Source: Stenotrophomonas sp. SAU14A_NAIMI4_5
GTDB taxonomy: Bacteria; Pseudomonadota; Gammaproteobacteria; Xanthomonadales; Xanthomonadaceae
Direction of reading: 5' to 3'
Length of the DNA stretch: 64,000 bases
NCBI RefSeq assembly: GCF_003086795.1
Contig: NZ_CP026003.1
Coordinates: 640,503 to 704,502 of the forward strand
The notes under the pieces are model-generated. The model made no database searches and had not been told where the DNA came from. It saw only the letters and a list, made by a program, of their open reading frames with translations. Shown in pieces: positions 1 through 64,000 of the stretch; position 1 is the stretch's first letter; the number at the start of each line of letters is the position of its first letter. A program made the translations under genes and the position numbers.

Positions 1-2166
1 GGCAACGAAACCTCCAGCGGCGAAGCGGCGATGCTGACCGCCTATTACCTGGTGGCCAACCGCAGCGCCGAAACCCAGCAGTGGCTGCAGCAGTCGGTGG
101 TCCTGTTCGATCCGGCGCAGAATCCCGACGGCCGCGACCGCGCCGCGAACTGGCACAACGCCTGGGCCTCGGACCCGGCTTCGTCCGACCCGGCCGACAA
201 GGAGCATGTCGAACCGTTCCCGCAGGGCCGCACCAACCATTACTTCACCGATCTCAACCGCGACTGGCTGGCCCTGACCCAGCAGGATTCGCGGCCCAAG
301 CTGGCCGTGTTCCACCAGTGGTACCCGAATGTGCAGATCGACTTCCACGAGATGGGCAAGGACAGCACGTACTACTTCGAGCCCTCGCCGAAGAGCATGC
401 ACAGCCCGCTGATTCCGGCGGCGTCGTACGAGTTCAACAAGACCCTGGCCAAGTACCACGCGCAGTCGCTGGATGCGCTGGGCTCGCTGTACTACACCGG
501 CGAGAACTACGACAACTTCTCGCCGGTGTATGGCTCGACCTATCCGGATTTCCACGGCGCGGTCGGTGTCACCGTCGAGCAGGCCAGCTCGCGTGGGCGC
601 GTGCAGGAATCGGTGAACGGCCTGCTGACCTTTCCCTTCACCATCCGCAACCAGGTCGCCACCGGCCTGGGCACGGTGCGCGGCGCGGTGACCGAGCGCA
701 GTGGCCTGTTCGACCTGCAGAAGGACTTCTTCCAGAGCGCGCTGAAGCAGGCAGCGCAGCAACCGGTGAAGAGCTTCGTGTTCGGTGATGCGCACGACCC
801 GGCACTGACCCGGCGCCTGCTGGAGCTGTTGCTGCTGCACCGCATTGACGTGCGTGCACTGGATCGCACGGTCACCGTCGACGGGCAGCGCTTCGAGGCC
901 GGCAGTGCCTACGTGGTGCCGGTGCAGCAGGCGCAGTTCCGCCTGGTCCATTCGATCTTCGCCGAGACGCCGTCGATCAAGGGCGACGTGTTCTACGGCA
1001 GCACCAGCTATGCGATCGCACCGGCCTATGGCGTGGCCTTTGCCGGCAGCCGCAGCCGTATCGACGGTGGTGCCCGCGTGGCGGAACTGCCGCCGGTGCA
1101 GGGTGCGGTCAACGGCGGCCAGGCCGGCTTCGCCTACGCCATCGACTGGCGCGACTACAACGCCGGCCGCGCGCTGGCCGCGCTGCAGGCCAAGGGGCTG
1201 AGCGCACGCGCCGCGTTCAAGCCGTTCAGCAGCGCCACCGCGCAGGGCCAGGTCGACTTCGCCGCGGGCAGCCTGGTCATCCCGGTGGCCGGCCAGCCGC
1301 TGCAGGGCGCGGCCCTGCTCGAGGCGGTAGCCGCCGCCGCACGCGACGCCGGCGTGCAGGTGCATGCGCTGTCCAGCGGCCGCAGCAGTGAGGGCATCGA
1401 TCTCGGCAGCGACGGCGTCAAGGCACTGCGCAAGCCGGCCGTGGCGCTGGTGATGGGCGAGGGCGTGGCTGCGACCGAGATTGGTTCGGCCTGGTTCCTG
1501 CTCGACCAGCAGCTGCACCTCCCGGCCAGCAAGCTGGATCCGCAGCAGCTGGGCAAAGTCGCGCTGGACCGCTACACCACCATCGTGCTGTCCGGCGGCA
1601 CCTACACCGGCATCGACGCCACCGCCGTGGCCGCGCTGAAGCGCTGGGTGCAGGCCGGCGGCTCGCTGGTGACCTATGGCAGCGCGTCGAAGTGGGCGGT
1701 GGAACAGAAGCTGGCCGAGGGCGAATCGCTGGGCAAGGACGAAGAGGCGGGCGATGCCGACCGCCGCGCGTTCGGCGACCAGCGTGACATCGCCGCGATC
1801 GAGCGGGTGAGCGGCAACATCCTCAGCGCCGACGTCGATACCACCCATCCGCTGGCGTTCGGCGTGCCGCGCCGGCAGCTGGCGATCAACAAGGAAAACA
1901 CGGTGACGCTGCAGCCGAGTGCGAATCCGTTCTCGACGGTGGTGCGCATCGATGCGACGCCACGGGTGAATGGTTACCTGTCCGAGCGCAACCGTGCGCG
2001 TGTGGCGGGGAGTGCGTGGCTGCTGGTGTCGGCGCAGGGGCAGGGCAACGTGGTGTTGTTTGCCGATGATCCGGCGCATCGCAAGTACTGGCACGGTACG
2101 GATCGCCTGCTGATCAATGCGATTTTCTTCGGGAATCTGGTGAATCCGGCGAAAGCGCGGGGTTGA
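1..2166 (+). CDS. M14-family zinc carboxypeptidase, 3' part (5' end outside window)
   Basis: The reading frame is open from base 1 and the first residues, GNETSSGEA, look like the continuation of the HxxE zinc motif (HGNE) of M14 peptidases, so only a short N-terminal part is missing. Further M14-like signatures are NPDGRDRAANW (about residues 34-44) and DFHEMG (about 118-123), followed by a long C-terminal half that probably includes a glutamine-amidotransferase-like fold. The product is expected to be an exported metallopeptidase, but the signal peptide lies outside the window. An internal ATG at 31 is not a credible start because the conserved sequence begins before it. The gene ends at TGA 2164-2166 and is followed by a repeat-rich gap. 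Family call is firm; substrate is unknown. Confidence 0.85.
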   Translation, partial: GNETSSGEAAMLTAYYLVANRSAETQQWLQQSVVLFDPAQNPDGRDRAANWHNAWASDPASSDPADKEHVEPFPQGRTNHYFTDLNRDWLALTQQDSRPKLAVFHQWYPNVQIDFHEMGKDSTYYFEPSPKSMHSPLIPAASYEFNKTLAKYHAQSLDALGSLYYTGENYDNFSPVYGSTYPDFHGAVGVTVEQASSRGRVQESVNGLLTFPFTIRNQVATGLGTVRGAVTERSGLFDLQKDFFQSALKQAAQQPVKSFVFGDAHDPALTRRLLELLLLHRIDVRALDRTVTVDGQRFEAGSAYVVPVQQAQFRLVHSIFAETPSIKGDVFYGSTSYAIAPAYGVAFAGSRSRIDGGARVAELPPVQGAVNGGQAGFAYAIDWRDYNAGRALAALQAKGLSARAAFKPFSSATAQGQVDFAAGSLVIPVAGQPLQGAALLEAVAAAARDAGVQVHALSSGRSSEGIDLGSDGVKALRKPAVALVMGEGVAATEIGSAWFLLDQQLHLPASKLDPQQLGKVALDRYTTIVLSGGTYTGIDATAVAALKRWVQAGGSLVTYGSASKWAVEQKLAEGESLGKDEEAGDADRRAFGDQRDIAAIERVSGNILSADVDTTHPLAFGVPRRQLAINKENTVTLQPSANPFSTVVRIDATPRVNGYLSERNRARVAGSAWLLVSAQGQGNVVLFADDPAHRKYWHGTDRLLINAIFFGNLVNPAKARG

Positions 2167-2195
2167 GGCAGTCAGCGCCGCGATTTTCCCTGGCT

Positions 2196-2301
2196 GGGGA
2201 GGCCCGGAGGCCCAGTCAGGACACGCCGTGAACCCATCCATGGGGGCTCGATGGCGCCATCCATGGCGCCAACGGTCCTGCCTGGGCCTCCGGGCCTCCC
2301 C
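2196..2301. repeat. Nested palindrome, copy A: 27-bp arms around a 52-bp core
   Basis: Arms 2196-2222 and 2275-2301 are complementary at 26 of 27 positions. Between them is a core of 52 bp (2223-2274) beginning ACGCCGTGAACCCATCCATG. It is the reverse complement, with some changes, of the core in copies B and D. The arms share no sequence with the arms of the other copies. Confidence 0.8.
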
Positions 2302-2354
2302 TCTAGAGTTTCCTGCGGGCGCGGCCGCATCAAACCCAAGGCGGGGGCAAGGGC

Positions 2355-2396
2355 AAAAGCAAAAGCAAAAGCAAAAGCAGCGGCTTCGGCTTTTGC
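2355..2396. repeat. (AAAAGC)4 hexamer repeat with a small hairpin
   Basis: Four perfect AAAAGC units occupy 2355-2378. GCAAAAGC (2371-2378) pairs with GCTTTTGC (2389-2396) and is followed by CTCTT, so on the plus strand it could act as a weak terminator about 190 bases after the peptidase gene. Confidence 0.6.
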
Positions 2397-2476
2397 TCTT
2401 GAATTTGAATTTGATCTTTCTTCCTCCGGCTACCCCGCGGGAGAGGGAAGGCGCTGGAAATGTCTGAAGCGCTGGG

Positions 2477-2568
2477 GAGCGGGGGCGGCGCAAAACCGTG
2501 AGGCGCATGGATGCGCCGACCGAGCCCCCATGGATGGGTTTACGGCGTGTTTTGCGCCGCCCCCGCTC
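2477..2568. repeat. Nested palindrome, copy B: 20-bp perfect arms around a 52-bp core
   Basis: Arms 2477-2496 and 2549-2568 are perfectly complementary, and with a few mismatches the pairing extends about ten bases further on each side. The core at 2497-2548 is 52 bp, starts CGTGAGGCGCATGGATGCGC and ends TTTACGGCGT. It has the same length and largely the same sequence as the core of copy D. Confidence 0.8.
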
Positions 2569-2621
2569 ACCAACGCCCACGCAGAACCAACCGCCAGCCT
2601 CCAAACCCGGGTAGCCAACGC

Positions 2622-2651
2622 AAAAAAAAGGACGGCGCCTCAGCGCCGTCC
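2622..2651 (-). terminator. Rho-independent terminator of the rhlE-type helicase gene
   Basis: GGACGGCGC (2630-2638) and GCGCCGTCC (2643-2651) form a 9-bp stem with a 4-base loop. Reading the minus strand, the stem is followed by eight T (complement of 2622-2629). It lies about 50 bases beyond the helicase stop codon. Confidence 0.9.
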
Positions 2652-2699
2652 CTCGATAGCCCCCCGCGCAGCGGGAAGCGCAACAACCGTCAGCTGCGA

Positions 2700-4124
2700 T
2701 CAGCCAGCGCGACCGCCGCCGTTGCCGCCCTGGCCGCGGCCACGGCCGCCACCACCGTTGCCGCCACCGCCACGACGCTGGCCCTGACCCGCGCCCGCAC
2801 CGGCACGCTGCTGGCCATTGCCACCGCCCTCGCGACGGCCGCCACCGGACTTCTTCGGGCCCGCATGCGCATGGCGCGGCGCATCACCGTGCGGACGACG
2901 CGCGTGGCTCTTGCGCGGTGCGCGCTCGCCGGTGTCGTGCTCGGCCTTGCCCGGTGCACTGTTGCCCCAGCGGATCGGCGTCTGCAGCTCGAAGCCCGGA
3001 ACGTCGCGGATGTCCATGTCGCGGCCCAGCAGGCGGGTGATCGCACGCAGCAGCTTCACTTCGTCCTGCGCCACCAGCGAAATCGCCTGGCCAGTCGCAC
3101 CGTTGCGGCCGGTACGGCCGATGCGGTGCACATAATCCTCGGCCACCATCGGCAGGTCGAAGTTGATCACCTTCGGCAGCTCGTTGATGTCGATACCGCG
3201 CGCGGCGATGTCGGTGGCCACCAGCACGGTCACGCGACCGGCCTTGAAGTCACCCAGTGCACGCAGGCGCTGGCCCTGGCTCTTGTTGCCGTGGATGGCC
3301 GCGGTCTTGATGCCGGACTTTTCCAGGAACGAGGCCAGCTTGTCGCTGCCGTGCTTGGTACGGGCGAAGACCAGGGTCTGCTCGCGGCTGTCCTGCGCCA
3401 GCAGGTGCAGCAGCAGGTCGCGCTTGCGGCTGCCATCGACCGGATGCACGCGGTGGGTGATGGTTTCGGCCACGGTGTTCTTCGGCGTCACCTGGATCTG
3501 TTCCGGGTTGCGCATGAACTCCAGCGCCAGCTGGCGGATGTTGTCCTCGAAGGTGGCCGAGAACAGCAGGGTCTGGCGGTTCTGCTTCGGCAGCTTGGCC
3601 AGGATGCGCTTGATCGACGGCAGGAAGCCCATGTCGAGCATGCGGTCGGCTTCGTCCAGGATCAGCACTTCGATGCCGGACAGGTCGACGCTGCGACGCT
3701 CCAGGTGGTCGATCAGGCGGCCCGGGCAGGCGACCAGCAGGTCGACGCCGCGGCGCAGGATGTCCAGCTGGTTGCCCATGCCGACGCCGCCGTAGATGCA
3801 GGCGCTGGGGATGCGCAGGTACTTGCTGTAGCCGCGCAGGCTGTCATGCACCTGGGTGGCCAGTTCGCGGGTCGGGGCCAGGATCAGCGCACGCGGCTTG
3901 CGCGGGCCGCTGCGCACTTCCTGCGAAGCGGTGCCCAGGTGCTGCAGCAGCGGCAGGCCGAAGGCGGCGGTCTTGCCGGTACCGGTCTGTGCACCGGCCA
4001 GCAGGTCGCGACCGGCCAGCGCCAGCGGGATCGCCTGCTGCTGGATCGGGGTCGGGTTTTCGTAGCCCTGCTCGGCGAGCGCGCGCAGCAGGAAAGGCGC
4101 AAGGCCCAGGGATTCAAAAGACAT
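2700..4124 (-). CDS. rhlE: DEAD-box ATP-dependent RNA helicase, RhlE type
   Basis: A 474-aa cytoplasmic RNA helicase expected to remodel structured RNA, for example in ribosome assembly or mRNA decay. The Q-motif region (NPTPIQQQAIP, 23-33) precedes motif I AQTGTGKT (45-52), PTREL (84-88), DEAD (157-160), SAT (189-191) and a helicase C domain with HRIGRTGR. The C-terminus is a basic, glycine-rich RGG-like tail ending in repeated GGGG and GRGQ segments, typical of an RNA-binding extension. The start MSFESLGLAPFLLRALAEQG is the usual RhlE N-terminus. The gene stands alone with its own terminator and a leader region of up to about 680 bases. RhlE is preferred over DbpA/CsdA, but paralogues are common. 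Confidence 0.93.
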   Translation of the reverse strand: MSFESLGLAPFLLRALAEQGYENPTPIQQQAIPLALAGRDLLAGAQTGTGKTAAFGLPLLQHLGTASQEVRSGPRKPRALILAPTRELATQVHDSLRGYSKYLRIPSACIYGGVGMGNQLDILRRGVDLLVACPGRLIDHLERRSVDLSGIEVLILDEADRMLDMGFLPSIKRILAKLPKQNRQTLLFSATFEDNIRQLALEFMRNPEQIQVTPKNTVAETITHRVHPVDGSRKRDLLLHLLAQDSREQTLVFARTKHGSDKLASFLEKSGIKTAAIHGNKSQGQRLRALGDFKAGRVTVLVATDIAARGIDINELPKVINFDLPMVAEDYVHRIGRTGRNGATGQAISLVAQDEVKLLRAITRLLGRDMDIRDVPGFELQTPIRWGNSAPGKAEHDTGERAPRKSHARRPHGDAPRHAHAGPKKSGGGRREGGGNGQQRAGAGAGQGQRRGGGGNGGGGRGRGQGGNGGGRAG

Positions 4125-4415
4125 TGAGATTGCTCCAAGTACAAGAAACGCCTGTCCGAACGGACAGACGGGGGCAGATCAAACTGATCGGCTGACTCGG
4201 AGCGTTCCCGTGAACCGCGCTGCGAGAATTGGGTGCAGCCGGCACGGAGCGCAGGCTGGAATGCGTGACGAACGGCGTCGGAGTGGGGGCGGGCGAAGTG
4301 GGCGGACCCAGGTCGCCGGCGATCCCGGAGGGAAACGGACGGCCGCTGCAGACCCCGCAAGTCTAAACGATCTTCAATACCCCACGCAAAATCCCCTGTT
4401 CAGGTAGGGGGGGCT

Positions 4416-4434
4416 GCAGGGCTTGCAGCCCTGC
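4416..4434. repeat. GCAGGGCT-N3-AGCCCTGC palindrome, copy 1
   Basis: Perfect 8-bp arms with a TGC loop. The sequence that follows (ACCCGCAGAATCAACG) is the same as after the copy at 47585-47603. With the inverted copy at 4681-4699 it brackets nested palindrome E. Confidence 0.8.
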
Positions 4435-4479
4435 ACCCGCAGAATCAACGGCAACGGCAACGGCAGAAGCGGGCTATCC

Positions 4480-4618
4480 GTGGGATGGCGGGGTGGGTCC
4501 GGGCGCTTGCGAAGCACTGCTTCGCGAACGCCCGAACGCACAGCCGCCAGCGGCTGGGCCGGACCCCGGAGGGGGGTTTACGGCGTCCCCGCAAACCCAC
4601 AGTGCCCCGCCATCCCAC
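4480..4618. repeat. Nested palindrome, copy E (variant with partial left arm)
   Basis: GTGGGATGGCGGGG (4480-4493) pairs perfectly with CCCCGCCATCCCAC (4605-4618). The right arm, 4587-4618, contains the arm of copy D almost letter for letter. The left arm lacks the matching inner part, and the core keeps only the TTTACGGCGT end. The rest is replaced by a GC-rich segment (about 4500-4575) shared with copy C, including a GCGAAGCA/TGCTTCGC hairpin. Confidence 0.7.
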
Positions 4619-4649
4619 GGAATGCCGCTTCGGCTCTTGATCTTCAGGT

Positions 4650-4672
4650 TGCCGGCCAGCGGCCGGCACTAC
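4650..4672. repeat. SMAG-like palindrome (GTAGTGCCGGCC type)
   Basis: TTGCCGGCCAGCGGCCGGCA followed by CTAC; the reverse complement begins GTAG, the head described for SMAG repeats of S. maltophilia. The same sequence recurs at 50430-50453. Confidence 0.75.
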
Positions 4673-4680
4673 CAGCAGGT

Positions 4681-4699
4681 GCAGGGCTGCAAGCCCTGC
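4681..4699. repeat. GCAGGGCT-N3-AGCCCTGC palindrome, copy 2
   Basis: Inverted partner of 4416-4434, with GCA in the loop. It is preceded by AGGT and followed by CGAACCCCCCACTAC, the mirror of the GTAGGGGGG before the first copy. The pair therefore behaves as two inverted GTAG-headed elements. Confidence 0.75.
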
Positions 4700-4808
4700 C
4701 GAACCCCCCACTACGGTAGGGTGGAGCGGATGCCGCGCTGCAGCTTGGCTAACCCGCGCATTTGATTACACTTGAAACTTGTTTGCCCACGACTCCGGAC
4801 ACCCACCC

Positions 4809-5798
4809 ATGAAGCTTGGTTCTTTGAAGGAAGGCGGCCGCGACGGCACCCTGATCGTCGTCTCGCGTGACCTGCGCCTCGGCGTCCGCGCCACCGGCAT
4901 TGCCGCCACCCTGCAGCAGGCCCTGGAAGACTGGAGCCACATCGCCCCGCGCCTGAACGCCCTGTACGAATCGCTGAACGCCGGCGACGCCGATGGCGTG
5001 TTCGACCTCGACCCGCAGGCCCTGGCCGCGCCGATGCCGCGCGCCTATGAATTCGTCGATGGCAGCGCCTACCTCCCGCACGTCGAGCGCGTGCGCCGCG
5101 CCCGTGGCGCCGAGGTGCCGGAAAGCTTCTACACCGACCCGCTGATGTACCAGGCCACCAGCGCCGGCTTCCATGGCCCGCGCGATGCGGTCAAGGTGGT
5201 CAGCGAGGAGTACGGCATCGACCTGGAAGCCGAGATCGTGGTCATCACCGATGACGTGCCGATGGCCGCCACCCCGGAACAGGCCGCCGGCCACATCCAG
5301 CTGGTCGGCCTGGTCAACGATGTCTCGCTGCGCAACCTGATCCCGGGCGAACTGGCCAAGGGCTTCGGCTTCCTGCAGTCCAAGCCGCGCTCGGCGCTGT
5401 CGCCTGTGTTCGTCACCCCCGATGAGCTGGGCACTGCCTGGCAGGACAGCAAGGTGCACCTGCCGCTGCTGACCCACATCAACGGGAAGTGGTTCGGTGC
5501 GCCGGAAGCCGGCGTGGACATGCAGTTCAACTTCGCCCAGCTGGTCGCGCATGCGGCCAAGACCCGTCCGCTGGGCGCCGGCACCATCGTCGGCTCGGGC
5601 ACCATCGCCAACGAGGACACCAGCAAGGGCGCTTCCTGCTTCGCCGAACAGCGCGTGGTGGAAACCCTGCGCGACGGCAAGCCGAGCACGCCGTTCATGT
5701 CCTTCGGCGACGTGGTGCGCATCGAGATGCTCGACGCCGCCGGCAACAGCATCTTCGGTGCGATCGAACAGCGCATCGAGCAGGCGGCCAAGCCCTGA
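4809..5798 (+). CDS. Fumarylacetoacetate hydrolase-family protein
   Basis: A 329-aa cytoplasmic enzyme of the FAH fold, expected to split fumarylacetoacetate into fumarate and acetoacetate at the end of tyrosine/homogentisate breakdown. The ExE and downstream Asp metal-ligand pattern is visible in DLEAEIVVITDDV, and the late region carries GAGTIVGSGTIANED and SFGDVVRIEM, normal for the family. ATG 4809 (MKLGSLKEGG) is chosen over the upstream ATG at 4779 because family members start at this point. The next gene begins 14 bases after the stop and encodes maleylacetoacetate isomerase, the preceding step of the same pathway, which supports the fumarylacetoacetase role. A related acylpyruvase activity cannot be excluded. 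Confidence 0.85.
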   Translation: MKLGSLKEGGRDGTLIVVSRDLRLGVRATGIAATLQQALEDWSHIAPRLNALYESLNAGDADGVFDLDPQALAAPMPRAYEFVDGSAYLPHVERVRRARGAEVPESFYTDPLMYQATSAGFHGPRDAVKVVSEEYGIDLEAEIVVITDDVPMAATPEQAAGHIQLVGLVNDVSLRNLIPGELAKGFGFLQSKPRSALSPVFVTPDELGTAWQDSKVHLPLLTHINGKWFGAPEAGVDMQFNFAQLVAHAAKTRPLGAGTIVGSGTIANEDTSKGASCFAEQRVVETLRDGKPSTPFMSFGDVVRIEMLDAAGNSIFGAIEQRIEQAAKP

Positions 5799-5812
5799 GC
5801 GTGGAGGCGGCG

Positions 5813-6496
5813 ATGGACATCCTGGTTGACGACGGCCCGGTCGACGACGGCCTCGTGCTGTACACCTACTGGCGATCCAGCGCCGCCTACCGCGTGCGCA
5901 TCGGCCTGCAGCTGAAGGGCCTGGCCTGGGAGGGCCGGCCGGTGCACCTGGTGCGCGACGGTGGCGAGCAGCATGCCGACGCCTATGCCGCGCTCAACCC
6001 GCAGCAGCTGGTGCCCACCCTGCTGCATGACGGGCATGCGTTCACCCAGTCGCTGGCGATCCTCGAATACCTCGATGAGCGCTACCCGCAGGTGCCGCTG
6101 CTGCCGGCCGATGCGGTCGGCCGCGCGCGGGTGCGGTCACTGGCCCAGCTGGTGGCCTGCGACATCCATCCGATCAACAACCTGCGGGTGATGCAGTACC
6201 TCGAACGCCGCCTGGAAGCGCCGGCCGACGCGCGCACGCAGTGGACCCTGCACTGGATGTCTGAAGGCTTCGCGGCGATGGAAGCGATGCTCGCGGACAG
6301 TGCGGATACCGGCGTGTTCTGCCACGGTGACCGCCCCGGCCTGGCCGACATCTGCCTGCTGCCGCAGCTGTACAACGCGCACCGCTTCGGTCTGGACCTG
6401 GCGCCATACCCGACGCTGCGCCGCATCGAAGCGGCCTGCCAGGCGCTGGACGCCTTCGAGCGCGCCCGCCCGGAAAACCAGCCCGACGCAGGCTGA
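5813..6496 (+). CDS. maiA: Maleylacetoacetate isomerase (zeta-class GST)
   Basis: A 227-aa glutathione-dependent enzyme that isomerises maleylacetoacetate to fumarylacetoacetate, the substrate of the neighbouring hydrolase. The zeta-class active-site signature appears as SSAAYRVR near residue 23. The thioredoxin-like domain continues through NPQQLVPTL and QSLAILEYLDERYP, followed by the helical GST C-domain with DICLLPQLYNAHRFG. ATG 5813 is favoured over an in-frame GTG at 5801 because GGAGG (5803-5807) lies at the right distance from the ATG. The two genes probably form one transcript. The stop is followed directly by a SMAG palindrome. Confidence 0.9.
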   Translation: MDILVDDGPVDDGLVLYTYWRSSAAYRVRIGLQLKGLAWEGRPVHLVRDGGEQHADAYAALNPQQLVPTLLHDGHAFTQSLAILEYLDERYPQVPLLPADAVGRARVRSLAQLVACDIHPINNLRVMQYLERRLEAPADARTQWTLHWMSEGFAAMEAMLADSADTGVFCHGDRPGLADICLLPQLYNAHRFGLDLAPYPTLRRIEAACQALDAFERARPENQPDAG

Positions 6497-6510
6497 CACG
6501 CCGCTTCGCT

Positions 6511-6570
6511 CGCCGGGCATGGCCCGGCGCTACCGGTCATCGTCCGGTGGTAGCGCCGGACGATGACCGG
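6511..6570. repeat. SMAG element joined to a perfect 15-bp inverted repeat
   Basis: 6511-6532 is the CGCCGGGCATGGCCCGGCGC-TAC palindrome. It abuts a second palindrome with perfect 15-bp arms (6533-6547 and 6556-6570) and an 8-base loop containing GTAG. The second palindrome lies inside the 3' end of the minus-strand glycosylase gene and supplies its last codons and, with the adjoining element, its TAG stop. Confidence 0.85.
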
Positions 6571-8029
6571 CGGATTCCACGTCGTCCGCCTGCAAACGGC
6601 GCAGGTCATCGCGGAACAGCCGGTAGGCCTCCTCACGCCGGGCGTCGTCGCCTTGCCGCAGCACCCACGCCGGGTGCACGGTGGCATAGCCGCGGGTACC
6701 GTCTTCCAGCGTGTGCCAGCGACCGCGGTCGCGTGACAGCTGGAAGCCTGCGCCGAACACCGAGGAAGCAGCGGTCGCGCCCAGGCAGACGATGACCTGC
6801 GGCCGTACCCGCGCGATCTCGCCCAGCAGCCACGGCTGGCAGGCCCGCACATGCCGGCTTTCGGGGCGCTTGTGCAGGCGCACCTTGCCGCGCCGCTCAT
6901 GGTGGAAGTGCTTCACCGCATTGGTCAGGTACAGCGTGGCGCGGTCGATGCCGAGTTCGGCCAGGGCACGGTCCAGCAGCTGGCCGGCCGGGCCCGCGAA
7001 GGGACGGCCGCAGAGATCCTCGGTATCGCCGGGTTGTTCGCCGATCACCATCACCCGTGCATCGGCCGGGCCCTGGCCGAACACCACCTGGGTGGCCGGC
7101 TCCCACAGCGGGCACTGGCGGCAGCCGGCGGCCTGGGCACGCAGCGCATCGAGGCTGTCCGCGCTTGATCCCGGTGATGGCAGCACCGCCGGTCGCTGCG
7201 GAATCTTCCGCTGCGGGGCCTGCGCGGGGCGGTCGTGCATTTCCTGCACGCGGTCGGCCGCATCGCGCACCAGCCCAGGCAGCAGCTGCGCCTCGGGCAG
7301 GTGGCGCCAGTACCGCGCCGGCATCTCCTGCAGCATCATCCGGGTATTCAAGCGGGCCGGGTTGAAGATGCTTGCGTAGTAGGTCTGCCACAGCGATTCG
7401 CGCGCATCCTCGGCCGGTGCATCTTCGCGACGGGCACCGGGCCCGAAGGCCAGGGCCTGGCCATCCCAGTGCACGCTGCGGCCGGGGGTGAGGATGGCCC
7501 AGCGCATGCCGGCGAAGCGGCGCGCGAAGAACGGCGCGACACGCTCGACGATGTGGTGGTCCGGCTCGAACCACGCAATGAAGGCATCGGTCTGCCCGGG
7601 CACTTCGCGGAAGCGCACGAAGGCCTTCATCTTGTGGGTGTCGCGGCGCACCGCCTGGGCCAGTGCCATCGCCCGCAGCACGTCGGCATCGGCCGGGTTG
7701 GACAGCACGCTGCGCTCGCCATGGGCGATGCGCCACAGCAGCCGGTACAGCAGGGCCAGGCGCTGCGGCTCGCGATGGCACAGGCAGGTCGCGGCCAGTT
7801 CGATGAAATCGCGCGGCACGCTGGGCGCGCTGGCGTCGGCGGGCAGGGGAGCCCCCTGCACCGATGGCGCGTCCAGCAGCGAGGCCTCGCTGCCTTCCAG
7901 CCAGTCCAGCTGCGCCGGTGCCACGCCGCGCAGCAGCGCCTCGCGCGCGGCATCGCGCCAGGCGTCCAGCGACCACGGCGGGTCCACCCGCAGCGACCAG
8001 CGCTGTGCGTCAGGCGGCGGGCGGTGCAT
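6530..8029 (-). CDS. DUF4130 domain fused to UdgX-like uracil-DNA glycosylase
   Basis: A 499-aa protein with two parts. Residues 1-270 resemble the DUF4130 domain that is often joined to this glycosylase; residues 295-480 form a family 4/UdgX-type uracil-DNA glycosylase. Visible motifs are CRQC (303-306) and C397, suited to a 4Fe-4S cluster; GEQPG (330-334); and VHPAW (451-455). KVRLH (382-386) sits where UdgX has KRRIH, whose histidine bonds covalently to the abasic site after uracil removal, so H386 may do the same. ATG 8029 is chosen because it overlaps the upstream radical SAM stop by 20 bases and begins MHRPPPDAQRWSLRVDPPWS; the longer in-frame ATG at 8089 gives a low-complexity extension. 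The C-terminal tail after about residue 484 comes from a repeat element. Confidence 0.88.
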   Translation of the reverse strand: MHRPPPDAQRWSLRVDPPWSLDAWRDAAREALLRGVAPAQLDWLEGSEASLLDAPSVQGAPLPADASAPSVPRDFIELAATCLCHREPQRLALLYRLLWRIAHGERSVLSNPADADVLRAMALAQAVRRDTHKMKAFVRFREVPGQTDAFIAWFEPDHHIVERVAPFFARRFAGMRWAILTPGRSVHWDGQALAFGPGARREDAPAEDARESLWQTYYASIFNPARLNTRMMLQEMPARYWRHLPEAQLLPGLVRDAADRVQEMHDRPAQAPQRKIPQRPAVLPSPGSSADSLDALRAQAAGCRQCPLWEPATQVVFGQGPADARVMVIGEQPGDTEDLCGRPFAGPAGQLLDRALAELGIDRATLYLTNAVKHFHHERRGKVRLHKRPESRHVRACQPWLLGEIARVRPQVIVCLGATAASSVFGAGFQLSRDRGRWHTLEDGTRGYATVHPAWVLRQGDDARREEAYRLFRDDLRRLQADDVESAGHRPALPPDDDR

Positions 8030-9293
8030 CAAACAGCGAGCCCTGTCGTGGCGGCGGCGCCAGCTGTGCACGCAACGCCGCCGGATCATCCAGCGCCTTG
8101 CGCGGGTGGTGGTCGGCCAGCAGCACGAACGGCAGCAGCTTGCTCATCGGGGCCTTCAACCGGGCCACGTCGGCCACCCGCAGGCGGCCGTGCCGGCGCG
8201 CCATCAGCACCCGCTTCACGTTGCGCACGCCCAGCCCGGGCACGCGCAGCAGCAGTTCCTTCGGCGCGCGGTTCAGGTCCACCGGGAAGCGCTCGGGGTG
8301 GCGGATCGCCCAGGCCATCTTCGGGTCGATGTCCAGGTCCAGCATGCCGTCCTGGGTGGTATCGGTGATCTCCTCCACGCCGTAACCGTAGAAGCGCAGC
8401 AGCCAGTCGGCCTGGTACAGGCGATGCTCGCGCTGCAGCGGGGGCGGCTGCAGCGGCAGCTGGCGGCTGGCATCGGGAATGGGGCTGAAGGCCGAGTAAT
8501 ACACCCGGCGCATGCGGTAGTTGCCGTACAGCGCGTCGGCACTGGCCAGGATCTGCTGGTCATTGGCCCCGTCGGCGCCGACGATCATCTGCGTGCTCTG
8601 CCCGGCCGGGGCGAAGCGCGGCGGGCGAGGGCGCGCGCTGCGGGTGGCCGTTGGCGCGACCACGGCCGGCGCCTTGCGTGCTTCCTTGGCTTCCTCGATG
8701 CGCCAGCGCAGTTCGCCCATCGCGCCGCGGATCGAGTGCACGGTCTTTTCCGGCGCCAGCGCACTCAGCCCGGCCTCGGTGGGCAGTTCGACGTTGATCG
8801 ACAGGCGGTCGGCGTAGCGACCGGCGCTGGCCAGCAGCTCGGGCGACGCTTCGGGAATGGTCTTGAGGTGGATGTAGCCGGCATAGCGGTGGTCCTCGCG
8901 CAGCTGCCGCGCCACTTCCACCATCTGTTCCATGGTGTAGTCGGCATTGCGGATGATGCCGCTGGAAAGGAACAGGCCCTCGATGTAGTTGCGCTTGTAG
9001 AAATCCAGGGTCAGCGCGACCACTTCGTCCACGCTGAAGCGCGCCCGCGCCACGTTGCTGGAGACGCGGTTCACGCAGTAGGCGCAGTCGTAGACGCAGA
9101 AGTTGGTCAGCAGGATCTTCAGCAGCGACACGCAGCGGCCATCCGGCGTGTAGCTGTGGCAGATGCCCATGCCTTCGGTGCTGCCGATGCCGCCGCTGGC
9201 GCGCGAGTCGCGCTTGCCCGCGCCGCTGGAGGCGCAGGAGGCATCGTACTTGGCGGCGTCGGCGAGGATGGCCAGCTTGCGGATGGTTTCCAT
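8010..9293 (-). CDS. Radical SAM protein of the UDG-linked DNA modification/repair family
   Basis: A 427-aa cytoplasmic protein. The CX3CX2C cluster motif is clear (C66, C70, C73 in NFCVYDCAYC), so it should bind a 4Fe-4S cluster and cleave S-adenosylmethionine. The C-terminal part has a helix-hairpin-helix-like stretch, LLLRVPGLGVRNVKRVL, suggesting DNA contact. This family is known to be encoded beside DUF4130/uracil-DNA glycosylase proteins, as here, where the two genes overlap by 20 bases and must be co-transcribed. The reaction has not been established to my knowledge; repair or modification of DNA is inferred from neighbours. An 11-bp-arm palindrome lies 18 bases upstream of the ATG. 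Confidence 0.87.
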   Translation of the reverse strand: METIRKLAILADAAKYDASCASSGAGKRDSRASGGIGSTEGMGICHSYTPDGRCVSLLKILLTNFCVYDCAYCVNRVSSNVARARFSVDEVVALTLDFYKRNYIEGLFLSSGIIRNADYTMEQMVEVARQLREDHRYAGYIHLKTIPEASPELLASAGRYADRLSINVELPTEAGLSALAPEKTVHSIRGAMGELRWRIEEAKEARKAPAVVAPTATRSARPRPPRFAPAGQSTQMIVGADGANDQQILASADALYGNYRMRRVYYSAFSPIPDASRQLPLQPPPLQREHRLYQADWLLRFYGYGVEEITDTTQDGMLDLDIDPKMAWAIRHPERFPVDLNRAPKELLLRVPGLGVRNVKRVLMARRHGRLRVADVARLKAPMSKLLPFVLLADHHPRKALDDPAALRAQLAPPPRQGSLFDAPPAA

Positions 9294-9311
9294 TGAGGAA
9301 ACCTACGGACA

Positions 9312-9336
9312 GGCGGTCTCATTGGATGAGACCGCC
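9312..9336. promoter_or_regulatory. Perfect 11-bp-arm palindrome before the radical SAM/UdgX operon
   Basis: GGCGGTCTCAT (9312-9322), loop TGG, ATGAGACCGCC (9326-9336). It ends 18 bases before the radical SAM ATG on the minus strand, a suitable place for an operator or a leader hairpin. No T-run follows on the minus strand, so it is not a standard terminator for pilU. The binding factor is unknown. Confidence 0.5.
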
Positions 9337-9355
9337 CCTTAACCCTTCAGGATTC

Positions 9356-9432
9356 CGCCGGGCATGGCCCGGCGCTACCGTCGGGAACGGGCAGCGCCCG
9401 GCGTTTCCGGTAGCGCCGGGCCATGCCCGGCG
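9356..9432. repeat. Inverted pair of SMAG elements
   Basis: CGCCGGGCATGGCCCGGCGC-TACC (from 9356) and its reverse complement (9407-9432) face each other around a GC-rich spacer, between the pilU stop and the radical SAM leader. The pair can fold into a long hairpin and may help end or stabilise the pilU transcript. Confidence 0.8.
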
Positions 9433-9442
9433 TCCGTGCGGC

Positions 9443-10573
9443 TCAGAAGCCGTGGGTGATGCTGGTCTGGGTGGGCGAGGAGAAATCCGCGTACGGGTCA
9501 TGCTCGCCGCTGCCACCCTCGGACAGGCGGAACTTCAGGGCCAGGCCGTCGCGCGAGTCGGCCGCGCGCAGCGCTTCCTCCTGCTCGATCACCCCGGCCT
9601 TGGCCAGGCGGAACAGGCACTGGTCGAAGCTCTCCATGCCTTCCTCCAGCGACGACTCCATCGCCGCCTTGATCTCGTGCACCTGGCCGCGGCGCAGCAG
9701 GTCGCGGATCATCGGCGTGTTGATCAGCACCTCGGTGGCCGGCAGGCGACGGCCCTCCTTGTTCTTCACCAGGCGCTGGCTGATCACCGCACGCAGGTTC
9801 AGCGCCAGGTTCATCAGCACGTTCTTGTGCGCGCTTTCCGGGAAGAAGTTGAGGATGCGCTCGATGGTCTGGTCGGCGTTGTTGGAGTGCAGGGTGGCCA
9901 GGCACAGGTGGCCGGTCTCGGCGAAGGCGATGGCCGCCTCCATCGTCTCGGCATCCAGGATCTCGCCGATCAGGATCACGTCCGGCGCTTCACGCATCGC
10001 GTTCTTCAACGCGTTGTGGAAGGCATGGGTGTCCAGGCCGACCTCACGCTGGTTGACGATCGACATCTTGTGCTTGTGCAGGTACTCGATCGGGTCCTCG
10101 ATGGTGAGGATGTGCCCGGTGGTCGTACTGTTGCGGTGGTCGATCATCGACGCCAGCGAAGTGGACTTGCCCGAGCCGGTGGACCCCACCACCAGCACCA
10201 GCCCACGCGGGGTCATGATGACGTCCTTCAACACCTGCGGCAGGTTGAGCTCTTCGATGCTGGGAATCCGGCTGCGGATGGCGCGGATGACCATGCCGAC
10301 CTCGCCCCGCTGCTTGAACACATTGACACGGAAGCGCCCGGCATCGGCCAGGGCGATGGCCATGTTGAGTTCCAGCTCGCGCTCGAACTGGGGCACCTGG
10401 CCCTCGTCCATCAGCGAATAGGCGATTTTCTTGACCATGCCCGGCGGCAGCCCGGTGTTGCCGAGCGGGTACAGCTTGCCCTCGATCTTGATGTAGACCG
10501 GCGCACCGGTGGTCAAGAACATGTCCGAAGCGTTCTTTTCGGTCATCAGCTTCAGGAAGTAGCCGATATCCAT
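9443..10573 (-). CDS. pilU: Type IV pilus retraction ATPase, PilU
   Basis: A 376-aa cytoplasmic hexameric ATPase that assists PilT in pilus retraction and twitching motility. Walker A is GSTGSGKST (130-138); the Asp-box region is TIEDPIEY (158-165) and the His-box GHLCLATLHSNN (221-232). AETGHLC and ERILNFFPE favour PilU over PilT. The Walker B segment reads GEILDAETME (203-212), where PilT/PilU proteins I recall have GEIRD or GEMRD. ATG 10573 (MDIGYFLKLMTEKNASDMFL) is the family start; the longer open frame to 11017 has no family resemblance. No pilT lies within the window. Confidence 0.9.
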   Translation of the reverse strand: MDIGYFLKLMTEKNASDMFLTTGAPVYIKIEGKLYPLGNTGLPPGMVKKIAYSLMDEGQVPQFERELELNMAIALADAGRFRVNVFKQRGEVGMVIRAIRSRIPSIEELNLPQVLKDVIMTPRGLVLVVGSTGSGKSTSLASMIDHRNSTTTGHILTIEDPIEYLHKHKMSIVNQREVGLDTHAFHNALKNAMREAPDVILIGEILDAETMEAAIAFAETGHLCLATLHSNNADQTIERILNFFPESAHKNVLMNLALNLRAVISQRLVKNKEGRRLPATEVLINTPMIRDLLRRGQVHEIKAAMESSLEEGMESFDQCLFRLAKAGVIEQEEALRAADSRDGLALKFRLSEGGSGEHDPYADFSSPTQTSITHGF

Positions 10574-10670
10574 TGCGAATTTTCCCCAACGAAACTGCCG
10601 GCGCCCGTTGCAAGCACGGTGTCGGCTTGACGACAATGGCCGTGAACCGACAACCGGTACGGCCTCCCCA

Positions 10671-11060
10671 ATGAAACGACTTAGCTTCGCACGAATGCGC
10701 CACAGCCTGTATGTGATGGCGTTTGCATTCGCACTCTCTGCTCCCGTCTGGGCGCAGGATGGCGCACAGGAACTGGCCCAGGCCCGGCAGGCGGTGGACA
10801 AGGCCACCCAGGCCGATGCCGACCAGTACGCCCCGGACCTGATCAGCCTGGCCCGCCAGGGCCTGGAGCAGGCCCAGCGCGCCGCCGGCGACCGCCGCGA
10901 GCGCAAGAATGCCCCGGCACTGGCCCTGCGCGCCGCTGCCGACGCCGACCTGGCCCGTGCCCGCAGCGAGGAAGCCACCGCCACGGCCCAGCTGCAGCTG
11001 CGCCGCAACGAGGTCAACCAGCTGCAGCGCCAGCTGTCGACCGGGGAGGACCGCCGATGA
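10671..11060 (+). CDS. DUF4398 domain-containing exported protein
   Basis: A 129-aa protein with a cleavable signal peptide (hydrophobic MRHSLYVMAFAFALSAPVWA, cut after AWA or nearby) and a mature part that is almost entirely alpha-helical, rich in Ala, Gln, Arg and Leu, and probably coiled-coil. It matches the DUF4398 pattern of small periplasmic or outer-membrane-associated proteins. It overlaps the OmpA-like gene by four bases (ATGA at 11057-11060), so the two are translationally coupled and probably act together in the envelope. ATG 10671 is chosen because it places the signal peptide at the N-terminus; the frame is open further upstream. No lipobox is seen. Confidence 0.8.
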   Translation: MKRLSFARMRHSLYVMAFAFALSAPVWAQDGAQELAQARQAVDKATQADADQYAPDLISLARQGLEQAQRAAGDRRERKNAPALALRAAADADLARARSEEATATAQLQLRRNEVNQLQRQLSTGEDRR

Positions 11061-11941
11061 AGTCGATTTCCGCCCTGGCCCTGGCCACCGCGCTGGCCCT
11101 GCCGGCCCTGGCTGTCGCCGCCGACAACCCGATGGTCGGCCAGCTGAGCCAGCGCCTGATGAACATCCAGGCCAATCCCGACACCGCTGAGCTGGCTGCC
11201 TTCGAGCGCATGCAGGCCCAGCAGGCCATTGCCACCCTGGACAAGGCCAAGCGCCGCGACCAGGAACTGGCCACCTACCTGGCCGAGCGCCGGGTCGAGA
11301 TTGCCGAAACCAGCGTGCGCGCCGCCCTGGCCGCCCGCGAGGTCGACCGCCTGGACCGCACCCGCAGCGACCTGCTGATCGAAGCCAGCCGCCGCGACGC
11401 CGCCCGTGCCCGCCAGGAAGCCGAACAGCTGCGCATGCAGGCGCAGGTGCAGGCCGAGGAGGCCGAGCGCCTGCGCCAGGCCGCCGAAGCCGAGACCCTG
11501 GCCCGCCAGGACGCCGAGAACGCCCTGACCAGCGTGGCTGGCAAGCAGCAGCAGCGCCTCAGCTCGGCCCAGCAGAACGCCGCCAAGCTGGCGCGCGAGG
11601 AAGCCGAGCTGGTGTCCGGGCAGAAGCTGCCGGGCTCGAAGTTCGACGCCCGCGGCGAGGTCTTCACCCTCGGCGGCGACGCCTTCGGTACCGGTGCGGC
11701 CAGCCTGTCCGGCGGTGCGAAGAACCAGGCGAAGGCCCTGGCCGAGTACCTGAACATCGGCAAGAAGGGCCGGGTCCGGATCGAGGCCTATGACAGCGCC
11801 AATGGCGTCGGCCAGAAGCGCGCCGAAGCCCTGCGTGATGCGCTGGTCTCAGCCGGTGTCGCCAGCAGCCGGATCCAGGTCAGCGGCAAGAAGGCAGCGT
11901 CCACCAAGGCACGCTCGGCCGAGGTCATCGTCGCCCCGTAA
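11057..11941 (+). CDS. OmpA-family protein with DUF4398-like helical N-half
   Basis: A 294-aa envelope protein. It has a signal peptide (MKSISALALATALALPALAVA), then a long charged coiled-coil (about 30-185) with many RQEAEQLR-like heptads, then a C-terminal OmpA-like peptidoglycan-binding domain (about 200-294) with GKKGRVRIEAYDSANG and KRAEALRDALVSAGV. It probably tethers or spaces the cell wall and outer membrane; a DUF4398-like helical region shared with the upstream gene suggests they pair. It overlaps that gene by four bases and is followed by a strong terminator. Confidence 0.83.
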   Translation: MKSISALALATALALPALAVAADNPMVGQLSQRLMNIQANPDTAELAAFERMQAQQAIATLDKAKRRDQELATYLAERRVEIAETSVRAALAAREVDRLDRTRSDLLIEASRRDAARARQEAEQLRMQAQVQAEEAERLRQAAEAETLARQDAENALTSVAGKQQQRLSSAQQNAAKLAREEAELVSGQKLPGSKFDARGEVFTLGGDAFGTGAASLSGGAKNQAKALAEYLNIGKKGRVRIEAYDSANGVGQKRAEALRDALVSAGVASSRIQVSGKKAASTKARSAEVIVAP

Positions 11942-11985
11942 TTGCTTGAATTCGTTTGTTTTTCGTTGCATTGAGCATTCAGCCT

Positions 11986-12015
11986 GAACCCCGCCCCGGC
12001 GGGGTTCGGTCTTTT
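11986..12015 (+). terminator. Rho-independent terminator after the OmpA-family gene
   Basis: GAACCCCGCC (11986-11995) and GGCGGGGTTC (11998-12007) pair, with a tight loop, and are followed by GGTCTTTTT. It ends the DUF4398-OmpA operon. Confidence 0.9.
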
Positions 12016-12210
12016 TGTCGCGGGGGTCTTGTACCCGGCCCGGAGCAGGCGTAGGGTCAATCGTCCGGGACGCAATGCCGCGGACCGGACGATGGGAGGG
12101 CCGGGCCGATGAAAGCAGGGCGCGAACCGCAGCAGACCGACGTGCGCAGGCCAGTGCCGCAGGTCGTTGTGGGCACCCATGTGGCAATCGACCGGCGCTC
12201 CTCCATGAAC

Positions 12211-12239
12211 AACGCCCCGTGCCTTGCGGCCGGGGCGTT
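12211..12239. promoter_or_regulatory. Hairpin in the leader of the DUF465 gene
   Basis: AACGCCCCG (12211-12219) pairs with CGGGGCGTT (12231-12239). It stands 13 bases before the AAGGAGGT ribosome-binding site of the DUF465 gene, so it could affect its expression. No T-run follows. Confidence 0.4.
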
Positions 12240-12265
12240 CGTGTATCTGTCGAAGGAGGTCCATC

Positions 12266-12502
12266 ATGTTTGAAGATCAGCCCCAGAGCGAGATCGACGC
12301 CCGTCGCGCGCGTGATCCGGAGTTCCGGGCACTCCATGACCAGCACCGCAAGTTGAACAAGAAGTGCATGGACGCGGAGCTGGGTGTACTCCCGATCGAT
12401 GATGTCACCCTGGGTCGCATGAAGCGCGAGAAGCTGCTGGCCAAGCAACGCCTTCTGCGTATGTACGAAACACCGCTCGCAACGACGTCCCCCACGCACT
12501 GA
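12266..12502 (+). CDS. Small DUF465 (YdcH-like) protein
   Basis: A 78-aa cytoplasmic protein, mostly helical and highly charged. The pattern RDPEFRALHDQHRKLNKKC followed by LKREKLLAKQRLL-like segments is the usual shape of DUF465/YdcH proteins, here with TLGRMKREKLLAKQRLLRMY. Function is unknown for the family. ATG 12266 is fixed by a strong ribosome-binding site, AAGGAGGT at 12253-12260. It is a single-gene unit; a 13-bp hairpin without a T-run lies about 70 bases after the stop. Confidence 0.8.
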   Translation: MFEDQPQSEIDARRARDPEFRALHDQHRKLNKKCMDAELGVLPIDDVTLGRMKREKLLAKQRLLRMYETPLATTSPTH

Positions 12503-12573
12503 CGCTCCGGTCGCGCCGGGAACGGCGTGACCCGGCCAACGATGGCCCCGCGGTTGCCGGCAACGGCGGCCGC

Positions 12574-12604
12574 GCCAAGGCACCACAGGCGGTGGTGCCT
12601 TGGC
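12574..12604. repeat. 13-bp-arm hairpin after the DUF465 gene
   Basis: GCCAAGGCACCAC (12574-12586) and GTGGTGCCTTGGC (12592-12604) pair perfectly around a 5-base loop. It may serve as a factor-dependent transcript end; there is no T-run. Confidence 0.6.
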
Positions 12605-12720
12605 TCGCAGGCAACGGCCTGCACCCGTGCATACCCTCAGTCCACCGATGCGGGCGGTACTGGTCTCCTCGTCGATCCGGGGCCGTCCGCATCCCCTTGG
12701 GCCGCCAGCCGGGCGCTCAT

Positions 12721-12836
12721 TGCCCTGGCAGGTGCCGACCGTGCCCTGGTGGGTGCCGGCCGCACCCTGGTGGGTGCCGACCGCGCCCTGGTGGGTGCCG
12801 ACCGCGCCCTGGTGGGTGCCGACCGTTGGTCGGCAC
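12721..12836. repeat. 21-bp tandem repeat, five copies, ending in a palindrome
   Basis: Five 21-base units (12721-12741, 12742-12762, 12763-12783, 12784-12804, 12805-12825) share NCCCTGGTGGGTGCCGACCG; the last two are identical. The array runs into a palindrome, GTGCCGACC (12816-12824), GTT, GGTCGGCAC (12828-12836), so it looks like amplification of one palindrome arm. It ends about 80 bases before the cystathionine beta-synthase ATG. In the gene's frame it is open and would read as seven-residue PWWVPTA repeats. Confidence 0.85.
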
Positions 12837-12914
12837 GCTCCACTCCTGACTTTCGCAGCCATCCGGCGGATAATCATCTGTCCGGCCCAGCGTGGCGCGA
12901 AGCGAAGTTTCCGA

Positions 12915-14285
12915 ATGCCCATCCATTCCTCCGTCCTCGAACTCATCGGCCAGACCCCCATCGTCAAGGCCCAGCGCCTGGATACCGGTGTCTGCGAGCT
13001 CTACCTGAAGCTCGAGAACGCCAACCCGGGCGGATCGATCAAGGACCGCATCGGTCTGTCGATGATCGAAGCAGCGGAACAGCGCGGCGACCTCAAGCCC
13101 GGCGCGACCCTGGTCGAAGGCACTGCCGGCAATACCGGCCTGGGCCTGGCACTGGTGGCGCAGCAGAAGGGCTACAAGCTGATCCTGGTCGTGCCCGACA
13201 AGATGAGCCGCGAAAAGATCTTCAACCTGAAGGCGATGGGCGCCGAAGTGCGCCTGACCCGTTCGGACGTGGCCAAGGGCCACCCGGAGTACTACCAGGA
13301 CCTGGCCAAGACCATCGCCGACCAGACCCCGGGCGCGTACTTCATCAACCAGTTCGGCAACCCGGACAACCCGGCCGCGCACGAATTCGGCACCGGCCCG
13401 GAAATCCTTGAGCAGATGGGCGGTGACCTCGACGCCATCGTGTTCGGCTGCGGCAGCTCGGGCACCATGACCGGCCTGTCGCGCGCCTTCGCCACGCTGT
13501 CGCCGAAGACCGAGCTGGTGCTGGCCGATCCGGTCGGCTCGATCCTGGCCGAGTACATCAACGACGGCAACCTGAACGACAAGTCGGGCAGCTGGCTGGT
13601 GGAAGGCATCGGCGAGGACTTCCTGCCGTCGATCTCCGACTTCAGCCGCGTCAAGAAGGCGTATGCGATCACCGATGCAGAGAGCTTCCACACCGCCCGC
13701 GAGCTGCTGGGCAAGGAAGGCATCCTCGGTGGTTCGTCCACCGGCACCCTGCTGGCAGCGGCCCTGAAGTACTGCAAGGAACAGACCACGCCGAAGAAGG
13801 TGCTGGTGCTGGTGTGCGACACCGGCAACAAGTACCTGTCGAAGATGTACAACGACTACTGGATGCTGGACAACGGCTTCCTGGAGCGCCCGCAGCACGG
13901 CGACCTGCGCGACCTGATCCTGCGCCCCTACGGCCAGCGCGACACTGTCGTAATCGGCCCGAACGACCTGCTGACCACCGCCTACCAGCGCATGAAGCTG
14001 TATGACGTGTCGCAGCTGCCGGTGATGGACGGCGACCAGCTGGTCGGCATCGTCGATGAAAGCGACGTGCTGCTGCATGTCTATGGTGACGAAGCCCGCT
14101 TCCGCGATCCGGTCGCCACGGCCATGGTCAGCAAGCTGGACCGCCTAGACGTGAAGTCGCCGATCGAGGCCCTGCTGCCGGTGTTCGACCGCGGCCAGGT
14201 GGCCATCGTGATGGATGGCGGCACCTTCCTCGGGCTGATCACCCGCATCGATCTGCTGAACTATCTGCGCCGCCGCGTGCAGTAA
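12915..14285 (+). CDS. Cystathionine beta-synthase
   Basis: A 456-aa PLP enzyme that joins homocysteine and serine to cystathionine, the first step of reverse transsulfuration. The fold-type II catalytic domain has the PLP lysine K43 in NPGGSIKDR and the phosphate loop GTAGNTGLGL near 74-83. The C-terminal third carries two CBS repeats (about 340-456) beginning LILRPYGQRDTVVIGPNDLL. ATG 12915 (MPIHSSVLELIGQTPIVKAQ) is the natural enzyme start; the frame is open to 12600 but that extension encodes the tandem repeat. The partner enzyme MetB lies about 8 kb downstream, beyond the O-antigen genes. Confidence 0.9.
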   Translation: MPIHSSVLELIGQTPIVKAQRLDTGVCELYLKLENANPGGSIKDRIGLSMIEAAEQRGDLKPGATLVEGTAGNTGLGLALVAQQKGYKLILVVPDKMSREKIFNLKAMGAEVRLTRSDVAKGHPEYYQDLAKTIADQTPGAYFINQFGNPDNPAAHEFGTGPEILEQMGGDLDAIVFGCGSSGTMTGLSRAFATLSPKTELVLADPVGSILAEYINDGNLNDKSGSWLVEGIGEDFLPSISDFSRVKKAYAITDAESFHTARELLGKEGILGGSSTGTLLAAALKYCKEQTTPKKVLVLVCDTGNKYLSKMYNDYWMLDNGFLERPQHGDLRDLILRPYGQRDTVVIGPNDLLTTAYQRMKLYDVSQLPVMDGDQLVGIVDESDVLLHVYGDEARFRDPVATAMVSKLDRLDVKSPIEALLPVFDRGQVAIVMDGGTFLGLITRIDLLNYLRRRVQ

Positions 14286-14380
14286 CTGCGTCATGGCTTC
14301 CGGTCGCTGCGTCTTCTGCGTCAGCGGCTTCTACCGAAATAACGTCCATCGTGCCGTCATGGGCACCGGAGATATAGCGT

Positions 14381-15364
14381 ATGCCCGCCCAGATCGCAGT
14401 GGTGATTCCGTCCTACAAGGTCACAAATCACATTCTCGGAGTGATTGCAGGCGTCGGCCCGGAAGTGGGACGCATCTATGTTGTGGATGATCGCTGCCCG
14501 GTGGGGAGCGGTGACTTTGTTGAGGCCAACTGCACTGATCCGCGCGTCGTTGTTCTTCGCCATGAAGAAAACCAAGGTGTGGGCGGTGCGGTGATGACCG
14601 GATATCGGGCTGCGATCGCCGAAGGAGTGGAGATCATCGTCAAGGTGGATGGCGATGGTCAGATGGATCCTGCGCTGATTCCTCGCTTCGTTGCGCCGAT
14701 TCTTGCAGGAGAGGCGGACTATACCAAGGGGAATCGCTTCTTCGATCTGGAGCGTATTTCCCAGATGCCGCGGCTTCGCCTGTTTGGTAACGCAGGTCTT
14801 TCGCTGCTGACGAAGGTGTCGTCCGGTTACTGGAATCTCTTCGATCCGACCAATGGATACACCGCAGTCCACACCGACGTGGCGCGTCACCTGCCGCTTG
14901 GGAAGATCAGCAAGCGCTACTTCTTTGAAACCGACATGCTGTTCCGGCTGGGAACGCTGCGGGCGGCTGTCGTGGACGTTCCCATGCATGCACGTTATGC
15001 CGACGAAGTCAGCAATCTACGCATCGGTCAGGTGATCGGCGAGTTCTTCGTGAAGAACATGCGCAATGCAATGAAGCGGATCTTCTATAACTATTATCTG
15101 CGGGATATGTCGCTGGCATCTTTTGAGCTGCCTGTCGGAATTCTGCTGCTACTGTTCGGCGTACTGTTCGGCGCCAGCAGCTGGATCCACGCCAGTGCCA
15201 CCGGAACGACCGCGTCGAGTGGCACGGTAATGCTTGCGGCCATGCCCGTACTGGTTGGCGTGCAGCTCATTCTTGCGTTCATCGGTCACGACGTACGTGC
15301 CACGCCGGAAAAGGCTATCCATATAAGGAGCCGCGTGGCACCTGAGCGGGAAGTTGCGCCATGA
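14381..15364 (+). CDS. Family 2 glycosyltransferase, membrane-anchored
   Basis: A 327-aa inverting GT-A enzyme, with VVIPSYKV at the N-terminus, acidic metal-binding segments VVDDRC and KVDGDGQMD (about 96-104), and two C-terminal hydrophobic segments (about 243-263 and 281-300) with an amphipathic link. This resembles polyprenyl-phosphate sugar transferases or GtrB-like O-antigen modifiers. Base composition is visibly less GC-rich than neighbouring housekeeping genes: the line 14401-14460 has 33 G+C of 60 versus 43 of 60 at 13441-13500. It overlaps the next gene by four bases. Acceptor and donor sugars are unknown. Confidence 0.83.
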   Translation: MPAQIAVVIPSYKVTNHILGVIAGVGPEVGRIYVVDDRCPVGSGDFVEANCTDPRVVVLRHEENQGVGGAVMTGYRAAIAEGVEIIVKVDGDGQMDPALIPRFVAPILAGEADYTKGNRFFDLERISQMPRLRLFGNAGLSLLTKVSSGYWNLFDPTNGYTAVHTDVARHLPLGKISKRYFFETDMLFRLGTLRAAVVDVPMHARYADEVSNLRIGQVIGEFFVKNMRNAMKRIFYNYYLRDMSLASFELPVGILLLLFGVLFGASSWIHASATGTTASSGTVMLAAMPVLVGVQLILAFIGHDVRATPEKAIHIRSRVAPEREVAP

Positions 15365-17181
15365 GTCGCGTTGGAGCCAGTGTTGTAAGCGGCCCTGAAG
15401 TTCGTTCAATCGCCAGCTATGGTGGGGTGGCCTGCCTCCTGCTGCTGGTGTTTGGCATCATCTGGCAAGCATTGACGCCCTCGTTCCAGGCGCCAGACGA
15501 GTTTGATCACGTCAAGCGTGCCTACATGCTCAGCCAAGGGCAGATCCTGCTCGATACGTCGAATGGCCAGCCATCGGGTGGCGACGTTGATGTTGGTCTG
15601 ACAAGGTACATGGATCACTTCACGCCTCTTGCCGGCAAACACCAAGTTAAACTGACCGGGGAAATTCTCGTGTCGGCGCGCGCTGAACGCTGGGCGGGAC
15701 AGTCCGAGCGTGCCACCCAGCCTGGTACTGCCTATTACCTGCCTGTCCTCTACGCGCCGCAGGCTCTCGGGCTCTGGGTTGGAAAGACGATCAACCTGAG
15801 TGTTGATCAGTCTTACCGGTTGTCCAGACTCTTCACGCTGTTGGCTTGCGTCGGCTTGTTGTACTGGGCATTCCGACTGTTCCCGCCGCCGCCGCTGGTA
15901 CTGGCATTGCTGCTGCTGCCGATGTCGAGTTTCCTGTTGGGTTTTGCCGTGCTCGATGGCATGTCCATGAGCATGGCGGTACTGGCGTTCTCTGCCTTCT
16001 GGCGGATCGTGGCACTCCAGGATGACAGACGCTCGACCGCGATCATCATGATGGTCGCGCTGGGATTGTTTGCTGCATGTCGTGCCAATACGCTGCCGTT
16101 CCTGCTGTTGCCCTTTGTGGCGGCCTGGTACCGGCGTGACAAGCGACTGGCTATCGGTGCCGCCGTGCTCACGGTACTGGTGCTGGCCTGGACCGTGGTG
16201 ACGATCAAGACAACGGTCTATCCGCCCGGAGCCCGCAATATCGATCACCTGGCGCGGCTGACCAGCTATCTGTTCGATCCGATGAGGTTCGGCGGCATGA
16301 TGCACAAGACGCTCACCAGCCCCGGTGTTGCGGAGTATTACTACAACTCGTTCCTGGGGGTGCTGGGTTGGTTGGACACGCCACTGGGCCCGCGCCACTA
16401 CACTGTGTTTGCCCTGCTGCTGGTGGTCTGCGGCGCCACGTCGATTGCCTGGCCCCAGTTCCGCGGAACTGGACTGGCACGCTGGTCGATGGTACTCGCG
16501 CTCAGCGTTGCGATCCTGCTTACTTATCTGGCGATGCTGGTGCAATGGACCATTGACGACACTGGCATCATTCAGGGGGTGCAGGGCCGCTACTTCCAGA
16601 TCCCGGCCATCGCGCTGGCGTATGCGCTGGGGGCCAATCCGCGTCCTCTCGCCGTTTCGATGGAATGGCTCAGCCGGATACTTGTACTGTGCATTGCACT
16701 CGCTACGGCGTTCTCGGTATCTACGGTTCTCGCATTGCGCTACATGATGGTTGACGGTCAGCGCATTGGAAATGGGCTGACGCTCACGCCAAGCAACGTG
16801 CTGAGCGCCGAGCGTGCCGTTGCCCTCGGCTTCCCGGAAGAGCAGGTGCAGAATCCGCAGTCGCTTGCCGAACTTAAACTTCTGCTGGGGACCTATGCCC
16901 GCCGCAACTCGGGCAAAGCGGAGCTGCGTCTGTGGAGCAAGCAGGGCGACACTTTCAGAAGTACATTCGATATGGCGAGTCTGGTCGACAATGGTTACCT
17001 GTCCATTGACCTGGACGACAAACCGTACGTCGGAGGAGAACTGCGGGCGCTGCAGGGTGAAGGAGTCAGTGTATGGGAGGTGCGTCAGGCTGACGGCGAT
17101 CTTCAGGGGACCTGTGTCGTATTGGTCCCCACCCAAGGCGCGGCAATGAGTCCCACAGAAGCCTGCCCGTTGCCTCAGTAG
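15361..17181 (+). CDS. DUF2142 polytopic membrane protein
   Basis: A 606-aa inner-membrane protein with about ten hydrophobic segments and a hydrophilic C-terminal tail of roughly 140 residues. SFQAPDEFDHVKRAYMLSQG near residue 41 is the typical start of DUF2142 proteins, which resemble GT-C glycosyltransferases and occur in surface-polysaccharide loci. The ATGA overlap with the GT2 gene implies joint expression and a shared job, perhaps transferring a lipid-linked sugar across or outside the membrane. It belongs to the same less GC-rich block as its neighbour. Enzymatic role is inferred only. Confidence 0.8.
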   Translation: MSRVGASVVSGPEVRSIASYGGVACLLLLVFGIIWQALTPSFQAPDEFDHVKRAYMLSQGQILLDTSNGQPSGGDVDVGLTRYMDHFTPLAGKHQVKLTGEILVSARAERWAGQSERATQPGTAYYLPVLYAPQALGLWVGKTINLSVDQSYRLSRLFTLLACVGLLYWAFRLFPPPPLVLALLLLPMSSFLLGFAVLDGMSMSMAVLAFSAFWRIVALQDDRRSTAIIMMVALGLFAACRANTLPFLLLPFVAAWYRRDKRLAIGAAVLTVLVLAWTVVTIKTTVYPPGARNIDHLARLTSYLFDPMRFGGMMHKTLTSPGVAEYYYNSFLGVLGWLDTPLGPRHYTVFALLLVVCGATSIAWPQFRGTGLARWSMVLALSVAILLTYLAMLVQWTIDDTGIIQGVQGRYFQIPAIALAYALGANPRPLAVSMEWLSRILVLCIALATAFSVSTVLALRYMMVDGQRIGNGLTLTPSNVLSAERAVALGFPEEQVQNPQSLAELKLLLGTYARRNSGKAELRLWSKQGDTFRSTFDMASLVDNGYLSIDLDDKPYVGGELRALQGEGVSVWEVRQADGDLQGTCVVLVPTQGAAMSPTEACPLPQ

Positions 17182-17196
17182 TCTCAGGCCAGGCAT

Positions 17197-17279
17197 GACC
17201 AAGGCGCTGCATTGCAGCTACTTGGTCAAGGGATCGTCGTATAACCCCCCCCTCCATCCGGATGCCTGCGGATGGAGGG
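17197..17279. terminator. Hairpins between convergent O-antigen genes
   Basis: GACCAAG (17197-17203) pairs with CTTGGTC (17221-17227) around an inner GCTGC-ATT-GCAGC stem. A second hairpin is CCCTCCATCC (17250-17259) with GGATGGAGGG (17270-17279). They lie between the convergent DUF2142 and glycosyltransferase genes and may separate the two transcripts. Neither has a long T-run. Confidence 0.5.
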
Positions 17280-17425
17280 CAGGTAGAATCCCCGTGGGAA
17301 CGGCTCGGCAATCAACAGCGGAACTGCGATCGTGTAAAGGGTGGAAAGTGCCGCTGCTTGACCGCAGCTTTGGCGGGCGTCGACACTGCAGTAGTACCAA
17401 ATCCGTTCTCCGTTCCGTGCAGACG

Positions 17426-20400
17426 TCAGTCGCGCGGAAGAGCAAGATGCCTTGCGGGAAAACGCTCCATCACCTCGCCCATGAACCCGAGCAATTCATC
17501 AGCTTGATCAGAGAAAACGCGGATCAGCTCCGGGTGTGGGTTGTGATAGCCGTCCAGTTGTTCCGGATTGTCCAAGAGTCGGCGCAGCGCTTCGCGGAAG
17601 GGTTCAAAGCCGTTGATGAGCGGCACGATGTCGCCGTTCGCCCCGTCAATGATGTCCTCCACAGCGCCGCCCGCATCCGTGGCAATGACCCAGGTATCGC
17701 GCAGCATTGCCTCGCGAACCGTCAAGCCGAAACTCTCTTTGCACTGGGTCGGGAACAGGAGCACATCCACGCTTGCGAAGAAGTCGTCAATGGTTGACTG
17801 GGTATACGCAGGGACGATCTTCAGCGTACCGGGAATGCCCCAGGTTTCTTCAAAAATGTGGCGGCGGCCCAGGTTCAGGGCGGCATCGACGACGTGCAGT
17901 TCGTAGTTGGTATGGGGGAGCTGGCGCAGCGCTTCCTTGATCAGCTCGCTACCCTTGGCCGGGCCCTCACCTCCGACGAATCCCAGCCTGAGCTTGCGCC
18001 GGGCAAGAGGTTCACGGGTGACCGACCTGCGGGGCGGCACCACGCCATTCTTGTTGATTTGTACGCGTGATGGATCGAATCCATTGTCCACGTAGACGCC
18101 TCGGAAGAAGCGGCTTGGAGCCAGCATCATTGCTGCGCCGGAAAGCACTTCGTGCAGGCGGTGCTGGCGATACGGGTTCAGCACCGGGTTGGCCACGCAC
18201 TTGGCGCAGACATTGAGATCCACCTTGCTCTGATGGCAGTACTTGCCCTCGCCGGTAATCATGAACTGACGTGCACAGATCCACCATGCGTCATGCATGG
18301 TGACCACGTAGGGAATACCGGCCTCCTGGCACGCTTCGGCGATCTGCACGCCAAAGCCCTGGATGGAGTGCAGGTGCACGACGTCTGGCCGCCAGGCGCG
18401 GAGAATCTGGCGGAATGCTCCGGGAGTGAACGGGTTGTCGAAATCGAACGCGGGGTCGGCCTCGAACGGGAGACCCATTGCAAATACTTCGGCAGCCGAT
18501 GAGCGGTAGCGCACCAGATTGTAGGGAGGAGCATCACTGCACGGCAGGGAGGTGACCATGGCGTACTCGGCCTTCCCGCTTGCGTTGATGCAACGCGCGA
18601 TTTCCTCGGCCACGATGGTGGCACCGCCAAAGCTGCGTGGCTCGAAGAAGATGTTCACACCCAGGATCCGTGGACGCGCCGGTTCGAAGCGCTCGATCTC
18701 CTTGAACAACGGAAGAACCTGTTCGCGCGCCACTACCTGCGGCGTGTAGTGCTCCACTACGTGCCGGTAGGCCTGCTTACCGATGCGTTGGCGGAGTGCG
18801 GCGTCTGCGATCAACTCGTCCAGGCAGGCTTTCCATTCTCCGGGAGAAGCGGCGAGCATGCCGGTCTCGCCATGCACGATGGTGTTGCGGTACTCCTGTG
18901 ACGGCGAGCAGATGGACGGCAGCTTCAGGATGGCCGCTTCCAGGTACTTGATGTTGGACTTCGCGTCGTTGAATACGCTGGGTTCCAACGGCGCGATGTT
19001 GATATCGCAGCGGGAGATCCGTTCCAGGAAGGAGGCGTAGTCGACGGGGGGCAGCCGTTCGATCTGATCCTCCACTTCCTTGAACGCAGGCGGGAGATTG
19101 AGCGTTCCCACAATGGTCAGCCGCACGTGGTAATGCTCACGAAGCGTCGCCAGCATGGCATCGGCACATTGGCGGAAGTCGGAGTCATGCGATGCCGAGC
19201 CTGAGCCGTACACCACTCGGACCAGGCCATCCTTGCGCTGCGGCTTGGCGTTGATTTCTTCGGCGATCAGCAGCGTCTGGTCGTCGAGCGCATTGTTGAC
19301 CACGTCAACCCTGGCAGCGCCCACGCTGCGCATGGCTTCGGCCAGTGCGACGGTCGAAGCGATGCAGTGGTCGCAGGCCAGCATTGCGGCGCGGTAGAGT
19401 GGAACGCCGTTGAGCAGGGACTGGCGGGTGCGCTGGTCCAGGTCTGCCAGATTGCTGTTGGTCTGATAGAGCGACTCATCAAAAATAAGATCATCCACTT
19501 CCCAGATCGTGCGCATGCCCAGTGCTTTCGCGCGTGCGATTGATTCAAGCTGCTGCTCGAAGCCTGGTACCCGATAGAAAATGGCGACGGTGTGTGTGCT
19601 GAGAAGACCGCGCGCATTGTCCAGGTCTTCCCAGCGCACGATGCTGCAATCAATACCCAGATCCTGGATCATCTGCTGCTTCTGCAGCACACGATACTTG
19701 GTGCACTGAGCCAGGTTCATGTCCGCAATGATGAGCACGCGAAGGCTCAGCTCGGTCAGGGCGGGGCTGGCGGGGGGCAGCTTGTACACCGGTTGCTGCC
19801 GGTTCGATGCGGCATCCTGGTGGCGGAAGTACTTCATCGCCGAGCGCGGACTGGAGGCGATTCGAATGAATTCCTTCAGCACGCCCTTTGTGCCACGTTC
19901 GGCGCGCAGGCGAAGAGCGGTGCCTGCGTGTCCGCGCAGCCGGTGGTACATGTTGCGTGCACGACGCACGAGCATGCCGGCCGCCCGCATGGGGGCGGTG
20001 ACTCGCCAGGAGCGTGAGTGAAGCAGATCGGTGATGCGGGAATGCGCCTGGCTCATGGCGCCAACCGAAGCCTGTGCCGACAGGCTCGTGCGGTTGAGCG
20101 AGCGCGTCAGCACCTCTTGCCGGTGCAGCAGTTGTCGGCGCTCGTGGGACGCGCTTGCTGCATGAATCCTCGATAGCAGCAGTTCGGTCCAGAGCGCTCG
20201 GACCAGGCCGGTACCTTCAAGGGCTGCCTTGGTCGTGGCATCGAGCAGAGGCGCAAGATCCAAGGGAACGTTGATGTTGGCGTTCCGCGCCAATTCACTG
20301 CAATAGGCTGGGTCGACCAGAAGCTCGATCGCGCCGTTGCCGGGCAGTGTGCGCGAGGGAAGAACTTCCTGCCAGAACGCCAGAACGCCTGGCGTGCCGT

Positions 20401-20719
20401 CCGCCATCTCGCTGCCCGCCACCAATACCAGGCGCCGAGTATCCGGATGGTTGGACAGGTGATCCAGCACATGCTGCACCGATGCGTGCAGGCCGCCACC
20501 AATTCCCAGTACGAGTGCGCTGTTGCTGGGGCCTGCCAAGGGCGTCAGGCGGGCGTCTGCCTCGGACTCACCCAAGGCAAACGCGTGCGTGGATGCCAAC
20601 TGGACGCGCAGCAACTGCAGCGCGTCGTTGTTGAGTTCCCTGAGGTAGATCGTCTCCGCGCTCGTCCCTCCTGGAGTGGATGAGAAGACGTCAAGTACCT
20701 GGTCCATGTTTCTATCCAC
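17426..20719 (-). CDS. Large protein with two glycosyltransferase domains
   Basis: A 1097-aa cytoplasmic protein. Residues 1-300 are a helical region of unknown role. Residues about 325-685 form one GT-B unit (LRVLIIADMNLAQCTKYRV, WEVDDLIFDE, NIAPLEPSVFNDAKSNIKYL). Residues about 690-1090 form a second, family-4-like unit (FGGATIVAEEIARCI, VHLHSIQGFG, and the EX7E motif in ESFGLTVREAM). Such double enzymes usually add successive sugars to an O-chain. It starts 31 bases after the wzt stop on the same strand, so wzm-wzt-GT form an operon. Starting at M5 would shorten it by four residues. Sugar specificity is unknown; rhamnose or mannose donors are available nearby. Confidence 0.85.
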   Translation of the reverse strand: MDRNMDQVLDVFSSTPGGTSAETIYLRELNNDALQLLRVQLASTHAFALGESEADARLTPLAGPSNSALVLGIGGGLHASVQHVLDHLSNHPDTRRLVLVAGSEMADGTPGVLAFWQEVLPSRTLPGNGAIELLVDPAYCSELARNANINVPLDLAPLLDATTKAALEGTGLVRALWTELLLSRIHAASASHERRQLLHRQEVLTRSLNRTSLSAQASVGAMSQAHSRITDLLHSRSWRVTAPMRAAGMLVRRARNMYHRLRGHAGTALRLRAERGTKGVLKEFIRIASSPRSAMKYFRHQDAASNRQQPVYKLPPASPALTELSLRVLIIADMNLAQCTKYRVLQKQQMIQDLGIDCSIVRWEDLDNARGLLSTHTVAIFYRVPGFEQQLESIARAKALGMRTIWEVDDLIFDESLYQTNSNLADLDQRTRQSLLNGVPLYRAAMLACDHCIASTVALAEAMRSVGAARVDVVNNALDDQTLLIAEEINAKPQRKDGLVRVVYGSGSASHDSDFRQCADAMLATLREHYHVRLTIVGTLNLPPAFKEVEDQIERLPPVDYASFLERISRCDINIAPLEPSVFNDAKSNIKYLEAAILKLPSICSPSQEYRNTIVHGETGMLAASPGEWKACLDELIADAALRQRIGKQAYRHVVEHYTPQVVAREQVLPLFKEIERFEPARPRILGVNIFFEPRSFGGATIVAEEIARCINASGKAEYAMVTSLPCSDAPPYNLVRYRSSAAEVFAMGLPFEADPAFDFDNPFTPGAFRQILRAWRPDVVHLHSIQGFGVQIAEACQEAGIPYVVTMHDAWWICARQFMITGEGKYCHQSKVDLNVCAKCVANPVLNPYRQHRLHEVLSGAAMMLAPSRFFRGVYVDNGFDPSRVQINKNGVVPPRRSVTREPLARRKLRLGFVGGEGPAKGSELIKEALRQLPHTNYELHVVDAALNLGRRHIFEETWGIPGTLKIVPAYTQSTIDDFFASVDVLLFPTQCKESFGLTVREAMLRDTWVIATDAGGAVEDIIDGANGDIVPLINGFEPFREALRRLLDNPEQLDGYHNPHPELIRVFSDQADELLGFMGEVMERFPARHLALPRD

Positions 20720-20750
20720 GAGGCTGCCTCAATCGGGTCGCTGCTGGGGA

Positions 20751-21503
20751 TCAGGCGCCTACAAACTGCTCGTAGGCGCTGACGACCTCTTCGGTCGGGC
20801 CGAACATCCGTACCTGGCCGTTATCCATCCAGAGCACCTTGTTGCAGACCCTGCGGATCTCCGCGTTGGAGTGCATGGCAAGCACTACGATTTCCGCGCG
20901 ACTGTGGAGGTCCTGGAGTCGCTTCTGTGCCTTGTGCATGAAGGATGCGTCACCCACGCCCATGACTTCGTCCAGCAGCAGGATTTCGGCCTCGACCGCG
21001 GTGGAAACCGCGAACGCCAGCCTGACCCGCATGCCGCTGGAGTAGGTGCGTACAGGAAGGTCCAGATAGTCGCCCAGTTCGCAGAATTCTGCGATCTCCG
21101 GCGTCTTGGCGCGGATTTCTTCGTCGGTCATTCCCAGCAGCAGGCCGCGCAGCCGGATGTTCTGGATGCCAGTCGAGTTGTCATCCATGCCAAGGCTGAT
21201 ATCCAGCAACGGCACGATCTTTCCTTCGTGGTTGATGCTGCCCTGCGTTGGGGCATAGATGCCGGCTAGTGCTCGAAGCAGGGTGGACTTGCCCGCACCG
21301 TTGTGCCCGATCAGGCCGATCCGATCCCCCTTTTCAAAACGCAGGCTGACATCATTCAGTGCGCGCACGATGATGACGCCGTCGTTGTCGGCGGCAATTG
21401 AATTCTTCCGGCCAAGGCGCATGACCTGTCGCTTAAGTGAGCGACCCTGGACCTCGAAGATGGGCAGGTCCAGATATACGTTGTCGAGTTGAATGAATGC
21501 CAT
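20751..21503 (-). CDS. wzt: O-antigen ABC transporter ATP-binding subunit, Wzt-like
   Basis: A 250-aa ATPase that powers export of an undecaprenyl-linked O-chain through the Wzm channel. Walker A is GHNGAGKST, the signature is YSSGMRVRLA and Walker B is ILLLDEVMGVGD, the sequence style of polysaccharide exporters. ATG 21503 (MAFIQLDNVYLDLP) starts five bases after the wzm stop; the longer frame to 21554 would overlap wzm. There is no C-terminal carbohydrate-binding domain, which O9a-type Wzt proteins of about 400 aa have. Export is therefore likely of the binding-independent kind. Confidence 0.9.
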   Translation of the reverse strand: MAFIQLDNVYLDLPIFEVQGRSLKRQVMRLGRKNSIAADNDGVIIVRALNDVSLRFEKGDRIGLIGHNGAGKSTLLRALAGIYAPTQGSINHEGKIVPLLDISLGMDDNSTGIQNIRLRGLLLGMTDEEIRAKTPEIAEFCELGDYLDLPVRTYSSGMRVRLAFAVSTAVEAEILLLDEVMGVGDASFMHKAQKRLQDLHSRAEIVVLAMHSNAEIRRVCNKVLWMDNGQVRMFGPTEEVVSAYEQFVGA

Positions 21504-21508
21504 GCGGC

Positions 21509-22291
21509 TCAGATCCAGTAGGAGATGCGCTTGATGTAGCGGCCGGTGAACCACAGGGCAAACGTCCAGCCGACAATCGCCATCACCGTCGTGATTACGT
21601 ACGTCTGCATCGACGGAACCTGTCCAAGCAGGGGCATACGGGCCACGTCCAGCAGGTAGAGCAGGGGGTTGTAGCGCGTGATGAATGAATATTTCGTCAG
21701 TAGCTCGGCCTTGTACATGATGGGCGTTATGTAAAACGCCATCTGGACGATGGAGGCCACGATCTGCGGAAAGTCACGGAAGCGTGCCGAGATCAGTGCG
21801 GTAATCATCGCCATCCACGTGGCATTGACGACCAGCAGCAGCAGGCCCGGCAGGAAAAGGATGAGGGTGTCCCAGCGCTTCACCCCGAAGATGGCCAGCA
21901 ACAGAATGATGATCGCCACGTTGTGGCAGAAGATCACTGCGTTGCGCCACGTCACCTGGAGGATGTAGATCAATCGTGACGTCGCAACCTGGCGGATGTA
22001 GGAGCCATTGGCGATGTAGGCGGTGCTGCCTTCCGTCACAATGCTTGAGAACATACCCCACAGCACGAGGCTGGCCGCGAGGTAGGGCAGGTACTCGCTC
22101 ATCTTCTGGCCGAACAGCGTGCCGTACACGATGCCGATGGTGCCGATGATCACGCCCATGCTGATCGTCAGCCAGAACGGACCGACACGGGAGCGGGCGT
22201 AGCGCTGGCGTATTTCCAGCCAGCCCAGCAGTGTCCATAGACGCCAGGAGCGCAGGCTGCGTCCCAGATCGGAAAGTGCTTCATTCATCAA
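21509..22291 (-). CDS. wzm: O-antigen ABC transporter permease, Wzm-like
   Basis: A 260-aa inner-membrane protein with about six membrane spans, of the ABC-2 polysaccharide permease family. Typical features are the N-terminal amphipathic stretch LGWLEIRQRYARSRVGPFWL and the late YNPLLYLLDVARMPLLGQ. It forms the channel for lipid-linked O-polysaccharide with the ATPase encoded five bases downstream. metB begins the same-strand series 92 bases upstream. M1 and M2 are adjacent, so the start is uncertain by one residue. Confidence 0.9.
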   Translation of the reverse strand: MMNEALSDLGRSLRSWRLWTLLGWLEIRQRYARSRVGPFWLTISMGVIIGTIGIVYGTLFGQKMSEYLPYLAASLVLWGMFSSIVTEGSTAYIANGSYIRQVATSRLIYILQVTWRNAVIFCHNVAIIILLLAIFGVKRWDTLILFLPGLLLLVVNATWMAMITALISARFRDFPQIVASIVQMAFYITPIMYKAELLTKYSFITRYNPLLYLLDVARMPLLGQVPSMQTYVITTVMAIVGWTFALWFTGRYIKRISYWI

Positions 22292-22383
22292 GGGATTCTC
22301 GTGGGTTCAATACGGTCACCGCGTGCAGGACGCGGCTTCAGGCCGCCGCTGACGCGGCGGCGTGGAATCAATGAAGACCTGGC

Positions 22384-23547
22384 TCAACGCCCCAGGGCTG
22401 CGTCCAGTTCGTGGCGGAGATCGGCCAGGTCTTCCGTGCCCACTGACAGGCGTACCAGGTTGTCGGTGATGCCCAGACGCTTGCGCTGGGCCGGAGGAAT
22501 CGACGCGTGGGTCATGACTGACGGCAGTTCGATCAGGCTCTCCACGCCACCCAGCGATTCGGCCAATGCGAACAGTTCGCAGCGCTCCAGCATGCGGCGG
22601 GCCTTGGCTTTGCCACCCTTGATGCGCACCGAGATGATCCCGCCGAAGCCATCCATCTGGCGCTTGGCCAGGGCGTGCTGCGGGTGGCTCTTCAGGCCGG
22701 GATAGATCACCGCTTCAATACGGCTGTCGCGTTCGAGCCAGCGGGCCAGTTCCAATGCGCTTTCATTGTGTGCACGCATGCGCAGGTGCAGCGTCTTCAG
22801 GCCACGCAGGGCCAGGAAGGAGTCGAACGGGCCGGCCACGGCGCCGATCGAGTTCTGCAGGAAGGCCATCTGTTCGGCCAGGGCATCAGTGCCGGCCACC
22901 ACGATGCCGCCCACGATGTCTGAATGGCCATTGAGGTACTTGGTTGCCGAATGCAGGACCAGATCGGCGCCATGCTCCAGCGGGCGCTGCACCATCGGCG
23001 AGCAGAAGGTGTTGTCCACGACCAAGAGCACGCCCTGCTTGCGGGCGAAGGCACCCAGCTTGGCCAGATCCACCACCTTGAGCATGGGGTTGGTGGGGGT
23101 TTCCGCCCAGATCATGCGGGTATTGGGCCGTATCGCTGCTCGTACGGCATCCAGGTCGTTCAGGTCGACATAGGTGAACTCCAGGCCCGCCGATCGCTGA
23201 CGGACACGCTCGAACAAGCGGTACGTGCCGCCATAGAGGTCATCCATCGCAATGACGTGGTCGCCCGCGTCCAGCAGCTCCAGCGTCGTCGACGCAGCGG
23301 CAAGCCCGGAGGCGAATGCAAAGCCGGCGGTGCCCCCTTCAAGGCTGGCGACGCAGGCCTCGTAGGCATTCCGCGTCGGGTTCTGGGTACGTGAATACTC
23401 ATAACCCTTGTGCTTGCCGGGGCTTTCCTGGACGTAGGTAGAAGTGGCGTAGATCGGCGTCATGATGGCGCCGGTGCTCGGGTCGGGCTGCTGTCCTGCA
23501 TGGATGGCACGGGTGCCGAGGCCGAGCGAGTTCGGGATCTTTGCCAT
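22384..23547 (-). CDS. metB: Cystathionine gamma-synthase/lyase (transsulfuration PLP enzyme)
   Basis: A 387-aa fold-type I PLP enzyme. The PLP lysine is K203 in SATKYLNGHSD; YSRTQNPTRN (51-60) and DDLYGGTYR (102-110) are family motifs. It makes cystathionine from O-succinylhomoserine and cysteine, or cleaves cystathionine; sequence reading cannot separate the two, and the nearby cystathionine beta-synthase makes a gamma-lyase role plausible. In Xanthomonas metB is the conserved border of the O-antigen locus, with etfA on the other side. Here the transporter genes lie on its 3' side, and only a gtrA-like gene separates it from etfA. Confidence 0.9.
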   Translation of the reverse strand: MAKIPNSLGLGTRAIHAGQQPDPSTGAIMTPIYATSTYVQESPGKHKGYEYSRTQNPTRNAYEACVASLEGGTAGFAFASGLAAASTTLELLDAGDHVIAMDDLYGGTYRLFERVRQRSAGLEFTYVDLNDLDAVRAAIRPNTRMIWAETPTNPMLKVVDLAKLGAFARKQGVLLVVDNTFCSPMVQRPLEHGADLVLHSATKYLNGHSDIVGGIVVAGTDALAEQMAFLQNSIGAVAGPFDSFLALRGLKTLHLRMRAHNESALELARWLERDSRIEAVIYPGLKSHPQHALAKRQMDGFGGIISVRIKGGKAKARRMLERCELFALAESLGGVESLIELPSVMTHASIPPAQRKRLGITDNLVRLSVGTEDLADLRHELDAALGR

Positions 23548-23657
23548 TCGAAGTAACCTGGAAGTACGAAGGTTTGGGGGGCCTATTCTAGGGCAACCCG
23601 TGGGAGGGGCCCTCCACGCTGTTCAGAAAGGGCGTGATGCGCCCTGCGGCCATGGGA

Positions 23658-24044
23658 TCAGGGCGTCGGGCGCGGGCGGAAGACCAGCCGGGCGAAGATA
23701 GCGTAGTTCCAGCCTGCCACCATGACCATTACGATCAGTTTTGCGAGCAGGGGGTGCAGGTCCAAGGGGCCGGTCAGCAGGCTGATCAGAACATTGCCCA
23801 GGACGAGATTGATCGCAGCCAGGAGCCCGTAGCGGGCCAGCTCCCCGCTCCAGGCACCCTCACTGCGGAACACCCAGTGGCGGTTGAGCATGAAACTCAC
23901 GACGAAGCCACCTGTAAAACTGACCGACTGGTTCAGCAGCAGCCAGTTCGCACCCAGTTGGGTCTGCATCAGCAGAAAGATCGCATATTCGACGGCGGCG
24001 GCGGAGCCACCGGAAATCAGGAAACGGAACAGGCGCGGCATCAT
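23658..24044 (-). CDS. GtrA-family membrane protein
   Basis: A 128-aa inner-membrane protein with four hydrophobic segments. [19 protein letters not shown] at the N-terminus and the central [10 protein letters not shown] are characteristic of GtrA proteins, proposed flippases or helpers for polyprenyl-phosphate sugars in O-antigen or cell-wall modification. Its position between metB and etfA is that of the Xanthomonas O-antigen locus, so it may be a remnant or a fixed member of that system, working with the GT2 and DUF2142 proteins at 14381-17181. The start may be either of two adjacent ATGs. Confidence 0.87.
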
Positions 24045-24116
24045 GGATACGACAGGGGTCCGGAAAGGGAGGGCGCCGCTGGCGGTGCCCTCCGTGCAAC
24101 GGTCATGCAGAGGGGC

Positions 24117-25055
24117 TCAGAGTGCCGCTTCCAGCTCCGGCAGAATCGTGAACAGATCCCCGACCAGGCCGATATCCGCGATCTCGAAGATCGGCGAATC
24201 CGCGTCCTTGTTGATGGCCACGATCGTGCCGGCGTCCTTGATGCCGGTCAGGTGCTGGATGGCACCGCTGATGCCGACGGCCACGTACAGTTCCGGCGCG
24301 ATGATCTTGCCGGTCTGGCCGACCTGCAGGTCGCTGGGCACATAGCCGGCGTCGACCGCGGCGCGCGAGGCACCGACGGCGGCACCGAGCTTGTCGGCCA
24401 GCTGGAAGATGACCTTGAAGTTCTCTTCCGAACCGACGCCACGGCCACCGGAGACCACGCGCTTGGCGCTCTGCAGGTCAGGGCGGTCGCTGGCACCGGC
24501 GGCCAGGCCGACGAAGCGGGTGTGCGCCGGCAGGGCCGCATCGACGCTGGCTGCTTCAACGGCGGCGCTGCCACCCTGGGCCGCTTCCGGCCACGACGCG
24601 GCGCGCACGGTGGCGACCACGATCTGGTCGGCCGGTGCTTCGACGGTGATGATGGCGTTGCCCGCGTAGATCGGGCGCTTGAAGGTGTGGCTGCCTTCCA
24701 CGGCCATCAGGTCGGACACCTGGTTGACGCCCAGCAGGGCGGCCACGCAGGGCATCAGATCCTTGCCGAAGGTGGTCGACGGACCGAAGACGTGGGTGTA
24801 ACCCTTGGCCAGCTGCGCGATCTGCGGGGCCAGCACCTGGGCGATGGCCTGCGCGTTGGCGGCGTTGGCCACGGTCAGGACCTTGGTGACGCCTGCGATC
24901 TTCGCGGCTTCAGCGGCCACGGCGGCCGGGTCGGCGGCCAGCACCAGCACGTCGATGCTGGCACCGCTGATGGCGGCGGCGGCGCTGACGGTCTTGGCGG
25001 TGGCGGCGTTGAGCTTGCCGTCGTGGTGCTCGGCGATGACGAGAATCTTGCTCAT
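24117..25055 (-). CDS. etfA: Electron transfer flavoprotein alpha subunit
   Basis: A 312-aa cytoplasmic flavoprotein subunit that binds FAD and passes electrons from acyl-CoA dehydrogenases to ETF-quinone oxidoreductase. The C-terminal FAD domain has [13 protein letters not shown] and [20 protein letters not shown], then [20 protein letters not shown] and HLTGIKDA, all standard. The start codon shares one base with the etfB stop (TAATG), so translation is coupled. Confidence 0.96.
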
Positions 25056-25801
25056 TACAGCAGCCCCTTCTGCTTGAGTGCGGCAACCAGTTCGGCCGCG
25101 TCCTTGACCATCACACCCTTGCTGCGCTTGGACGGCGCGGCGTACTGGGTGGTCTTGAAGGTATCGGCGGCTTCAACGCCGAGGTCGGCCAGCTGCAGGC
25201 TCTCCAGCGGCTTGGCCTTGGCCTTCATGATGTCCGGCAGCTTGATGAAGCGCGGTTCGTTCAGGCGCAGGTCGGTGGTGACCACGGCCGGCAGGTCCAC
25301 TTCCAGCGTTTCCAGGCCAGCGTCGACTTCGCGGGTCACCGTGGCCTTGCCGTCGGCAATGTCCAGCTTGCTGGCGAAGGTCGCCTGCGGGCGGCCCCAG
25401 AGCGTGGCCAGCATCTGGCCGGTCTGGTTGGCATCGTCGTCGATGGCCTGCTTGCCGAGGATCACCAGGTCCGGCTGTTCCTTCTCGACCAGCTTGAGCA
25501 GGGTGCGGGCGGCGGTCAGCGGCTGGATGGCCTGGTCGGTCACGACGTGGATCGCACGGTTCGCACCCATGGCCAGGCCATTGCGCAGGTGCGCCTGGGC
25601 GTCGGCCGGGGCGATGGTGGCGACCACGACTTCCGTGGCGATGCCCTTGTCGCGCAGGCGCAGGGCTTCTTCCAGCGCGATTTCATCGAAGGGATTGGGC
25701 GACAGCTTGACGCCGTCGGTGACCACGCCGGAACCGTCCGGCTTGACCTGAATGCGGACGTTGTAGTCCACCACGCGCTTGTACGCGACGAGGATTTTCA
25801 T
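25055..25801 (-). CDS. etfB: Electron transfer flavoprotein beta subunit
   Basis: A 248-aa partner of EtfA that binds AMP and docks onto acyl-CoA dehydrogenases. MKILVAYKRVVDYNVRIQVK, NPFDEIALEEALRL and ILGKQAIDDDANQTGQ are diagnostic. ATG 25801 is the family start; the frame is open to 26137 but that part covers the intergenic microsatellite. A SMAG-like palindrome lies in the leader about 16 bases before the ATG. The gene is divergent from rmlB. Confidence 0.96.
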   Translation of the reverse strand: MKILVAYKRVVDYNVRIQVKPDGSGVVTDGVKLSPNPFDEIALEEALRLRDKGIATEVVVATIAPADAQAHLRNGLAMGANRAIHVVTDQAIQPLTAARTLLKLVEKEQPDLVILGKQAIDDDANQTGQMLATLWGRPQATFASKLDIADGKATVTREVDAGLETLEVDLPAVVTTDLRLNEPRFIKLPDIMKAKAKPLESLQLADLGVEAADTFKTTQYAAPSKRSKGVMVKDAAELVAALKQKGLL

Positions 25802-25816
25802 CTGGTACTCGATCCT

Positions 25817-25841
25817 TGTAGTGCCGGCCATTGGCCGGCTC
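25817..25841. repeat. SMAG-like palindrome in the etfB leader
   Basis: GTAGTGCCGGCCATTGGCCG starts at 25818, with arms of about 8 bp around ATT. It lies 16 bases upstream of the etfB start and would be transcribed in the mRNA leader. Confidence 0.7.
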
Positions 25842-26020
25842 ACAGTAACGGGAAACGTCCGGTCCTCGCACAGCAACCGGTTCGGGGGTGGGATCCCGAT
25901 TCTAGCTGGCTTGGGGTGACCATGCGAATGCGTATGGTTTTGCTGCGATGCGGCAAAAAAGCCCTTGCCCCGTGCGCTGTTCACCTCCTGCACGCAGTCG
26001 TGAAGAGTGCTGGCATGTAT

Positions 26021-26076
26021 GCTGTGCCGCTGTGCCGCTGTGCCGCTGTGCCGCTGTGCCGCTGTGCCGCCGTGTC
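26021..26076. repeat. Octamer microsatellite (GCTGTGCC)6 plus one degenerate unit
   Basis: Six perfect GCTGTGCC units (26021-26068) and a changed seventh, GCCGTGTC (26069-26076), end about 50 bases before the rmlB start codon. Such arrays gain and lose units easily, and a change of eight bases would alter spacing in the promoter or leader. Confidence 0.9.
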
Positions 26077-26095
26077 GGGGCGCTTCAAGCGCCCC
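26077..26095 (+). promoter_or_regulatory. Hairpin in the rmlB leader
   Basis: GGGGCGCTT (26077-26085) and AAGCGCCCC (26087-26095) are complementary; a 7-bp stem with a 5-base loop is sterically likely. It adjoins the microsatellite and lies about 19 bases before the CAGGAG ribosome-binding site of rmlB. Confidence 0.5.
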
Positions 26096-26127
26096 TTGGA
26101 AGAATTCAAATAACAGGAGAACAGGTA

Positions 26128-27183
26128 GTGTCCACATGGCTTGTAACCGGCGGCGCCGGTTTCATTGGCGGTAACTTCGTTCTCGAAGCAGTCGCCCGCG
26201 GCGTCAAGGTTGTCAATCTCGACGCGCTGACCTACGCCGGCAACCTGAAGACGCTGTCCAGCCTGGAAGGCAATCCGAACCACGTGTTCGTGCAGGGTGA
26301 CATCGGCGACAGCGCCCTGGTGGCCCGCCTGCTGGCCGAACACCAGCCCGACGCGGTGCTGAACTTCGCCGCCGAAAGCCATGTCGACCGCTCCATCGAC
26401 GGTCCGGGTGCCTTCATCCAGACCAACGTCGTCGGCACCCTGGGCCTGCTGGAAGCGGTGCGCGACCATTGGAAGGGCCTGCCGGCCGAGCAGGGCGCGG
26501 CCTTCCGCTTCCTGCACGTGTCCACCGACGAGGTGTACGGCACCCTGGGCGAGACCGGCAAGTTCAGCGAGACCACCCCGTATGCGCCCAATTCGCCGTA
26601 CTCGGCGTCCAAGGCCGCGTCGGACCACCTGGTGCGCGCGTTCCATCACACCTACGGGCTGCCGGTGCTGACCACCAACTGCTCCAACAACTACGGCCCG
26701 TACCACTTCCCCGAAAAGCTCATTCCGCTGGTGATCGCCAAGGCGCTGGCCGGCGAACCGCTGCCGGTGTACGGCGACGGCAAGCAGGTGCGTGACTGGC
26801 TGTTCGTCACCGACCACTGCGAAGCGATCCGCACCGTGCTGGCCAAGGGCCAGGTCGGCGAGACCTACAACGTCGGCGGCAATTCGGAAAAGCAGAACAT
26901 CGAAGTGGTGCAGGCGATCTGTGCGCTGCTCGATGCGCGCCGCCCGCGCGGGGATGGCCAGCCGCGCAGCAGCCAGATCACCTACGTGGCTGATCGCCCC
27001 GGCCACGACCGCCGCTATGCGATCGATGCGTCGAAGCTGAAGAACGACCTGGGCTGGGAACCGGCCTACACCTTCGAACAGGGCATCGCCTTCACCGTGG
27101 ACTGGTACCTGGACAACCAGGAATGGGTCAACGGCGTGCTCGACGGCAGCTACCGCCTGCAGCGCATCGGCACCAGCGCCTGA
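26128..27183 (+). CDS. rmlB: dTDP-glucose 4,6-dehydratase
   Basis: A 351-aa NAD-dependent short-chain dehydrogenase-type enzyme, second step of dTDP-L-rhamnose synthesis. The N-terminal nucleotide loop is [12 protein letters not shown], followed by HVSTDEVYG and the catalytic [26 protein letters not shown] is an RmlB hallmark. The start is GTG 26128, chosen because the enzyme begins (V)STWLVTGG there and CAGGAG at 26114-26119 is well spaced; upstream frame is repeat sequence. First gene of rmlBACD. Confidence 0.97.
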
Positions 27184-27197
27184 AACCGGGAGAGAAC

Positions 27198-28085
27198 ATG
27201 ACGCAGCGTAAAGGCATCATCCTCGCCGGCGGCTCCGGCACCCGGCTGTATCCGATCACCAAGGGCGTCAGCAAGCAGCTGCTGCCGGTGTACGACAAGC
27301 CGATGATCTACTACCCGCTCAGCGTGCTGATGCTGGCGGGCATCCGTGAAGTGCTGATCATCAACACCCCGCACGAACAGGCGTTGTTCCAGCAGCTGCT
27401 GGGCGACGGTTCGCAGTGGGGCATGGACATCCAGTACGCCGTGCAGCCCAGCCCTGACGGGCTGGCGCAGGCCTACCTGATCGGCCGCGACTTCGTGGCC
27501 GGCAAGCCGAGCTGCCTGGTGCTGGGTGACAACATCTTCCACGGCCACGGCCTGCGCGAGGTGCTCAAGCGCGCTGACCAGCGCGTGGACGGCTCGACGG
27601 TGTTCGGCTACTGGGTGAACGACCCGGAGCGCTACGGCGTGGCCGAGTTCGACGCGAGCGGCAAGGTGGTGGACCTGGTGGAAAAGCCGGAAAACCCGCG
27701 CTCCAATTACGCCGTGACCGGCCTGTACTTCTACGACGGCAATGCCAGCGACTACGCCGCCGAGCTCAAGCCGTCGCCGCGTGGCGAGCTGGAGATCACC
27801 GATCTCAACAAGCGTTACCTGGCCGAGGGCAAGCTGCATCTGGAGGCGCTGGGCCGTGGTTATGCCTGGCTCGATACCGGTACCCACCAGTCGTTGCTGG
27901 AAGCGTCCAACTTCATCGAGACCATCCAGACCCGGCAGGGCCTGCAGGTCTGCTGCCCGGAAGAAATCGCCTTCGGCCAGGGGTGGATCTCCGCCGAACA
28001 GCTGGAGGCGCTGGCCGCCCCGCTGATCAAGAATGGCTATGGCCAGTACCTGCACAAGCTCGCCCTGCGTGGAGTCGTTCCGTGA
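27198..28085 (+). CDS. rmlA: Glucose-1-phosphate thymidylyltransferase
   Basis: A 295-aa enzyme forming dTDP-glucose from dTTP and glucose-1-phosphate. The nucleotide-binding motif is [20 protein letters not shown], and [10 protein letters not shown] and [13 protein letters not shown] are typical. ATG 27198 follows GGGAGAGA and lies 14 bases after the rmlB stop. The 3' end overlaps rmlC. Confidence 0.97.
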
Positions 28086-28639
28086 AAGTGATTGAAACCA
28101 AGTTGCCCGGCTGCGTGGTGATCGAGCCGGCGGTGTTCGGCGATGCCCGTGGTTATTTCTTTGAAACCTGGAATGCCGAGCGCTTCGCTGCGCTGGGCCT
28201 GCCGGACCGCTTCGTGCAGAGCAACGTGTCCACCTCGGCGCAGGGCGTGCTGCGCGGCCTGCATTACCAGTGGCCGCGCCCGCAGGGCAAGCTGGTCAGC
28301 GTGCTGGAAGGCGAGGTGTATGACGTCGCCGTCGACATCCGTCGCGGCTCGCCGACCTTCGGCCAGTGGGAAGCGGTGGTGCTGAGCGCGGAGAACAAGA
28401 AGCAGTTCTGGATTCCGGAAGGCTTCGCCCACGGCTTTGCCGTGCTGTCCGAGCGTGCGGTGTTCAGCTACCTGTGCACCGAGGTCTACCTGAAGGACTT
28501 CGATGCCGGCGTGCGCTGGAACGATGCCGACATCGCGGTGGACTGGCCGGTGAGCGCACCGACCCTGTCGGCCAAGGATGAGAGCGCACCGTTCCTGAAG
28601 GACATCGCCGAAGACCGCCTGCCGGTCTACAGCGCATGA
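28082..28639 (+). CDS. rmlC: dTDP-4-dehydrorhamnose 3,5-epimerase
   Basis: A 185-aa cupin enzyme, third step of dTDP-L-rhamnose synthesis. [13 protein letters not shown], the catalytic-His segment [23 protein letters not shown] and IPEGFAHGF are all present. Translation probably starts at GTG 28082, overlapping the rmlA stop by four bases (GTGA) and giving the normal family length; GTG 28088 is an alternative. It overlaps rmlD by four bases. Confidence 0.96.
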
Positions 28640-29529
28640 CCGTGCTGGTGTTCGGCGGCAACGGCCAGGTCGGCCAGGAACTGCTGCGCGCACTGGCCCC
28701 GCTGGGGCCGGTGCTGGCGACCACGCGCAGTGGCCAGCTGCCCGACGGCAGCGCGTGCGAGGTGGCCGATTTCGGCCAGCCCGACAGCCTGCCGGCGCTG
28801 CTGGACCGCCTGCAGCCGTCGGTGGTGGTCAATGCCGCCGCCTACACGGCGGTCGACCGTGCCGAGCAGGACGTGGAGGCCGCGTTCGCGGCCAACGCGC
28901 AGGCGCCGGGCGTGATCGCGCGCTGGTGTGCAGCCCATGGCGTACCGTTCGTGCATTACTCCACCGACTACGTGTTCGATGGCCAGGGCAGCGCGCCCTA
29001 CCGCGAAGACGAAGCGACCGCGCCGCTGGGCGTGTACGGCACCAGCAAGCGGGATGGCGAAGACGCTGTGCGCGCCGCTGGTGGCCGCCACCTGATCTTC
29101 CGCACGGCGTGGGTGTATGCCTCGCACGGCGCCAATTTCCTGCGCACGATGCTGAGGGTGGGCGCCGAGCGCGACCAGCTGCGGGTGGTGGCCGACCAGA
29201 TCGGTACGCCGACCCCGGCCGCGCTGATCGCCGATGTCACCGCACAGGCGCTGCAGCACCCCGGGCAGCTGTCGGGCACCTGGCACCTGACCGCAAGCGG
29301 CCAGACCAGCTGGCATGGATTCGCCGAGGCGATTTTCGCCGAGGCGTTGGCCACTGGCGTGCTGGCGAAGGTGCCGGCCGTCGAAGCGATTCCCAGTTCC
29401 GAGTACCCGACCCCGGCCAAGCGTCCGGCATGGTCGGTGCTGGACAACCGCAGGCTGCAGCAGGAGTTCGGCATCGTGCTGCCGTCCTGGCAGGACGGCC
29501 TGAAGCGGGTGATGGCCGAGCTGGCCTGA
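28636..29529 (+). CDS. rmlD: dTDP-4-dehydrorhamnose reductase
   Basis: A 297-aa NAD(P)H-dependent reductase making dTDP-L-rhamnose, the last step. The dinucleotide loop is VFGGNGQVGQEL, with VNAAAYTAVDRAE, YSTDYVFDG and the catalytic YGTSKRDGE. It overlaps rmlC by the ATGA at 28636-28639 and ends the rml operon, facing xanB. A cluster of palindromic repeats follows. Confidence 0.97.
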   Translation: MTVLVFGGNGQVGQELLRALAPLGPVLATTRSGQLPDGSACEVADFGQPDSLPALLDRLQPSVVVNAAAYTAVDRAEQDVEAAFAANAQAPGVIARWCAAHGVPFVHYSTDYVFDGQGSAPYREDEATAPLGVYGTSKRDGEDAVRAAGGRHLIFRTAWVYASHGANFLRTMLRVGAERDQLRVVADQIGTPTPAALIADVTAQALQHPGQLSGTWHLTASGQTSWHGFAEAIFAEALATGVLAKVPAVEAIPSSEYPTPAKRPAWSVLDNRRLQQEFGIVLPSWQDGLKRVMAELA

Positions 29530-29531
29530 TG

Positions 29532-29556
29532 GCGGTAGCGCCGGGCCGTGCCCGGC
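29532..29556. repeat. SMAG element after rmlD
   Basis: GGTAGCGCCGGGCCGTGCCC-GGCG, the standard type with one changed base in the loop, three bases after the rmlD stop. Confidence 0.75.
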
Positions 29557-29578
29557 GACGCAGCACTGCTCCGCCTTG

Positions 29579-29646
29579 GTAGATCCACGCCATGCGTGGA
29601 AGGGGCCAGACGGAATGGAGAAGCATCCACGCATGGCGTGGATCTA
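29579..29646. repeat. 22-bp perfect inverted repeat (GTAGATCCACGCC type)
   Basis: 29579-29600 and 29625-29646 are perfectly complementary. Each copy is itself GTAG-headed and contains an inner near-palindrome, TCCACGCCATGCGTGGA. The spacer is 24 bases. Confidence 0.85.
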
Positions 29647-29661
29647 CTGGTCAGCAGAAAA

Positions 29662-29700
29662 GGGGTCAGAGCCCGTTGCGCAGCAACGGGATCCGACCCC
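29662..29700. repeat. 39-base palindrome, type GGGGTC...GACCCC, copy 1
   Basis: Arms 29662-29679 and 29683-29700 pair at 16 of 18 positions around GCA. The exact reverse complement of the whole unit occurs at 47863-47901. It ends 10 bases from the xanB stop and may help terminate either convergent transcript. Confidence 0.85.
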
Positions 29701-29709
29701 GGGCAAACC

Positions 29710-31113
29710 TCAACTGCGCCCGTAGGTGTCCTCGAAGCGCACGATGTCATCCTCGCCCAGGTAACTGCCGGACTGCACTTCGATCAGCTCCAGCGGCAGC
29801 TTGCCCGGATTGCGCAGGCGATGGGTCACGCCCAGCGGGATGTAGGTGCTCTGGTTCTCGCTCAGCAGGATCACTTCGTCGCCGCGGGTCACTTCGGCGG
29901 TGCCGCTGACCACGATCCAGTGTTCGGCGCGATGGTGGTGCATCTGCAGGCTCAGCGTGCCACCCGGCTTGACCGTGATGCGCTTGACCTGGAAACGCTC
30001 GCCGTTGTCGATCGAATCGTAGGCGCCCCACGGGCGGTACACCTTGCGGTGCCAGGTGGCTTCGCTGCGGCCGTCGGCCTTCAACTGCGCCACCACCGTC
30101 TTGACCTCCTGCATGCGGTCGGCCTTGCCGACCAGCACCGCATCGTCGGTTTCCACCACGATCACGTCGTCCAGGCCGACCATCGCCACCAGGCGCTGGC
30201 CGTAGGCATAGGTGTTGCGGCAGTCGATGGCGATCACATCGCCCTGGTGGGCATTGCCGTCGCCATCCTGCTGCGAGACATCACGCAGCGCGGTCCACGA
30301 GCCGACATCGTTCCAGCCTGCGTCGAGCGGAATCACCACCGCGTCGGCGGTTTTTTCCATCACTGCATAGTCGATGGAATCGGACGGCACCGCGGTGAAC
30401 GCGTCCTTGTCCAGGCGGGTGAAGTCGGTATCGCGGCGCGACTGCTGCCACGCCGTGCGGCTGCCGGCCAGCATCGCCGGCTGCAAGCGCTCCAGTTCCT
30501 GCAGGTAGCGCGAGGCCTTGAACAGGAACATGCCGCTGTTCCAGTAGTACTGGCCGCTGGCCACGTAACCGCTGGCGGTATCCAGGTCGGGCTTCTCGAC
30601 GAAGCGCTCGACCGCGCGCAGGCCCTGGCCGTCGGCCGCCTTGATGTAGCCGTAGCCGGTTTCCGGGCCGGTCGGCACGATGCCGAAGGTCACCAGCTTG
30701 CCGGCTTCGGCCGCGCTGGCAGCCGCCTGCACGGCGCTGCGGAAGGCCGCTTCATCGGTGATCACATGGTCCGAGGGCAGCACCAGCAGCAGCGCGTCGG
30801 CGCCATCGTGGGTGGCTTCCAGCGCCGCCACTGCGATCGCCGGCGCGGTGTTGCGGCCGACCGGCTCGAGGATGATCGCGGCGGGTTCGGCACCGACCTG
30901 CTGCAGCTGCTCGGCGGCAACGAAGCGGTGTTCCTCGTTGGCGATCACCAGCGGGCCACGGCTGGCGATGGGCGCCACCCGCTGCCACGTGGCCTGCAGC
31001 ATGGTCAGCTGGCCGGCCAGCGGCAGGAACTGCTTCGGGTAAGCCTCGCGCGAAAGCGGCCAGAGCCGCGTGCCGGAGCCGCCGGACAGGATGACGGGTT
31101 GGATGCTGCTCAT
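29710..31113 (-). CDS. xanB: Mannose-1-phosphate guanylyltransferase / mannose-6-phosphate isomerase
   Basis: A 467-aa bifunctional enzyme. The N-terminal nucleotidyltransferase begins [20 protein letters not shown] and has FVEKPD; the C-terminal cupin (about 345-460) carries out the isomerase step, with [10 protein letters not shown] and [19 protein letters not shown] as metal-ligand region. Together with XanA it makes GDP-mannose for O-antigen. It starts 11 bases after the xanA stop, in a xanA-xanB operon converging on rmlBACD. Confidence 0.95.
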
Positions 31114-31124
31114 GGAGGCCTCGG

Positions 31125-32471
31125 TTACTGCTGGATGAGCTGCGACAGCTCGTCGGTACGCGCCTGCAGCAGCGCGGCGTCACCACGGGCTTCGACGTTC
31201 AGGCGCAGCAGTGGTTCGGTGTTGGAGCTGCGCAGGTTGAAGCGCCAGTCGCCGAAATCGGCGCTGACGCCGTCGGTGTGGTCCAGCGCCGGCGACTGCG
31301 CGGCGAAGTGTGCCATCACGCGGGCGACGGCCGCCTTGGCGTCAGCCACCTTGAAGTTGATCTCGCCGCTGCAGGGGAAGGCCGCCATGCGGTCCTCCAC
31401 CCAGTCGGCCAGCGAGCGGCCGCTCTCGGACACCAGCTGTGCGATCAGCAGCCACGGGATCATGCCGGAGTCCGCATAGGCGAATTCGCGGAAGTAGTGG
31501 TGGGCGCTCATCTCGCCGCCGTACACCGCATCCTCGGCGCGCATCTTTTCCTTGATGAAGGCGTGGCCGCTCTTGCACAGCACCGGCACGCCGCCGGCCG
31601 CTTCGACCATTTCCACGGTGTTCCACACCAGGCGCGGATCGTGCACGACCTTGCCGCCCGGGTTGCGGGCGAGGATCGCCTTGGCCAGCAGGCCGACCAG
31701 GTAGTAGCCCTCGATGAAGCGGCCGGTGTGGTCGAAGAAGAAGCAGCGGTCGAAGTCGCCGTCCCAGGCGATGCCGAAGTCGGCACCGTGTTCGCGCACG
31801 GCCTCGGCGGTGGCGGCGCGGTTTTCCGGCAGCAGCGGGTTGGGGATGCCGTTGGGGAAGTTGCCATCGGGTTCATGGCAGATGCGGATGAACTCCAGCG
31901 GCAGGTGCGGCGCGAGCAGGTCGACGATGGCACCGGCGCCGCCGTTGCCGGCGTTGACCACCAGCTTCAGCGGCTTGAGCTTGCTGGCGTCGACGTAGCT
32001 CAGCAGGTGGTCGATGTAGGCACCCTTGTCGTGGCGGGCGGTCTGCGTTGCGCTCGGCGGCTGGGGGGCGCCGGTATCGGCGGCCACGGCGTCGGAGATC
32101 GCGAACAGGCCGGTATCGGAGCTGATCGGACGCGCGTTTTCCTTGACCAGCTTCATCCCGTTGTAGTCCATCGGGTTGTGGCTGGCGGTCACCATCACGC
32201 CACCCGCGGCGCCCAGGTGGTCGGTCTGGAAGTAGACCTCCTCGGTGCCGCACAGGCCGATGTCGATCACGTCGCGGCCGACGCCGCGCAGGCCGGCGGC
32301 GAGCGCGTCCTGCAGGGCGGGGCTGGTCAGGCGGACGTCATGTCCCAGTACTACCGGGCCCGGAGCGAGCTGAGCGTCCAGCGCCACGCCGATACGGCGG
32401 GCCAGGTCTTCGTTCAGTTCTTCCGGGACCCGGCCGCGGATGTCATAGGCCTTGAAGGCGGGCAGGGGCAT
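31125..32471 (-). CDS. xanA: Phosphomannomutase/phosphoglucomutase
   Basis: A 448-aa enzyme interconverting hexose-6- and hexose-1-phosphates, feeding both GDP-mannose and, through glucose-1-phosphate, dTDP-rhamnose. The phosphoserine loop is [14 protein letters not shown], the Mg loop DGDFDRC, the sugar loop [11 protein letters not shown] and the phosphate-binding loop [15 protein letters not shown] 32471 gives the family start [13 protein letters not shown]; the frame stays open upstream to 32843 only as a shadow of the helicase gene. Confidence 0.95.
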
Positions 32472-32569
32472 CGAGCGAGTCCTTGGTGAGTTCAGTCGAC
32501 TAGTGTAATCCCAGCCCCGTGTGGGAAGCGTTTCCATGCCAATGCTCCGGCTGAACGGCCCGCGCCGCA

Positions 32570-35500
32570 CTAGGCACGGGGTGGCCGACCGCGCTTGCCC
32601 TTCGGAACCACCCCGGGGAGCGGCGCCAGCAGCGCCTCCAGATCCTCGTCGTTGAAGCGCGGGCCGCTGGCATCGCCACCTTCCAGGATGGAATCGGCCA
32701 GCGCCGCCTTGCGCTGCTGCAGCTCGGCGATGCGCTCTTCGATGCTGCCGGCAGCGATCAGCCGATAGACGAACACCGGCTGCTGCTGGCCGATGCGGTG
32801 GGCGCGGTCGGTCGCCTGCCGTTCGGCGGCCGGGTTCCACCAAGGATCGAAGTGGATGACGGTATCTGCCGCGGTCAGGTTCAGGCCGACGCCACCGGCC
32901 TTCAGGCTGATCAGGAAGATCGGCACCTCGCCCTGCATGAACCGCTGTACCGGTGTGGCCCGGTCCTGGGTGTCGCCGGTCAGCTGCACATGGGCCAGGC
33001 CCATCTCATCCAGCGCCTGTGCGATCAGCGCCAGCATGCTGGTGAACTGCGAGAACAGCAGGATGCGCCTGCCTTCCTCCACCATCTCCGGCAACATGTC
33101 GCGCAGCAGGTCCAGCTTGGCAGACGGCGCGCTGCGTTTGCCGGTTTCGCCGGGCAGCAGTCGCGGGTCACAGCACACCTGGCGCAGTTTCAGCAGGGCG
33201 TCCAGCACCAGGATGTGGCTGCGGCCCAGGCCCTGCGCGGCGACGGCTTCGCGCACCTTGGCTTCCATCGATGCGCGCACGGTTTCGTACAGATCGCGCT
33301 GTGCGCCTTCCAGTGCCACCGTGCGGGTGATTTCGGTCTTCGGTGGCAGCTCGGCCGCCACCTGGTCCTTGCGCCGGCGCAGCATGAACGGACGCAGGCG
33401 CTGGGCGAGCAGGTGCGCGCGCTGTGGATCGCTGCCGCGTTCGATGGGATGGCGCCAATGCTGGTTGAACTGCTTTTCGTTGCCCAGCAGGCCGGGCAGC
33501 AGGAAATCGAACTGCGCCCAAAGCTCGCCCAGATGGTTTTCCAGCGGCGTACCGGTCAGGCACAGGCGATGGCGTGCATGCAGCGTGCGCAGGGCGATGG
33601 CCGCCTTCGATTTCGCGTTCTTGGCCTGCTGGGCTTCATCGAGGATCAGCAGGTGGTAATCGTGGGCCAGCAGCGCTTCTTCATCGCGCCACACCAGCGG
33701 GTAGGTGGTCAGCACCAGATCGTGTTCGCCGATGCGATCAAAGTGGGCAGCGCGGTCGGCACCGTGCAGGACCAGCACGCGCAGGTCCGGGGCGAAGCGG
33801 GCCGCTTCACTGCTCCAGTTGTGCAGCAGCGAGGTGGGCACCACCACCAGCGCCGGCCGCTGCAGCCGGCCTTGTTCCTTCTCCAGCAGGATGTGGGCCA
33901 GGGTCTGCAGTGTCTTGCCCAGGCCCATGTCGTCGGCCAGCACGCCGCCAAGGTCCTGCTGCCGCAGGTACTGAAGCCAGGCCAGGCCCTGCAGCTGGTA
34001 GGGACGCAGGGAGGCAGCCAGGCCGGCCGGAGCCGCGATCTCCTCCAGTGCGGGGGTCTGCAGCAGCCGCTGCACCAGCGCACGGGTGTCCTGGTTGCCC
34101 TTGAACTGCAGGCGGGCGTCGTCCTGCAGGGCGCGCAGGCGACCACGGTCACGCGACGACACACGCAGGGGCGCGCCGCGCTGGCTGAACAGATCGGCGA
34201 GCAAGGCGATGACCGGCTTCAGGCGTACAGCGCGGATCGCCAGATGGGTGTTGTCGTCGGCCGACAGCATCACGTGCTCGTCGTCATCGATGGCATCGAT
34301 CTGCCCGCGCAGCCAGCGCGGATCGGTCTGCAGCACCGTGTGCAGCAGCGGGGCCAGCGGCACGGTGCGGCCATCGACCTGGATGTCCAGGCCGAGATCG
34401 AACCAGCCGTCTTCCGTCTGGCTGGGCTGGATGTCCAGATCGATATCATCGACCAGGGTGATGCGGTGGCGGAAATCATCATCCACCTCCACTTTCCAGC
34501 CGAGCGCTTCCAGCTGCGGCACGTCCTGCAGCATGAGCCGGGTCCAGTCCTGGCTGCGCAGGACGAACTGCGGTCCTGCGCCCTCCAGCGAGGCACGGGG
34601 TGCCGTATCGCGGTGCAGGTGGAAGCCGCGCAGTTCGCGCTCGCGGCGCGCCTCTTCGGCGGGGTCGCGCGGCAGCAGCGCAAGCGCGCCGTCGCCATCG
34701 TGGACGAACACGTTGGGGTCATCCAGGAAGCGCACGTGTTCGTCGTATTCGAAGGCAACGGTCGCAAAGTCCGCCCACTGCGAGGGCCCGCGACGGCTCA
34801 TCCATGCCGGGCGGTACTCGAAACTGTGCAGGCGCAGCACCGGCGTCATCGCGCTGATCTGCAGCGTACGCATCGGGTCAATCGAACCGGGGCGCGGCAG
34901 CGCCGGGTCCATCTGCTGCAGCACCTGCGCCACCACCGGCGCCTCGCTGGGCAGCAGGGGCGGCAGGGAGAGAAAGAAATCCGCATCCTGGGTGCTCACA
35001 TCGAGCAGCAGCGGCCCCACCTCGCCGGTGACGGGGTCGAGGTAGCCGGCGGCATTGCCCAGCACCAGGCCCTCGGCATCGCCGTCCAGCTGCAACGAAG
35101 GAAACGACAGCAGCTCGCCATCCACCTCGTCCACCTCCCAGTGCAGCGCGCCCTGGCGCGGCGCGCCGGCGCGTGCGGGCACACGATCCCGCCCGCAGAA
35201 GACCCAGCCATGGCCGCTGGCAACGATCAGTGCCAGCGTGGCGTTGATGTCGATGCGCGGTTCCGGCGAGGTGGCGCGCCGCTCAGCCCAGAGCTGGGCG
35301 ATGATCGACATGTCCGCCGGGGTCAGGTAATTGGGCGGGGTGAGCAGCATCTCGGCGGTGATTTCGGTCCACTTGCCGAACTCGATGCCGCCGTCGCCAC
35401 GGTACTTCACCTTGCGCATCAGCACCGACGGGCGATGATTGACCGTGGACAGCTCGAAGATCACGCCATTGCGGACCGGCTTGGCCGGCTGGCTGCGCAT

Positions 35501-35887
35501 GGCCTGCCAGCGCGACAGTTCCGCCAGCAGCTGCGGGCGCACGGGCTGCTCCAGTCCGCCGTCGGTCCCGGCACCCAACGGGAAACGTTCATCGTCTTCG
35601 ATGGCCCCATCCAGCAGGTAGACCATCAGCGTGGCGGCCATGTGTTTGCAGTTCTGGCCGACCGGGCAGGAGCAGTCTCCCTGCAGGCGGCTGCGGGGCG
35701 TGCGCATGCTGGCCGCCAGGTCGATCTTTACGCGGTAAGGCCGCGCGGCGGTGCCCTGCACATCGGCGATGAGCACATCGCCGTGGCGTTCCAGCTGGCT
35801 TACTCCGCCAATGCACCGCTCGCTGCGGGTCAGCGTGCCGTCATCGAACCAGCGGGCCAGATCCTCATCGGTGTAGTGCAGGGACAT
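32570..35887 (-). CDS. SNF2-family helicase with N-terminal SWIM zinc finger
   Basis: A 1105-aa protein. A SWIM motif (C72, C74, C80, H82 in [15 protein letters not shown]) is followed by a long middle region of unknown fold (about 100-620) and a C-terminal SNF2 ATPase. Helicase motifs are [45 protein letters not shown] and TDRAHRIGQ. It probably moves or clears proteins on DNA, or acts with RNA polymerase like HepA; the bacterial role is not established. ATG 35887 ([14 protein letters not shown]) precedes the SWIM region; the open frame to 36766 is antisense to the CoA-transferase gene. Confidence 0.9.
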
Positions 35888-36031
35888 CGTTTCCAGTGCC
35901 GGCGGCAAGCTTCCGTCAATTCGACATTCTAGCGGGAGCCCGGCAACAGACCGATAAATGCTGCGGCGCATCCAGCCATATGGCGAGGCCCAGCTAGAAT
36001 GCGCTGATTCTTCCCCCGTAGGGCAGTAGAA

Positions 36032-36763
36032 ATGGAACACGCAACTTCCAGCAGCAAGCGCAGCAAGCGCTTCGCTTCGGCGGCGGAGGCCCTGCAGGGC
36101 GTCATCGCCGATGGCCAGACCCTGGCCGTGGGCGGCTTCGGCCTGTGTGGCATTCCCGAGGCACTGATCGCCGCACTGCGCGACAGCGGCGCCAAGGGCC
36201 TGACCGTGATCTCCAACAATGCCGGCGTCGATGGCTTCGGCCTCGGCCAGCTGCTGGAAACACGGCAGATCAAGAAGATGATTTCGTCCTACGTGGGCGA
36301 GAACAAGGAATTCGAACGGCAGTTCCTGGCCGGTGAGCTGGAACTGGAGTTCAACCCGCAGGGCACCCTGGCCGAGCGCCTGCGTGCCGGCGGCGCGGGC
36401 ATCCCGGCCTTCTTCACTGCCACCGGCTACGGCACGGTGGTGGCCGAAGGCAAGGAAACCCGCGAGTTCGACGGCAAGCACTACGTGATGGAAACCGCGC
36501 TGCGTGCCGACGTTGCCCTGGTCAAGGCCTGGAAGGCCGACGAAGCCGGCAACCTGGTGTTCCGCAAGACCGCGCGCAACTTCAACCCGGCGTGCGCGAT
36601 GGCCGGCAAGGTCTGCATCGTGGAAGTGGAAGAGGTGGTGCCGGTGGGCGCCATCGACCCTGACCAGGTGCACCTGCCGGGCATCTACGTGCACCGCATC
36701 GTGCACAACGCGCATCCCGAGAAACGCATCGAACAGCGCACCATCCGCGCGGAGGGCAACTGA
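36032..36763 (+). CDS. scoA: 3-oxoacid CoA-transferase subunit A
   Basis: A 243-aa subunit of succinyl-CoA:3-ketoacid CoA-transferase, which activates acetoacetate for ketone-body or amino-acid breakdown. [31 protein letters not shown] and the later [17 protein letters not shown] are characteristic. The subunit B gene starts one base after the stop codon. It could use the acetoacetate released by the fumarylacetoacetate hydrolase in this window, though they are far apart. In Xanthomonas annotations similar genes near the rml block are sometimes called lpsI/lpsJ. Confidence 0.93.
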
Positions 36764-36764
36764 C

Positions 36765-37397
36765 ATGGCGTGGACCCGTGACGAGATGGCGGCACGTGCC
36801 GCCCGCGAACTGACCGATGGCGCCTACGTGAACCTCGGCATCGGCCTGCCGACCCTGGTGGCCAACCACATTCCCGAAGGCGTGGACGTGTGGCTGCAGT
36901 CCGAGAACGGCCTGCTCGGCATCGGCCCGTTCCCGACCGACGCCGAAGTGGACGCCGACCTGATCAATGCCGGCAAGCAGACCGTCACCGCGCGTGCGGG
37001 TGCCAGCTATTTCGGCAGCCATGACAGCTTCGCGATGATCCGCGGTGGCCACGTCAACCTGGCCATCCTTGGCGCCATGCAGGTGACCGACAAGGGTGAC
37101 CTGGCCAATTGGATGGTGCCCGGCAAGATGGTCAAGGGCATGGGCGGCGCGATGGACCTGGTGGCCGGCGTGCAGCGCGTGGTGGTGCTGATGGAGCACA
37201 CCGCGAAGAACGGCGAGCACAAGATCCTGGCCGAATGCTCGCTGCCGCTGACCGGCGTCGGCGTGGTCGACCGGATCATCACCGACCTGGCCGTGTTCGA
37301 TGTCACCGACGATGGCCTGCTGCTGGTGGAAGCTGCGCCGGGCGTGGGCGATGACGAACTGAAGGAAAAGACCGGCGTTGCGTTCCGCAAGGCCTGA
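36765..37397 (+). CDS. scoB: 3-oxoacid CoA-transferase subunit B
   Basis: A 210-aa catalytic subunit. The active-site glutamate lies in [22 protein letters not shown] and GGAMDLVAG are typical. ATG 36765 follows GGAGGG. It ends with a bidirectional terminator. Confidence 0.94.
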
Positions 37398-37410
37398 TCG
37401 ATGAACCGCG

Positions 37411-37432
37411 AAGGAGGCCGTGCGGCCTCCTT
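37411..37432. terminator. Bidirectional terminator between scoB and the WbsX/RgpF gene
   Basis: AAGGAGGCC (37411-37419) and GGCCTCCTT (37424-37432) pair around GTGC; a short T-run is seen on the plus strand. It separates two convergent genes; the minus-strand stop codon is only a few bases away. Confidence 0.75.
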
Positions 37433-37435
37433 TGC

Positions 37436-39487
37436 TCAACTGCGACGGGCGTAGGCGTAGTCGGAACCAGCGGGGTCCGCTTCACCCAGACAGGACGCCG
37501 CAGTGGCCACGCGCAGGCCGCTGTGCGTGCAGCACTCACCAAACACCCGCTCGATGGCATGGGCCAGCGTTGCGTCGGTCTGGCCCTGTTCGGGATCGAA
37601 CGCACTGCGGTACAGATGCGCGTCCAGCAACGGGCGCAGCGCCTGCAGCCGCCACCAGCCCATGCTGCCTGCGCCGAACACGGCGGCCTGCGCCGGTGGC
37701 AGGCCGAGCCGCGCCCGCAGCCGCTGCAGCGCAGGCCCATTGCCGCCGATGAAGTCGGCAACGGGCAGCAGATGCCCTTCGGCAACCACCATGCCCAGGC
37801 CGGGATCCGCCTGGAATGCGGCGTGGATGCGCGCGGCCCGGCCGCCGTGCAGCAGGCGCTGCAGCAGTTCCTGCCGCCACTGGTCGCCGTTGTCACGATG
37901 GGTCGAGCGCTTGGTATGCAGCTTGAGCACCAGATCATGCTGGTCCTGCAGCAGTCGCTCGGCCACCTCCAGGAACGGCAGGATGTCGCGCCCGTGATTG
38001 GCCACGGCGATCACCTCACCCTGCAGCCCATGGCTGGCCAGCGCCTGCTGGACCGCGTCCAGCTGCTGCGCCGGGGTGGTGACGATGATCCGCCATGGCA
38101 GCGCCGCCTCGCGCAGGGCGGACAGCAGTTCCGGCAGGGTTTCCAGATACCACGCATGCACGTGCACCGCCGGTTGCGGTGACGTGGCCGGCAGCGGCAG
38201 CAGCGCTTCGCGCGTGGCCTGCAGCCAGGCGTGGCCCAGCCGTGCATCCGGCTCCAGCACCGCGCCTTCGGCCCATTCGTTCCAGGCGTTGATGAAGACC
38301 AGGCGCTGGTCCTGTGGGGCTGCCGACAGTCGCTCGTGCACGGTCCGGCGCAGCCAGTCGCGGTAGCCGCGTGGTGAGGCGTGCAGGTACACCCGGCCAC
38401 GGCCGGAGCGTCGTGCTTCGTTGTCCCAACCGGGATTCACGCCGGGGTAGAGCGGGTAGTCGGGCAGCGGCCGCGCGCCGATCTCGGCGGCCAGTTCGCG
38501 CCAGTCGCGCACATCGCCGTTGAATTCTGGATTGAGCAGCCACTGCTGCGCGGACAGCGAGGCCGGATTGCTCATGTTCGGCGGGAATTCGACGGCGGCA
38601 TCGAAGCCGATGTCGCGTGGATCGGGCCGCTCGAAGCCCTGCACATAGGCCAGGTGGATCTCGCCGACGCCGTGGTCGCGGCACCAGCGGCGCCAGCGCT
38701 CCGCGGTCGCCCGTGCATCGGGCAGCAGGTGCGGGCGGTAGACCAGCAGCATCGGCCTGCCATCGACCTTGAGTGCGCGCCGGTCACGCAGGTACGGTGC
38801 AACGTGGGCGATGAAGGCCAGGTCATCCTCGGCGCTATGCTGCTGGCCGATCAGAATGTCCTCGTCGCGGCCATCCCAGCGCCGCGCCCAGTTCTCGTTG
38901 GCCCAGCACAGGCAGAAGGGCAAGTCGATGCTGTCATCGGCCAGCCACTGCTGCAGTGGGTCTTCCATCAGGGTGCGGCCACTGAACCAGTAGTAGTAGA
39001 AGCAGAACGCGCCGATGCCATGTTCGGCGGCGAGCTGCGCCTGGTCGCGCATCACCTGCGGGTTGCGCAGGTCGTAGAAGCCCAGATCGGCCGGCAGGCG
39101 TGGCTGGATGTGGCCTTCGAACTGCGGCAGGGCGCGGGTGACGTTGCGCCATTCGGTGAAGCCTTTGCCCCACCAGGCATCATTTTCGGCGAAGGTGTGG
39201 AACTGCGGCAGGTAGAAAGCGACAAGGGTGGCCGGCACCGGGTCCGGCAGGGCTGCCTGCTGATAGCGGCGGTGGCCGATCGCGGCCTCGTCGGCCCGCC
39301 AGCGCAGCTGCGCGCTCGAGCTTGGCCCGGCGGCGTCCTGCTGACCCTTGGGTGGCGGCGGCACCCAGTCACCATGACGGGCCAGCAGGCGGGTCCGCAG
39401 CCGGTCGCGCTGCCCCTCGGACAGGGGCAGCAGCCGGAAGGCCGCACGCAGCAGCGGGAACAGGGCCTGGCGCAGGCTGCCGCTCAT
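37436..39487 (-). CDS. WbsX (GH99-like) plus RgpF-like surface-glycan protein
   Basis: A 683-aa protein with two parts. Residues about 85-425 match the WbsX/glycoside hydrolase 99-like family (FYLPQFH 91-97, GKGFTEW 107-113, CWANENWARRWDG, FINAWNEWAEG). Residues about 440-680 match the rhamnan synthesis protein F family (LVLKLHTKRSTHRDNGDQWR, then FGAGSMGWWRLQAL). Such fusions sit in O-antigen or rhamnan loci and are thought to build or modify the chain. It lies about 5 kb from xanA with unrelated genes between, so it is a satellite of the O-antigen system. No signal peptide is evident. Enzymatic role is uncertain. Confidence 0.82.
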   Translation of the reverse strand: MSGSLRQALFPLLRAAFRLLPLSEGQRDRLRTRLLARHGDWVPPPPKGQQDAAGPSSSAQLRWRADEAAIGHRRYQQAALPDPVPATLVAFYLPQFHTFAENDAWWGKGFTEWRNVTRALPQFEGHIQPRLPADLGFYDLRNPQVMRDQAQLAAEHGIGAFCFYYYWFSGRTLMEDPLQQWLADDSIDLPFCLCWANENWARRWDGRDEDILIGQQHSAEDDLAFIAHVAPYLRDRRALKVDGRPMLLVYRPHLLPDARATAERWRRWCRDHGVGEIHLAYVQGFERPDPRDIGFDAAVEFPPNMSNPASLSAQQWLLNPEFNGDVRDWRELAAEIGARPLPDYPLYPGVNPGWDNEARRSGRGRVYLHASPRGYRDWLRRTVHERLSAAPQDQRLVFINAWNEWAEGAVLEPDARLGHAWLQATREALLPLPATSPQPAVHVHAWYLETLPELLSALREAALPWRIIVTTPAQQLDAVQQALASHGLQGEVIAVANHGRDILPFLEVAERLLQDQHDLVLKLHTKRSTHRDNGDQWRQELLQRLLHGGRAARIHAAFQADPGLGMVVAEGHLLPVADFIGGNGPALQRLRARLGLPPAQAAVFGAGSMGWWRLQALRPLLDAHLYRSAFDPEQGQTDATLAHAIERVFGECCTHSGLRVATAASCLGEADPAGSDYAYARRS

Positions 39488-39617
39488 TGGAGCGCGCTCC
39501 GGGAAGGGCGGGCGGGGGCGTGCATGGACGTCGTGGAAAGGGTCATGGACGCATTTTCGACGCTGATGGCCATCACGGCAAACCGGATCGCGGCGGCTGC
39601 CGTGCTAGCGTGGGGTG

Positions 39618-40205
39618 ATGCTGTTCCCCCACGACCTGCCCGATGCCGATGTCCAGCACCTGCCCGGCTGGCTGCCGGCCGCCGCCGCCGATGCGCTGCT
39701 GTCGGCCCTGCAGTCGGAACTGCCGTGGGAGGTGCATCGCATCCGCATGTTCGGCCACTGGGTCGATTCGCCCCGGCTGAGCTGCTGGATCGGTGATCCG
39801 CAGGCACGTTACCGCTATTCCGGTGCCGAGTTCGTGCCGCAGCCCTGGCCGGCGCGGCTGCAGGCCCTGCGCGAGCGCTTGCAGGAACAGGGCATCGGTA
39901 CGTTCAACAGCGTGCTGGTCAACCGCTACCGCAACGGCGGCGATTACATGGGCTGGCACAGCGATGACGAACCGGAGCTGGGGTCGTCACCGCTCATCGC
40001 CTCGCTCAGCCTGGGCTCGGCGCGCCGCTTCCTGCTGCGACGGCGCGATGATCCCGCGCGAAAGGCCGAATTCCTGCTCGGCCACGGCGACCTGCTGCTG
40101 ATGGGCGGCAACACCCAGCGCTTCTACCAGCACGCGCTGCCGAAGATGGCACGGGTGCAGGGCGAGCGGATCAACCTGACGTTCCGCTGGATCCAGCCGC
40201 GCTGA
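39618..40205 (+). CDS. AlkB-like 2-oxoglutarate/Fe(II) dioxygenase
   Basis: A 195-aa cytoplasmic enzyme expected to remove alkyl groups from DNA or RNA bases by oxidation. The iron facial triad is visible as HSD (in GWHSDDEPELG) and the distal His in FYQHALPK; the 2-oxoglutarate arginine is in INLTFRWI. The pattern FNSVLVNRYRNGGDYMGWHS resembles eukaryotic ALKBH2/3-type AlkB proteins more than E. coli AlkB. ATG 39618 is used; a GTG immediately before it is possible. It is a single gene followed by a SMAG pair. Confidence 0.9.
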   Translation: MLFPHDLPDADVQHLPGWLPAAAADALLSALQSELPWEVHRIRMFGHWVDSPRLSCWIGDPQARYRYSGAEFVPQPWPARLQALRERLQEQGIGTFNSVLVNRYRNGGDYMGWHSDDEPELGSSPLIASLSLGSARRFLLRRRDDPARKAEFLLGHGDLLLMGGNTQRFYQHALPKMARVQGERINLTFRWIQPR

Positions 40206-40213
40206 GGGCGTTC

Positions 40214-40275
40214 CGCCGGGCATGGCCCGGCGCTACCAGGATTGCACAAGGGGTAGCGCCGGGCCATGCCCGGCG
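40214..40275. repeat. Inverted pair of SMAG elements
   Basis: CGCCGGGCATGGCCCGGCGC-TACC (from 40214) faces its reverse complement (40252-40275) around a 14-base spacer, between the convergent dioxygenase and lipoprotein genes. Confidence 0.8.
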
Positions 40276-40292
40276 AGCGCAGCGGACACGGC

Positions 40293-40934
40293 TCAACGCT
40301 TCAGCGCAGCCGCGTCGCTCTGCCCGTTCTCCAGCGTCCAGCCCACCACATCCTGCGCCAGCTGCTGCAGGCCACGCTCGAAGGCGGCGGCCACGGCCGG
40401 TACGTCGGTGCTGCCCACCGGCTGCGCCTGGCGGAACGTGCGGTCGGCCACCACGCGCTGGTCGGTGGTGTGGATCAGCTTGGCGTTCACTTCGATCACC
40501 ACGGTCGGCGTGGCCTGGCCCTGGTAGTCCGATTCGAAGCGGCGGATATCAGTGGCCAGCTTGTAGTCGGCGCGGATGCCGGCGGCGGTGCGGGCCACGC
40601 CGCGCAGGCGGCCGGAATCCTCGAAGCCACGCAGCAGGGTGTCTTCGATGATGTCGGTGGCCGGCTGTGCCCAGCTGGCGCCCTTGTAGATCTCCAGCTC
40701 GGACGGCGTCGGCCGCACGTTGATGCGCGGGCTGTCGACCATGCGCGCGGCGCTGGGCTTGGACACCACCAGCTGCCAGTCGGCCTGCGGCCAGCTCGGG
40801 TCCACCTTCACCTGCACGGCGGGCGAATACAGGGTGACCGGGCTCTTGTCGCCGCTGCCGAGGATCGAGCAGCCACCCAGCAGGGCGACGGCCGAGGCGG
40901 CCAGCAGCAGGCGCGGAAGGGTCATCGGGCTCAT
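40293..40934 (-). CDS. ABC-type transport auxiliary lipoprotein
   Basis: A 213-aa lipoprotein: signal peptide with lipobox LLGGC (Cys about residue 22), then a domain of the ABC-transport auxiliary family (PqiC/YmbA-like), with KPSAARMVDSPRINVR and GVARTAAGIRADYKLATDIR. It completes an MCE-type lipid transport system; its ATG overlaps the mlaD-like stop by four bases. It probably sits on the inner face of the outer membrane and links the MCE protein to it. Confidence 0.88.
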   Translation of the reverse strand: MSPMTLPRLLLAASAVALLGGCSILGSGDKSPVTLYSPAVQVKVDPSWPQADWQLVVSKPSAARMVDSPRINVRPTPSELEIYKGASWAQPATDIIEDTLLRGFEDSGRLRGVARTAAGIRADYKLATDIRRFESDYQGQATPTVVIEVNAKLIHTTDQRVVADRTFRQAQPVGSTDVPAVAAAFERGLQQLAQDVVGWTLENGQSDAAALKR

Positions 40935-41857
40935 TTGGGTTCGAACTCCTTCGGTGCGTCGCGGCCCAGCAGGTAGCGCGCGGGGTTGTTCTCGAGGCGG
41001 TCGCTGACCCGGCGCAGGTCGCGGATCAGGCCACGCAGTTCATTCAGCGTCGGGCCGAGCTGGCCCAGGCCATCGTTGGCGAAGCTGTTGATGGCCGCGC
41101 GGTTCTCGCCGAGGATCGAATCGGCATTGCCGGCCGCCGAATCGAGCTTGCCCAGGGTGGCGTCGAGCTTGTCGATGATGCCCGGCAGCTGCTGCACCAG
41201 ATTCTTGTCCAGGCGCTCGATGGTGCCGTTGGTGGTCTTCAGCGTGGTGTCCAGGCTGCGTGCGGCATCGCGCGCGCTGAGCAGCAGCGCCTGGGTGCCC
41301 TGGTCACGGTCGGCCAGGCCGCCGCTGATGGTTTCCAGGTTGGCCAGGGTGGCGTTGATCGAGGCCACGTTGCGGTCACTGAGGACTTGATCCATGCGTT
41401 CGACGATGCGGTTGGCCACATCGGTGATGTTCTGCAGCGCCGACGGCGTGGTCGGGATGATCGGCGCCGGATCCTTGTTGACCATGGTCAGCGTCGGCGC
41501 CTGCGGGGTGCCGCCACTGAGCTGGATGATCGACGGACCGGTCAGGCTGGTGATGGCCAGCTTGGCGCGGGTATCGGTCTTGACCGGCGTGTTGGAGTTC
41601 AGGCGGATGCGTGCGACCACCTGGCGCGGGTCGTCCGGCACCAGGTTCAGCTCGGTGATCGAACCGACCGCGATGCCGTTGTATTGCACCGGGCTGCCGA
41701 CCGACAGGCCGGTGACCGCCTCGCGGAACACCACGCGGTATTCCTGCCAGGTACGGTCGGAGGAGTACTTGGCCGCCCACAGGCCGAAGGCCAGCAGGGC
41801 CAGGCCGGTGATCAGGGTGAACGCGCCGATCAGCACGTAATTGGCTTTGGTTTCCAT
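40931..41857 (-). CDS. mlaD: MlaD-like MCE-domain protein
   Basis: A 308-aa protein with one N-terminal membrane anchor (YVLIGAFTLITGLALLAFGLW) and an MCE domain (about 40-120, FREAVTGLSVGSPVQYNGIAVG), which forms the lipid-carrying ring in the periplasm. A helical C-terminal part (about 150-300) extends from it. It is third in the mlaE-mlaF-mlaD-lipoprotein operon. The separate E. coli-type mlaC/mlaB genes are not present here. Confidence 0.9.
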   Translation of the reverse strand: METKANYVLIGAFTLITGLALLAFGLWAAKYSSDRTWQEYRVVFREAVTGLSVGSPVQYNGIAVGSITELNLVPDDPRQVVARIRLNSNTPVKTDTRAKLAITSLTGPSIIQLSGGTPQAPTLTMVNKDPAPIIPTTPSALQNITDVANRIVERMDQVLSDRNVASINATLANLETISGGLADRDQGTQALLLSARDAARSLDTTLKTTNGTIERLDKNLVQQLPGIIDKLDATLGKLDSAAGNADSILGENRAAINSFANDGLGQLGPTLNELRGLIRDLRRVSDRLENNPARYLLGRDAPKEFEPK

Positions 41858-41860
41858 GGC

Positions 41861-42688
41861 TCAGGCACTCTTGATCTGTTCGCCGCGTGCAGCACGCGCG
41901 CGGGGTCCGTGGAAATATTCCTGGATCCACGGATGGTCCAGTGTCTCGATCTCCGGCAGCGGCGCATTGGCCACCACCTTGCGGTCGGCGATCACCGCCA
42001 CCCGGTCGCAGATCGCATACAGCGTGTCCAGGTCGTGGGTGATCAGGAACACGGTCAGGCCCAGCGCTTCCTGCAGGGTCTTGATCAGGCGGTCGAAGGC
42101 GGCTGCGCCGATCGGGTCCAGGCCGGCGGTGGGTTCGTCCAGGAACAGCAGCGGCGGGTCCAGCGCCAGCGCCCGTGCCAGGCCGGCGCGCTTGCGCATG
42201 CCGCCGGACAGCTGCGAGGGCAGCTTGTTGATCGCATCGGCGGGCAGGCCGGCCAGCTTCACCTTCAGCAGCGCCAGTTCGTAATGCCAGCGCTCGGGCA
42301 GCTCGCGGTGGTGTTCCTTCAGCGGCACCTGCACGTTCTCGCCCACGGTCAGCGAGGAGAACAGGGCGCCATCCTGGAACAGCACGCCGGTGTTGCGCTC
42401 GATGTGCAGGCGGCTTTCGGCATCGTCGGCGCGTGCGTCGCGGCCGAGCACCTCGATCTGCCCCTCGTCGGGCACCCGCAGGCCGAGGATCGAGCGCATC
42501 AGCACCGATTTGCCGGTGCCCGAACCGCCGACCACGCCGAGGATCTCGCCGCGGCGCACGTCCAGGTCCAGGCCTTCGTGCACGGTCTGGCTGCCGAAGC
42601 GGTTGACCAGCCCACGCACGCGGATGGCCAGGTCGTGGCCCTGGTCGTCCTGCATGGCGGCATCGGTGGGGGTGTCGTGTGCGTTCAT
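41861..42688 (-). CDS. mlaF: MlaF-like ABC transporter ATP-binding protein
   Basis: A 275-aa ATPase of the MCE transporter. Walker A is GGSGTGKSVLMRSIL, the signature LSGGMRKRAGLARAL and Walker B LLFLDEPTAGLDP; FGSQTVHEGLDLDVRRGEIL is the normal beginning of the fold. It drives phospholipid movement between membranes with the permease encoded one base upstream. Confidence 0.93.
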   Translation of the reverse strand: MNAHDTPTDAAMQDDQGHDLAIRVRGLVNRFGSQTVHEGLDLDVRRGEILGVVGGSGTGKSVLMRSILGLRVPDEGQIEVLGRDARADDAESRLHIERNTGVLFQDGALFSSLTVGENVQVPLKEHHRELPERWHYELALLKVKLAGLPADAINKLPSQLSGGMRKRAGLARALALDPPLLFLDEPTAGLDPIGAAAFDRLIKTLQEALGLTVFLITHDLDTLYAICDRVAVIADRKVVANAPLPEIETLDHPWIQEYFHGPRARAARGEQIKSA

Positions 42689-42689
42689 G

Positions 42690-43811
42690 TCACCAGTCCA
42701 TGTGCATGAACCACAACGCCGCGAAGGCGTCGATGATGATGACCAGCGAGATGGTCTGCACCACGCTGGAGGTGGTGCGTTCGCCCACCGACTGCGCCGT
42801 GCCTTCCACCTTCAGGCCTTCCAGGCAGCCGATCAGGCCGATGATCAGCGCGAACACCGGCGCCTTCGACAGGCCCACCAGCATGTGCCGCACTTCCATC
42901 GTTTCGTGCATGCGCGCGATGTACATCTGCGGCGGGATGTCCAGGTCGAACGCGCCGACGGTGATGCCGCCGGCCAGGCCGGCGATCATCGCGATGAAGG
43001 TCAGCAGCGGCAGGGTCACCAGCAGGGCGAGCAGGCGCGGCAGCACCAGCAGGTCGACCGGGTCCAGGCCCAGCGTGCGCATCGCATCGATTTCCTCGCG
43101 CGCCTTCATCGCGCCGATCTGCGCGGTGAACGCACTGGCGGTGCGGCCGGCCAGCACGATGGCGGTGAGCAGCACGGCGAACTCGCGCAGGAAAGCGATG
43201 TTGACCAGTTCGACCACGTAGATCTCCGCGCCGAAGTCGCGCAGGATGGTCGAGCCGAGGAAGGCGATGACCGCGCCGACCAGGTAGGACAGCAGGGCCA
43301 CCAGCGGCACCGCGTCCAGCCCCACCTGTTCCATCTGGTGCACGGTGGCGGTCAGGCGGAAGCGCCGCGGTTCCTTCACCAGCCGCGCGGCCTTCACCAG
43401 GTTCTCGCCGAGGAAGCTGCACAGCGCCTTGATGTTGTGGCCGGTGGCATGGACGCTGACGCCGAGGCGTTCGAGCGCGGCCAGCACGCCGAAATCGCGC
43501 TTGGCCTTGGGACGGTCGTCGGCCACTTCCTCGATGGTGCACACCAGCGCCTGGTGGTCCGGGCGGAACTGCAGTGCCTGTTCGCCGAGGTCGGCACGAT
43601 GGGCCACGCGCAGCACCTGCAGCACGCCGGCCGAGTCCAGCTGTTCGATGCCGGTGGCATCGATGCCGGTCAACGTGTCGGGAATACCACGCAGCACCTC
43701 GGCCGCGTCCAGCGCGGTCTTCAGGGTCCAGTGCCCGGACAGGCGGATCAGCCCGGGATCGTGGGCGTCCTGTTCAAGCCGGGGGGCGTGGTTCGGGGTC
43801 ATGGGGGCCAT
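42690..43811 (-). CDS. mlaE: MlaE-like permease with N-terminal STAS domain
   Basis: A 373-aa inner-membrane permease. The first about 110 residues look like a STAS domain (GIDATGIEQLDSAGVLQVL), doing the job of the separate MlaB in E. coli. The rest is MlaE with about five membrane spans and AEIYVVELVNIAFLREFAVL and AFTAQIGAMKAREEIDAM. ATG 43811 (MAPMTPNHAPRLEQ) is chosen; a second ATG lies nine bases on. It heads the operon and is divergent from the ThrE-like gene. Confidence 0.9.
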   Translation of the reverse strand: MAPMTPNHAPRLEQDAHDPGLIRLSGHWTLKTALDAAEVLRGIPDTLTGIDATGIEQLDSAGVLQVLRVAHRADLGEQALQFRPDHQALVCTIEEVADDRPKAKRDFGVLAALERLGVSVHATGHNIKALCSFLGENLVKAARLVKEPRRFRLTATVHQMEQVGLDAVPLVALLSYLVGAVIAFLGSTILRDFGAEIYVVELVNIAFLREFAVLLTAIVLAGRTASAFTAQIGAMKAREEIDAMRTLGLDPVDLLVLPRLLALLVTLPLLTFIAMIAGLAGGITVGAFDLDIPPQMYIARMHETMEVRHMLVGLSKAPVFALIIGLIGCLEGLKVEGTAQSVGERTTSSVVQTISLVIIIDAFAALWFMHMDW

Positions 43812-43903
43812 TCGGTTCGCAGCATAACCGTTTCGTCCTGCGCGCCGCGTCGAACCGGGATGAATTTCTCCTGCCGGGCCCCGCGTGGGTAATACTACGG
43901 CGC

Positions 43904-45163
43904 ATGTCTGCAGACGCTCACACGATCCCCACGCCCCCGGCCACCTACGCACAGCGCGTGGCATTCGTTTCCGAGATCGCCGGGCGCCTGCACAGCTATG
44001 GCACCACCGCACAGCGCCTGGAAACGGCCGTGGTGGCCCTGGCGCGCCAGCTCGATCTCGATTGCGAGCCGTGGTCCAACCCCACCGGCATCATCCTCAG
44101 CTTCAGCGATCCGGCACAGGCCATCGGTTCCAGTGACATCACCCGGGTCATCCGCCTGGCACCGGGCGAGAACGACCTGCACAAACTGAGCGTGGCCGAC
44201 CGCATCGCCGAGGAAGTGTCCAACGGCCGCATGAGCATCGCCCAGGGCCATACCGCGCTGCGCCAGCTGGACAAGGATCCCGGCCGGCGCGGCAAGCTGC
44301 GCACCATCCTGTCCTTCAGCCTGGGCGCGGCCGGCGTGGCCGGCATGTGGAAACTGCCGTGGCTGGATATCGCCACCGCCGGTGTCATCGGTCTGATGAT
44401 CGGCCTGCTGGGCATGGTCACCGACCGCCGCCCGGCCACCCGCGAGGCCGCCGAAGCACTGGCCGCGCTGCTGGCGGGCATGGTCGCCACGCTGGTGGCT
44501 GCCTTCATCGGCGCGCTCAATCTCAATACCGTCATCATTGCTTCGCTGGTGGTGCTGCTGCCCGGCATGTCGCTGACCAATGCGGTCAATGAACTGGCCA
44601 GCCAGCACTGGGTATCGGGTACCGCGCGTTTCGCCGGTGCGCTGACCACCATCATGAAACTCAGCGTCGGCGCGATGATCGCGGTGACCCTGGCCGATGT
44701 GCTGGGCCTGGAGCCGGTGATCCGTGCCGCGCGGCCGCAGGGGCCGTGGGTGGAATGGGGCTCGCTGCTGACCGCGGCATTCGCCTTCGCCATGCTGTTC
44801 AAGGCCAACCGTCGTGATTATCCGTGGGTGATGGCGGCCTCGGTGGCCGGTTATGCCATTTCCAAATTCGGTGGCCACGCCTGGGGCGCACCGGCGGGTA
44901 TTTTCCTGTCCGCGATGCTGCTGACCGCCGGCGGTAATCTGTTCGGCCGCCTGGTCGGGCGCCCGGGCGCGATCATCCGCCTGCCGGGCATCATCATGAT
45001 GGTGCCGGGCAGCACCAGCCTGCGCGGCGTGCTGACCCTGGTGCAGCAGCAGGACGTGGGCGCCGGGCAGAGCGTGTTCCTCACCGTGCTCAACGTTGTG
45101 ATGGCGCTGGTGGCCGGCCTGCTGTTCGGCAACCTGCTGATGCCGGCCCGCAAAACCCTGTGA
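43904..45163 (+). CDS. Threonine/serine exporter family protein (ThrE-like)
   Basis: A 419-aa inner-membrane protein with about ten spans. The N-terminal half matches the cytoplasmic-plus-membrane ThrE domain (SYGTTAQRLETAVVALARQL, SVADRIAEEVSNG); the C-terminal half is the second ThrE domain (GAPAGIFLSAMLLTAGGNLF, MMVPGSTSLRG). It is predicted to export threonine, serine or similar small metabolites. ATG 43904 begins MSADAHTIPTPPATYAQRVA; the open frame upstream lies antisense to mlaE. A strong terminator follows. Confidence 0.87.
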   Translation: MSADAHTIPTPPATYAQRVAFVSEIAGRLHSYGTTAQRLETAVVALARQLDLDCEPWSNPTGIILSFSDPAQAIGSSDITRVIRLAPGENDLHKLSVADRIAEEVSNGRMSIAQGHTALRQLDKDPGRRGKLRTILSFSLGAAGVAGMWKLPWLDIATAGVIGLMIGLLGMVTDRRPATREAAEALAALLAGMVATLVAAFIGALNLNTVIIASLVVLLPGMSLTNAVNELASQHWVSGTARFAGALTTIMKLSVGAMIAVTLADVLGLEPVIRAARPQGPWVEWGSLLTAAFAFAMLFKANRRDYPWVMAASVAGYAISKFGGHAWGAPAGIFLSAMLLTAGGNLFGRLVGRPGAIIRLPGIIMMVPGSTSLRGVLTLVQQQDVGAGQSVFLTVLNVVMALVAGLLFGNLLMPARKTL

Positions 45164-45169
45164 CGATGC

Positions 45170-45200
45170 AAAAAAAACGCCGGCTTTCGCCGGCGTCTTT
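45170..45200. terminator. Terminator between the exporter and H-NS-family genes
   Basis: A run of A ending at 45177, then CGCCGGC-TTT-CGCCGGCG around 45178-45195, then TCTTT. It can act in both directions, between two convergent genes. Confidence 0.85.
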
Positions 45201-45222
45201 CATTTCAACCTGATATTCGGCC

Positions 45223-45609
45223 TTACGCCTTCTTGATCAGGAAATCTTCCGGCTTCTTGCCGCCCTTGGCGGTCAGTTCGGCCATCCAGCGCGGCTGCTT
45301 GCCACGGCCGGTCCAGGTTTCCTTCGGGTTGGCCGGATTACGGTACTTCGGGGCAACCTTGCCCAGCTTGCGGCCGGCGGTCTTCGCCGGTGCCTTGGTA
45401 GCCTTCGTCGCCTTGCGGGCGCGCGGGGCAGCCGGGGCATCACCGAACAGTTCCTCGATGGTGTAACCCTCGGCCTTGGCCAGCTTGCTCAGCTGGGCGC
45501 GTACCTTGGTGATCGGGCGACGCTTGGCCACGATGGTCTGCTGCTTCTTGGCGGTACGGATCAGGGCGCCCAGCTCGCGTGCCGACAGGCCGCTCAGGTC
45601 GATGCTCAT
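45223..45609 (-). CDS. H-NS-family nucleoid-associated protein
   Basis: A 128-aa DNA-binding protein. The N-terminal part (about 1-60) is a coiled-coil oligomerisation region, the middle is a lysine/alanine/threonine-rich linker (KATKATKAPAKTAG), and the C-terminal part has the H-NS DNA-binding motif TWTGRGKQPRW. It should silence AT-rich or transferred DNA, for example the less GC-rich O-antigen genes of this window. Xanthomonas relatives include the Xrv proteins. It is a single-gene unit with its own terminator; the leader at 45610-45720 is relatively AT-rich. Confidence 0.92.
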   Translation of the reverse strand: MSIDLSGLSARELGALIRTAKKQQTIVAKRRPITKVRAQLSKLAKAEGYTIEELFGDAPAAPRARKATKATKAPAKTAGRKLGKVAPKYRNPANPKETWTGRGKQPRWMAELTAKGGKKPEDFLIKKA

Positions 45610-45797
45610 CTACGATTACTCCGGAAACTGAATTAGGGACAGGGACGAGCCGGTCCGTGGCGTCGCGGGACAGAATAATGATGAATTAATGCCAGCACAA
45701 ACATCGGCAGTCGCGACATGGCGGCCAGATGGCCCCAATGCGTCTATTTTGACCGGATTATGTCCGGCCGCATTTTGCTGGCGCGCACAAAAAAGGC

Positions 45798-45825
45798 AAA
45801 AAAAGACCGGGGCAGGCCCCGGTCT
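45798..45825 (-). terminator. Rho-independent terminator of proS
   Basis: AGACCGGGGC (45804-45813) pairs with GCCCCGGTCT (45816-45825). On the minus strand it is followed by seven T (complement of 45798-45804). It lies just beyond the proS stop. Confidence 0.92.
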
Positions 45826-45831
45826 CTCTGG

Positions 45832-47523
45832 TCAGCCCTGCAGTCGCTGCAGCAGGGTGGTCTTGTCCAGGCTTTCCGCCTCGCTGGCACGGCGCGAACG
45901 GTATTCGAACGTGCCGGCGGCCAGGCCGCGTTCGCTGACCACGACCCGGTGCGGGACGCCTATCAGTTCCATGTCGGCGAACATGGCGCCCGGGCGCAGG
46001 CCACGGTCGTCCAGCGCCGCATCCAGGCCCGCATCGCGCAGTTCCTGCAGCAGGCCGGCCGCCGCTTCGGCCACGCCGGCGTCGCCCTTCGGGTTGATCA
46101 CGCACACTACCACCTGCCACGGCGCCATCGCCTCGGGCCAGATGATGCCGGCGTCATCGTGGTTCTGTTCGATCGCCGCAGCGACCACGCGGGAAATGCC
46201 GATGCCGTAGCAGCCCATCGCCATCACCGCGGCCTTGCCGTTCTCGTCCAGCACGGTGGCGTCGAGCGCGGCGGCGTACTTGCGGCCCAGCTGGAAGACG
46301 TGGCCGACCTCGATGCCGCGGGCGATCTTCAGCTCGCCGCCATCGACGGCGCGGTCACCGGCCTGCACGTTGCGGATGTCAGCCACTTCCGGCTCGGCCA
46401 GGTCGCGGCCCCAGTTGACGCCGGCCAGGTGGAAACCGGCCTCATTGGCGCCGACCACGAAGTCGGCCATGGCCGCCACTTCACGGTCGGCGATCACGCG
46501 GATGGCCTTGGCCGGGGCGACCGGGCCGAGGAAGCCCGGCACGCTGCCCAGGTACTCGGCGATCTCCGCCTCGCTGGCGAAGCGCTGGTCTTCCAGGCCG
46601 GCGACCTTGCCCAGCTTGATCTCGTTGACGTCATGGTCGCCGCGGACCAGGGCCAGCACGAAGCCGGCTTCGGTCATCAGCGCCACCGACTTCACGGTGC
46701 GGGTCAGGTCGAGGCCGAGCAGGGCAGCGACGTCCTCGCAGGTCTTCTGCGTGGGGGTTTCCACCTTGCGGATGGCTTCAGTGGCAGCCGCGCGCGGTGC
46801 CGGGTCAGCGGCCACGGCCGCTTCCATGTTGGCGGCATAATCCGAGCCGGTGGAGAACACCAGCGCGTCTTCGCCCGAATCGGCGATCACGTGGAATTCC
46901 TGCGAGGCATCACCACCGATGGCACCGGAATCGGCCTGGACCATGCGGAAATCGAGGCCGAGGCGAGTGAAGATGCGGCTGTAGGCCGCCTTCATGTTTT
47001 CGTATTCGCGCACCAGGCAGTCATCGTGCAGGTGGAACGAATACGCATCCTTCATCAGGAATTCGCGCGCGCGCATCACGCCGAAACGCGGGCGGATCTC
47101 GTCGCGGAACTTGGTCTGGATCTGGTAGAAGTTGACCGGCAGCTGTTTGTAGCTGGACAGCTCGCTGCGCGCGAAATCGCAGGCCGCTTCTTCAGCGGTG
47201 GGGCTGTAGCAGAAGGTCTGTTCCTTGCGGTCCTTGATCTTCAGCAGCTGCGGGCCGAACTTCTCCCAGCGGCCGGTCTGCTCCCACAGTTCCTTCGGCT
47301 GGATGGTCGGAATCTGGAATTCGACGGCGCCGGCGCGGTCCATTTCCTCGCGCACGATGCGCTCGACCTTGCGCAGCACGCGCAGGCCCAGCGGCGACCA
47401 GGTGTACAGGCCCGATGCCAGCTTGCGGATCATGCCCGCCCGCAGCATCAACCGGTGGCTGGTCAGCTCGGCATCGCTGGGGGTTTCCTTGGTGGTGTGC
47501 AGGTGGAACTGGGAGAGGCGCAT
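45832..47523 (-). CDS. proS: Prolyl-tRNA synthetase
   Basis: A 563-aa class II aminoacyl-tRNA synthetase of the bacterial type with an editing insertion. [20 protein letters not shown] is the usual start; motif 2 is seen around [21 protein letters not shown], the YbaK-like editing domain spans about 230-390, and motif 3 is in [13 protein letters not shown]. The C-terminal anticodon-binding domain follows. It stands alone with its own terminator; a large repeat block precedes it. Confidence 0.97.
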
Positions 47524-47584
47524 CGGCGGCTTCGGATAACGGCAGAGACGCCTATTCTGCCAGCCCGGCCGGGGGTTTGTACCG

Positions 47585-47603
47585 GCAGGGCTTGCAGCCC
47601 TGC
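47585..47603. repeat. GCAGGGCT-N3-AGCCCTGC palindrome, copy 3
   Basis: Same as 4416-4434, including the following ACCCGCAGAATCAACG. With 48158-48176 it brackets two nested palindromes. Confidence 0.8.
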
Positions 47604-47648
47604 ACCCGCAGAATCAACGTCAACGTCAAAAGCTGGCTATCCGTGGGT

Positions 47649-47832
47649 AGGCGGGGTGGGTCCGGTTGAGGGGGACGCCGTAAACCCCCCTCCGGGGTCC
47701 GGCCCAGCCGCTGGCGGCTGTGCGTTCGGGCGCTTGCGAAGCAGTGCTTCGCAAGCAAAGCGCCCTCACCCATGGGGGCTTGGTCGCGCCATCCATGGCG
47801 CTCACACCCCCTCAACCGGACCCACCCCGCCT
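47649..47832. repeat. Nested palindrome, copy C: 26-bp perfect arms, enlarged core
   Basis: Arms 47649-47674 and 47807-47832 are perfectly complementary. The 132-bp interior begins ACGCCGTAAACCC and ends with CATGGGGGCTTGGTCGC and CATGGCGCTCAC, the two ends of the 52-bp core. It is interrupted by about 80 bp that also occurs in copy E (for example CCGGGGTCCGGCCCAGCCGC) and that carries its own GCGAAGCA/TGCTTCGC hairpin. Confidence 0.8.
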
Positions 47833-47862
47833 TCGACAGGCCTCCGCGATCTGTCGGAGCAC

Positions 47863-47901
47863 GGGGTCGGATCCCGTTGCTGCGCAACGGGCTCTGACCC
47901 C
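47863..47901. repeat. 39-base palindrome, type GGGGTC...GACCCC, copy 2
   Basis: Arms 47863-47880 and 47884-47901 around TGC; the unit is the exact reverse complement of 29662-29700. Confidence 0.85.
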
Positions 47902-47931
47902 ATCTGAATATCGATATCTGAGAGAAAAATC

Positions 47932-47955
47932 GTGTCGACCAAGGTCGACACCTAC
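47932..47955. repeat. GTGTCGACC palindrome ending in CTAC
   Basis: GTGTCGACC (47932-47940), AA, GGTCGACAC (47943-47951), then CTAC. The inverse strand reads GTAG first, so it is another GTAG-headed palindrome; a GTGCCAACC variant is at 51356-51379. Confidence 0.8.
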
Positions 47956-48005
47956 CAAAAGCTGCACATCGCCCTTACCAACGGCCGCGTGAAACTGTCG
48001 AAGGC

Positions 48006-48101
48006 GGGGCACTGTGGGTTTGCGGGGTGTGAGCCGCATGGATGCGGCGACCAAGCCCCCATGGACGGGTTTACGGCGTCCCCGCAAACCCACAGTGCCC
48101 C
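48006..48101. repeat. Nested palindrome, copy D: 22-bp perfect arms around a 52-bp core
   Basis: Arms 48006-48027 and 48080-48101 are perfectly complementary. The core 48028-48079 (TGTGAGCCGCATGGATGCGG ... TTTACGGCGT) has the same length as in copies A and B. The right arm and following CATCCCACGGAATGCCG also occur at copy E. Confidence 0.82.
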
Positions 48102-48157
48102 GGCATCCCACGGAATGCCGCTCTGGCTCTGGCCGTTGCCTTGGCTTGCAAGCAGGT

Positions 48158-48176
48158 GCAGGGCTGCAAGCCCTGC
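48158..48176. repeat. GCAGGGCT-N3-AGCCCTGC palindrome, copy 4
   Basis: Inverted partner of 47585-47603, with GCA in the loop, 11 bases before the DUF4124 stop codon. Confidence 0.8.
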
Positions 48177-48187
48177 CGAAAAACCCC

Positions 48188-48565
48188 TTAACCCGCCGGC
48201 GGGCAGTACGCCTTGATCGCCGCTTCGGCCAACCCCTTCTGCGCGCTGCGCTGCTCCGGCGTCAACGCGGTATCGGCCTTGCCGTCCCCGTCGGTGTCCT
48301 GCATGACCTCCCCGTTGCCGTCCAGCAGGGCCACGTTGGCGCGGGCGGTGCTGCACTTCTCCGGCACCGGCTTGGCCTCGCTGGCCTCTGCCGCGGGCGC
48401 CTGGCCGCCGCGGGCCTGCTCCCGGGTTTCGTATTTGCCCCCGGCCGGCGGCGTCTCCGAATACTGGGTCACGCCCTTGGCATCCTTCCATTTGTAGACG
48501 GGCCCGGCCACCGCGTTGGCACTGGCCAACAGCAGCAGGCATCCCAGGCAGGACAAGGCACGCAT
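48188..48565 (-). CDS. DUF4124-domain exported protein
   Basis: A 125-aa protein with a signal peptide (MRALSCLGCLLLLASANAVA, cleavage after AVA or VAG) and a DUF4124 start, GPVYKWKDAKGVTQYSETPP. The rest is low-complexity and ends with a region containing a conserved-looking pair of cysteines (about residues 85 and 120). The family is periplasmic and of unknown function. ATG 48565 is chosen because it begins the signal peptide and GGAG lies just upstream; the frame is open to 48607. It is divergent from pssA. Confidence 0.8.
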   Translation of the reverse strand: MRALSCLGCLLLLASANAVAGPVYKWKDAKGVTQYSETPPAGGKYETREQARGGQAPAAEASEAKPVPEKCSTARANVALLDGNGEVMQDTDGDGKADTALTPEQRSAQKGLAEAAIKAYCPPAG

Positions 48566-48645
48566 GGCAAACTCCGCAGAATGGGCGTAGAACGCCGATT
48601 GCAGCATTGCCGCCGACGGCTGGCAAGTCGATTAAACTGGATTCC

Positions 48646-49422
48646 ATGGACCCGATCACACCGCCGCCGCGCTCGCGCACGATTTACCTGCTGCCCAACC
48701 TGTTCACCACCGCCGGCCTGTTTTCCGGCTTCTACGCGATCATCGCGGCGGCCAATGGCGATTTCGTCAATGCCAGCATCGCCGTGTTCGTGGCAGCGGT
48801 GATGGATGGCCTGGACGGTCGCGTCGCGCGCCTGACCGGCACCAGCAGCGAGTTCGGCGTGCAGTACGACTCGTTGGCCGACCTGGTCAGCTTCGGCATG
48901 GCCCCGGCGCTGGTGATGTACCACTGGTCGCTGTCGGAGCTGAAGTACGACGGCGAACTGCTCGGCCGCCTCGGCTGGGCGGTCGCCTTCCTGTATGCCG
49001 CCTGCGCGGCGCTGCGCCTGGCCCGCTTCAATACCCAGGTGGCGGTGGTCGACAAGCGCTGGTTCGTCGGCCTGGCCAGCCCGGCCGCGGCCGGCCTGAT
49101 GATGTCCTTCGTCTGGGCCTTCGCCGATGGCGGCCTGGGCTGGAATGGCAACGAGCTGCGCTTCGTCGCGCTGGCCGTCACCGTGGTCGCGGCCCTGCTG
49201 ATGGTCAGCCGCATCCGCTTCTGGAGCTTCAAGGGCGGTGCCGCCAAGGGCACCCGTTCCGACCGTGTGCCGTTCCTGGTGCTGGCGCTGGTGCCGATCG
49301 CCATCGCCATCGCGGTCATCGACCTGCCGCGCGTGCTGTTCGTGGTGGGCATCCTCTACGCGCTGTCCGGCCCGGTGATGTGGGCCCTGCAGCGCCTGCG
49401 CAAGAAGCCAGAGGCGGCGTGA
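48646..49422 (+). CDS. pssA: CDP-diacylglycerol-serine O-phosphatidyltransferase
   Basis: A 258-aa membrane enzyme making phosphatidylserine, the precursor of phosphatidylethanolamine. The CDP-alcohol phosphotransferase motif is complete: DGLDGRVARLTGTSSEFGVQ followed by YDSLADLVSFG. About seven hydrophobic segments follow. This is the integral-membrane type II form rather than the E. coli type. ATG 48646 starts MDPITPPPRSRTIYLLPNLF; the upstream ATG at 48607 is less likely. It overlaps the next gene by four bases (GTGA). Confidence 0.92.
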   Translation: MDPITPPPRSRTIYLLPNLFTTAGLFSGFYAIIAAANGDFVNASIAVFVAAVMDGLDGRVARLTGTSSEFGVQYDSLADLVSFGMAPALVMYHWSLSELKYDGELLGRLGWAVAFLYAACAALRLARFNTQVAVVDKRWFVGLASPAAAGLMMSFVWAFADGGLGWNGNELRFVALAVTVVAALLMVSRIRFWSFKGGAAKGTRSDRVPFLVLALVPIAIAIAVIDLPRVLFVVGILYALSGPVMWALQRLRKKPEAA

Positions 49423-49925
49423 GCGAGGACCTGCCCGTGTTGTGGTCCCCGGCCCAGCAGGCCTGGCTGCAGGCCATGGGCTACACCGTCTTCCACGATG
49501 GCCAGCTGGCCGCCGAGCTGGACGCGGCCCTGCAGCTGAGCGTGGCCGAGGCCGAAGCCGCGGCCGCACCGGTGCGCAGTGAAGCGCCACGGCAGCCGCA
49601 ACGCCAGGCCGATGCGCCGACCGAACGCGCACCGGCCCCGTACGAACGCCCGGCACCGCCCGTTCGCACCACCCCGGTGGCGGCGCCGGATACGGCGCCG
49701 GCCGCATCGCGGCCGCTGCCCGGCGGCAACGCCCGGCAGCCGTCGGTACGCCTGCCTGACCGCCTGCAGATCGCGCTGCTGCGCGCATCGGGCTGCAACC
49801 CGAATGACCCGGCCACGCAGGCCCTGATGGACAGCTGGCCGCTGGAACAGCTGCGCCGCGATCCGAAGGCAAAGCGCGCGCTGTGGCCGCAGCTGCGCGC
49901 GCTGCGCAAGCGGGGCGCGCCGTGA
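49419..49925 (+). CDS. holD: Probable DNA polymerase III psi subunit (cryptic HolD)
   Basis: A 168-aa protein starting at GTG 49419, within the pssA stop. The N-terminal segment PAQQAWLQAMGYTVF (11-25), a Pro/Ala-rich linker (about 46-110) and a C-terminal helix-rich part (111-168) are visible. The end, PLEQLRRDPKAKRALWPQLR (141-160), resembles the end of E. coli psi, where a leucine, Arg/Ala pairs and ALWQQ recur in the same order. Position is decisive: psi lies directly upstream of rimI in E. coli, and the cryptic Pseudomonas psi was found next to rimI. Psi links the clamp loader to chi and SSB; chi (holC) lies in this window at 54294. The call rests on recalled sequence and synteny, so it remains probable rather than sure. 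Confidence 0.68.
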   Translation: MSEDLPVLWSPAQQAWLQAMGYTVFHDGQLAAELDAALQLSVAEAEAAAAPVRSEAPRQPQRQADAPTERAPAPYERPAPPVRTTPVAAPDTAPAASRPLPGGNARQPSVRLPDRLQIALLRASGCNPNDPATQALMDSWPLEQLRRDPKAKRALWPQLRALRKRGAP

Positions 49926-50419
49926 GTGCGGTCGCCCGGCCGGGCCCGGTGTCGATGCGCGCCCTGCGCGAAAGCGACCTCAATGCGGTGATGGCCATCG
50001 AAGTGCGTGGCTATCCGTACCCCTGGACCCGCGGCATCTTCCTGGACTGCCTGCGCGCCGGCTACCCCGGCCTGGCCATGGAACGCGACGGCCTGCTGAT
50101 CGGCTACGGCGTGCTGAGCCTGGCCGCCGATGAAGCCCACGTGCTCAACATCTGCATCGATCCGCTGGAGCAGTCGCATGGCCTCGGCCGGCAGCTGATG
50201 CGCGCACTGGTGCGCCTGGCCGGTGACCGTGGCGCGCAGCGCGTTTTCCTGGAAGTGCGGCCGTCCAATACCCCGGCGCTGGCGCTGTACCACAGCGAAG
50301 GGTTCAACGAGATCGGCCGCCGCCCGCGCTATTACCCGGCCGCCAACGGTCGTGAGGATGCGCTGGTGATGGCGATCGAGCTGGTCAACGACGACCTGCA
50401 GACGATGCCGCCGCTGTAA
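49922..50419 (+). CDS. rimI: Ribosomal protein S18-alanine N-acetyltransferase
   Basis: A 165-aa GNAT enzyme that acetylates the N-terminal alanine of ribosomal protein S18. The acetyl-CoA loop is QSHGLGRQLMRAL, the substrate side has EVRGYPYPWTRGIF, and the C-terminal FNEIGRRPRYYP is typical of RimI. It starts at GTG 49922, overlapping the putative psi gene by four bases, so pssA, psi and rimI form a translationally linked series. Confidence 0.92.
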   Translation: MSAVARPGPVSMRALRESDLNAVMAIEVRGYPYPWTRGIFLDCLRAGYPGLAMERDGLLIGYGVLSLAADEAHVLNICIDPLEQSHGLGRQLMRALVRLAGDRGAQRVFLEVRPSNTPALALYHSEGFNEIGRRPRYYPAANGREDALVMAIELVNDDLQTMPPL

Positions 50420-50429
50420 CGGAGAGGGA

Positions 50430-50453
50430 TTGCCGGCCAGCGGCCGGCACTAC
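50430..50453. repeat. SMAG-like palindrome (GTAGTGCCGGCC type)
   Basis: TTGCCGGCCAGCGGCCGGCA then CTAC, as at 4650-4672. It lies between the convergent rimI and EamA genes. Confidence 0.75.
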
Positions 50454-50464
50454 CGATGGGTGGT

Positions 50465-51286
50465 TTACGCCATCCGCAGCGCCAGCACGCCAGCCACGAT
50501 CAAGCCCGCCGCCAGCCAGCGCACCCGTGGCACGCGCTCGCGCAGCACGAACACCGAGATCAGCAGCGCGAACAGGATCGACGATTCGCGTAGTGCCGAC
50601 ACCATCGCCACCGGCACCTGGGTCATCGCCCACAGCGCCATCGCATAGGACGCGGTGGTGCCGACACCACCGGCCAGGCCCAGCGGCCAATGCTGGCGCG
50701 CGTAGGCCAGCACTGCGCCACGTCGGGTGTACAGCGCCCATGCCGGCAGCGGCAGGCCTGACAGCAGGAACAGCCACAGCGTGTAGGCCAGCGCGCTGCC
50801 GGACTGGCGTGCGCCCTGTGCATCGACCAGCGTGTAGGTGGCGATCATCAACGCCGTCAGCAGTGGCAGGCCGAGCTGGCCGCGACGTGCGCCCAGCGCC
50901 ATGCACAGGATGCCGGTGCTGACCAGGACCACGCCCAGCCACGCCGCTGGCGGCAACGACTGGCCGAACAGGCTGCCGGCCAATGCGACCAGGATCGGCG
51001 CGCAACCGCGCATCAGCGGGTAGGCCAGGCTCATGTCCACCTGCTGGTAGCAGCGTGCGACCAGGCCGTAATAGGTCACCTGCAGCAGCACCGACGCCGC
51101 CAGCCACGGCCAGCTGTCCGCCGCGGGCATGGGCAGCAAGGGCAGGGCGGCAGCTGAGAGCAGCGCGGCGCTGCCGGTCACCAGCACCGTGCCGAGAAAT
51201 TTGTCCGGCCCGCGTTTGACGATCGCGTTCCAGCTGGCATGCAGGGCAGCAGCGGCCAGGACCAGCAGGAAGAGGGAAAGCGGCAT
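50465..51286 (-). CDS. EamA-family (DMT) transporter
   Basis: A 273-aa inner-membrane protein with about ten hydrophobic segments in two EamA repeats. LHASWNAIVKRGPDKF in the first repeat and ALRESSILFALLISVFVLRE in the second are typical of drug/metabolite transporters that export small molecules. Substrate unknown. ATG 51286 starts MPLSLFLLVLAAAALHASWN, directly with the first membrane segment; the longer frame to 51568 belongs to the valS shadow. Confidence 0.88.
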   Translation of the reverse strand: MPLSLFLLVLAAAALHASWNAIVKRGPDKFLGTVLVTGSAALLSAAALPLLPMPAADSWPWLAASVLLQVTYYGLVARCYQQVDMSLAYPLMRGCAPILVALAGSLFGQSLPPAAWLGVVLVSTGILCMALGARRGQLGLPLLTALMIATYTLVDAQGARQSGSALAYTLWLFLLSGLPLPAWALYTRRGAVLAYARQHWPLGLAGGVGTTASYAMALWAMTQVPVAMVSALRESSILFALLISVFVLRERVPRVRWLAAGLIVAGVLALRMA

Positions 51287-51308
51287 CACCCGATGATGCC
51301 ATGTGGCA

Positions 51309-51347
51309 GAAATGGAAACGCCGGGCAATGCCCGGCGTTTCCATTTC
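51309..51347. repeat. Long palindrome with 19-bp perfect arms
   Basis: GAAATGGAAACGCCGGGCA (51309-51327), A, TGCCCGGCGTTTCCATTTC (51329-51347). It combines a SMAG-like centre with AT-rich ends and lies downstream of valS and upstream of the EamA gene on the same strand. Confidence 0.8.
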
Positions 51348-51355
51348 CGCGTTGG

Positions 51356-51379
51356 TAGATGCCAACCTTGGTTGGCACC
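51356..51379. repeat. GTAG-headed palindrome (GCCAACC/GGTTGGC)
   Basis: GTAGAT, then GCCAACC (51361-51367), TT, GGTTGGC (51370-51376), then ACC. It is related to the GTGTCGACC palindrome at 47932 and to the palindrome closing the 21-bp array at 12816. It lies 14 bases after the valS stop codon. Confidence 0.7.
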
Positions 51380-51392
51380 CGGACCGCAGGCG

Positions 51393-54221
<2,829 letters not shown>

Positions 54222-54293
54222 GCGGGGGAACCAGAAGGTAATCGTTGAAGGATCAGGGCAGCGGGACGGCCCATCAAGGGGGCCACGCCGCGC

Positions 54294-54719
54294 TCACATG
54301 TCGTGCTTGTTCAGGTCGTAGCCGGCGGTCTTGTACTGGCGCCAGCGCTCGCGCAGCGGTTCGCGCGCTTCCGGGTCGGCCGGCACCACTTCCAGCACGC
54401 GCTCGCACTGGCCCAGCCAGGGTTCGTCGCGCAGGTTGATGACCAGCGGGCGCATCGGCGCCTCGTCACCGGGGATGGAAATCAGCACCACGGCCTCTTC
54501 CTCGTCCACGTCCTCGCCGACGATCTGGTGCGGGATGTAGGCATCCTCGTCGAACGACCAGAGCAGTTCGTCCAGCTCTTCGGCCTGGGCCTGGTCGCGG
54601 GCCAGCACCAGGGCGGGCAGCCCGGCATCGTTGGCCTTGCGCGCCAGTTCGCAGACCAGGCGCAGCGGCTCGGTCAGGAAACGGGGCTTGGCGATCAGGT
54701 AGAAATCAGCGCGGGGCAT
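54294..54719 (-). CDS. holC: DNA polymerase III chi subunit
   Basis: A 141-aa clamp-loader accessory protein that contacts SSB and psi. MPRADFYLIAKPRFLTEPLR at the N-terminus, LDELLWSFDEDAYIPHQIVG in the middle and ERWRQYKTAGYDLNKHDM at the C-terminus are typical. It lies between pepA and valS, its usual place. A candidate psi gene is 4.4 kb away on the other strand. Confidence 0.95.
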   Translation of the reverse strand: MPRADFYLIAKPRFLTEPLRLVCELARKANDAGLPALVLARDQAQAEELDELLWSFDEDAYIPHQIVGEDVDEEEAVVLISIPGDEAPMRPLVINLRDEPWLGQCERVLEVVPADPEAREPLRERWRQYKTAGYDLNKHDM

Positions 54720-54815
54720 GGCAGGGTCCGGGTCGGGCAGGGGCCCGGCGTGCCGGGCAGGGGCAGGCCGGAGGATGCCCCGGCCGGCGGGCGCCGGCCA
54801 GGGGCAGGTACGGCA

Positions 54816-56294
54816 TCAGGCGCGGGCGACCTGGTCCAGCAGCCACTGGCTCAGCAGGCCGACCGGGCGGCCGGTGGCCATGCCACGCTTGCCTTCGTCG
54901 CTGGCCACGCCGGCGATGTCCAGGTGAGCCCAGCGCTGGCCTTCGGCGAAGCGCGACAGGAAGCAGCCGGCGGTGATGGCGCCGGCCCAGCGGCCGCCGA
55001 TGTTGTAGACGTCGGCGAAGCTGGAATCCAGCATCGGCTGGTACTCATCCCACAGCGGCAGGCGCCAGGCGCGGTCGAACACGTGCTCGCCGGCGGCCAG
55101 CAGCTCGTTGGCCAGGTCGTCGTGCTTGCTCATCAGGCCGGCGGTCTGGTGGCCCAGGGCAACCAGGCAGGCGCCGGTCAGGGTGGCCACGTCAACCAGG
55201 GCGGCCGGCTCGAAGCGCTGCGCGTAGGTCAGCGCGTCGCACAGGATCAGGCGGCCTTCGGCGTCGGTGTTGCCGACTTCGATGGTCTTGCCCGACATCG
55301 AGGTGATCACGTCGGACGGGCGGTAGGCATTGCCGTCGATGGCGTTTTCCACCGCCGGCACGACCACCACCAGGTTCAGCGGCAGCTTGGCCTTCACGGC
55401 AGCGACGAAGGTGCCGATGACGTTGGCGCCACCGCACATGTCGTACTTCATCTCCTCGATGCCGCCCTGGGTCTTCAGGTTGACGCCACCGGTATCGAAG
55501 GTGATGCCCTTGCCGACCAGCACGTACGGCTTGGCGTCGCCGCCACCGGTCCACTTCAGCACGACCAGGCGCGGGCGGTTGGCCGAACCACGGGCCACGG
55601 CCAGCAGCGAGCCCATGCCCAGCGCTTCCATCTGGTGCTCGTCGAGGATCTCGGCTTCGGCGCCGTCGTGCTCGCCGGCGAACTTCACGCCCACTTCAGC
55701 CAGGTAGGCCGGGGTGCAGTAGTTCGGCGGCAGGTTGCCCAGCTCGCGGGCGAACTCGACACCGGCAGCGATGGCCTGGCCCTGGGCCAGGGCCTGGGCG
55801 TCGTCGCCGGCGATGGCCAGCTGGGCCAGGCCGGCGTCATCGGCCTTCTTCTTGCCCAGGGTGACGGTGTAGCGGTAGGCGGCGTGGTCGGCGGCGATCA
55901 CCGCCTGGCGGATCGCCCAGGCCGCGTCGCGGTCCTTCACGGCCACTTCGGACAGGGTGAACAGCGCGCTGCGGGCGGCGCCGGCCTTGAGCGCGCGCAC
56001 GGCGTCGCCGACGGCCTTCAGGTACTGCGGCACGCCGAAACGGGCGGCTTCGCCGAGGCCGACCACCAGCACGCGCGGGGCGCTGACGCCCGGCAGGTCA
56101 TGCAGCAGGGTGGTGGCGCCGGTCTTGCCGGACAGGTCGCCGCGCTGGGCCAGGGCGGCCAGGCGGCCACCGCTGGCGGCGTCCAGGGCCTGGGCGGCCG
56201 GGGTCAGTGAGTGGTCGGCATAGGCGCCGACGACCAGGCAGTCGACGCCGGCGGCGGCCGGCGCGAGGTGGTTCAGGGTGAATTCGAGGGCCAT
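54816..56294 (-). CDS. pepA: Leucyl aminopeptidase (M17)
   Basis: A 492-aa hexameric zinc/manganese aminopeptidase. The metal site is seen in [25 protein letters not shown] and the signature [10 protein letters not shown]; the C-terminal catalytic domain is standard. In E. coli PepA also binds DNA. ATG 56294 starts [20 protein letters not shown]; the extra ten codons upstream are not conserved. It is divergent from lptF with 104 bases between them. Confidence 0.96.
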
Positions 56295-56398
56295 TGAGCA
56301 GATTCCATTGGCGAGTCCGTACAATCGCAGGCCGTTTACGCCCAGACAGTAGACTGGGCGGCACCGCGAACGAACCCCAGAGTTTAAACCACCGCCCC

Positions 56399-57481
56399 AT
56401 GCTGAAGCTCGACCGATACCTGCTGGGCGATTTCGTCCAGAGTTTCCTGGCTACCCTGATCGTCCTGCTGGTGGTCAGCGTGGGCGGCGTGCTGGTGGAC
56501 ATCCTCGGCAACATCGCCGACGGACGGCTGCCGGCCAAGCTGCTGTTCTCGCAGCTGGGCCTGCAGTTCATCGCCTACATGCCGCTGATCCTGCCACTGG
56601 CACTGATGCTGGGCCTGCTGCTGTCCATCGCCCGCCTGTACCGCGATTCGGAAATGGCGGTCATCACCGCCATTGGCGTGGGGCCCAAGCGTCTGCTGCG
56701 GCCGCTGCTGATGCTGGTGGTGCCGGTGGTGCTGCTGGTCGGCGCCTGCTCGCTGTGGCTGGGCCCCTGGGCCGGCCGCACCGCCGAGCAGATGATCCAG
56801 GACGCCAACCGCAGCGTGCTGATGGCCGGGCTGGAGCCGGGCCGCTTCACCCCGCTGCCCAATGGCGGGGTGGTCTACCTGTCCTCGATTTCGCCCGATG
56901 GCACGAAGCTGGGCCGCGTGTTCCTGCAGCGGCAGAAGGATGACCGCCTGGAGGTGGTGTCCGCCGCCGGCGGCCGCATGTTCTTCGAGGGCAAGCAGCA
57001 GCGCTTCCTGGAGCTGGATGACGGCCACCAGGTGGAGGGCCCGCTGGCCGGCGCGCTGGATTACCGCCTGGCGACCTTCGCCCGCAATGATGTGGCTCTG
57101 CCCGACGGCGCCCAGGCCAAGGAGGAGGATGACCCCGAGCTGATGCCGACCCTGCAGCTGCTGGGTGACGACCGCGCCGAGGCCAAGGCCCAGCTGCACC
57201 GCCGCGTCGCCCCGCCGCTGATCGCCCTGGCCTTCGCCCTGCTGACCGTGCCGCTGGGCCGCAGCTCGCCGCGCCAGCAGCGCTATGGCCGGATGATGCT
57301 GGCCCTGCTGGCCTACATGGTCGGCACCAACCTGATGTTCATCGGCAGTGGCTGGATCGCCAACGGCAGGATTCCGCCTGCCGTCGGCCTGTGGTGGCTG
57401 ACCCTGCCGCTGCTCGGCTTCGCGCTGTGGATGTATTTCCGCGATGGCCGCCTGGCGCGCCCGAAGGGAGCCCGCGCATGA
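56399..57481 (+). CDS. lptF: LPS export permease LptF
   Basis: A 360-aa inner-membrane protein of the LptB2FG transporter, which lifts lipopolysaccharide from the inner membrane towards the Lpt bridge. It has three N-terminal spans, a periplasmic beta-jellyroll part (about 125-265) and three C-terminal spans. [20 protein letters not shown] and [20 protein letters not shown] (coupling-helix region) are typical. It overlaps lptG by four bases. It would also export molecules carrying the O-antigen made by the locus at 14-38 kb. Confidence 0.95.
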
Positions 57482-58578
57482 AGCTGCGACCGATGCGTTT
57501 CGATTTCTACCTGGGCCGTGCGGTGTTCACCACCGTGCTGCTCACCTGGGCGGTGTTGACCGGCCTGGACGTGGTGATGGCCTTCTCCGGTGAGTTCAAG
57601 GACATCGGCAAGAACGGCTATTCACTGGGCCATGCCGCGGCCTGGGTGCTGTACACCGTGCCGCGCCGGGCCTACACCTTCTTCCCGACCGCCGCGGTGA
57701 TCGGCGCGCTGATGGGCCTGGGCCAGCTGGCCGCCACCTCCGAGCTGACCGCGCTGCGCGCGCTGGGCCTGTCGCGCAAGCGCCTCAGTGTGTCGGTGGC
57801 GATCGCGCTGTCGCTGCTCACCGGCGTGATGGTGATCAGTGCCGAGACCCTTGGGCCGTGGGGCCAGAACCGCGCCGATGCGCTGAAGATGAGCGCCAAG
57901 TGGGGCACCGATGTGACCACGGCCCGTTATTCGGGCCTGTGGGCACGCGAGGGTGACACCTTCCTCAACGCTGCCAGCGGCGAAGAGCAGCTGGTCGGTG
58001 ACAAGGGCACGCGGCTGATCCTGCGTGACGTGCGCCTGTACCGCATCGCCGAGGACGGCAACATCGCCTCGCTGACCCACGCCGCCACTGCCGAGCATGA
58101 CAGAGACGGCTGGGTGCTGACGGGGGTCAAGCGTGACACCTTCGCCGAGCGTGGCGCGACCCGCGAGGAAGCCGCACGCGAGCCCTGGGATTCCAAGCTG
58201 GATGCCGGCGCGCTGGCGACCGGCATCGCCAAGCCGCGCAACCTGAAGTTGAGCGAGTTGAGCACCAGCATCGAATACCGCGAGCGCAACGGCCTGGATG
58301 CCCGCGATTTCGAGGATATCTACTGGAGCCGCTGGTTCTACCCGCTGAATGTGCTGGCGCTGTGCCTGGCCGCCGTGCCGTTCGCGTTCGGTTCGCTGCG
58401 CAGCGGCGGCATGGGCAAGCGCCTGTTCCTGGGCATCCTGTTCGCGCTGGGCTTCTGGCTGCTGCAGCTGTTCTTCGGGCGTATGGCCGGTGCGCTGAAA
58501 TTCGATTACCGCATTGCGTACGCGTTGCCGCCCATCGTCATGCTGGCGGTGTCCGGCTGGCTGTTCCGGCGCAGGTAG
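57478..58578 (+). CDS. lptG: LPS export permease LptG
   Basis: A 366-aa partner of LptF with the same layout: three spans, a periplasmic domain (about 130-275), three spans. DFYLGRAVFTTVLLTWAVLT, TSELTALRALGLSRKRL and the late YWSRWFYPLNVLALCLAAVP are family features. It starts within the lptF stop (ATGA). Confidence 0.95.
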   Translation: MKLRPMRFDFYLGRAVFTTVLLTWAVLTGLDVVMAFSGEFKDIGKNGYSLGHAAAWVLYTVPRRAYTFFPTAAVIGALMGLGQLAATSELTALRALGLSRKRLSVSVAIALSLLTGVMVISAETLGPWGQNRADALKMSAKWGTDVTTARYSGLWAREGDTFLNAASGEEQLVGDKGTRLILRDVRLYRIAEDGNIASLTHAATAEHDRDGWVLTGVKRDTFAERGATREEAAREPWDSKLDAGALATGIAKPRNLKLSELSTSIEYRERNGLDARDFEDIYWSRWFYPLNVLALCLAAVPFAFGSLRSGGMGKRLFLGILFALGFWLLQLFFGRMAGALKFDYRIAYALPPIVMLAVSGWLFRRR

Positions 58579-58656
58579 CAGCGCCGGTCTTCACCGCGCG
58601 GGCGCATGCGGCGCCCGCACGCTCCACCCCAAGGATGAACACTTTCAAGGATGAAC

Positions 58657-59514
58657 ATGCTCTTCAAACGCCTGCTTCCTGCTGTTGCCGCCCTGTTCCT
58701 GCTGGCCGGCTGCAGCCGCTCGGTCGACTTCGAGATCGACAACCCCACCGATGAGCCGGTGACCCTGTCGATCGACGCGCAGCCGCATCTGATTCCGCCG
58801 CACACCGCGGTGCCCATCAGCCTGGAGCCGGGCCAGTACCGCCTGCAGAGCAGCAAGATCGGCAGCGTGCGCATGGTGGTCTACGCCGGCGGCATCGGTG
58901 GCCTGATCAACCCGACGCTGAGCGAGTACGTGATCGTGACCGAGCAGTACGTCACCAGCAAAACCAATTCCGGTGGCCTGGTGTCCAAGGTCGAGTTGAA
59001 TGACGTGGTGATCGACGGCCCGTACGTGAAGGTGACCGGCTTCTTCATTCCGCGCCGCTGGGATGTCGGCCTGCTGGGCGAACTGCCGACCACGGTGGTG
59101 TCCAACAGCCCGGATACCTCGTCGGATTACCGCACCAAGCTCTTCAACGTGCCCGGCTTCTTCGAGTATCTGGAAGCGGAGGACGAACTGAAGGAAGCGT
59201 TTGGCCCGGATGGCTACCGGACGCCGGACGCGACGGTCGAGTACACCGCGGCCACCCTGCCGGAACTGCCGGCCGCCTTCGAGGACAAGGGCAAGCCGAT
59301 GCGCGAACTGTATGCGCAGTACCTGGCGGCCAGCGATGCCGGTGAGCAGAAGCGCCTGAAGAAGGCCAGCCTGAAGCTGTGGCAGGACTTCGGCGCGACC
59401 CGCGCGGCCTTGAACGGAAAGATCCCGGTCGCCGACGACGTCAAGGCGACGGCGTTCTCGTCGCAGTTCTTCGAGCTTTGGACACAGCCGGCGGTGATCC
59501 TGCCGGAAGGCTGA
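58657..59514 (+). CDS. Lipoprotein of unknown function
   Basis: A 285-aa protein with a lipoprotein signal peptide; LLAGC is the lipobox (Cys 19 from ATG 58657). The mature part starts with a short beta-rich domain (SVDFEIDNPTDEPVTLSIDA), contains a hydrophobic stretch (VVYAGGIGGLINP), and ends with a helical region. I do not recognise a family. ATG 58657 is preferred over ATG 58651 because AAGG (58647-58650) is six bases before it. It follows lptG by about 80 bases on the same strand and may share its transcript, which hints at an envelope role, but no function can be given. Confidence 0.7.
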   Translation: MLFKRLLPAVAALFLLAGCSRSVDFEIDNPTDEPVTLSIDAQPHLIPPHTAVPISLEPGQYRLQSSKIGSVRMVVYAGGIGGLINPTLSEYVIVTEQYVTSKTNSGGLVSKVELNDVVIDGPYVKVTGFFIPRRWDVGLLGELPTTVVSNSPDTSSDYRTKLFNVPGFFEYLEAEDELKEAFGPDGYRTPDATVEYTAATLPELPAAFEDKGKPMRELYAQYLAASDAGEQKRLKKASLKLWQDFGATRAALNGKIPVADDVKATAFSSQFFELWTQPAVILPEG

Positions 59515-59517
59515 CCC

Positions 59518-59601
59518 GTAGCGTCGAGCTTGCTCGACGGCCGTGCACCGCAGTCGAGCAAGCTCGACTCTACGTGGGTAGCGCCGGGCCATGCCCGGCG
59601 G
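59518..59601. repeat. GTAG-headed inverted pair followed by a SMAG element
   Basis: GTAGCGTCGAGCTTGCTCGA (from 59519) faces GTCGAGCAAGCTCGACTCTA-C (to about 59574). A standard GGTAGCGCCGGGCCATGCCC-GGCG follows at 59577-59601. The block lies between the convergent lipoprotein and RDD genes. Confidence 0.75.
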
Positions 59602-59607
59602 ATTTTC

Positions 59608-60099
59608 TCAGCGCTTCGGCATCCGCACCACGTGGGTGCCGCTGGCGCGGTCGTGCCAGGTCAGGCGCTGCCGGTCCAGCCACGCCCACCAGAACCCCAG
59701 CCCACCCAGCAGCAGCGACAGCGTGGCCACCGCGAAGCGCAGCCACAGCTGGCGGCGCCGCAGCGGCGTGCCATCACGCGATTCCAGCTTCAGCCGCCAC
59801 GGCCGCATGCCCAGGGTCTGCCCGCCGCGGCGCCAGCTGGCCGTGGCGTACCACCCGGTCACCGCCCAGCACACCGCCCACAGCAGCCACTGCCAGGCGC
59901 TGAAAGGCGCGATGTTCTCGCGCTGCGCATGGCCGCTGAAGGTATAGGCCAGGGTGAACAGCGTGCCGGCCAGCATCCACAGCGCCAATACCGGCAATGC
60001 GTCATAGACCATCGCCAGCACGCGCCACGGCAGCAGCGCACGCGGGCGGGGCGTTTCGGTGGCGGCCGCAGTGGCCGCGTCGGGGGCAGGGCGGGACAT
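59608..60099 (-). CDS. RDD-family membrane protein
   Basis: A 163-aa inner-membrane protein with about three hydrophobic segments. The Arg-Asp-Asp family layout is seen as [18 protein letters not shown] (Asp in the first segment) and the later [20 protein letters not shown]. Function of the family is unsettled; transport or pH/ion homeostasis has been proposed for some members. ATG 60099 is chosen ([20 protein letters not shown]). It is divergent from xerD with 56 bases between starts. Confidence 0.87.
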
Positions 60100-60155
60100 G
60101 CGCCGAGCATACGCAAAGCTGGCCGCGCCCGCAGTGGCCCTCGTATCCTGCACGC

Positions 60156-61133
60156 ATGGCCGTCATTTCCACCCCTGCCGAACGCCGCCAGCTGGTTACC
60201 CAGCTGCCGGAACTGCGCGCCGACGACAGCGTGCGCATCCAGCGCTTCCTCGATGCGATCTGGGCCGAGAACGGCCTGGCCCGCGCCACCCTGGACAGCT
60301 ACCGGCGCGACCTGGAAGGGCTCGCGCGCTGGATGGATGGCCGCGAGGGCGGCCTGGCCGGCATCGAACGCCCGGGCCTGCTCGATTACCTGGCCTGGCG
60401 CACCCGCCATGGCTGGTCGCCGCGCAGCAACGCGCGCCTGCTGTCGGCGCTGCGCGCGTTCTTCGCCGATGGGGTGCGCCGCGGCGAGCGCAGCGAAGAC
60501 CCCAGCGCGCTGCTGGACCCGCCCAAGCTGCCCCGGCTGCTGCCCAAGGCGCTGGCCGAAAGCCAGATCGACGCTCTGCTGGCCGCGCCGGACATCGAGA
60601 GTCCGCTGGGCCTGCGCGACCGCGCCATGCTGGAACTGATGTATGCCGCCGGCCTGCGCGTGAGCGAGCTGGTGCTGCTGCCGGCCACCGCGGTCAACCT
60701 GCGCCAGGGCGTGCTGCGGGTGACCGGCAAGGGCAGCAAGGAGCGCCTGGTGCCGCTGGGCGAGGAATCGCAGCATTGGCTGGAACGCTACCTGCAGCAG
60801 TCGCGGCCGCAGCTGGTGGGCAAGGGCAAGGTGCACGCGCTGGCCGATGGGCAGACGCCGTTGTTCATCGAGCCGAGCCTGCATGCGCTGACCCGGCAGG
60901 CGTTCTGGCACCTGGTCAAGCGTCATGCGCAGGTGGCCGGCATCGATCCGGCGCGGATCAGCCCGCACGGCCTGCGCCACAGCTTCGCCACCCACCTGTT
61001 GAACCGGGGCGCGGACCTGCGCGCGCTGCAGATGCTGCTGGGCCACAGTTCACTGTCCACCACCCAGATCTACACCCTGGTGGCGCGCGAACACCTGCAG
61101 AAGCTGCACGCGCGGCATCACCCGCGCGGCTGA
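60156..61133 (+). CDS. xerD: Tyrosine recombinase XerD
   Basis: A 325-aa site-specific recombinase that resolves chromosome dimers at dif with XerC and FtsK. Catalytic residues are visible: the first Arg in [12 protein letters not shown], Lys in [13 protein letters not shown], HxxR in [14 protein letters not shown], the second His in [14 protein letters not shown] and Tyr in the same segment (IYT). The next gene is dsbC, the same order as in E. coli. ATG 60156 begins [20 protein letters not shown]. No dif site was seen here. Confidence 0.93.
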
Positions 61134-61231
61134 ACGGAGCGCGCGGCGCGTCACCCGGGGCGTGCGCGCGGTCGCGGCCCGTCACACGGGCCTGTGTCAG
61201 AATCCGGGGTCTGATTCCCAGCGGATTGCCC

Positions 61232-62017
61232 ATGTTCCGATTTGCCATCGCTGCACTGTTCAGCGCGGTCAGCCTGACCGCCTGTGCCCAACCGGCTCCG
61301 CCCGCCGCCAAGGCCCCGGCTGCCGCGGCCGCCAAGGCCAGCCCGGGCGCCAACGGCGCCTCCGAACAGACGGTGCGCGCCGCACTCGCCACGCTCATCC
61401 CCGGTTCCAAGGTGGATTACATCGGCTCGGCGCCGTTCCCCGGCTTCCGCGAAGTGCTGGTGTCCGGCCAGCTGCTGTACGTGTCCGACGACGGTCGCTA
61501 CCTGTTCCAGTCGCAGCCCTACGACATCCAGGCAAAGGGCCCGGCCAACAGCGAGGGCCTGCTCGGCTACCGCCGCGACCTGCTGGCCAAGGCCAACCAC
61601 GGTGACCGCATCGTGTTCGCCGCGCCCAATGCGAAGTACACCATCAGCGTGTTCACCGATATCGAGTGCGGTTACTGCCGCAAGCTGCACCAGGACATCG
61701 CCGAACTCAACCGCAACGGCATTTCCGTTGAATACCTCGCGTTCCCGCGCATGGGCCTGGGCAGCAAGGATTACGTCGACATGATCTCGGTCTGGTGCGC
61801 CGCCGATCGTCGCCAGGCACTTACCAACGCCAAACGTGGCGGCAGCGTGCCGGCGAAGAACTGCACCAACCCGGTGGCCATGCAGTACGCGCTGGGCCAG
61901 CAGCTGGGCGTCAATGGCACGCCGGCGATCTTCGCGGCCGATGGCACCCAGCTGGGCGGCTATCTGCCGCCGGCGCAGCTGCGTGCGGCGCTGGAAAAGC
62001 TGTCCGCCAAGCGCTGA
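61232..62017 (+). CDS. dsbC: Thiol:disulfide interchange protein DsbC
   Basis: A 261-aa periplasmic disulfide isomerase. The N-terminal signal has SLTACAQP, a lipobox-like site, so it may be lipid-anchored, unlike E. coli DsbC. An Ala/Pro-rich linker leads to the dimerisation domain (about 45-110) and a thioredoxin-fold domain with the active site CGYC (in TDIECGYCRKLHQDI) and the cis-Pro segment NGTPAIFAADG. Two further cysteines (in SVWCAA and KNCTNP) match the structural disulfide of the family. ATG 61232 is favoured by the signal peptide. Confidence 0.92.
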   Translation: MFRFAIAALFSAVSLTACAQPAPPAAKAPAAAAAKASPGANGASEQTVRAALATLIPGSKVDYIGSAPFPGFREVLVSGQLLYVSDDGRYLFQSQPYDIQAKGPANSEGLLGYRRDLLAKANHGDRIVFAAPNAKYTISVFTDIECGYCRKLHQDIAELNRNGISVEYLAFPRMGLGSKDYVDMISVWCAADRRQALTNAKRGGSVPAKNCTNPVAMQYALGQQLGVNGTPAIFAADGTQLGGYLPPAQLRAALEKLSAKR

Positions 62018-62020
62018 CCG

Positions 62021-62093
62021 CAACATCGCCGGGCATGGCCCGGCGCTACCGTGGGATGGCCGGGTAGCGCCGGGCCATGCCCGGCGGATGTTG
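62021..62093. repeat. Inverted SMAG pair extended by flanking arms
   Basis: CAACAT plus a SMAG element (62021-62050) faces the reverse complement (62063-62093), with one extra G in the right arm. Arms are about 30 bp. It follows the dsbC stop by three bases. Confidence 0.82.
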
Positions 62094-62106
62094 AATCCAT
62101 GGGGAA

Positions 62107-62137
62107 AGCCGGGGACGCGATGCGTCCCCGGCTTTTT
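62107..62137. terminator. Terminator between dsbC and the chitinase gene
   Basis: AGCCGGGGACGC (62107-62118), loop GAT, GCGTCCCCGGCT (62122-62133), then TTTT. It is strong on the plus strand and may also serve the chitinase gene, whose stop is at 62140. Confidence 0.9.
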
Positions 62138-62139
62138 CC

Positions 62140-64000
62140 TTATTTCAGGCCATCACTGACCGCCTTGGTCAGCGTGCCCTGCGCATCGTCACCACTGAAC
62201 TCCCAGACAAACGCACCACCCAGGCCCTGCGTTTTCACGTAGCCCATCTTGCGGGTGATGTTGGCCGGGGTGTCGAAGCTCCACAGCGTGCTGCCGTTGT
62301 AGATCCAGGTGGCACCGGCGGTATTGTCGGTATAGCCCTGCCAGGCCAGATTCTTCAGCACCTTCCAGTCTTCGATGCCGGCCTCGTAGGTACCCGGTGC
62401 GGCGCCGCCGGCGGTCTGGTACATGCCGTTGTTGCCGCTGGCCACCCCGGTCCAGCCACGGCCGTAGTAGCCAATGCCCAGGTTGAGCTTGGCTGCGGGC
62501 ACGCCGCGGCTGATGAAGGCCTCGATGGCGTCGTTGCTGTTGTACAGCTTCTGGTCGCCTGTGGACGGATCATCCGGCGAATCGAACAACGCCGACTGGT
62601 GATTGGTCTTCGCATCCCACGCGCCGTGGAAGTCGTAGGTCATCACGTTGATGTAATCCAGGTACGGGTGGTACGCCGCCGGGTCGGTGACGCGGACCTT
62701 GTCGATGCCCGCACCCACGGCCACCGTCAGCAGCAGGCCCGGTCGCACCGCATCGAGCTGGCGGCGGAACTCGGCCATCAGCGCGGTGAAGTTGGCGTTG
62801 TCCTCCGGCTTGCCGCACTCGATGCCGCAGGCCACCGGGTATTCCCAGTCGATGTCGATGCCGTCGAACACACCCAGCGCCGCGCCGGTACCACCGGCAC
62901 CGTCGGTCACCGGCAGGTTGCCCTTGATGTAGGCATCGATGCAGGAGGCCACGAAGGCCTGGCGGTTTTCCGGGCGTGCCGCGCTGGAGAAGCCGCGTGA
63001 CCAGGTCCAGCCGCCCAGCGAGATCAGCACCTTCAGGTTCGGGTACTTGGCCTTGAGCTGCTTGAGCTGGTTCCAGTTGCCGCGCAGCGGCTGGTCCCAG
63101 GTGTCGGCGCCGCCGCTGACGCTCTCACCCGCGCCGAAGGCCTTGCTGTAATCGGCGAACGCATCGCCGCCGGCGCCGGTGTTGGGGTCCGAGGCCTGGG
63201 TGATGCCCACTTCGCAGCGGTTGTTGCGCACGTTGCCGAAGGCGTAGTTGATGTGGGTCAGGCGCGCGGCCGAGCCGCTGCTGTCGATGTTCTTCACCCG
63301 GTAGTTGCGGCCGTAGATGCCCCACTGGGTGAAGTAGCCGATGACCCGCTTGCCGGTGCCGCCACTGTCACCGGCCAGCGTGGTAGCGCTGATCTCGGTG
63401 CCCTGCGCCGAGGCGTTGCCGGCGTTGTCGCGGGCGCGTACGCGGTAGCGGTAGGTGGTCGAGGCGGTCAGGCCACCATCGACGTAGCTGGCGCTGGACG
63501 GCGAGCCGACCAGGCTGCCGTTGCGGTACACGTCGTAGCCGGCCAGGCCGCTGCCGCCGGTGTTGTCGGTGGACGGGCTCCAGCTCAGCGCGATGCTGCT
63601 GGCGGTGCGGGTGCCCACGGCCAGCCCGCCGGGCACGCTGGGCGCGATGGTATCGCCGCTGGCCGCGTTGACGGTGATGGTGATGGTAGGCGTGCTGGTG
63701 GTGGCGTTGTGGTTGTCGGTGGCCACCGCGCGCAGGGTGTGGCTGCCGGCGCTGGCGTTGGCCCAGCTGGCGCTGTAGGGCGCGCTGGTGTCGACCCCGA
63801 TCGAGCTGCCATCGCGGAAGAACTCGACCTTGCTGACGCTGCCGTCCGGGTCGCTGGCCGTGGCGCTGACGGTGACCGTGCTGCCGGCGCTGAAGGTGGC
63901 GCCATTGGCCGGCGAGGTCAGGCTGACCACCGGCGGCTGGTTGGCGCCGCTGCCATCACAGGCGCCGAGGTTGGTGTAGTAGGGCGCCCCGGCCGGGTGG
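62140..64000 (-). CDS. GH18 chitinase, 5' part cut by window end
   Basis: At least 620 residues of an exported chitinase; the frame is open from base 63999 and the N-terminus lies outside. In order: the end of a probable carbohydrate-binding module (HPAGAPYYTNLGACDGSGAN), a bacterial Ig-like domain (PVVSLTSPANGATFSAG onwards, about 90 residues), a fibronectin III domain (SVPGGLAVGTRTASSIALSW), then the GH18 catalytic domain beginning KRVIGYFTQWGIYGRNYRVK. The catalytic DxxDxDxE is FDGIDIDWEYP, followed by YDFHGAWD and a late WSFDTPANI. It hydrolyses chitin outside the cell; such enzymes are common in Stenotrophomonas. A GTG at 63930 is not the real start. Confidence 0.93.
   Translation of the reverse strand, partial: HPAGAPYYTNLGACDGSGANQPPVVSLTSPANGATFSAGSTVTVSATASDPDGSVSKVEFFRDGSSIGVDTSAPYSASWANASAGSHTLRAVATDNHNATTSTPTITITVNAASGDTIAPSVPGGLAVGTRTASSIALSWSPSTDNTGGSGLAGYDVYRNGSLVGSPSSASYVDGGLTASTTYRYRVRARDNAGNASAQGTEISATTLAGDSGGTGKRVIGYFTQWGIYGRNYRVKNIDSSGSAARLTHINYAFGNVRNNRCEVGITQASDPNTGAGGDAFADYSKAFGAGESVSGGADTWDQPLRGNWNQLKQLKAKYPNLKVLISLGGWTWSRGFSSAARPENRQAFVASCIDAYIKGNLPVTDGAGGTGAALGVFDGIDIDWEYPVACGIECGKPEDNANFTALMAEFRRQLDAVRPGLLLTVAVGAGIDKVRVTDPAAYHPYLDYINVMTYDFHGAWDAKTNHQSALFDSPDDPSTGDQKLYNSNDAIEAFISRGVPAAKLNLGIGYYGRGWTGVASGNNGMYQTAGGAAPGTYEAGIEDWKVLKNLAWQGYTDNTAGATWIYNGSTLWSFDTPANITRKMGYVKTQGLGGAFVWEFSGDDAQGTLTKAVSDGLK

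Follow-up and report, generated by a model that had tools for sequence, protein, structure and literature searches.

The regulators CsrA/RsmA are usually modelled as titrated by a small number of dedicated sRNAs, and each genome has one or a few genes dedicated to these sponge RNAs. Two-GGA RNAs of the TwoAYGGAY kind are predicted to bind CsrA (PMC4333381), and the reported sources of TwoAYGGAY are the human gut, Gammaproteobacteria and Clostridiales (PMC2864571, the accessible text of which does not mention dispersed repeats). The Xanthomonas RNA RsmU is reported to originate from the comEA 3'-UTR and to bind RsmA (PMC7694677), and the Yersinia sRNA Ysr224 (RF02770) is listed among the most abundant sRNA annotations in a survey (PMC9029176). 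In Pseudomonas putida, the RNAs pulled down with RsmA, RsmE and RsmI are reported to include intergenic ones next to ISPpu8 and a "long palindromic region" (PMC7937890). Among dispersed repeats, REPs are given as 20-40 bp long (PMC3733652), and transcripts that derive from MITEs have been described in Coxiella (PMC5896051, in the accessible text of which CsrA and GGA are not mentioned).

Three palindromes are described here from a window of 64,000 nucleotides of the Stenotrophomonas sp. SAU14A_NAIMI4_5 chromosome (the window being the whole stretch of DNA that was analysed). They are members of a dispersed repeat family, and the favoured explanation, with a probability of roughly 0.6, is that this REP/MITE-like repeat carries a predicted CsrA/RsmA-binding RNA module.

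Three palindromes of a dispersed family

The sequence-only reading had reported three palindromes with a fixed spacing, and an inverted-repeat search of the window confirmed exactly 52 nt between the arms of copies A, B and D. The arms of copy A are 27 nt long (2196-2222/2275-2301, 96% complementary), and those of copies B (2469-2496/2549-2576) and D (48000-48027/48080-48107) are 28 nt long and 93% complementary, with perfectly matching stretches inside them (2477-2496/2549-2568 and 48006-48027/48080-48101, respectively). The core common to the three copies is AGCCCCCATGGA[T/C]GGGTT[T/C]ACGGCGT; copy A, on the minus strand, carries GGGTTCACGGCGT instead of GGGTTTACGGCGT. The elements of the module, consisting of the arms (P1) and two hairpins (P2 and P3), are located as follows.

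2196..2222, minus strand: copy A, P1 right (3') arm in module sense, 96% complementary to 2275-2301 and 52 nt apart from it
2223..2248, minus strand: copy A, P3 core AGCCCCCATGGATGGGTTCACGGCGT, 0 mismatches, genome 642725-642750 minus
2249..2274, minus strand: copy A, P2 hairpin with ATGGAT loop, from sequence and folding
2275..2301, minus strand: copy A, P1 left (5') arm in module sense, from the inverted-repeat search
2477..2496, plus strand: copy B, P1 left (5') arm, perfect match to 2549-2568
2497..2522, plus strand: copy B, P2 hairpin with ATGGAT loop, from sequence and folding
2523..2548, plus strand: copy B, P3 core AGCCCCCATGGATGGGTTTACGGCGT, 0 mismatches, genome 643025-643050 plus
2549..2568, plus strand: copy B, P1 right (3') arm, from the inverted-repeat search
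48006..48027, plus strand: copy D, P1 left (5') arm, perfect match to 48080-48101
48028..48053, plus strand: copy D, P2 hairpin with ATGGAT loop, from sequence and folding
48054..48079, plus strand: copy D, P3 core AGCCCCCATGGACGGGTTTACGGCGT, 0 mismatches, genome 688556-688581 plus
48080..48101, plus strand: copy D, P1 right (3') arm, from the inverted-repeat search

A degenerate partner of copy D at 47765 was rejected, the window containing 4 pattern matches against 3.7 expected.

When up to 3 mismatches were allowed, the 26-nt core had 72 matches in the genome (0 for the reversed control), and a covariance model gave 116. Of 274 gammaproteobacterial genomes that were sampled, 53 also contained matches to the model, with 10 to at least 150 matches per genome among 20 named genomes that were chosen for holding a copy. 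Most copies in the Stenotrophomonas genome are old, since many species hold copies at orthologous sites. At one Pseudomonas locus (L168) two copies have reading frames between them, for which an insertion sequence was considered from the frames by eye.

A covarying three-way junction with two conserved loops

The strand that carries the ATGGAT loop folds into a three-way junction of P1, formed by the variable arms, and the hairpins P2 and P3 (approximately 102 nt, 41 pairs in four helices). On both strands, copies A, B and D have a better fold than any of 200 dinucleotide shuffles (z -6.4 to -9.6), and RNAalifold predicts the same fold except for one pair. Among 79 dissimilar copies, 92.0% of the cells are paired (58.0% in shuffles), 1080 cells are paired with both sides changed (335 in shuffles), and the covariation score is 0.833 (0.196 in shuffles, 0.129-0.175 with slid partners); these values apply to a structure that was named after the copies were read, to rows chosen partly by P1 pairing and to shuffles that do not preserve the relatedness of the copies. 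Counted alone, the number of pairs with both-side changes is a weak indicator (38 compared with a shuffled mean of 34.3). P2, which played no part in finding or choosing the copies, displays both-side changes at 9 of its 10 pairs. These data lend strong support to selection for a folded stem, one of three origins suggested earlier for the matched arms, and they additionally identify the fold, its loops and, overall, the strand.

Both hairpins end in ANGGA, the CsrA/RsmA motif. The P3 loop was fixed by the search pattern that was used to find the copies, but the P2 loop contains ANGGA in 81 of 84 copies (AGGA in the other 3), with a varying N (T 51, G 20, A 10, C 3) and a closing C that is kept in 82 of 84. 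The module thus has the two or more ANGGA hairpin loops by which sponge RNAs are recognised, with the GGA motifs of P2 and P3 23 nt apart. For comparison with the tandem G-A pairs described in a stem of TwoAYGGAY (PMC4333381), two neighbouring P2 positions have G-A in 13/79 and A-G in 15/79 copies, the other copies having standard pairs.

These features suggest how the module might work. P2 and P3 would each present an ANGGA loop closed by C-G on the closing stem P1, and the constant 52 nt sets a spacing of 23 nt between the GGA motifs, at which a single CsrA/RsmA dimer could bind the two together. All that P1 has to do is form a stem, and its sequence is therefore free to change if both sides change, which would happen through compensatory mutation and exchange between copies. 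The module is probably transcribed and bound by CsrA/RsmA, and it may act mainly through sequestration of CsrA/RsmA by whichever copies are transcribed. CsrA (PF02599) is present in 30 of 32 genomes tested; the link between the protein and the module is loose, because CsrA was not found in two draft genomes with copies (G269 and G490) and four congeners that have CsrA contain no core match.

Arm mismatches are predominantly G·U rather than A·C (143:26 in 282 copies, 53:11 in the set of 84 copies and 30:4 in 101 copies of this genome), which indicates one folded strand overall although not in every genome (G378 2:4, G384 6:3, G543 4:2).

Arm families, exchange and alternative explanations

Among the 116 copies of this genome whose arms were read, 101 have 16 or more Watson–Crick pairs among 20 arm positions at the 52-nt register. 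An excess of mirrored flanks had been predicted for genome-wide copies and was found: of 384 distinct copies, 282 have at least 12 of 20 arm pairs when read at the 52-nt register and 43 more do so at 53 nt, compared with 10.9% when the arms of different copies are mixed. The accompanying statement that arms are unlike each other holds for copies A, B and D but only partly across the genome, where the 101 well-paired copies form 22 arm classes, four of which hold 79 copies and 15 of which are single. The possibility that the arms fall into a few fixed sequences, named earlier as grounds for rejection, is therefore half realised, with four arm families holding most copies here. Integron attC sites have variable arms too.

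Arms at orthologous sites differ between strains, in steps, and mostly match within a strain; at the minus-strand partner site of copy D the within-strain pairing (16.6) is barely above the cross-strain pairing (15.8). Different whole arm/core combinations were found at orthologous sites, and one copy (L039+) has arms from two families. The earlier proposal of conversion is supported in the form of exchange between dispersed copies, as indicated by the swapped combinations and the two-family arms. A clean pair of filled and empty sites was not found, six module-less orthologs (L239, L242, L243, L252, L271, and L273) being too divergent for a boundary.

A rather unlikely alternative is that the repeat is selfish DNA whose fold serves mobility, either as MITE terminal repeats or as a single-stranded DNA structure that a transposase recognises, with loops that are enzyme contacts and not CsrA sites. 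The G·U/A·C asymmetry would also be expected from folded single-stranded DNA. The outward orientation of close-neighbour copies (28/28 in this genome, 48/68 elsewhere) recalls paired REPs, and copy number is very uneven between genomes, the core match being absent in some congeners. Spread by transposition is shown for one subfamily only, in Methylotuvimicrobium (G543), which bears the marks of a MITE. It has the terminal repeat CAGCAATTCCCA[A/G]TTTG (with 2 mismatches allowed, the 17-mer matches 320 times and its reversed control 5 times), and 9-bp direct repeats lie outside the terminal-repeat units in 11 of 20 cases exactly and in 17 of 20 with up to 1 mismatch allowing a shift (0 exact and 32 near-exact among 20,000 random sites). 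However, copies of this subfamily mostly do not keep the standard register (at offset 26, at least 12/20 pairs are present in 2 of 21 pattern copies) and its mobility therefore says little about other copies; terminal repeats or a target duplication were not recognised in the Stenotrophomonas genome, where flanks were read by eye. Copy B, the sole copy used as a query, had no match among 72,556 plasmid or 50,697 phage records. Furthermore, the presence of copies at orthologous sites in many species and the retention in the loops of the CsrA motif, ANGGA with N unconstrained, argue against this alternative.

It is improbable that the module is a gene-end hairpin, that is, a gene-strand terminator or a REP-like 3' mRNA stabiliser with incidental loops. 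Gene calls by a hexamer-based caller (the result of an unreliable longest-ORF caller was dropped) put the 3' end of a gene on the 3' side of 71 of the 116 copies, the copy lying no more than 150 bp past it, both strands fold stably, and Ysr224, found as an sRNA, sits on the gene strand. In this genome most copies have the ATGGAT strand antisense to the gene end nearest to them (71 copies compared with 8), so that a promoter or read-through has to be assumed for the CsrA/RsmA module. However, the mismatch asymmetry overall favours the ATGGAT strand, the copies keep a fixed orientation that a simple hairpin would not require, and loop conservation is left unexplained. An intrinsic terminator, a hairpin followed by a T run, was rejected for too few T runs (TTTT within 12 nt outside P1 in 27/366 on the gene strand and 3/366 on the ATGGAT strand).

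The earlier idea that the core makes an inverted target copy upon insertion, so that the arms record the site, can be set aside as highly improbable: many arms are unusual, with 15 of the 22 arm classes single, but the four large families are shared by distant loci, arms at one orthologous site differ stepwise between strains, and the observed duplications are direct.

Beyond the CsrA/RsmA-binding repeat itself, a broader generalisation is possible but tentative: across Gammaproteobacteria, several unrelated mobile or once-mobile families of intergenic repeats may carry one branched two-grip RNA, whose scattered decoy array, numbering from tens to more than a hundred copies in a genome, would set the level of free CsrA, be shuffled by exchange and allow the repeats to exploit a global regulator or take shelter under it, Ysr224 being the opposite strand of one such repeat. 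If true, Csr/Rsm models in Stenotrophomonas, Xanthomonas, Pseudomonas, Marinobacter and others omit much binding capacity, CLIP and pull-down reads over repeats, which are often discarded, gain meaning, and the family would be a clear case of repeats with a protein-binding RNA fold and a freely drifting stem sequence. The covariance model makes the CsrA link testable on existing RNA-seq and pull-down data.

Comparison with known systems

A description of the family was not found in titles and the beginnings of abstracts on REPs/SMAG, CsrA/RsmA RNAs and CsrA-binding repeats, a search mostly outside subscription papers, and the window contains no Rfam match at gathering scores. The earlier view that no element of this layout is described is nevertheless too strong, as two Rfam families are related. 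TwoAYGGAY (RF01731) likewise has two adjacent GGA-loop hairpins on an outer stem, and the module shares its adjacent AYGGAY-type loops, but with N also G, A or C. Of the three window copies only copy A gave a match, with the strand agreeing and both loops in alignment (33.2 bits, E 0.0034, gathering score 43); this match is weak, since E-values like it are obtained there for several microRNA families. No TwoAYGGAY match at the gathering score was present in the window, in 20 loci or in 20 further loci, nor any at E 0.1 in the latter.

For Ysr224 the opposite strand resembles the module, and the complement of its consensus has two ANGGA loops. It matched the opposite strand of copy A at 33.8 bits, below its gathering score of 70, and exceeded that score at a single locus, in Sodalis (L163, 82.9 bits). 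Matches of 25.8-39 bits were found in 6 of 20 loci (seven matches, five over the core on the other strand and two over none). Ysr224 differs in being annotated as a single sRNA, on the strand without the GGA loops.

RsmU was rejected as a family member: the comEA 3' flanks examined have GGA hairpins but no core match. Two distant matches were seen at other places in the loci L280 and L283. Like MITEs, REPs and SMAG, the module is a dispersed intergenic palindrome, but compared on size and fold it differs from REPs and SMAG, taken here as palindromes of 20-40 bp with a GTAG or CGTC tag, in its approximately 102 nt and its branched, covarying fold. The RNAs flanking ISPpu8 in P. putida KT2440 are likened to it by description and not by sequence, being intergenic, partly long palindromic and reported as bound in vivo by RsmA, RsmE and RsmI (PMC7937890). 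With CsrB/CsrC, RsmX/Y/Z and Xanthomonas RsmU the module shares several GGA hairpins for CsrA/RsmA dimers, and it differs from these sponge genes in its about a hundred dispersed copies.

The palindromes and their common fold

Three palindromes of the window have 52 nt between their arms, as the sequence-only reading had described, and the sequence confirms that they share one core that is present in both orientations. Genes were called with our own gene caller trained on the window:

1-2166, plus strand: gene before copies A and B
2196-2301, minus strand: copy A
2477-2568, plus strand: copy B
2700-4124, minus strand: gene beyond copies A and B
45832-47523, minus strand: gene flanking copy D
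48006-48101, plus strand: copy D
48188-48607, minus strand: gene flanking copy D

Copies A and B sit in the space between two convergent genes. The spacers of copies (e.g., window 2302-2470 and 47900-48000) contain further palindromic repeats (GTGCCGACCAACGGTCGGCAC, GTAGATCCACGCCATGCGTGGAT, GGGGTCAGAGCC...GGATCCGACCCC) and are crowded with hexamer-like runs, with GCAGGGCTGCAAGCCCTGC near gene ends. A 29-nt palindrome at 59517-59574 (90% complementary, without spacer) has letters unlike those of the module family.

A total of 384 distinct copies were gathered through the core. The mirrored flanks proposed from the sequence hold in most of this set: at least 12 of 20 arm positions form Watson-Crick pairs in 282 of the 384 copies at the 52-nt register and in 43 more at 53 nt, compared with 10.9% when arms were mixed between copies. 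From the 282 copies, a set of 84 was kept in which at least 10 of the 40 arm positions differ between copies, and 79 of these were aligned. The structure tested was written down after reading the copies and is a three-way junction, in which the variable arms form the closing stem (P1) around two hairpins with ATGGAT-type loops (P2 and P3, the latter being the 26-nt core). Over the 79 rows, 92.0% of cells are paired (58.0% in shuffles), 1080 cells are paired via changes on both sides (335 in shuffles) and the covariation score is 0.833 (0.196 in shuffles, 0.129-0.175 with slid partners), the shuffles ignoring the relatedness of copies. Less telling is the number of pairs with any both-side change, 38 out of 41 against a shuffle mean of 34.3; 10 out of 500 shuffles also reached the observed count of pair types. 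Rows were selected on P1 pairing and found through P3; P2 played no part in either step, and both-side changes occur in 9 of the 10 P2 pairs. RNAalifold returns the same fold except for one P2 pair. P2 has a tandem G-A in some rows (13 and 15 of 79) and standard pairs there in others. Overall, the palindromes are strongly supported as a real structured element. Core positions 17 and 20 covary (TTNAC vs. CTTGC, T-A to C-G, e.g., L215, L233, and L247) with no nested partner, and this joint change is maybe a tertiary contact.

Arms at orthologous sites and the folded strand

Orthologs were anchored for the A/B site in 19 out of 30 loci and for the D site in 27 out of 30. Within strains, the arms match at 16 or more of 20 positions in all 12 cases at site B, at 18 or more in 18 out of 20 cases at site D, and at 19 or more in 11 out of 15 cases at site A, while the left arms of distinct copies differ at 5.6, 9.9, and 10.6 of 20 positions at B, D, and A, respectively. 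Mean arm pairing within and across strains is 18.9 and 14.4 (B), 17.2 and 11.2 (D), and 14.6 and 11.4 (A), but only 16.6 and 15.8 at the minus-strand partner site of D. Several arm families and P2/P3 combinations occur at orthologs of site D, one copy (L039+) has arms from two families, and 101 copies of the source genome fall into 22 arm classes (the biggest with 35, 22, 12, and 10 copies). Exchange between copies together with compensatory change can explain these patterns.

A hairpin kept as duplex DNA is expected to hold G·T and A·C mismatches in equal numbers. On the strand carrying the ATGGAT loops, G·U-type arm mismatches outnumber A·C 143 to 26 in the 282 copies, 53 to 11 in the 84 dissimilar copies (binomial P = 5e-8, cells taken as independent), and 30 to 4 in the 101 source-genome copies; purine-purine mismatches likewise exceed pyrimidine-pyrimidine mismatches (65 vs. 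22 in the 84 copies). The overall asymmetry thus indicates selection on one folded strand. The asymmetry is not universal, and counts in single genomes with few mismatches each (2:4 in G378, 6:3 in G384, and 4:2 in Methylotuvimicrobium G543) weaken this part. The natural reading of the folded strand is RNA, although it may instead be single-stranded DNA.

Spread and mobility of the family

The 26-nt core has 72 matches with up to three mismatches in the 4.57-Mb source genome (none for the reversed control). Within the bacterial family it matches 72 of the 297 genomes sampled; a looser pattern with one mismatch matches 15 out of 274 sampled genomes of the class. Among the matches listed in named genomes are Stenotrophomonas, Xanthomonas, Arenimonas, Marinobacter, Microbulbifer, Rheinheimera, Shewanella, Alcanivorax, Pseudomonas, Sodalis, Methylotuvimicrobium, and others. 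Arm families in common link the source genome to Stenotrophomonas. A covariance model of the module (R1) finds 116 matches in the source genome, matches in 53 out of 274 class genomes and 47 out of 221 genera (with scoring limited to 14 candidates per genome), and 10 to at least 150 matches per genome (best 150 scored) in all 20 genomes chosen for already holding a copy.

In G543 (Methylotuvimicrobium), 11 out of 20 units delimited by CAGCAATTCCCA[A/G]TTTG are flanked by exact 9-bp direct repeats, and 17 out of 20 are when up to one mismatch and a shift are allowed (random sites: 0 and 32 of 20,000, respectively). This subfamily therefore behaves like a MITE, a reading that the duplication count strengthens. 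Most of its copies are off the standard register (pairing at offset 26 is seen in 2 of its 21 pattern copies). Two copies at Pseudomonas L168 seem, by eye, to carry longer matching ends; terminal ends of this kind were not recognized in the source genome, and copy B had no match among plasmid and phage records.

Loops, genomic placement, and known relatives

The module is probably a CsrA/RsmA-binding RNA carried by dispersed repeats; its expression, protein binding, and effect are predictions. The P2 apex reads C-ANGGA-Y-G with N free (ANGGA in 81 and AGGA in 3 of 84 copies), and ANGGA, the CsrA/RsmA motif, is present at the P2 position in 328 of the 384 distinct copies, off-register copies and those with a replaced left side included. 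The P3 loop is the same, but was demanded by the search pattern. The constant 52 nt would give two CsrA/RsmA grips a constant spacing of 23 nt. According to one source, GGA hairpins are generally paired, CsrA being a dimer (PMC4333381). CsrA was found in 30 out of 32 genomes tested and not in G269 and G490, both drafts that hold copies. Candidate relatives are reported from Pseudomonas putida: a long palindromic region and RNA adjacent to ISPpu8 were listed in Rsm pull-downs (PMC7937890).

The left part is replaced in ten copies (L002, L019, L030, L055, L111, L188, L233, L235, L264, and L265); L030, L002, and L019, read upstream, hold an insert of ~90 nt within the P2 loop that forms two extra hairpins with AGGA in their loops. 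These copies may represent an enlarged module with additional CsrA-type loops; alternatively, a different repeat may have inserted into the loop. The 3′ flank of the comEA frame of the source genome (L285) is rich in GGA hairpin-like stretches, like Xanthomonas RsmU, and is by its sequence a candidate single-copy RsmA sponge.

Of the 116 source-genome copies, one falls inside a called gene; 71 have a gene 3′ end no more than 150 bp from the 3′ side of the module, and 8 have one at that distance from the 5′ side. With this placement the loops often lie antisense to the nearest gene end, the main point that a sponge role does not explain; one reading is that GGA grips within the mRNA itself are selected against. 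The bias is present in G378 (8 vs. 1) and absent in G543 (4 vs. 3) and G384 (3 vs. 4). Neighbors less than 1 kb apart point outward in 28 out of 28 source-genome pairs, and in other genomes in 48 out of 68 (11 tandem, 9 inward). In these other genomes, gene calls based on little training DNA place the downstream gene antisense in 88 out of 142 cases and show overlap with a reading frame for 24 out of 163 copies.

Among known families, TwoAYGGAY, predicted to bind CsrA (PMC4333381), matches copy A on the same strand at 33.2 bits (gathering threshold 43), and microRNA families give similar E-values on this copy. Ysr224 matches the strand opposite to the module, weakly in the window (33.8 bits) and above threshold in Sodalis (82.9 vs. 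70).
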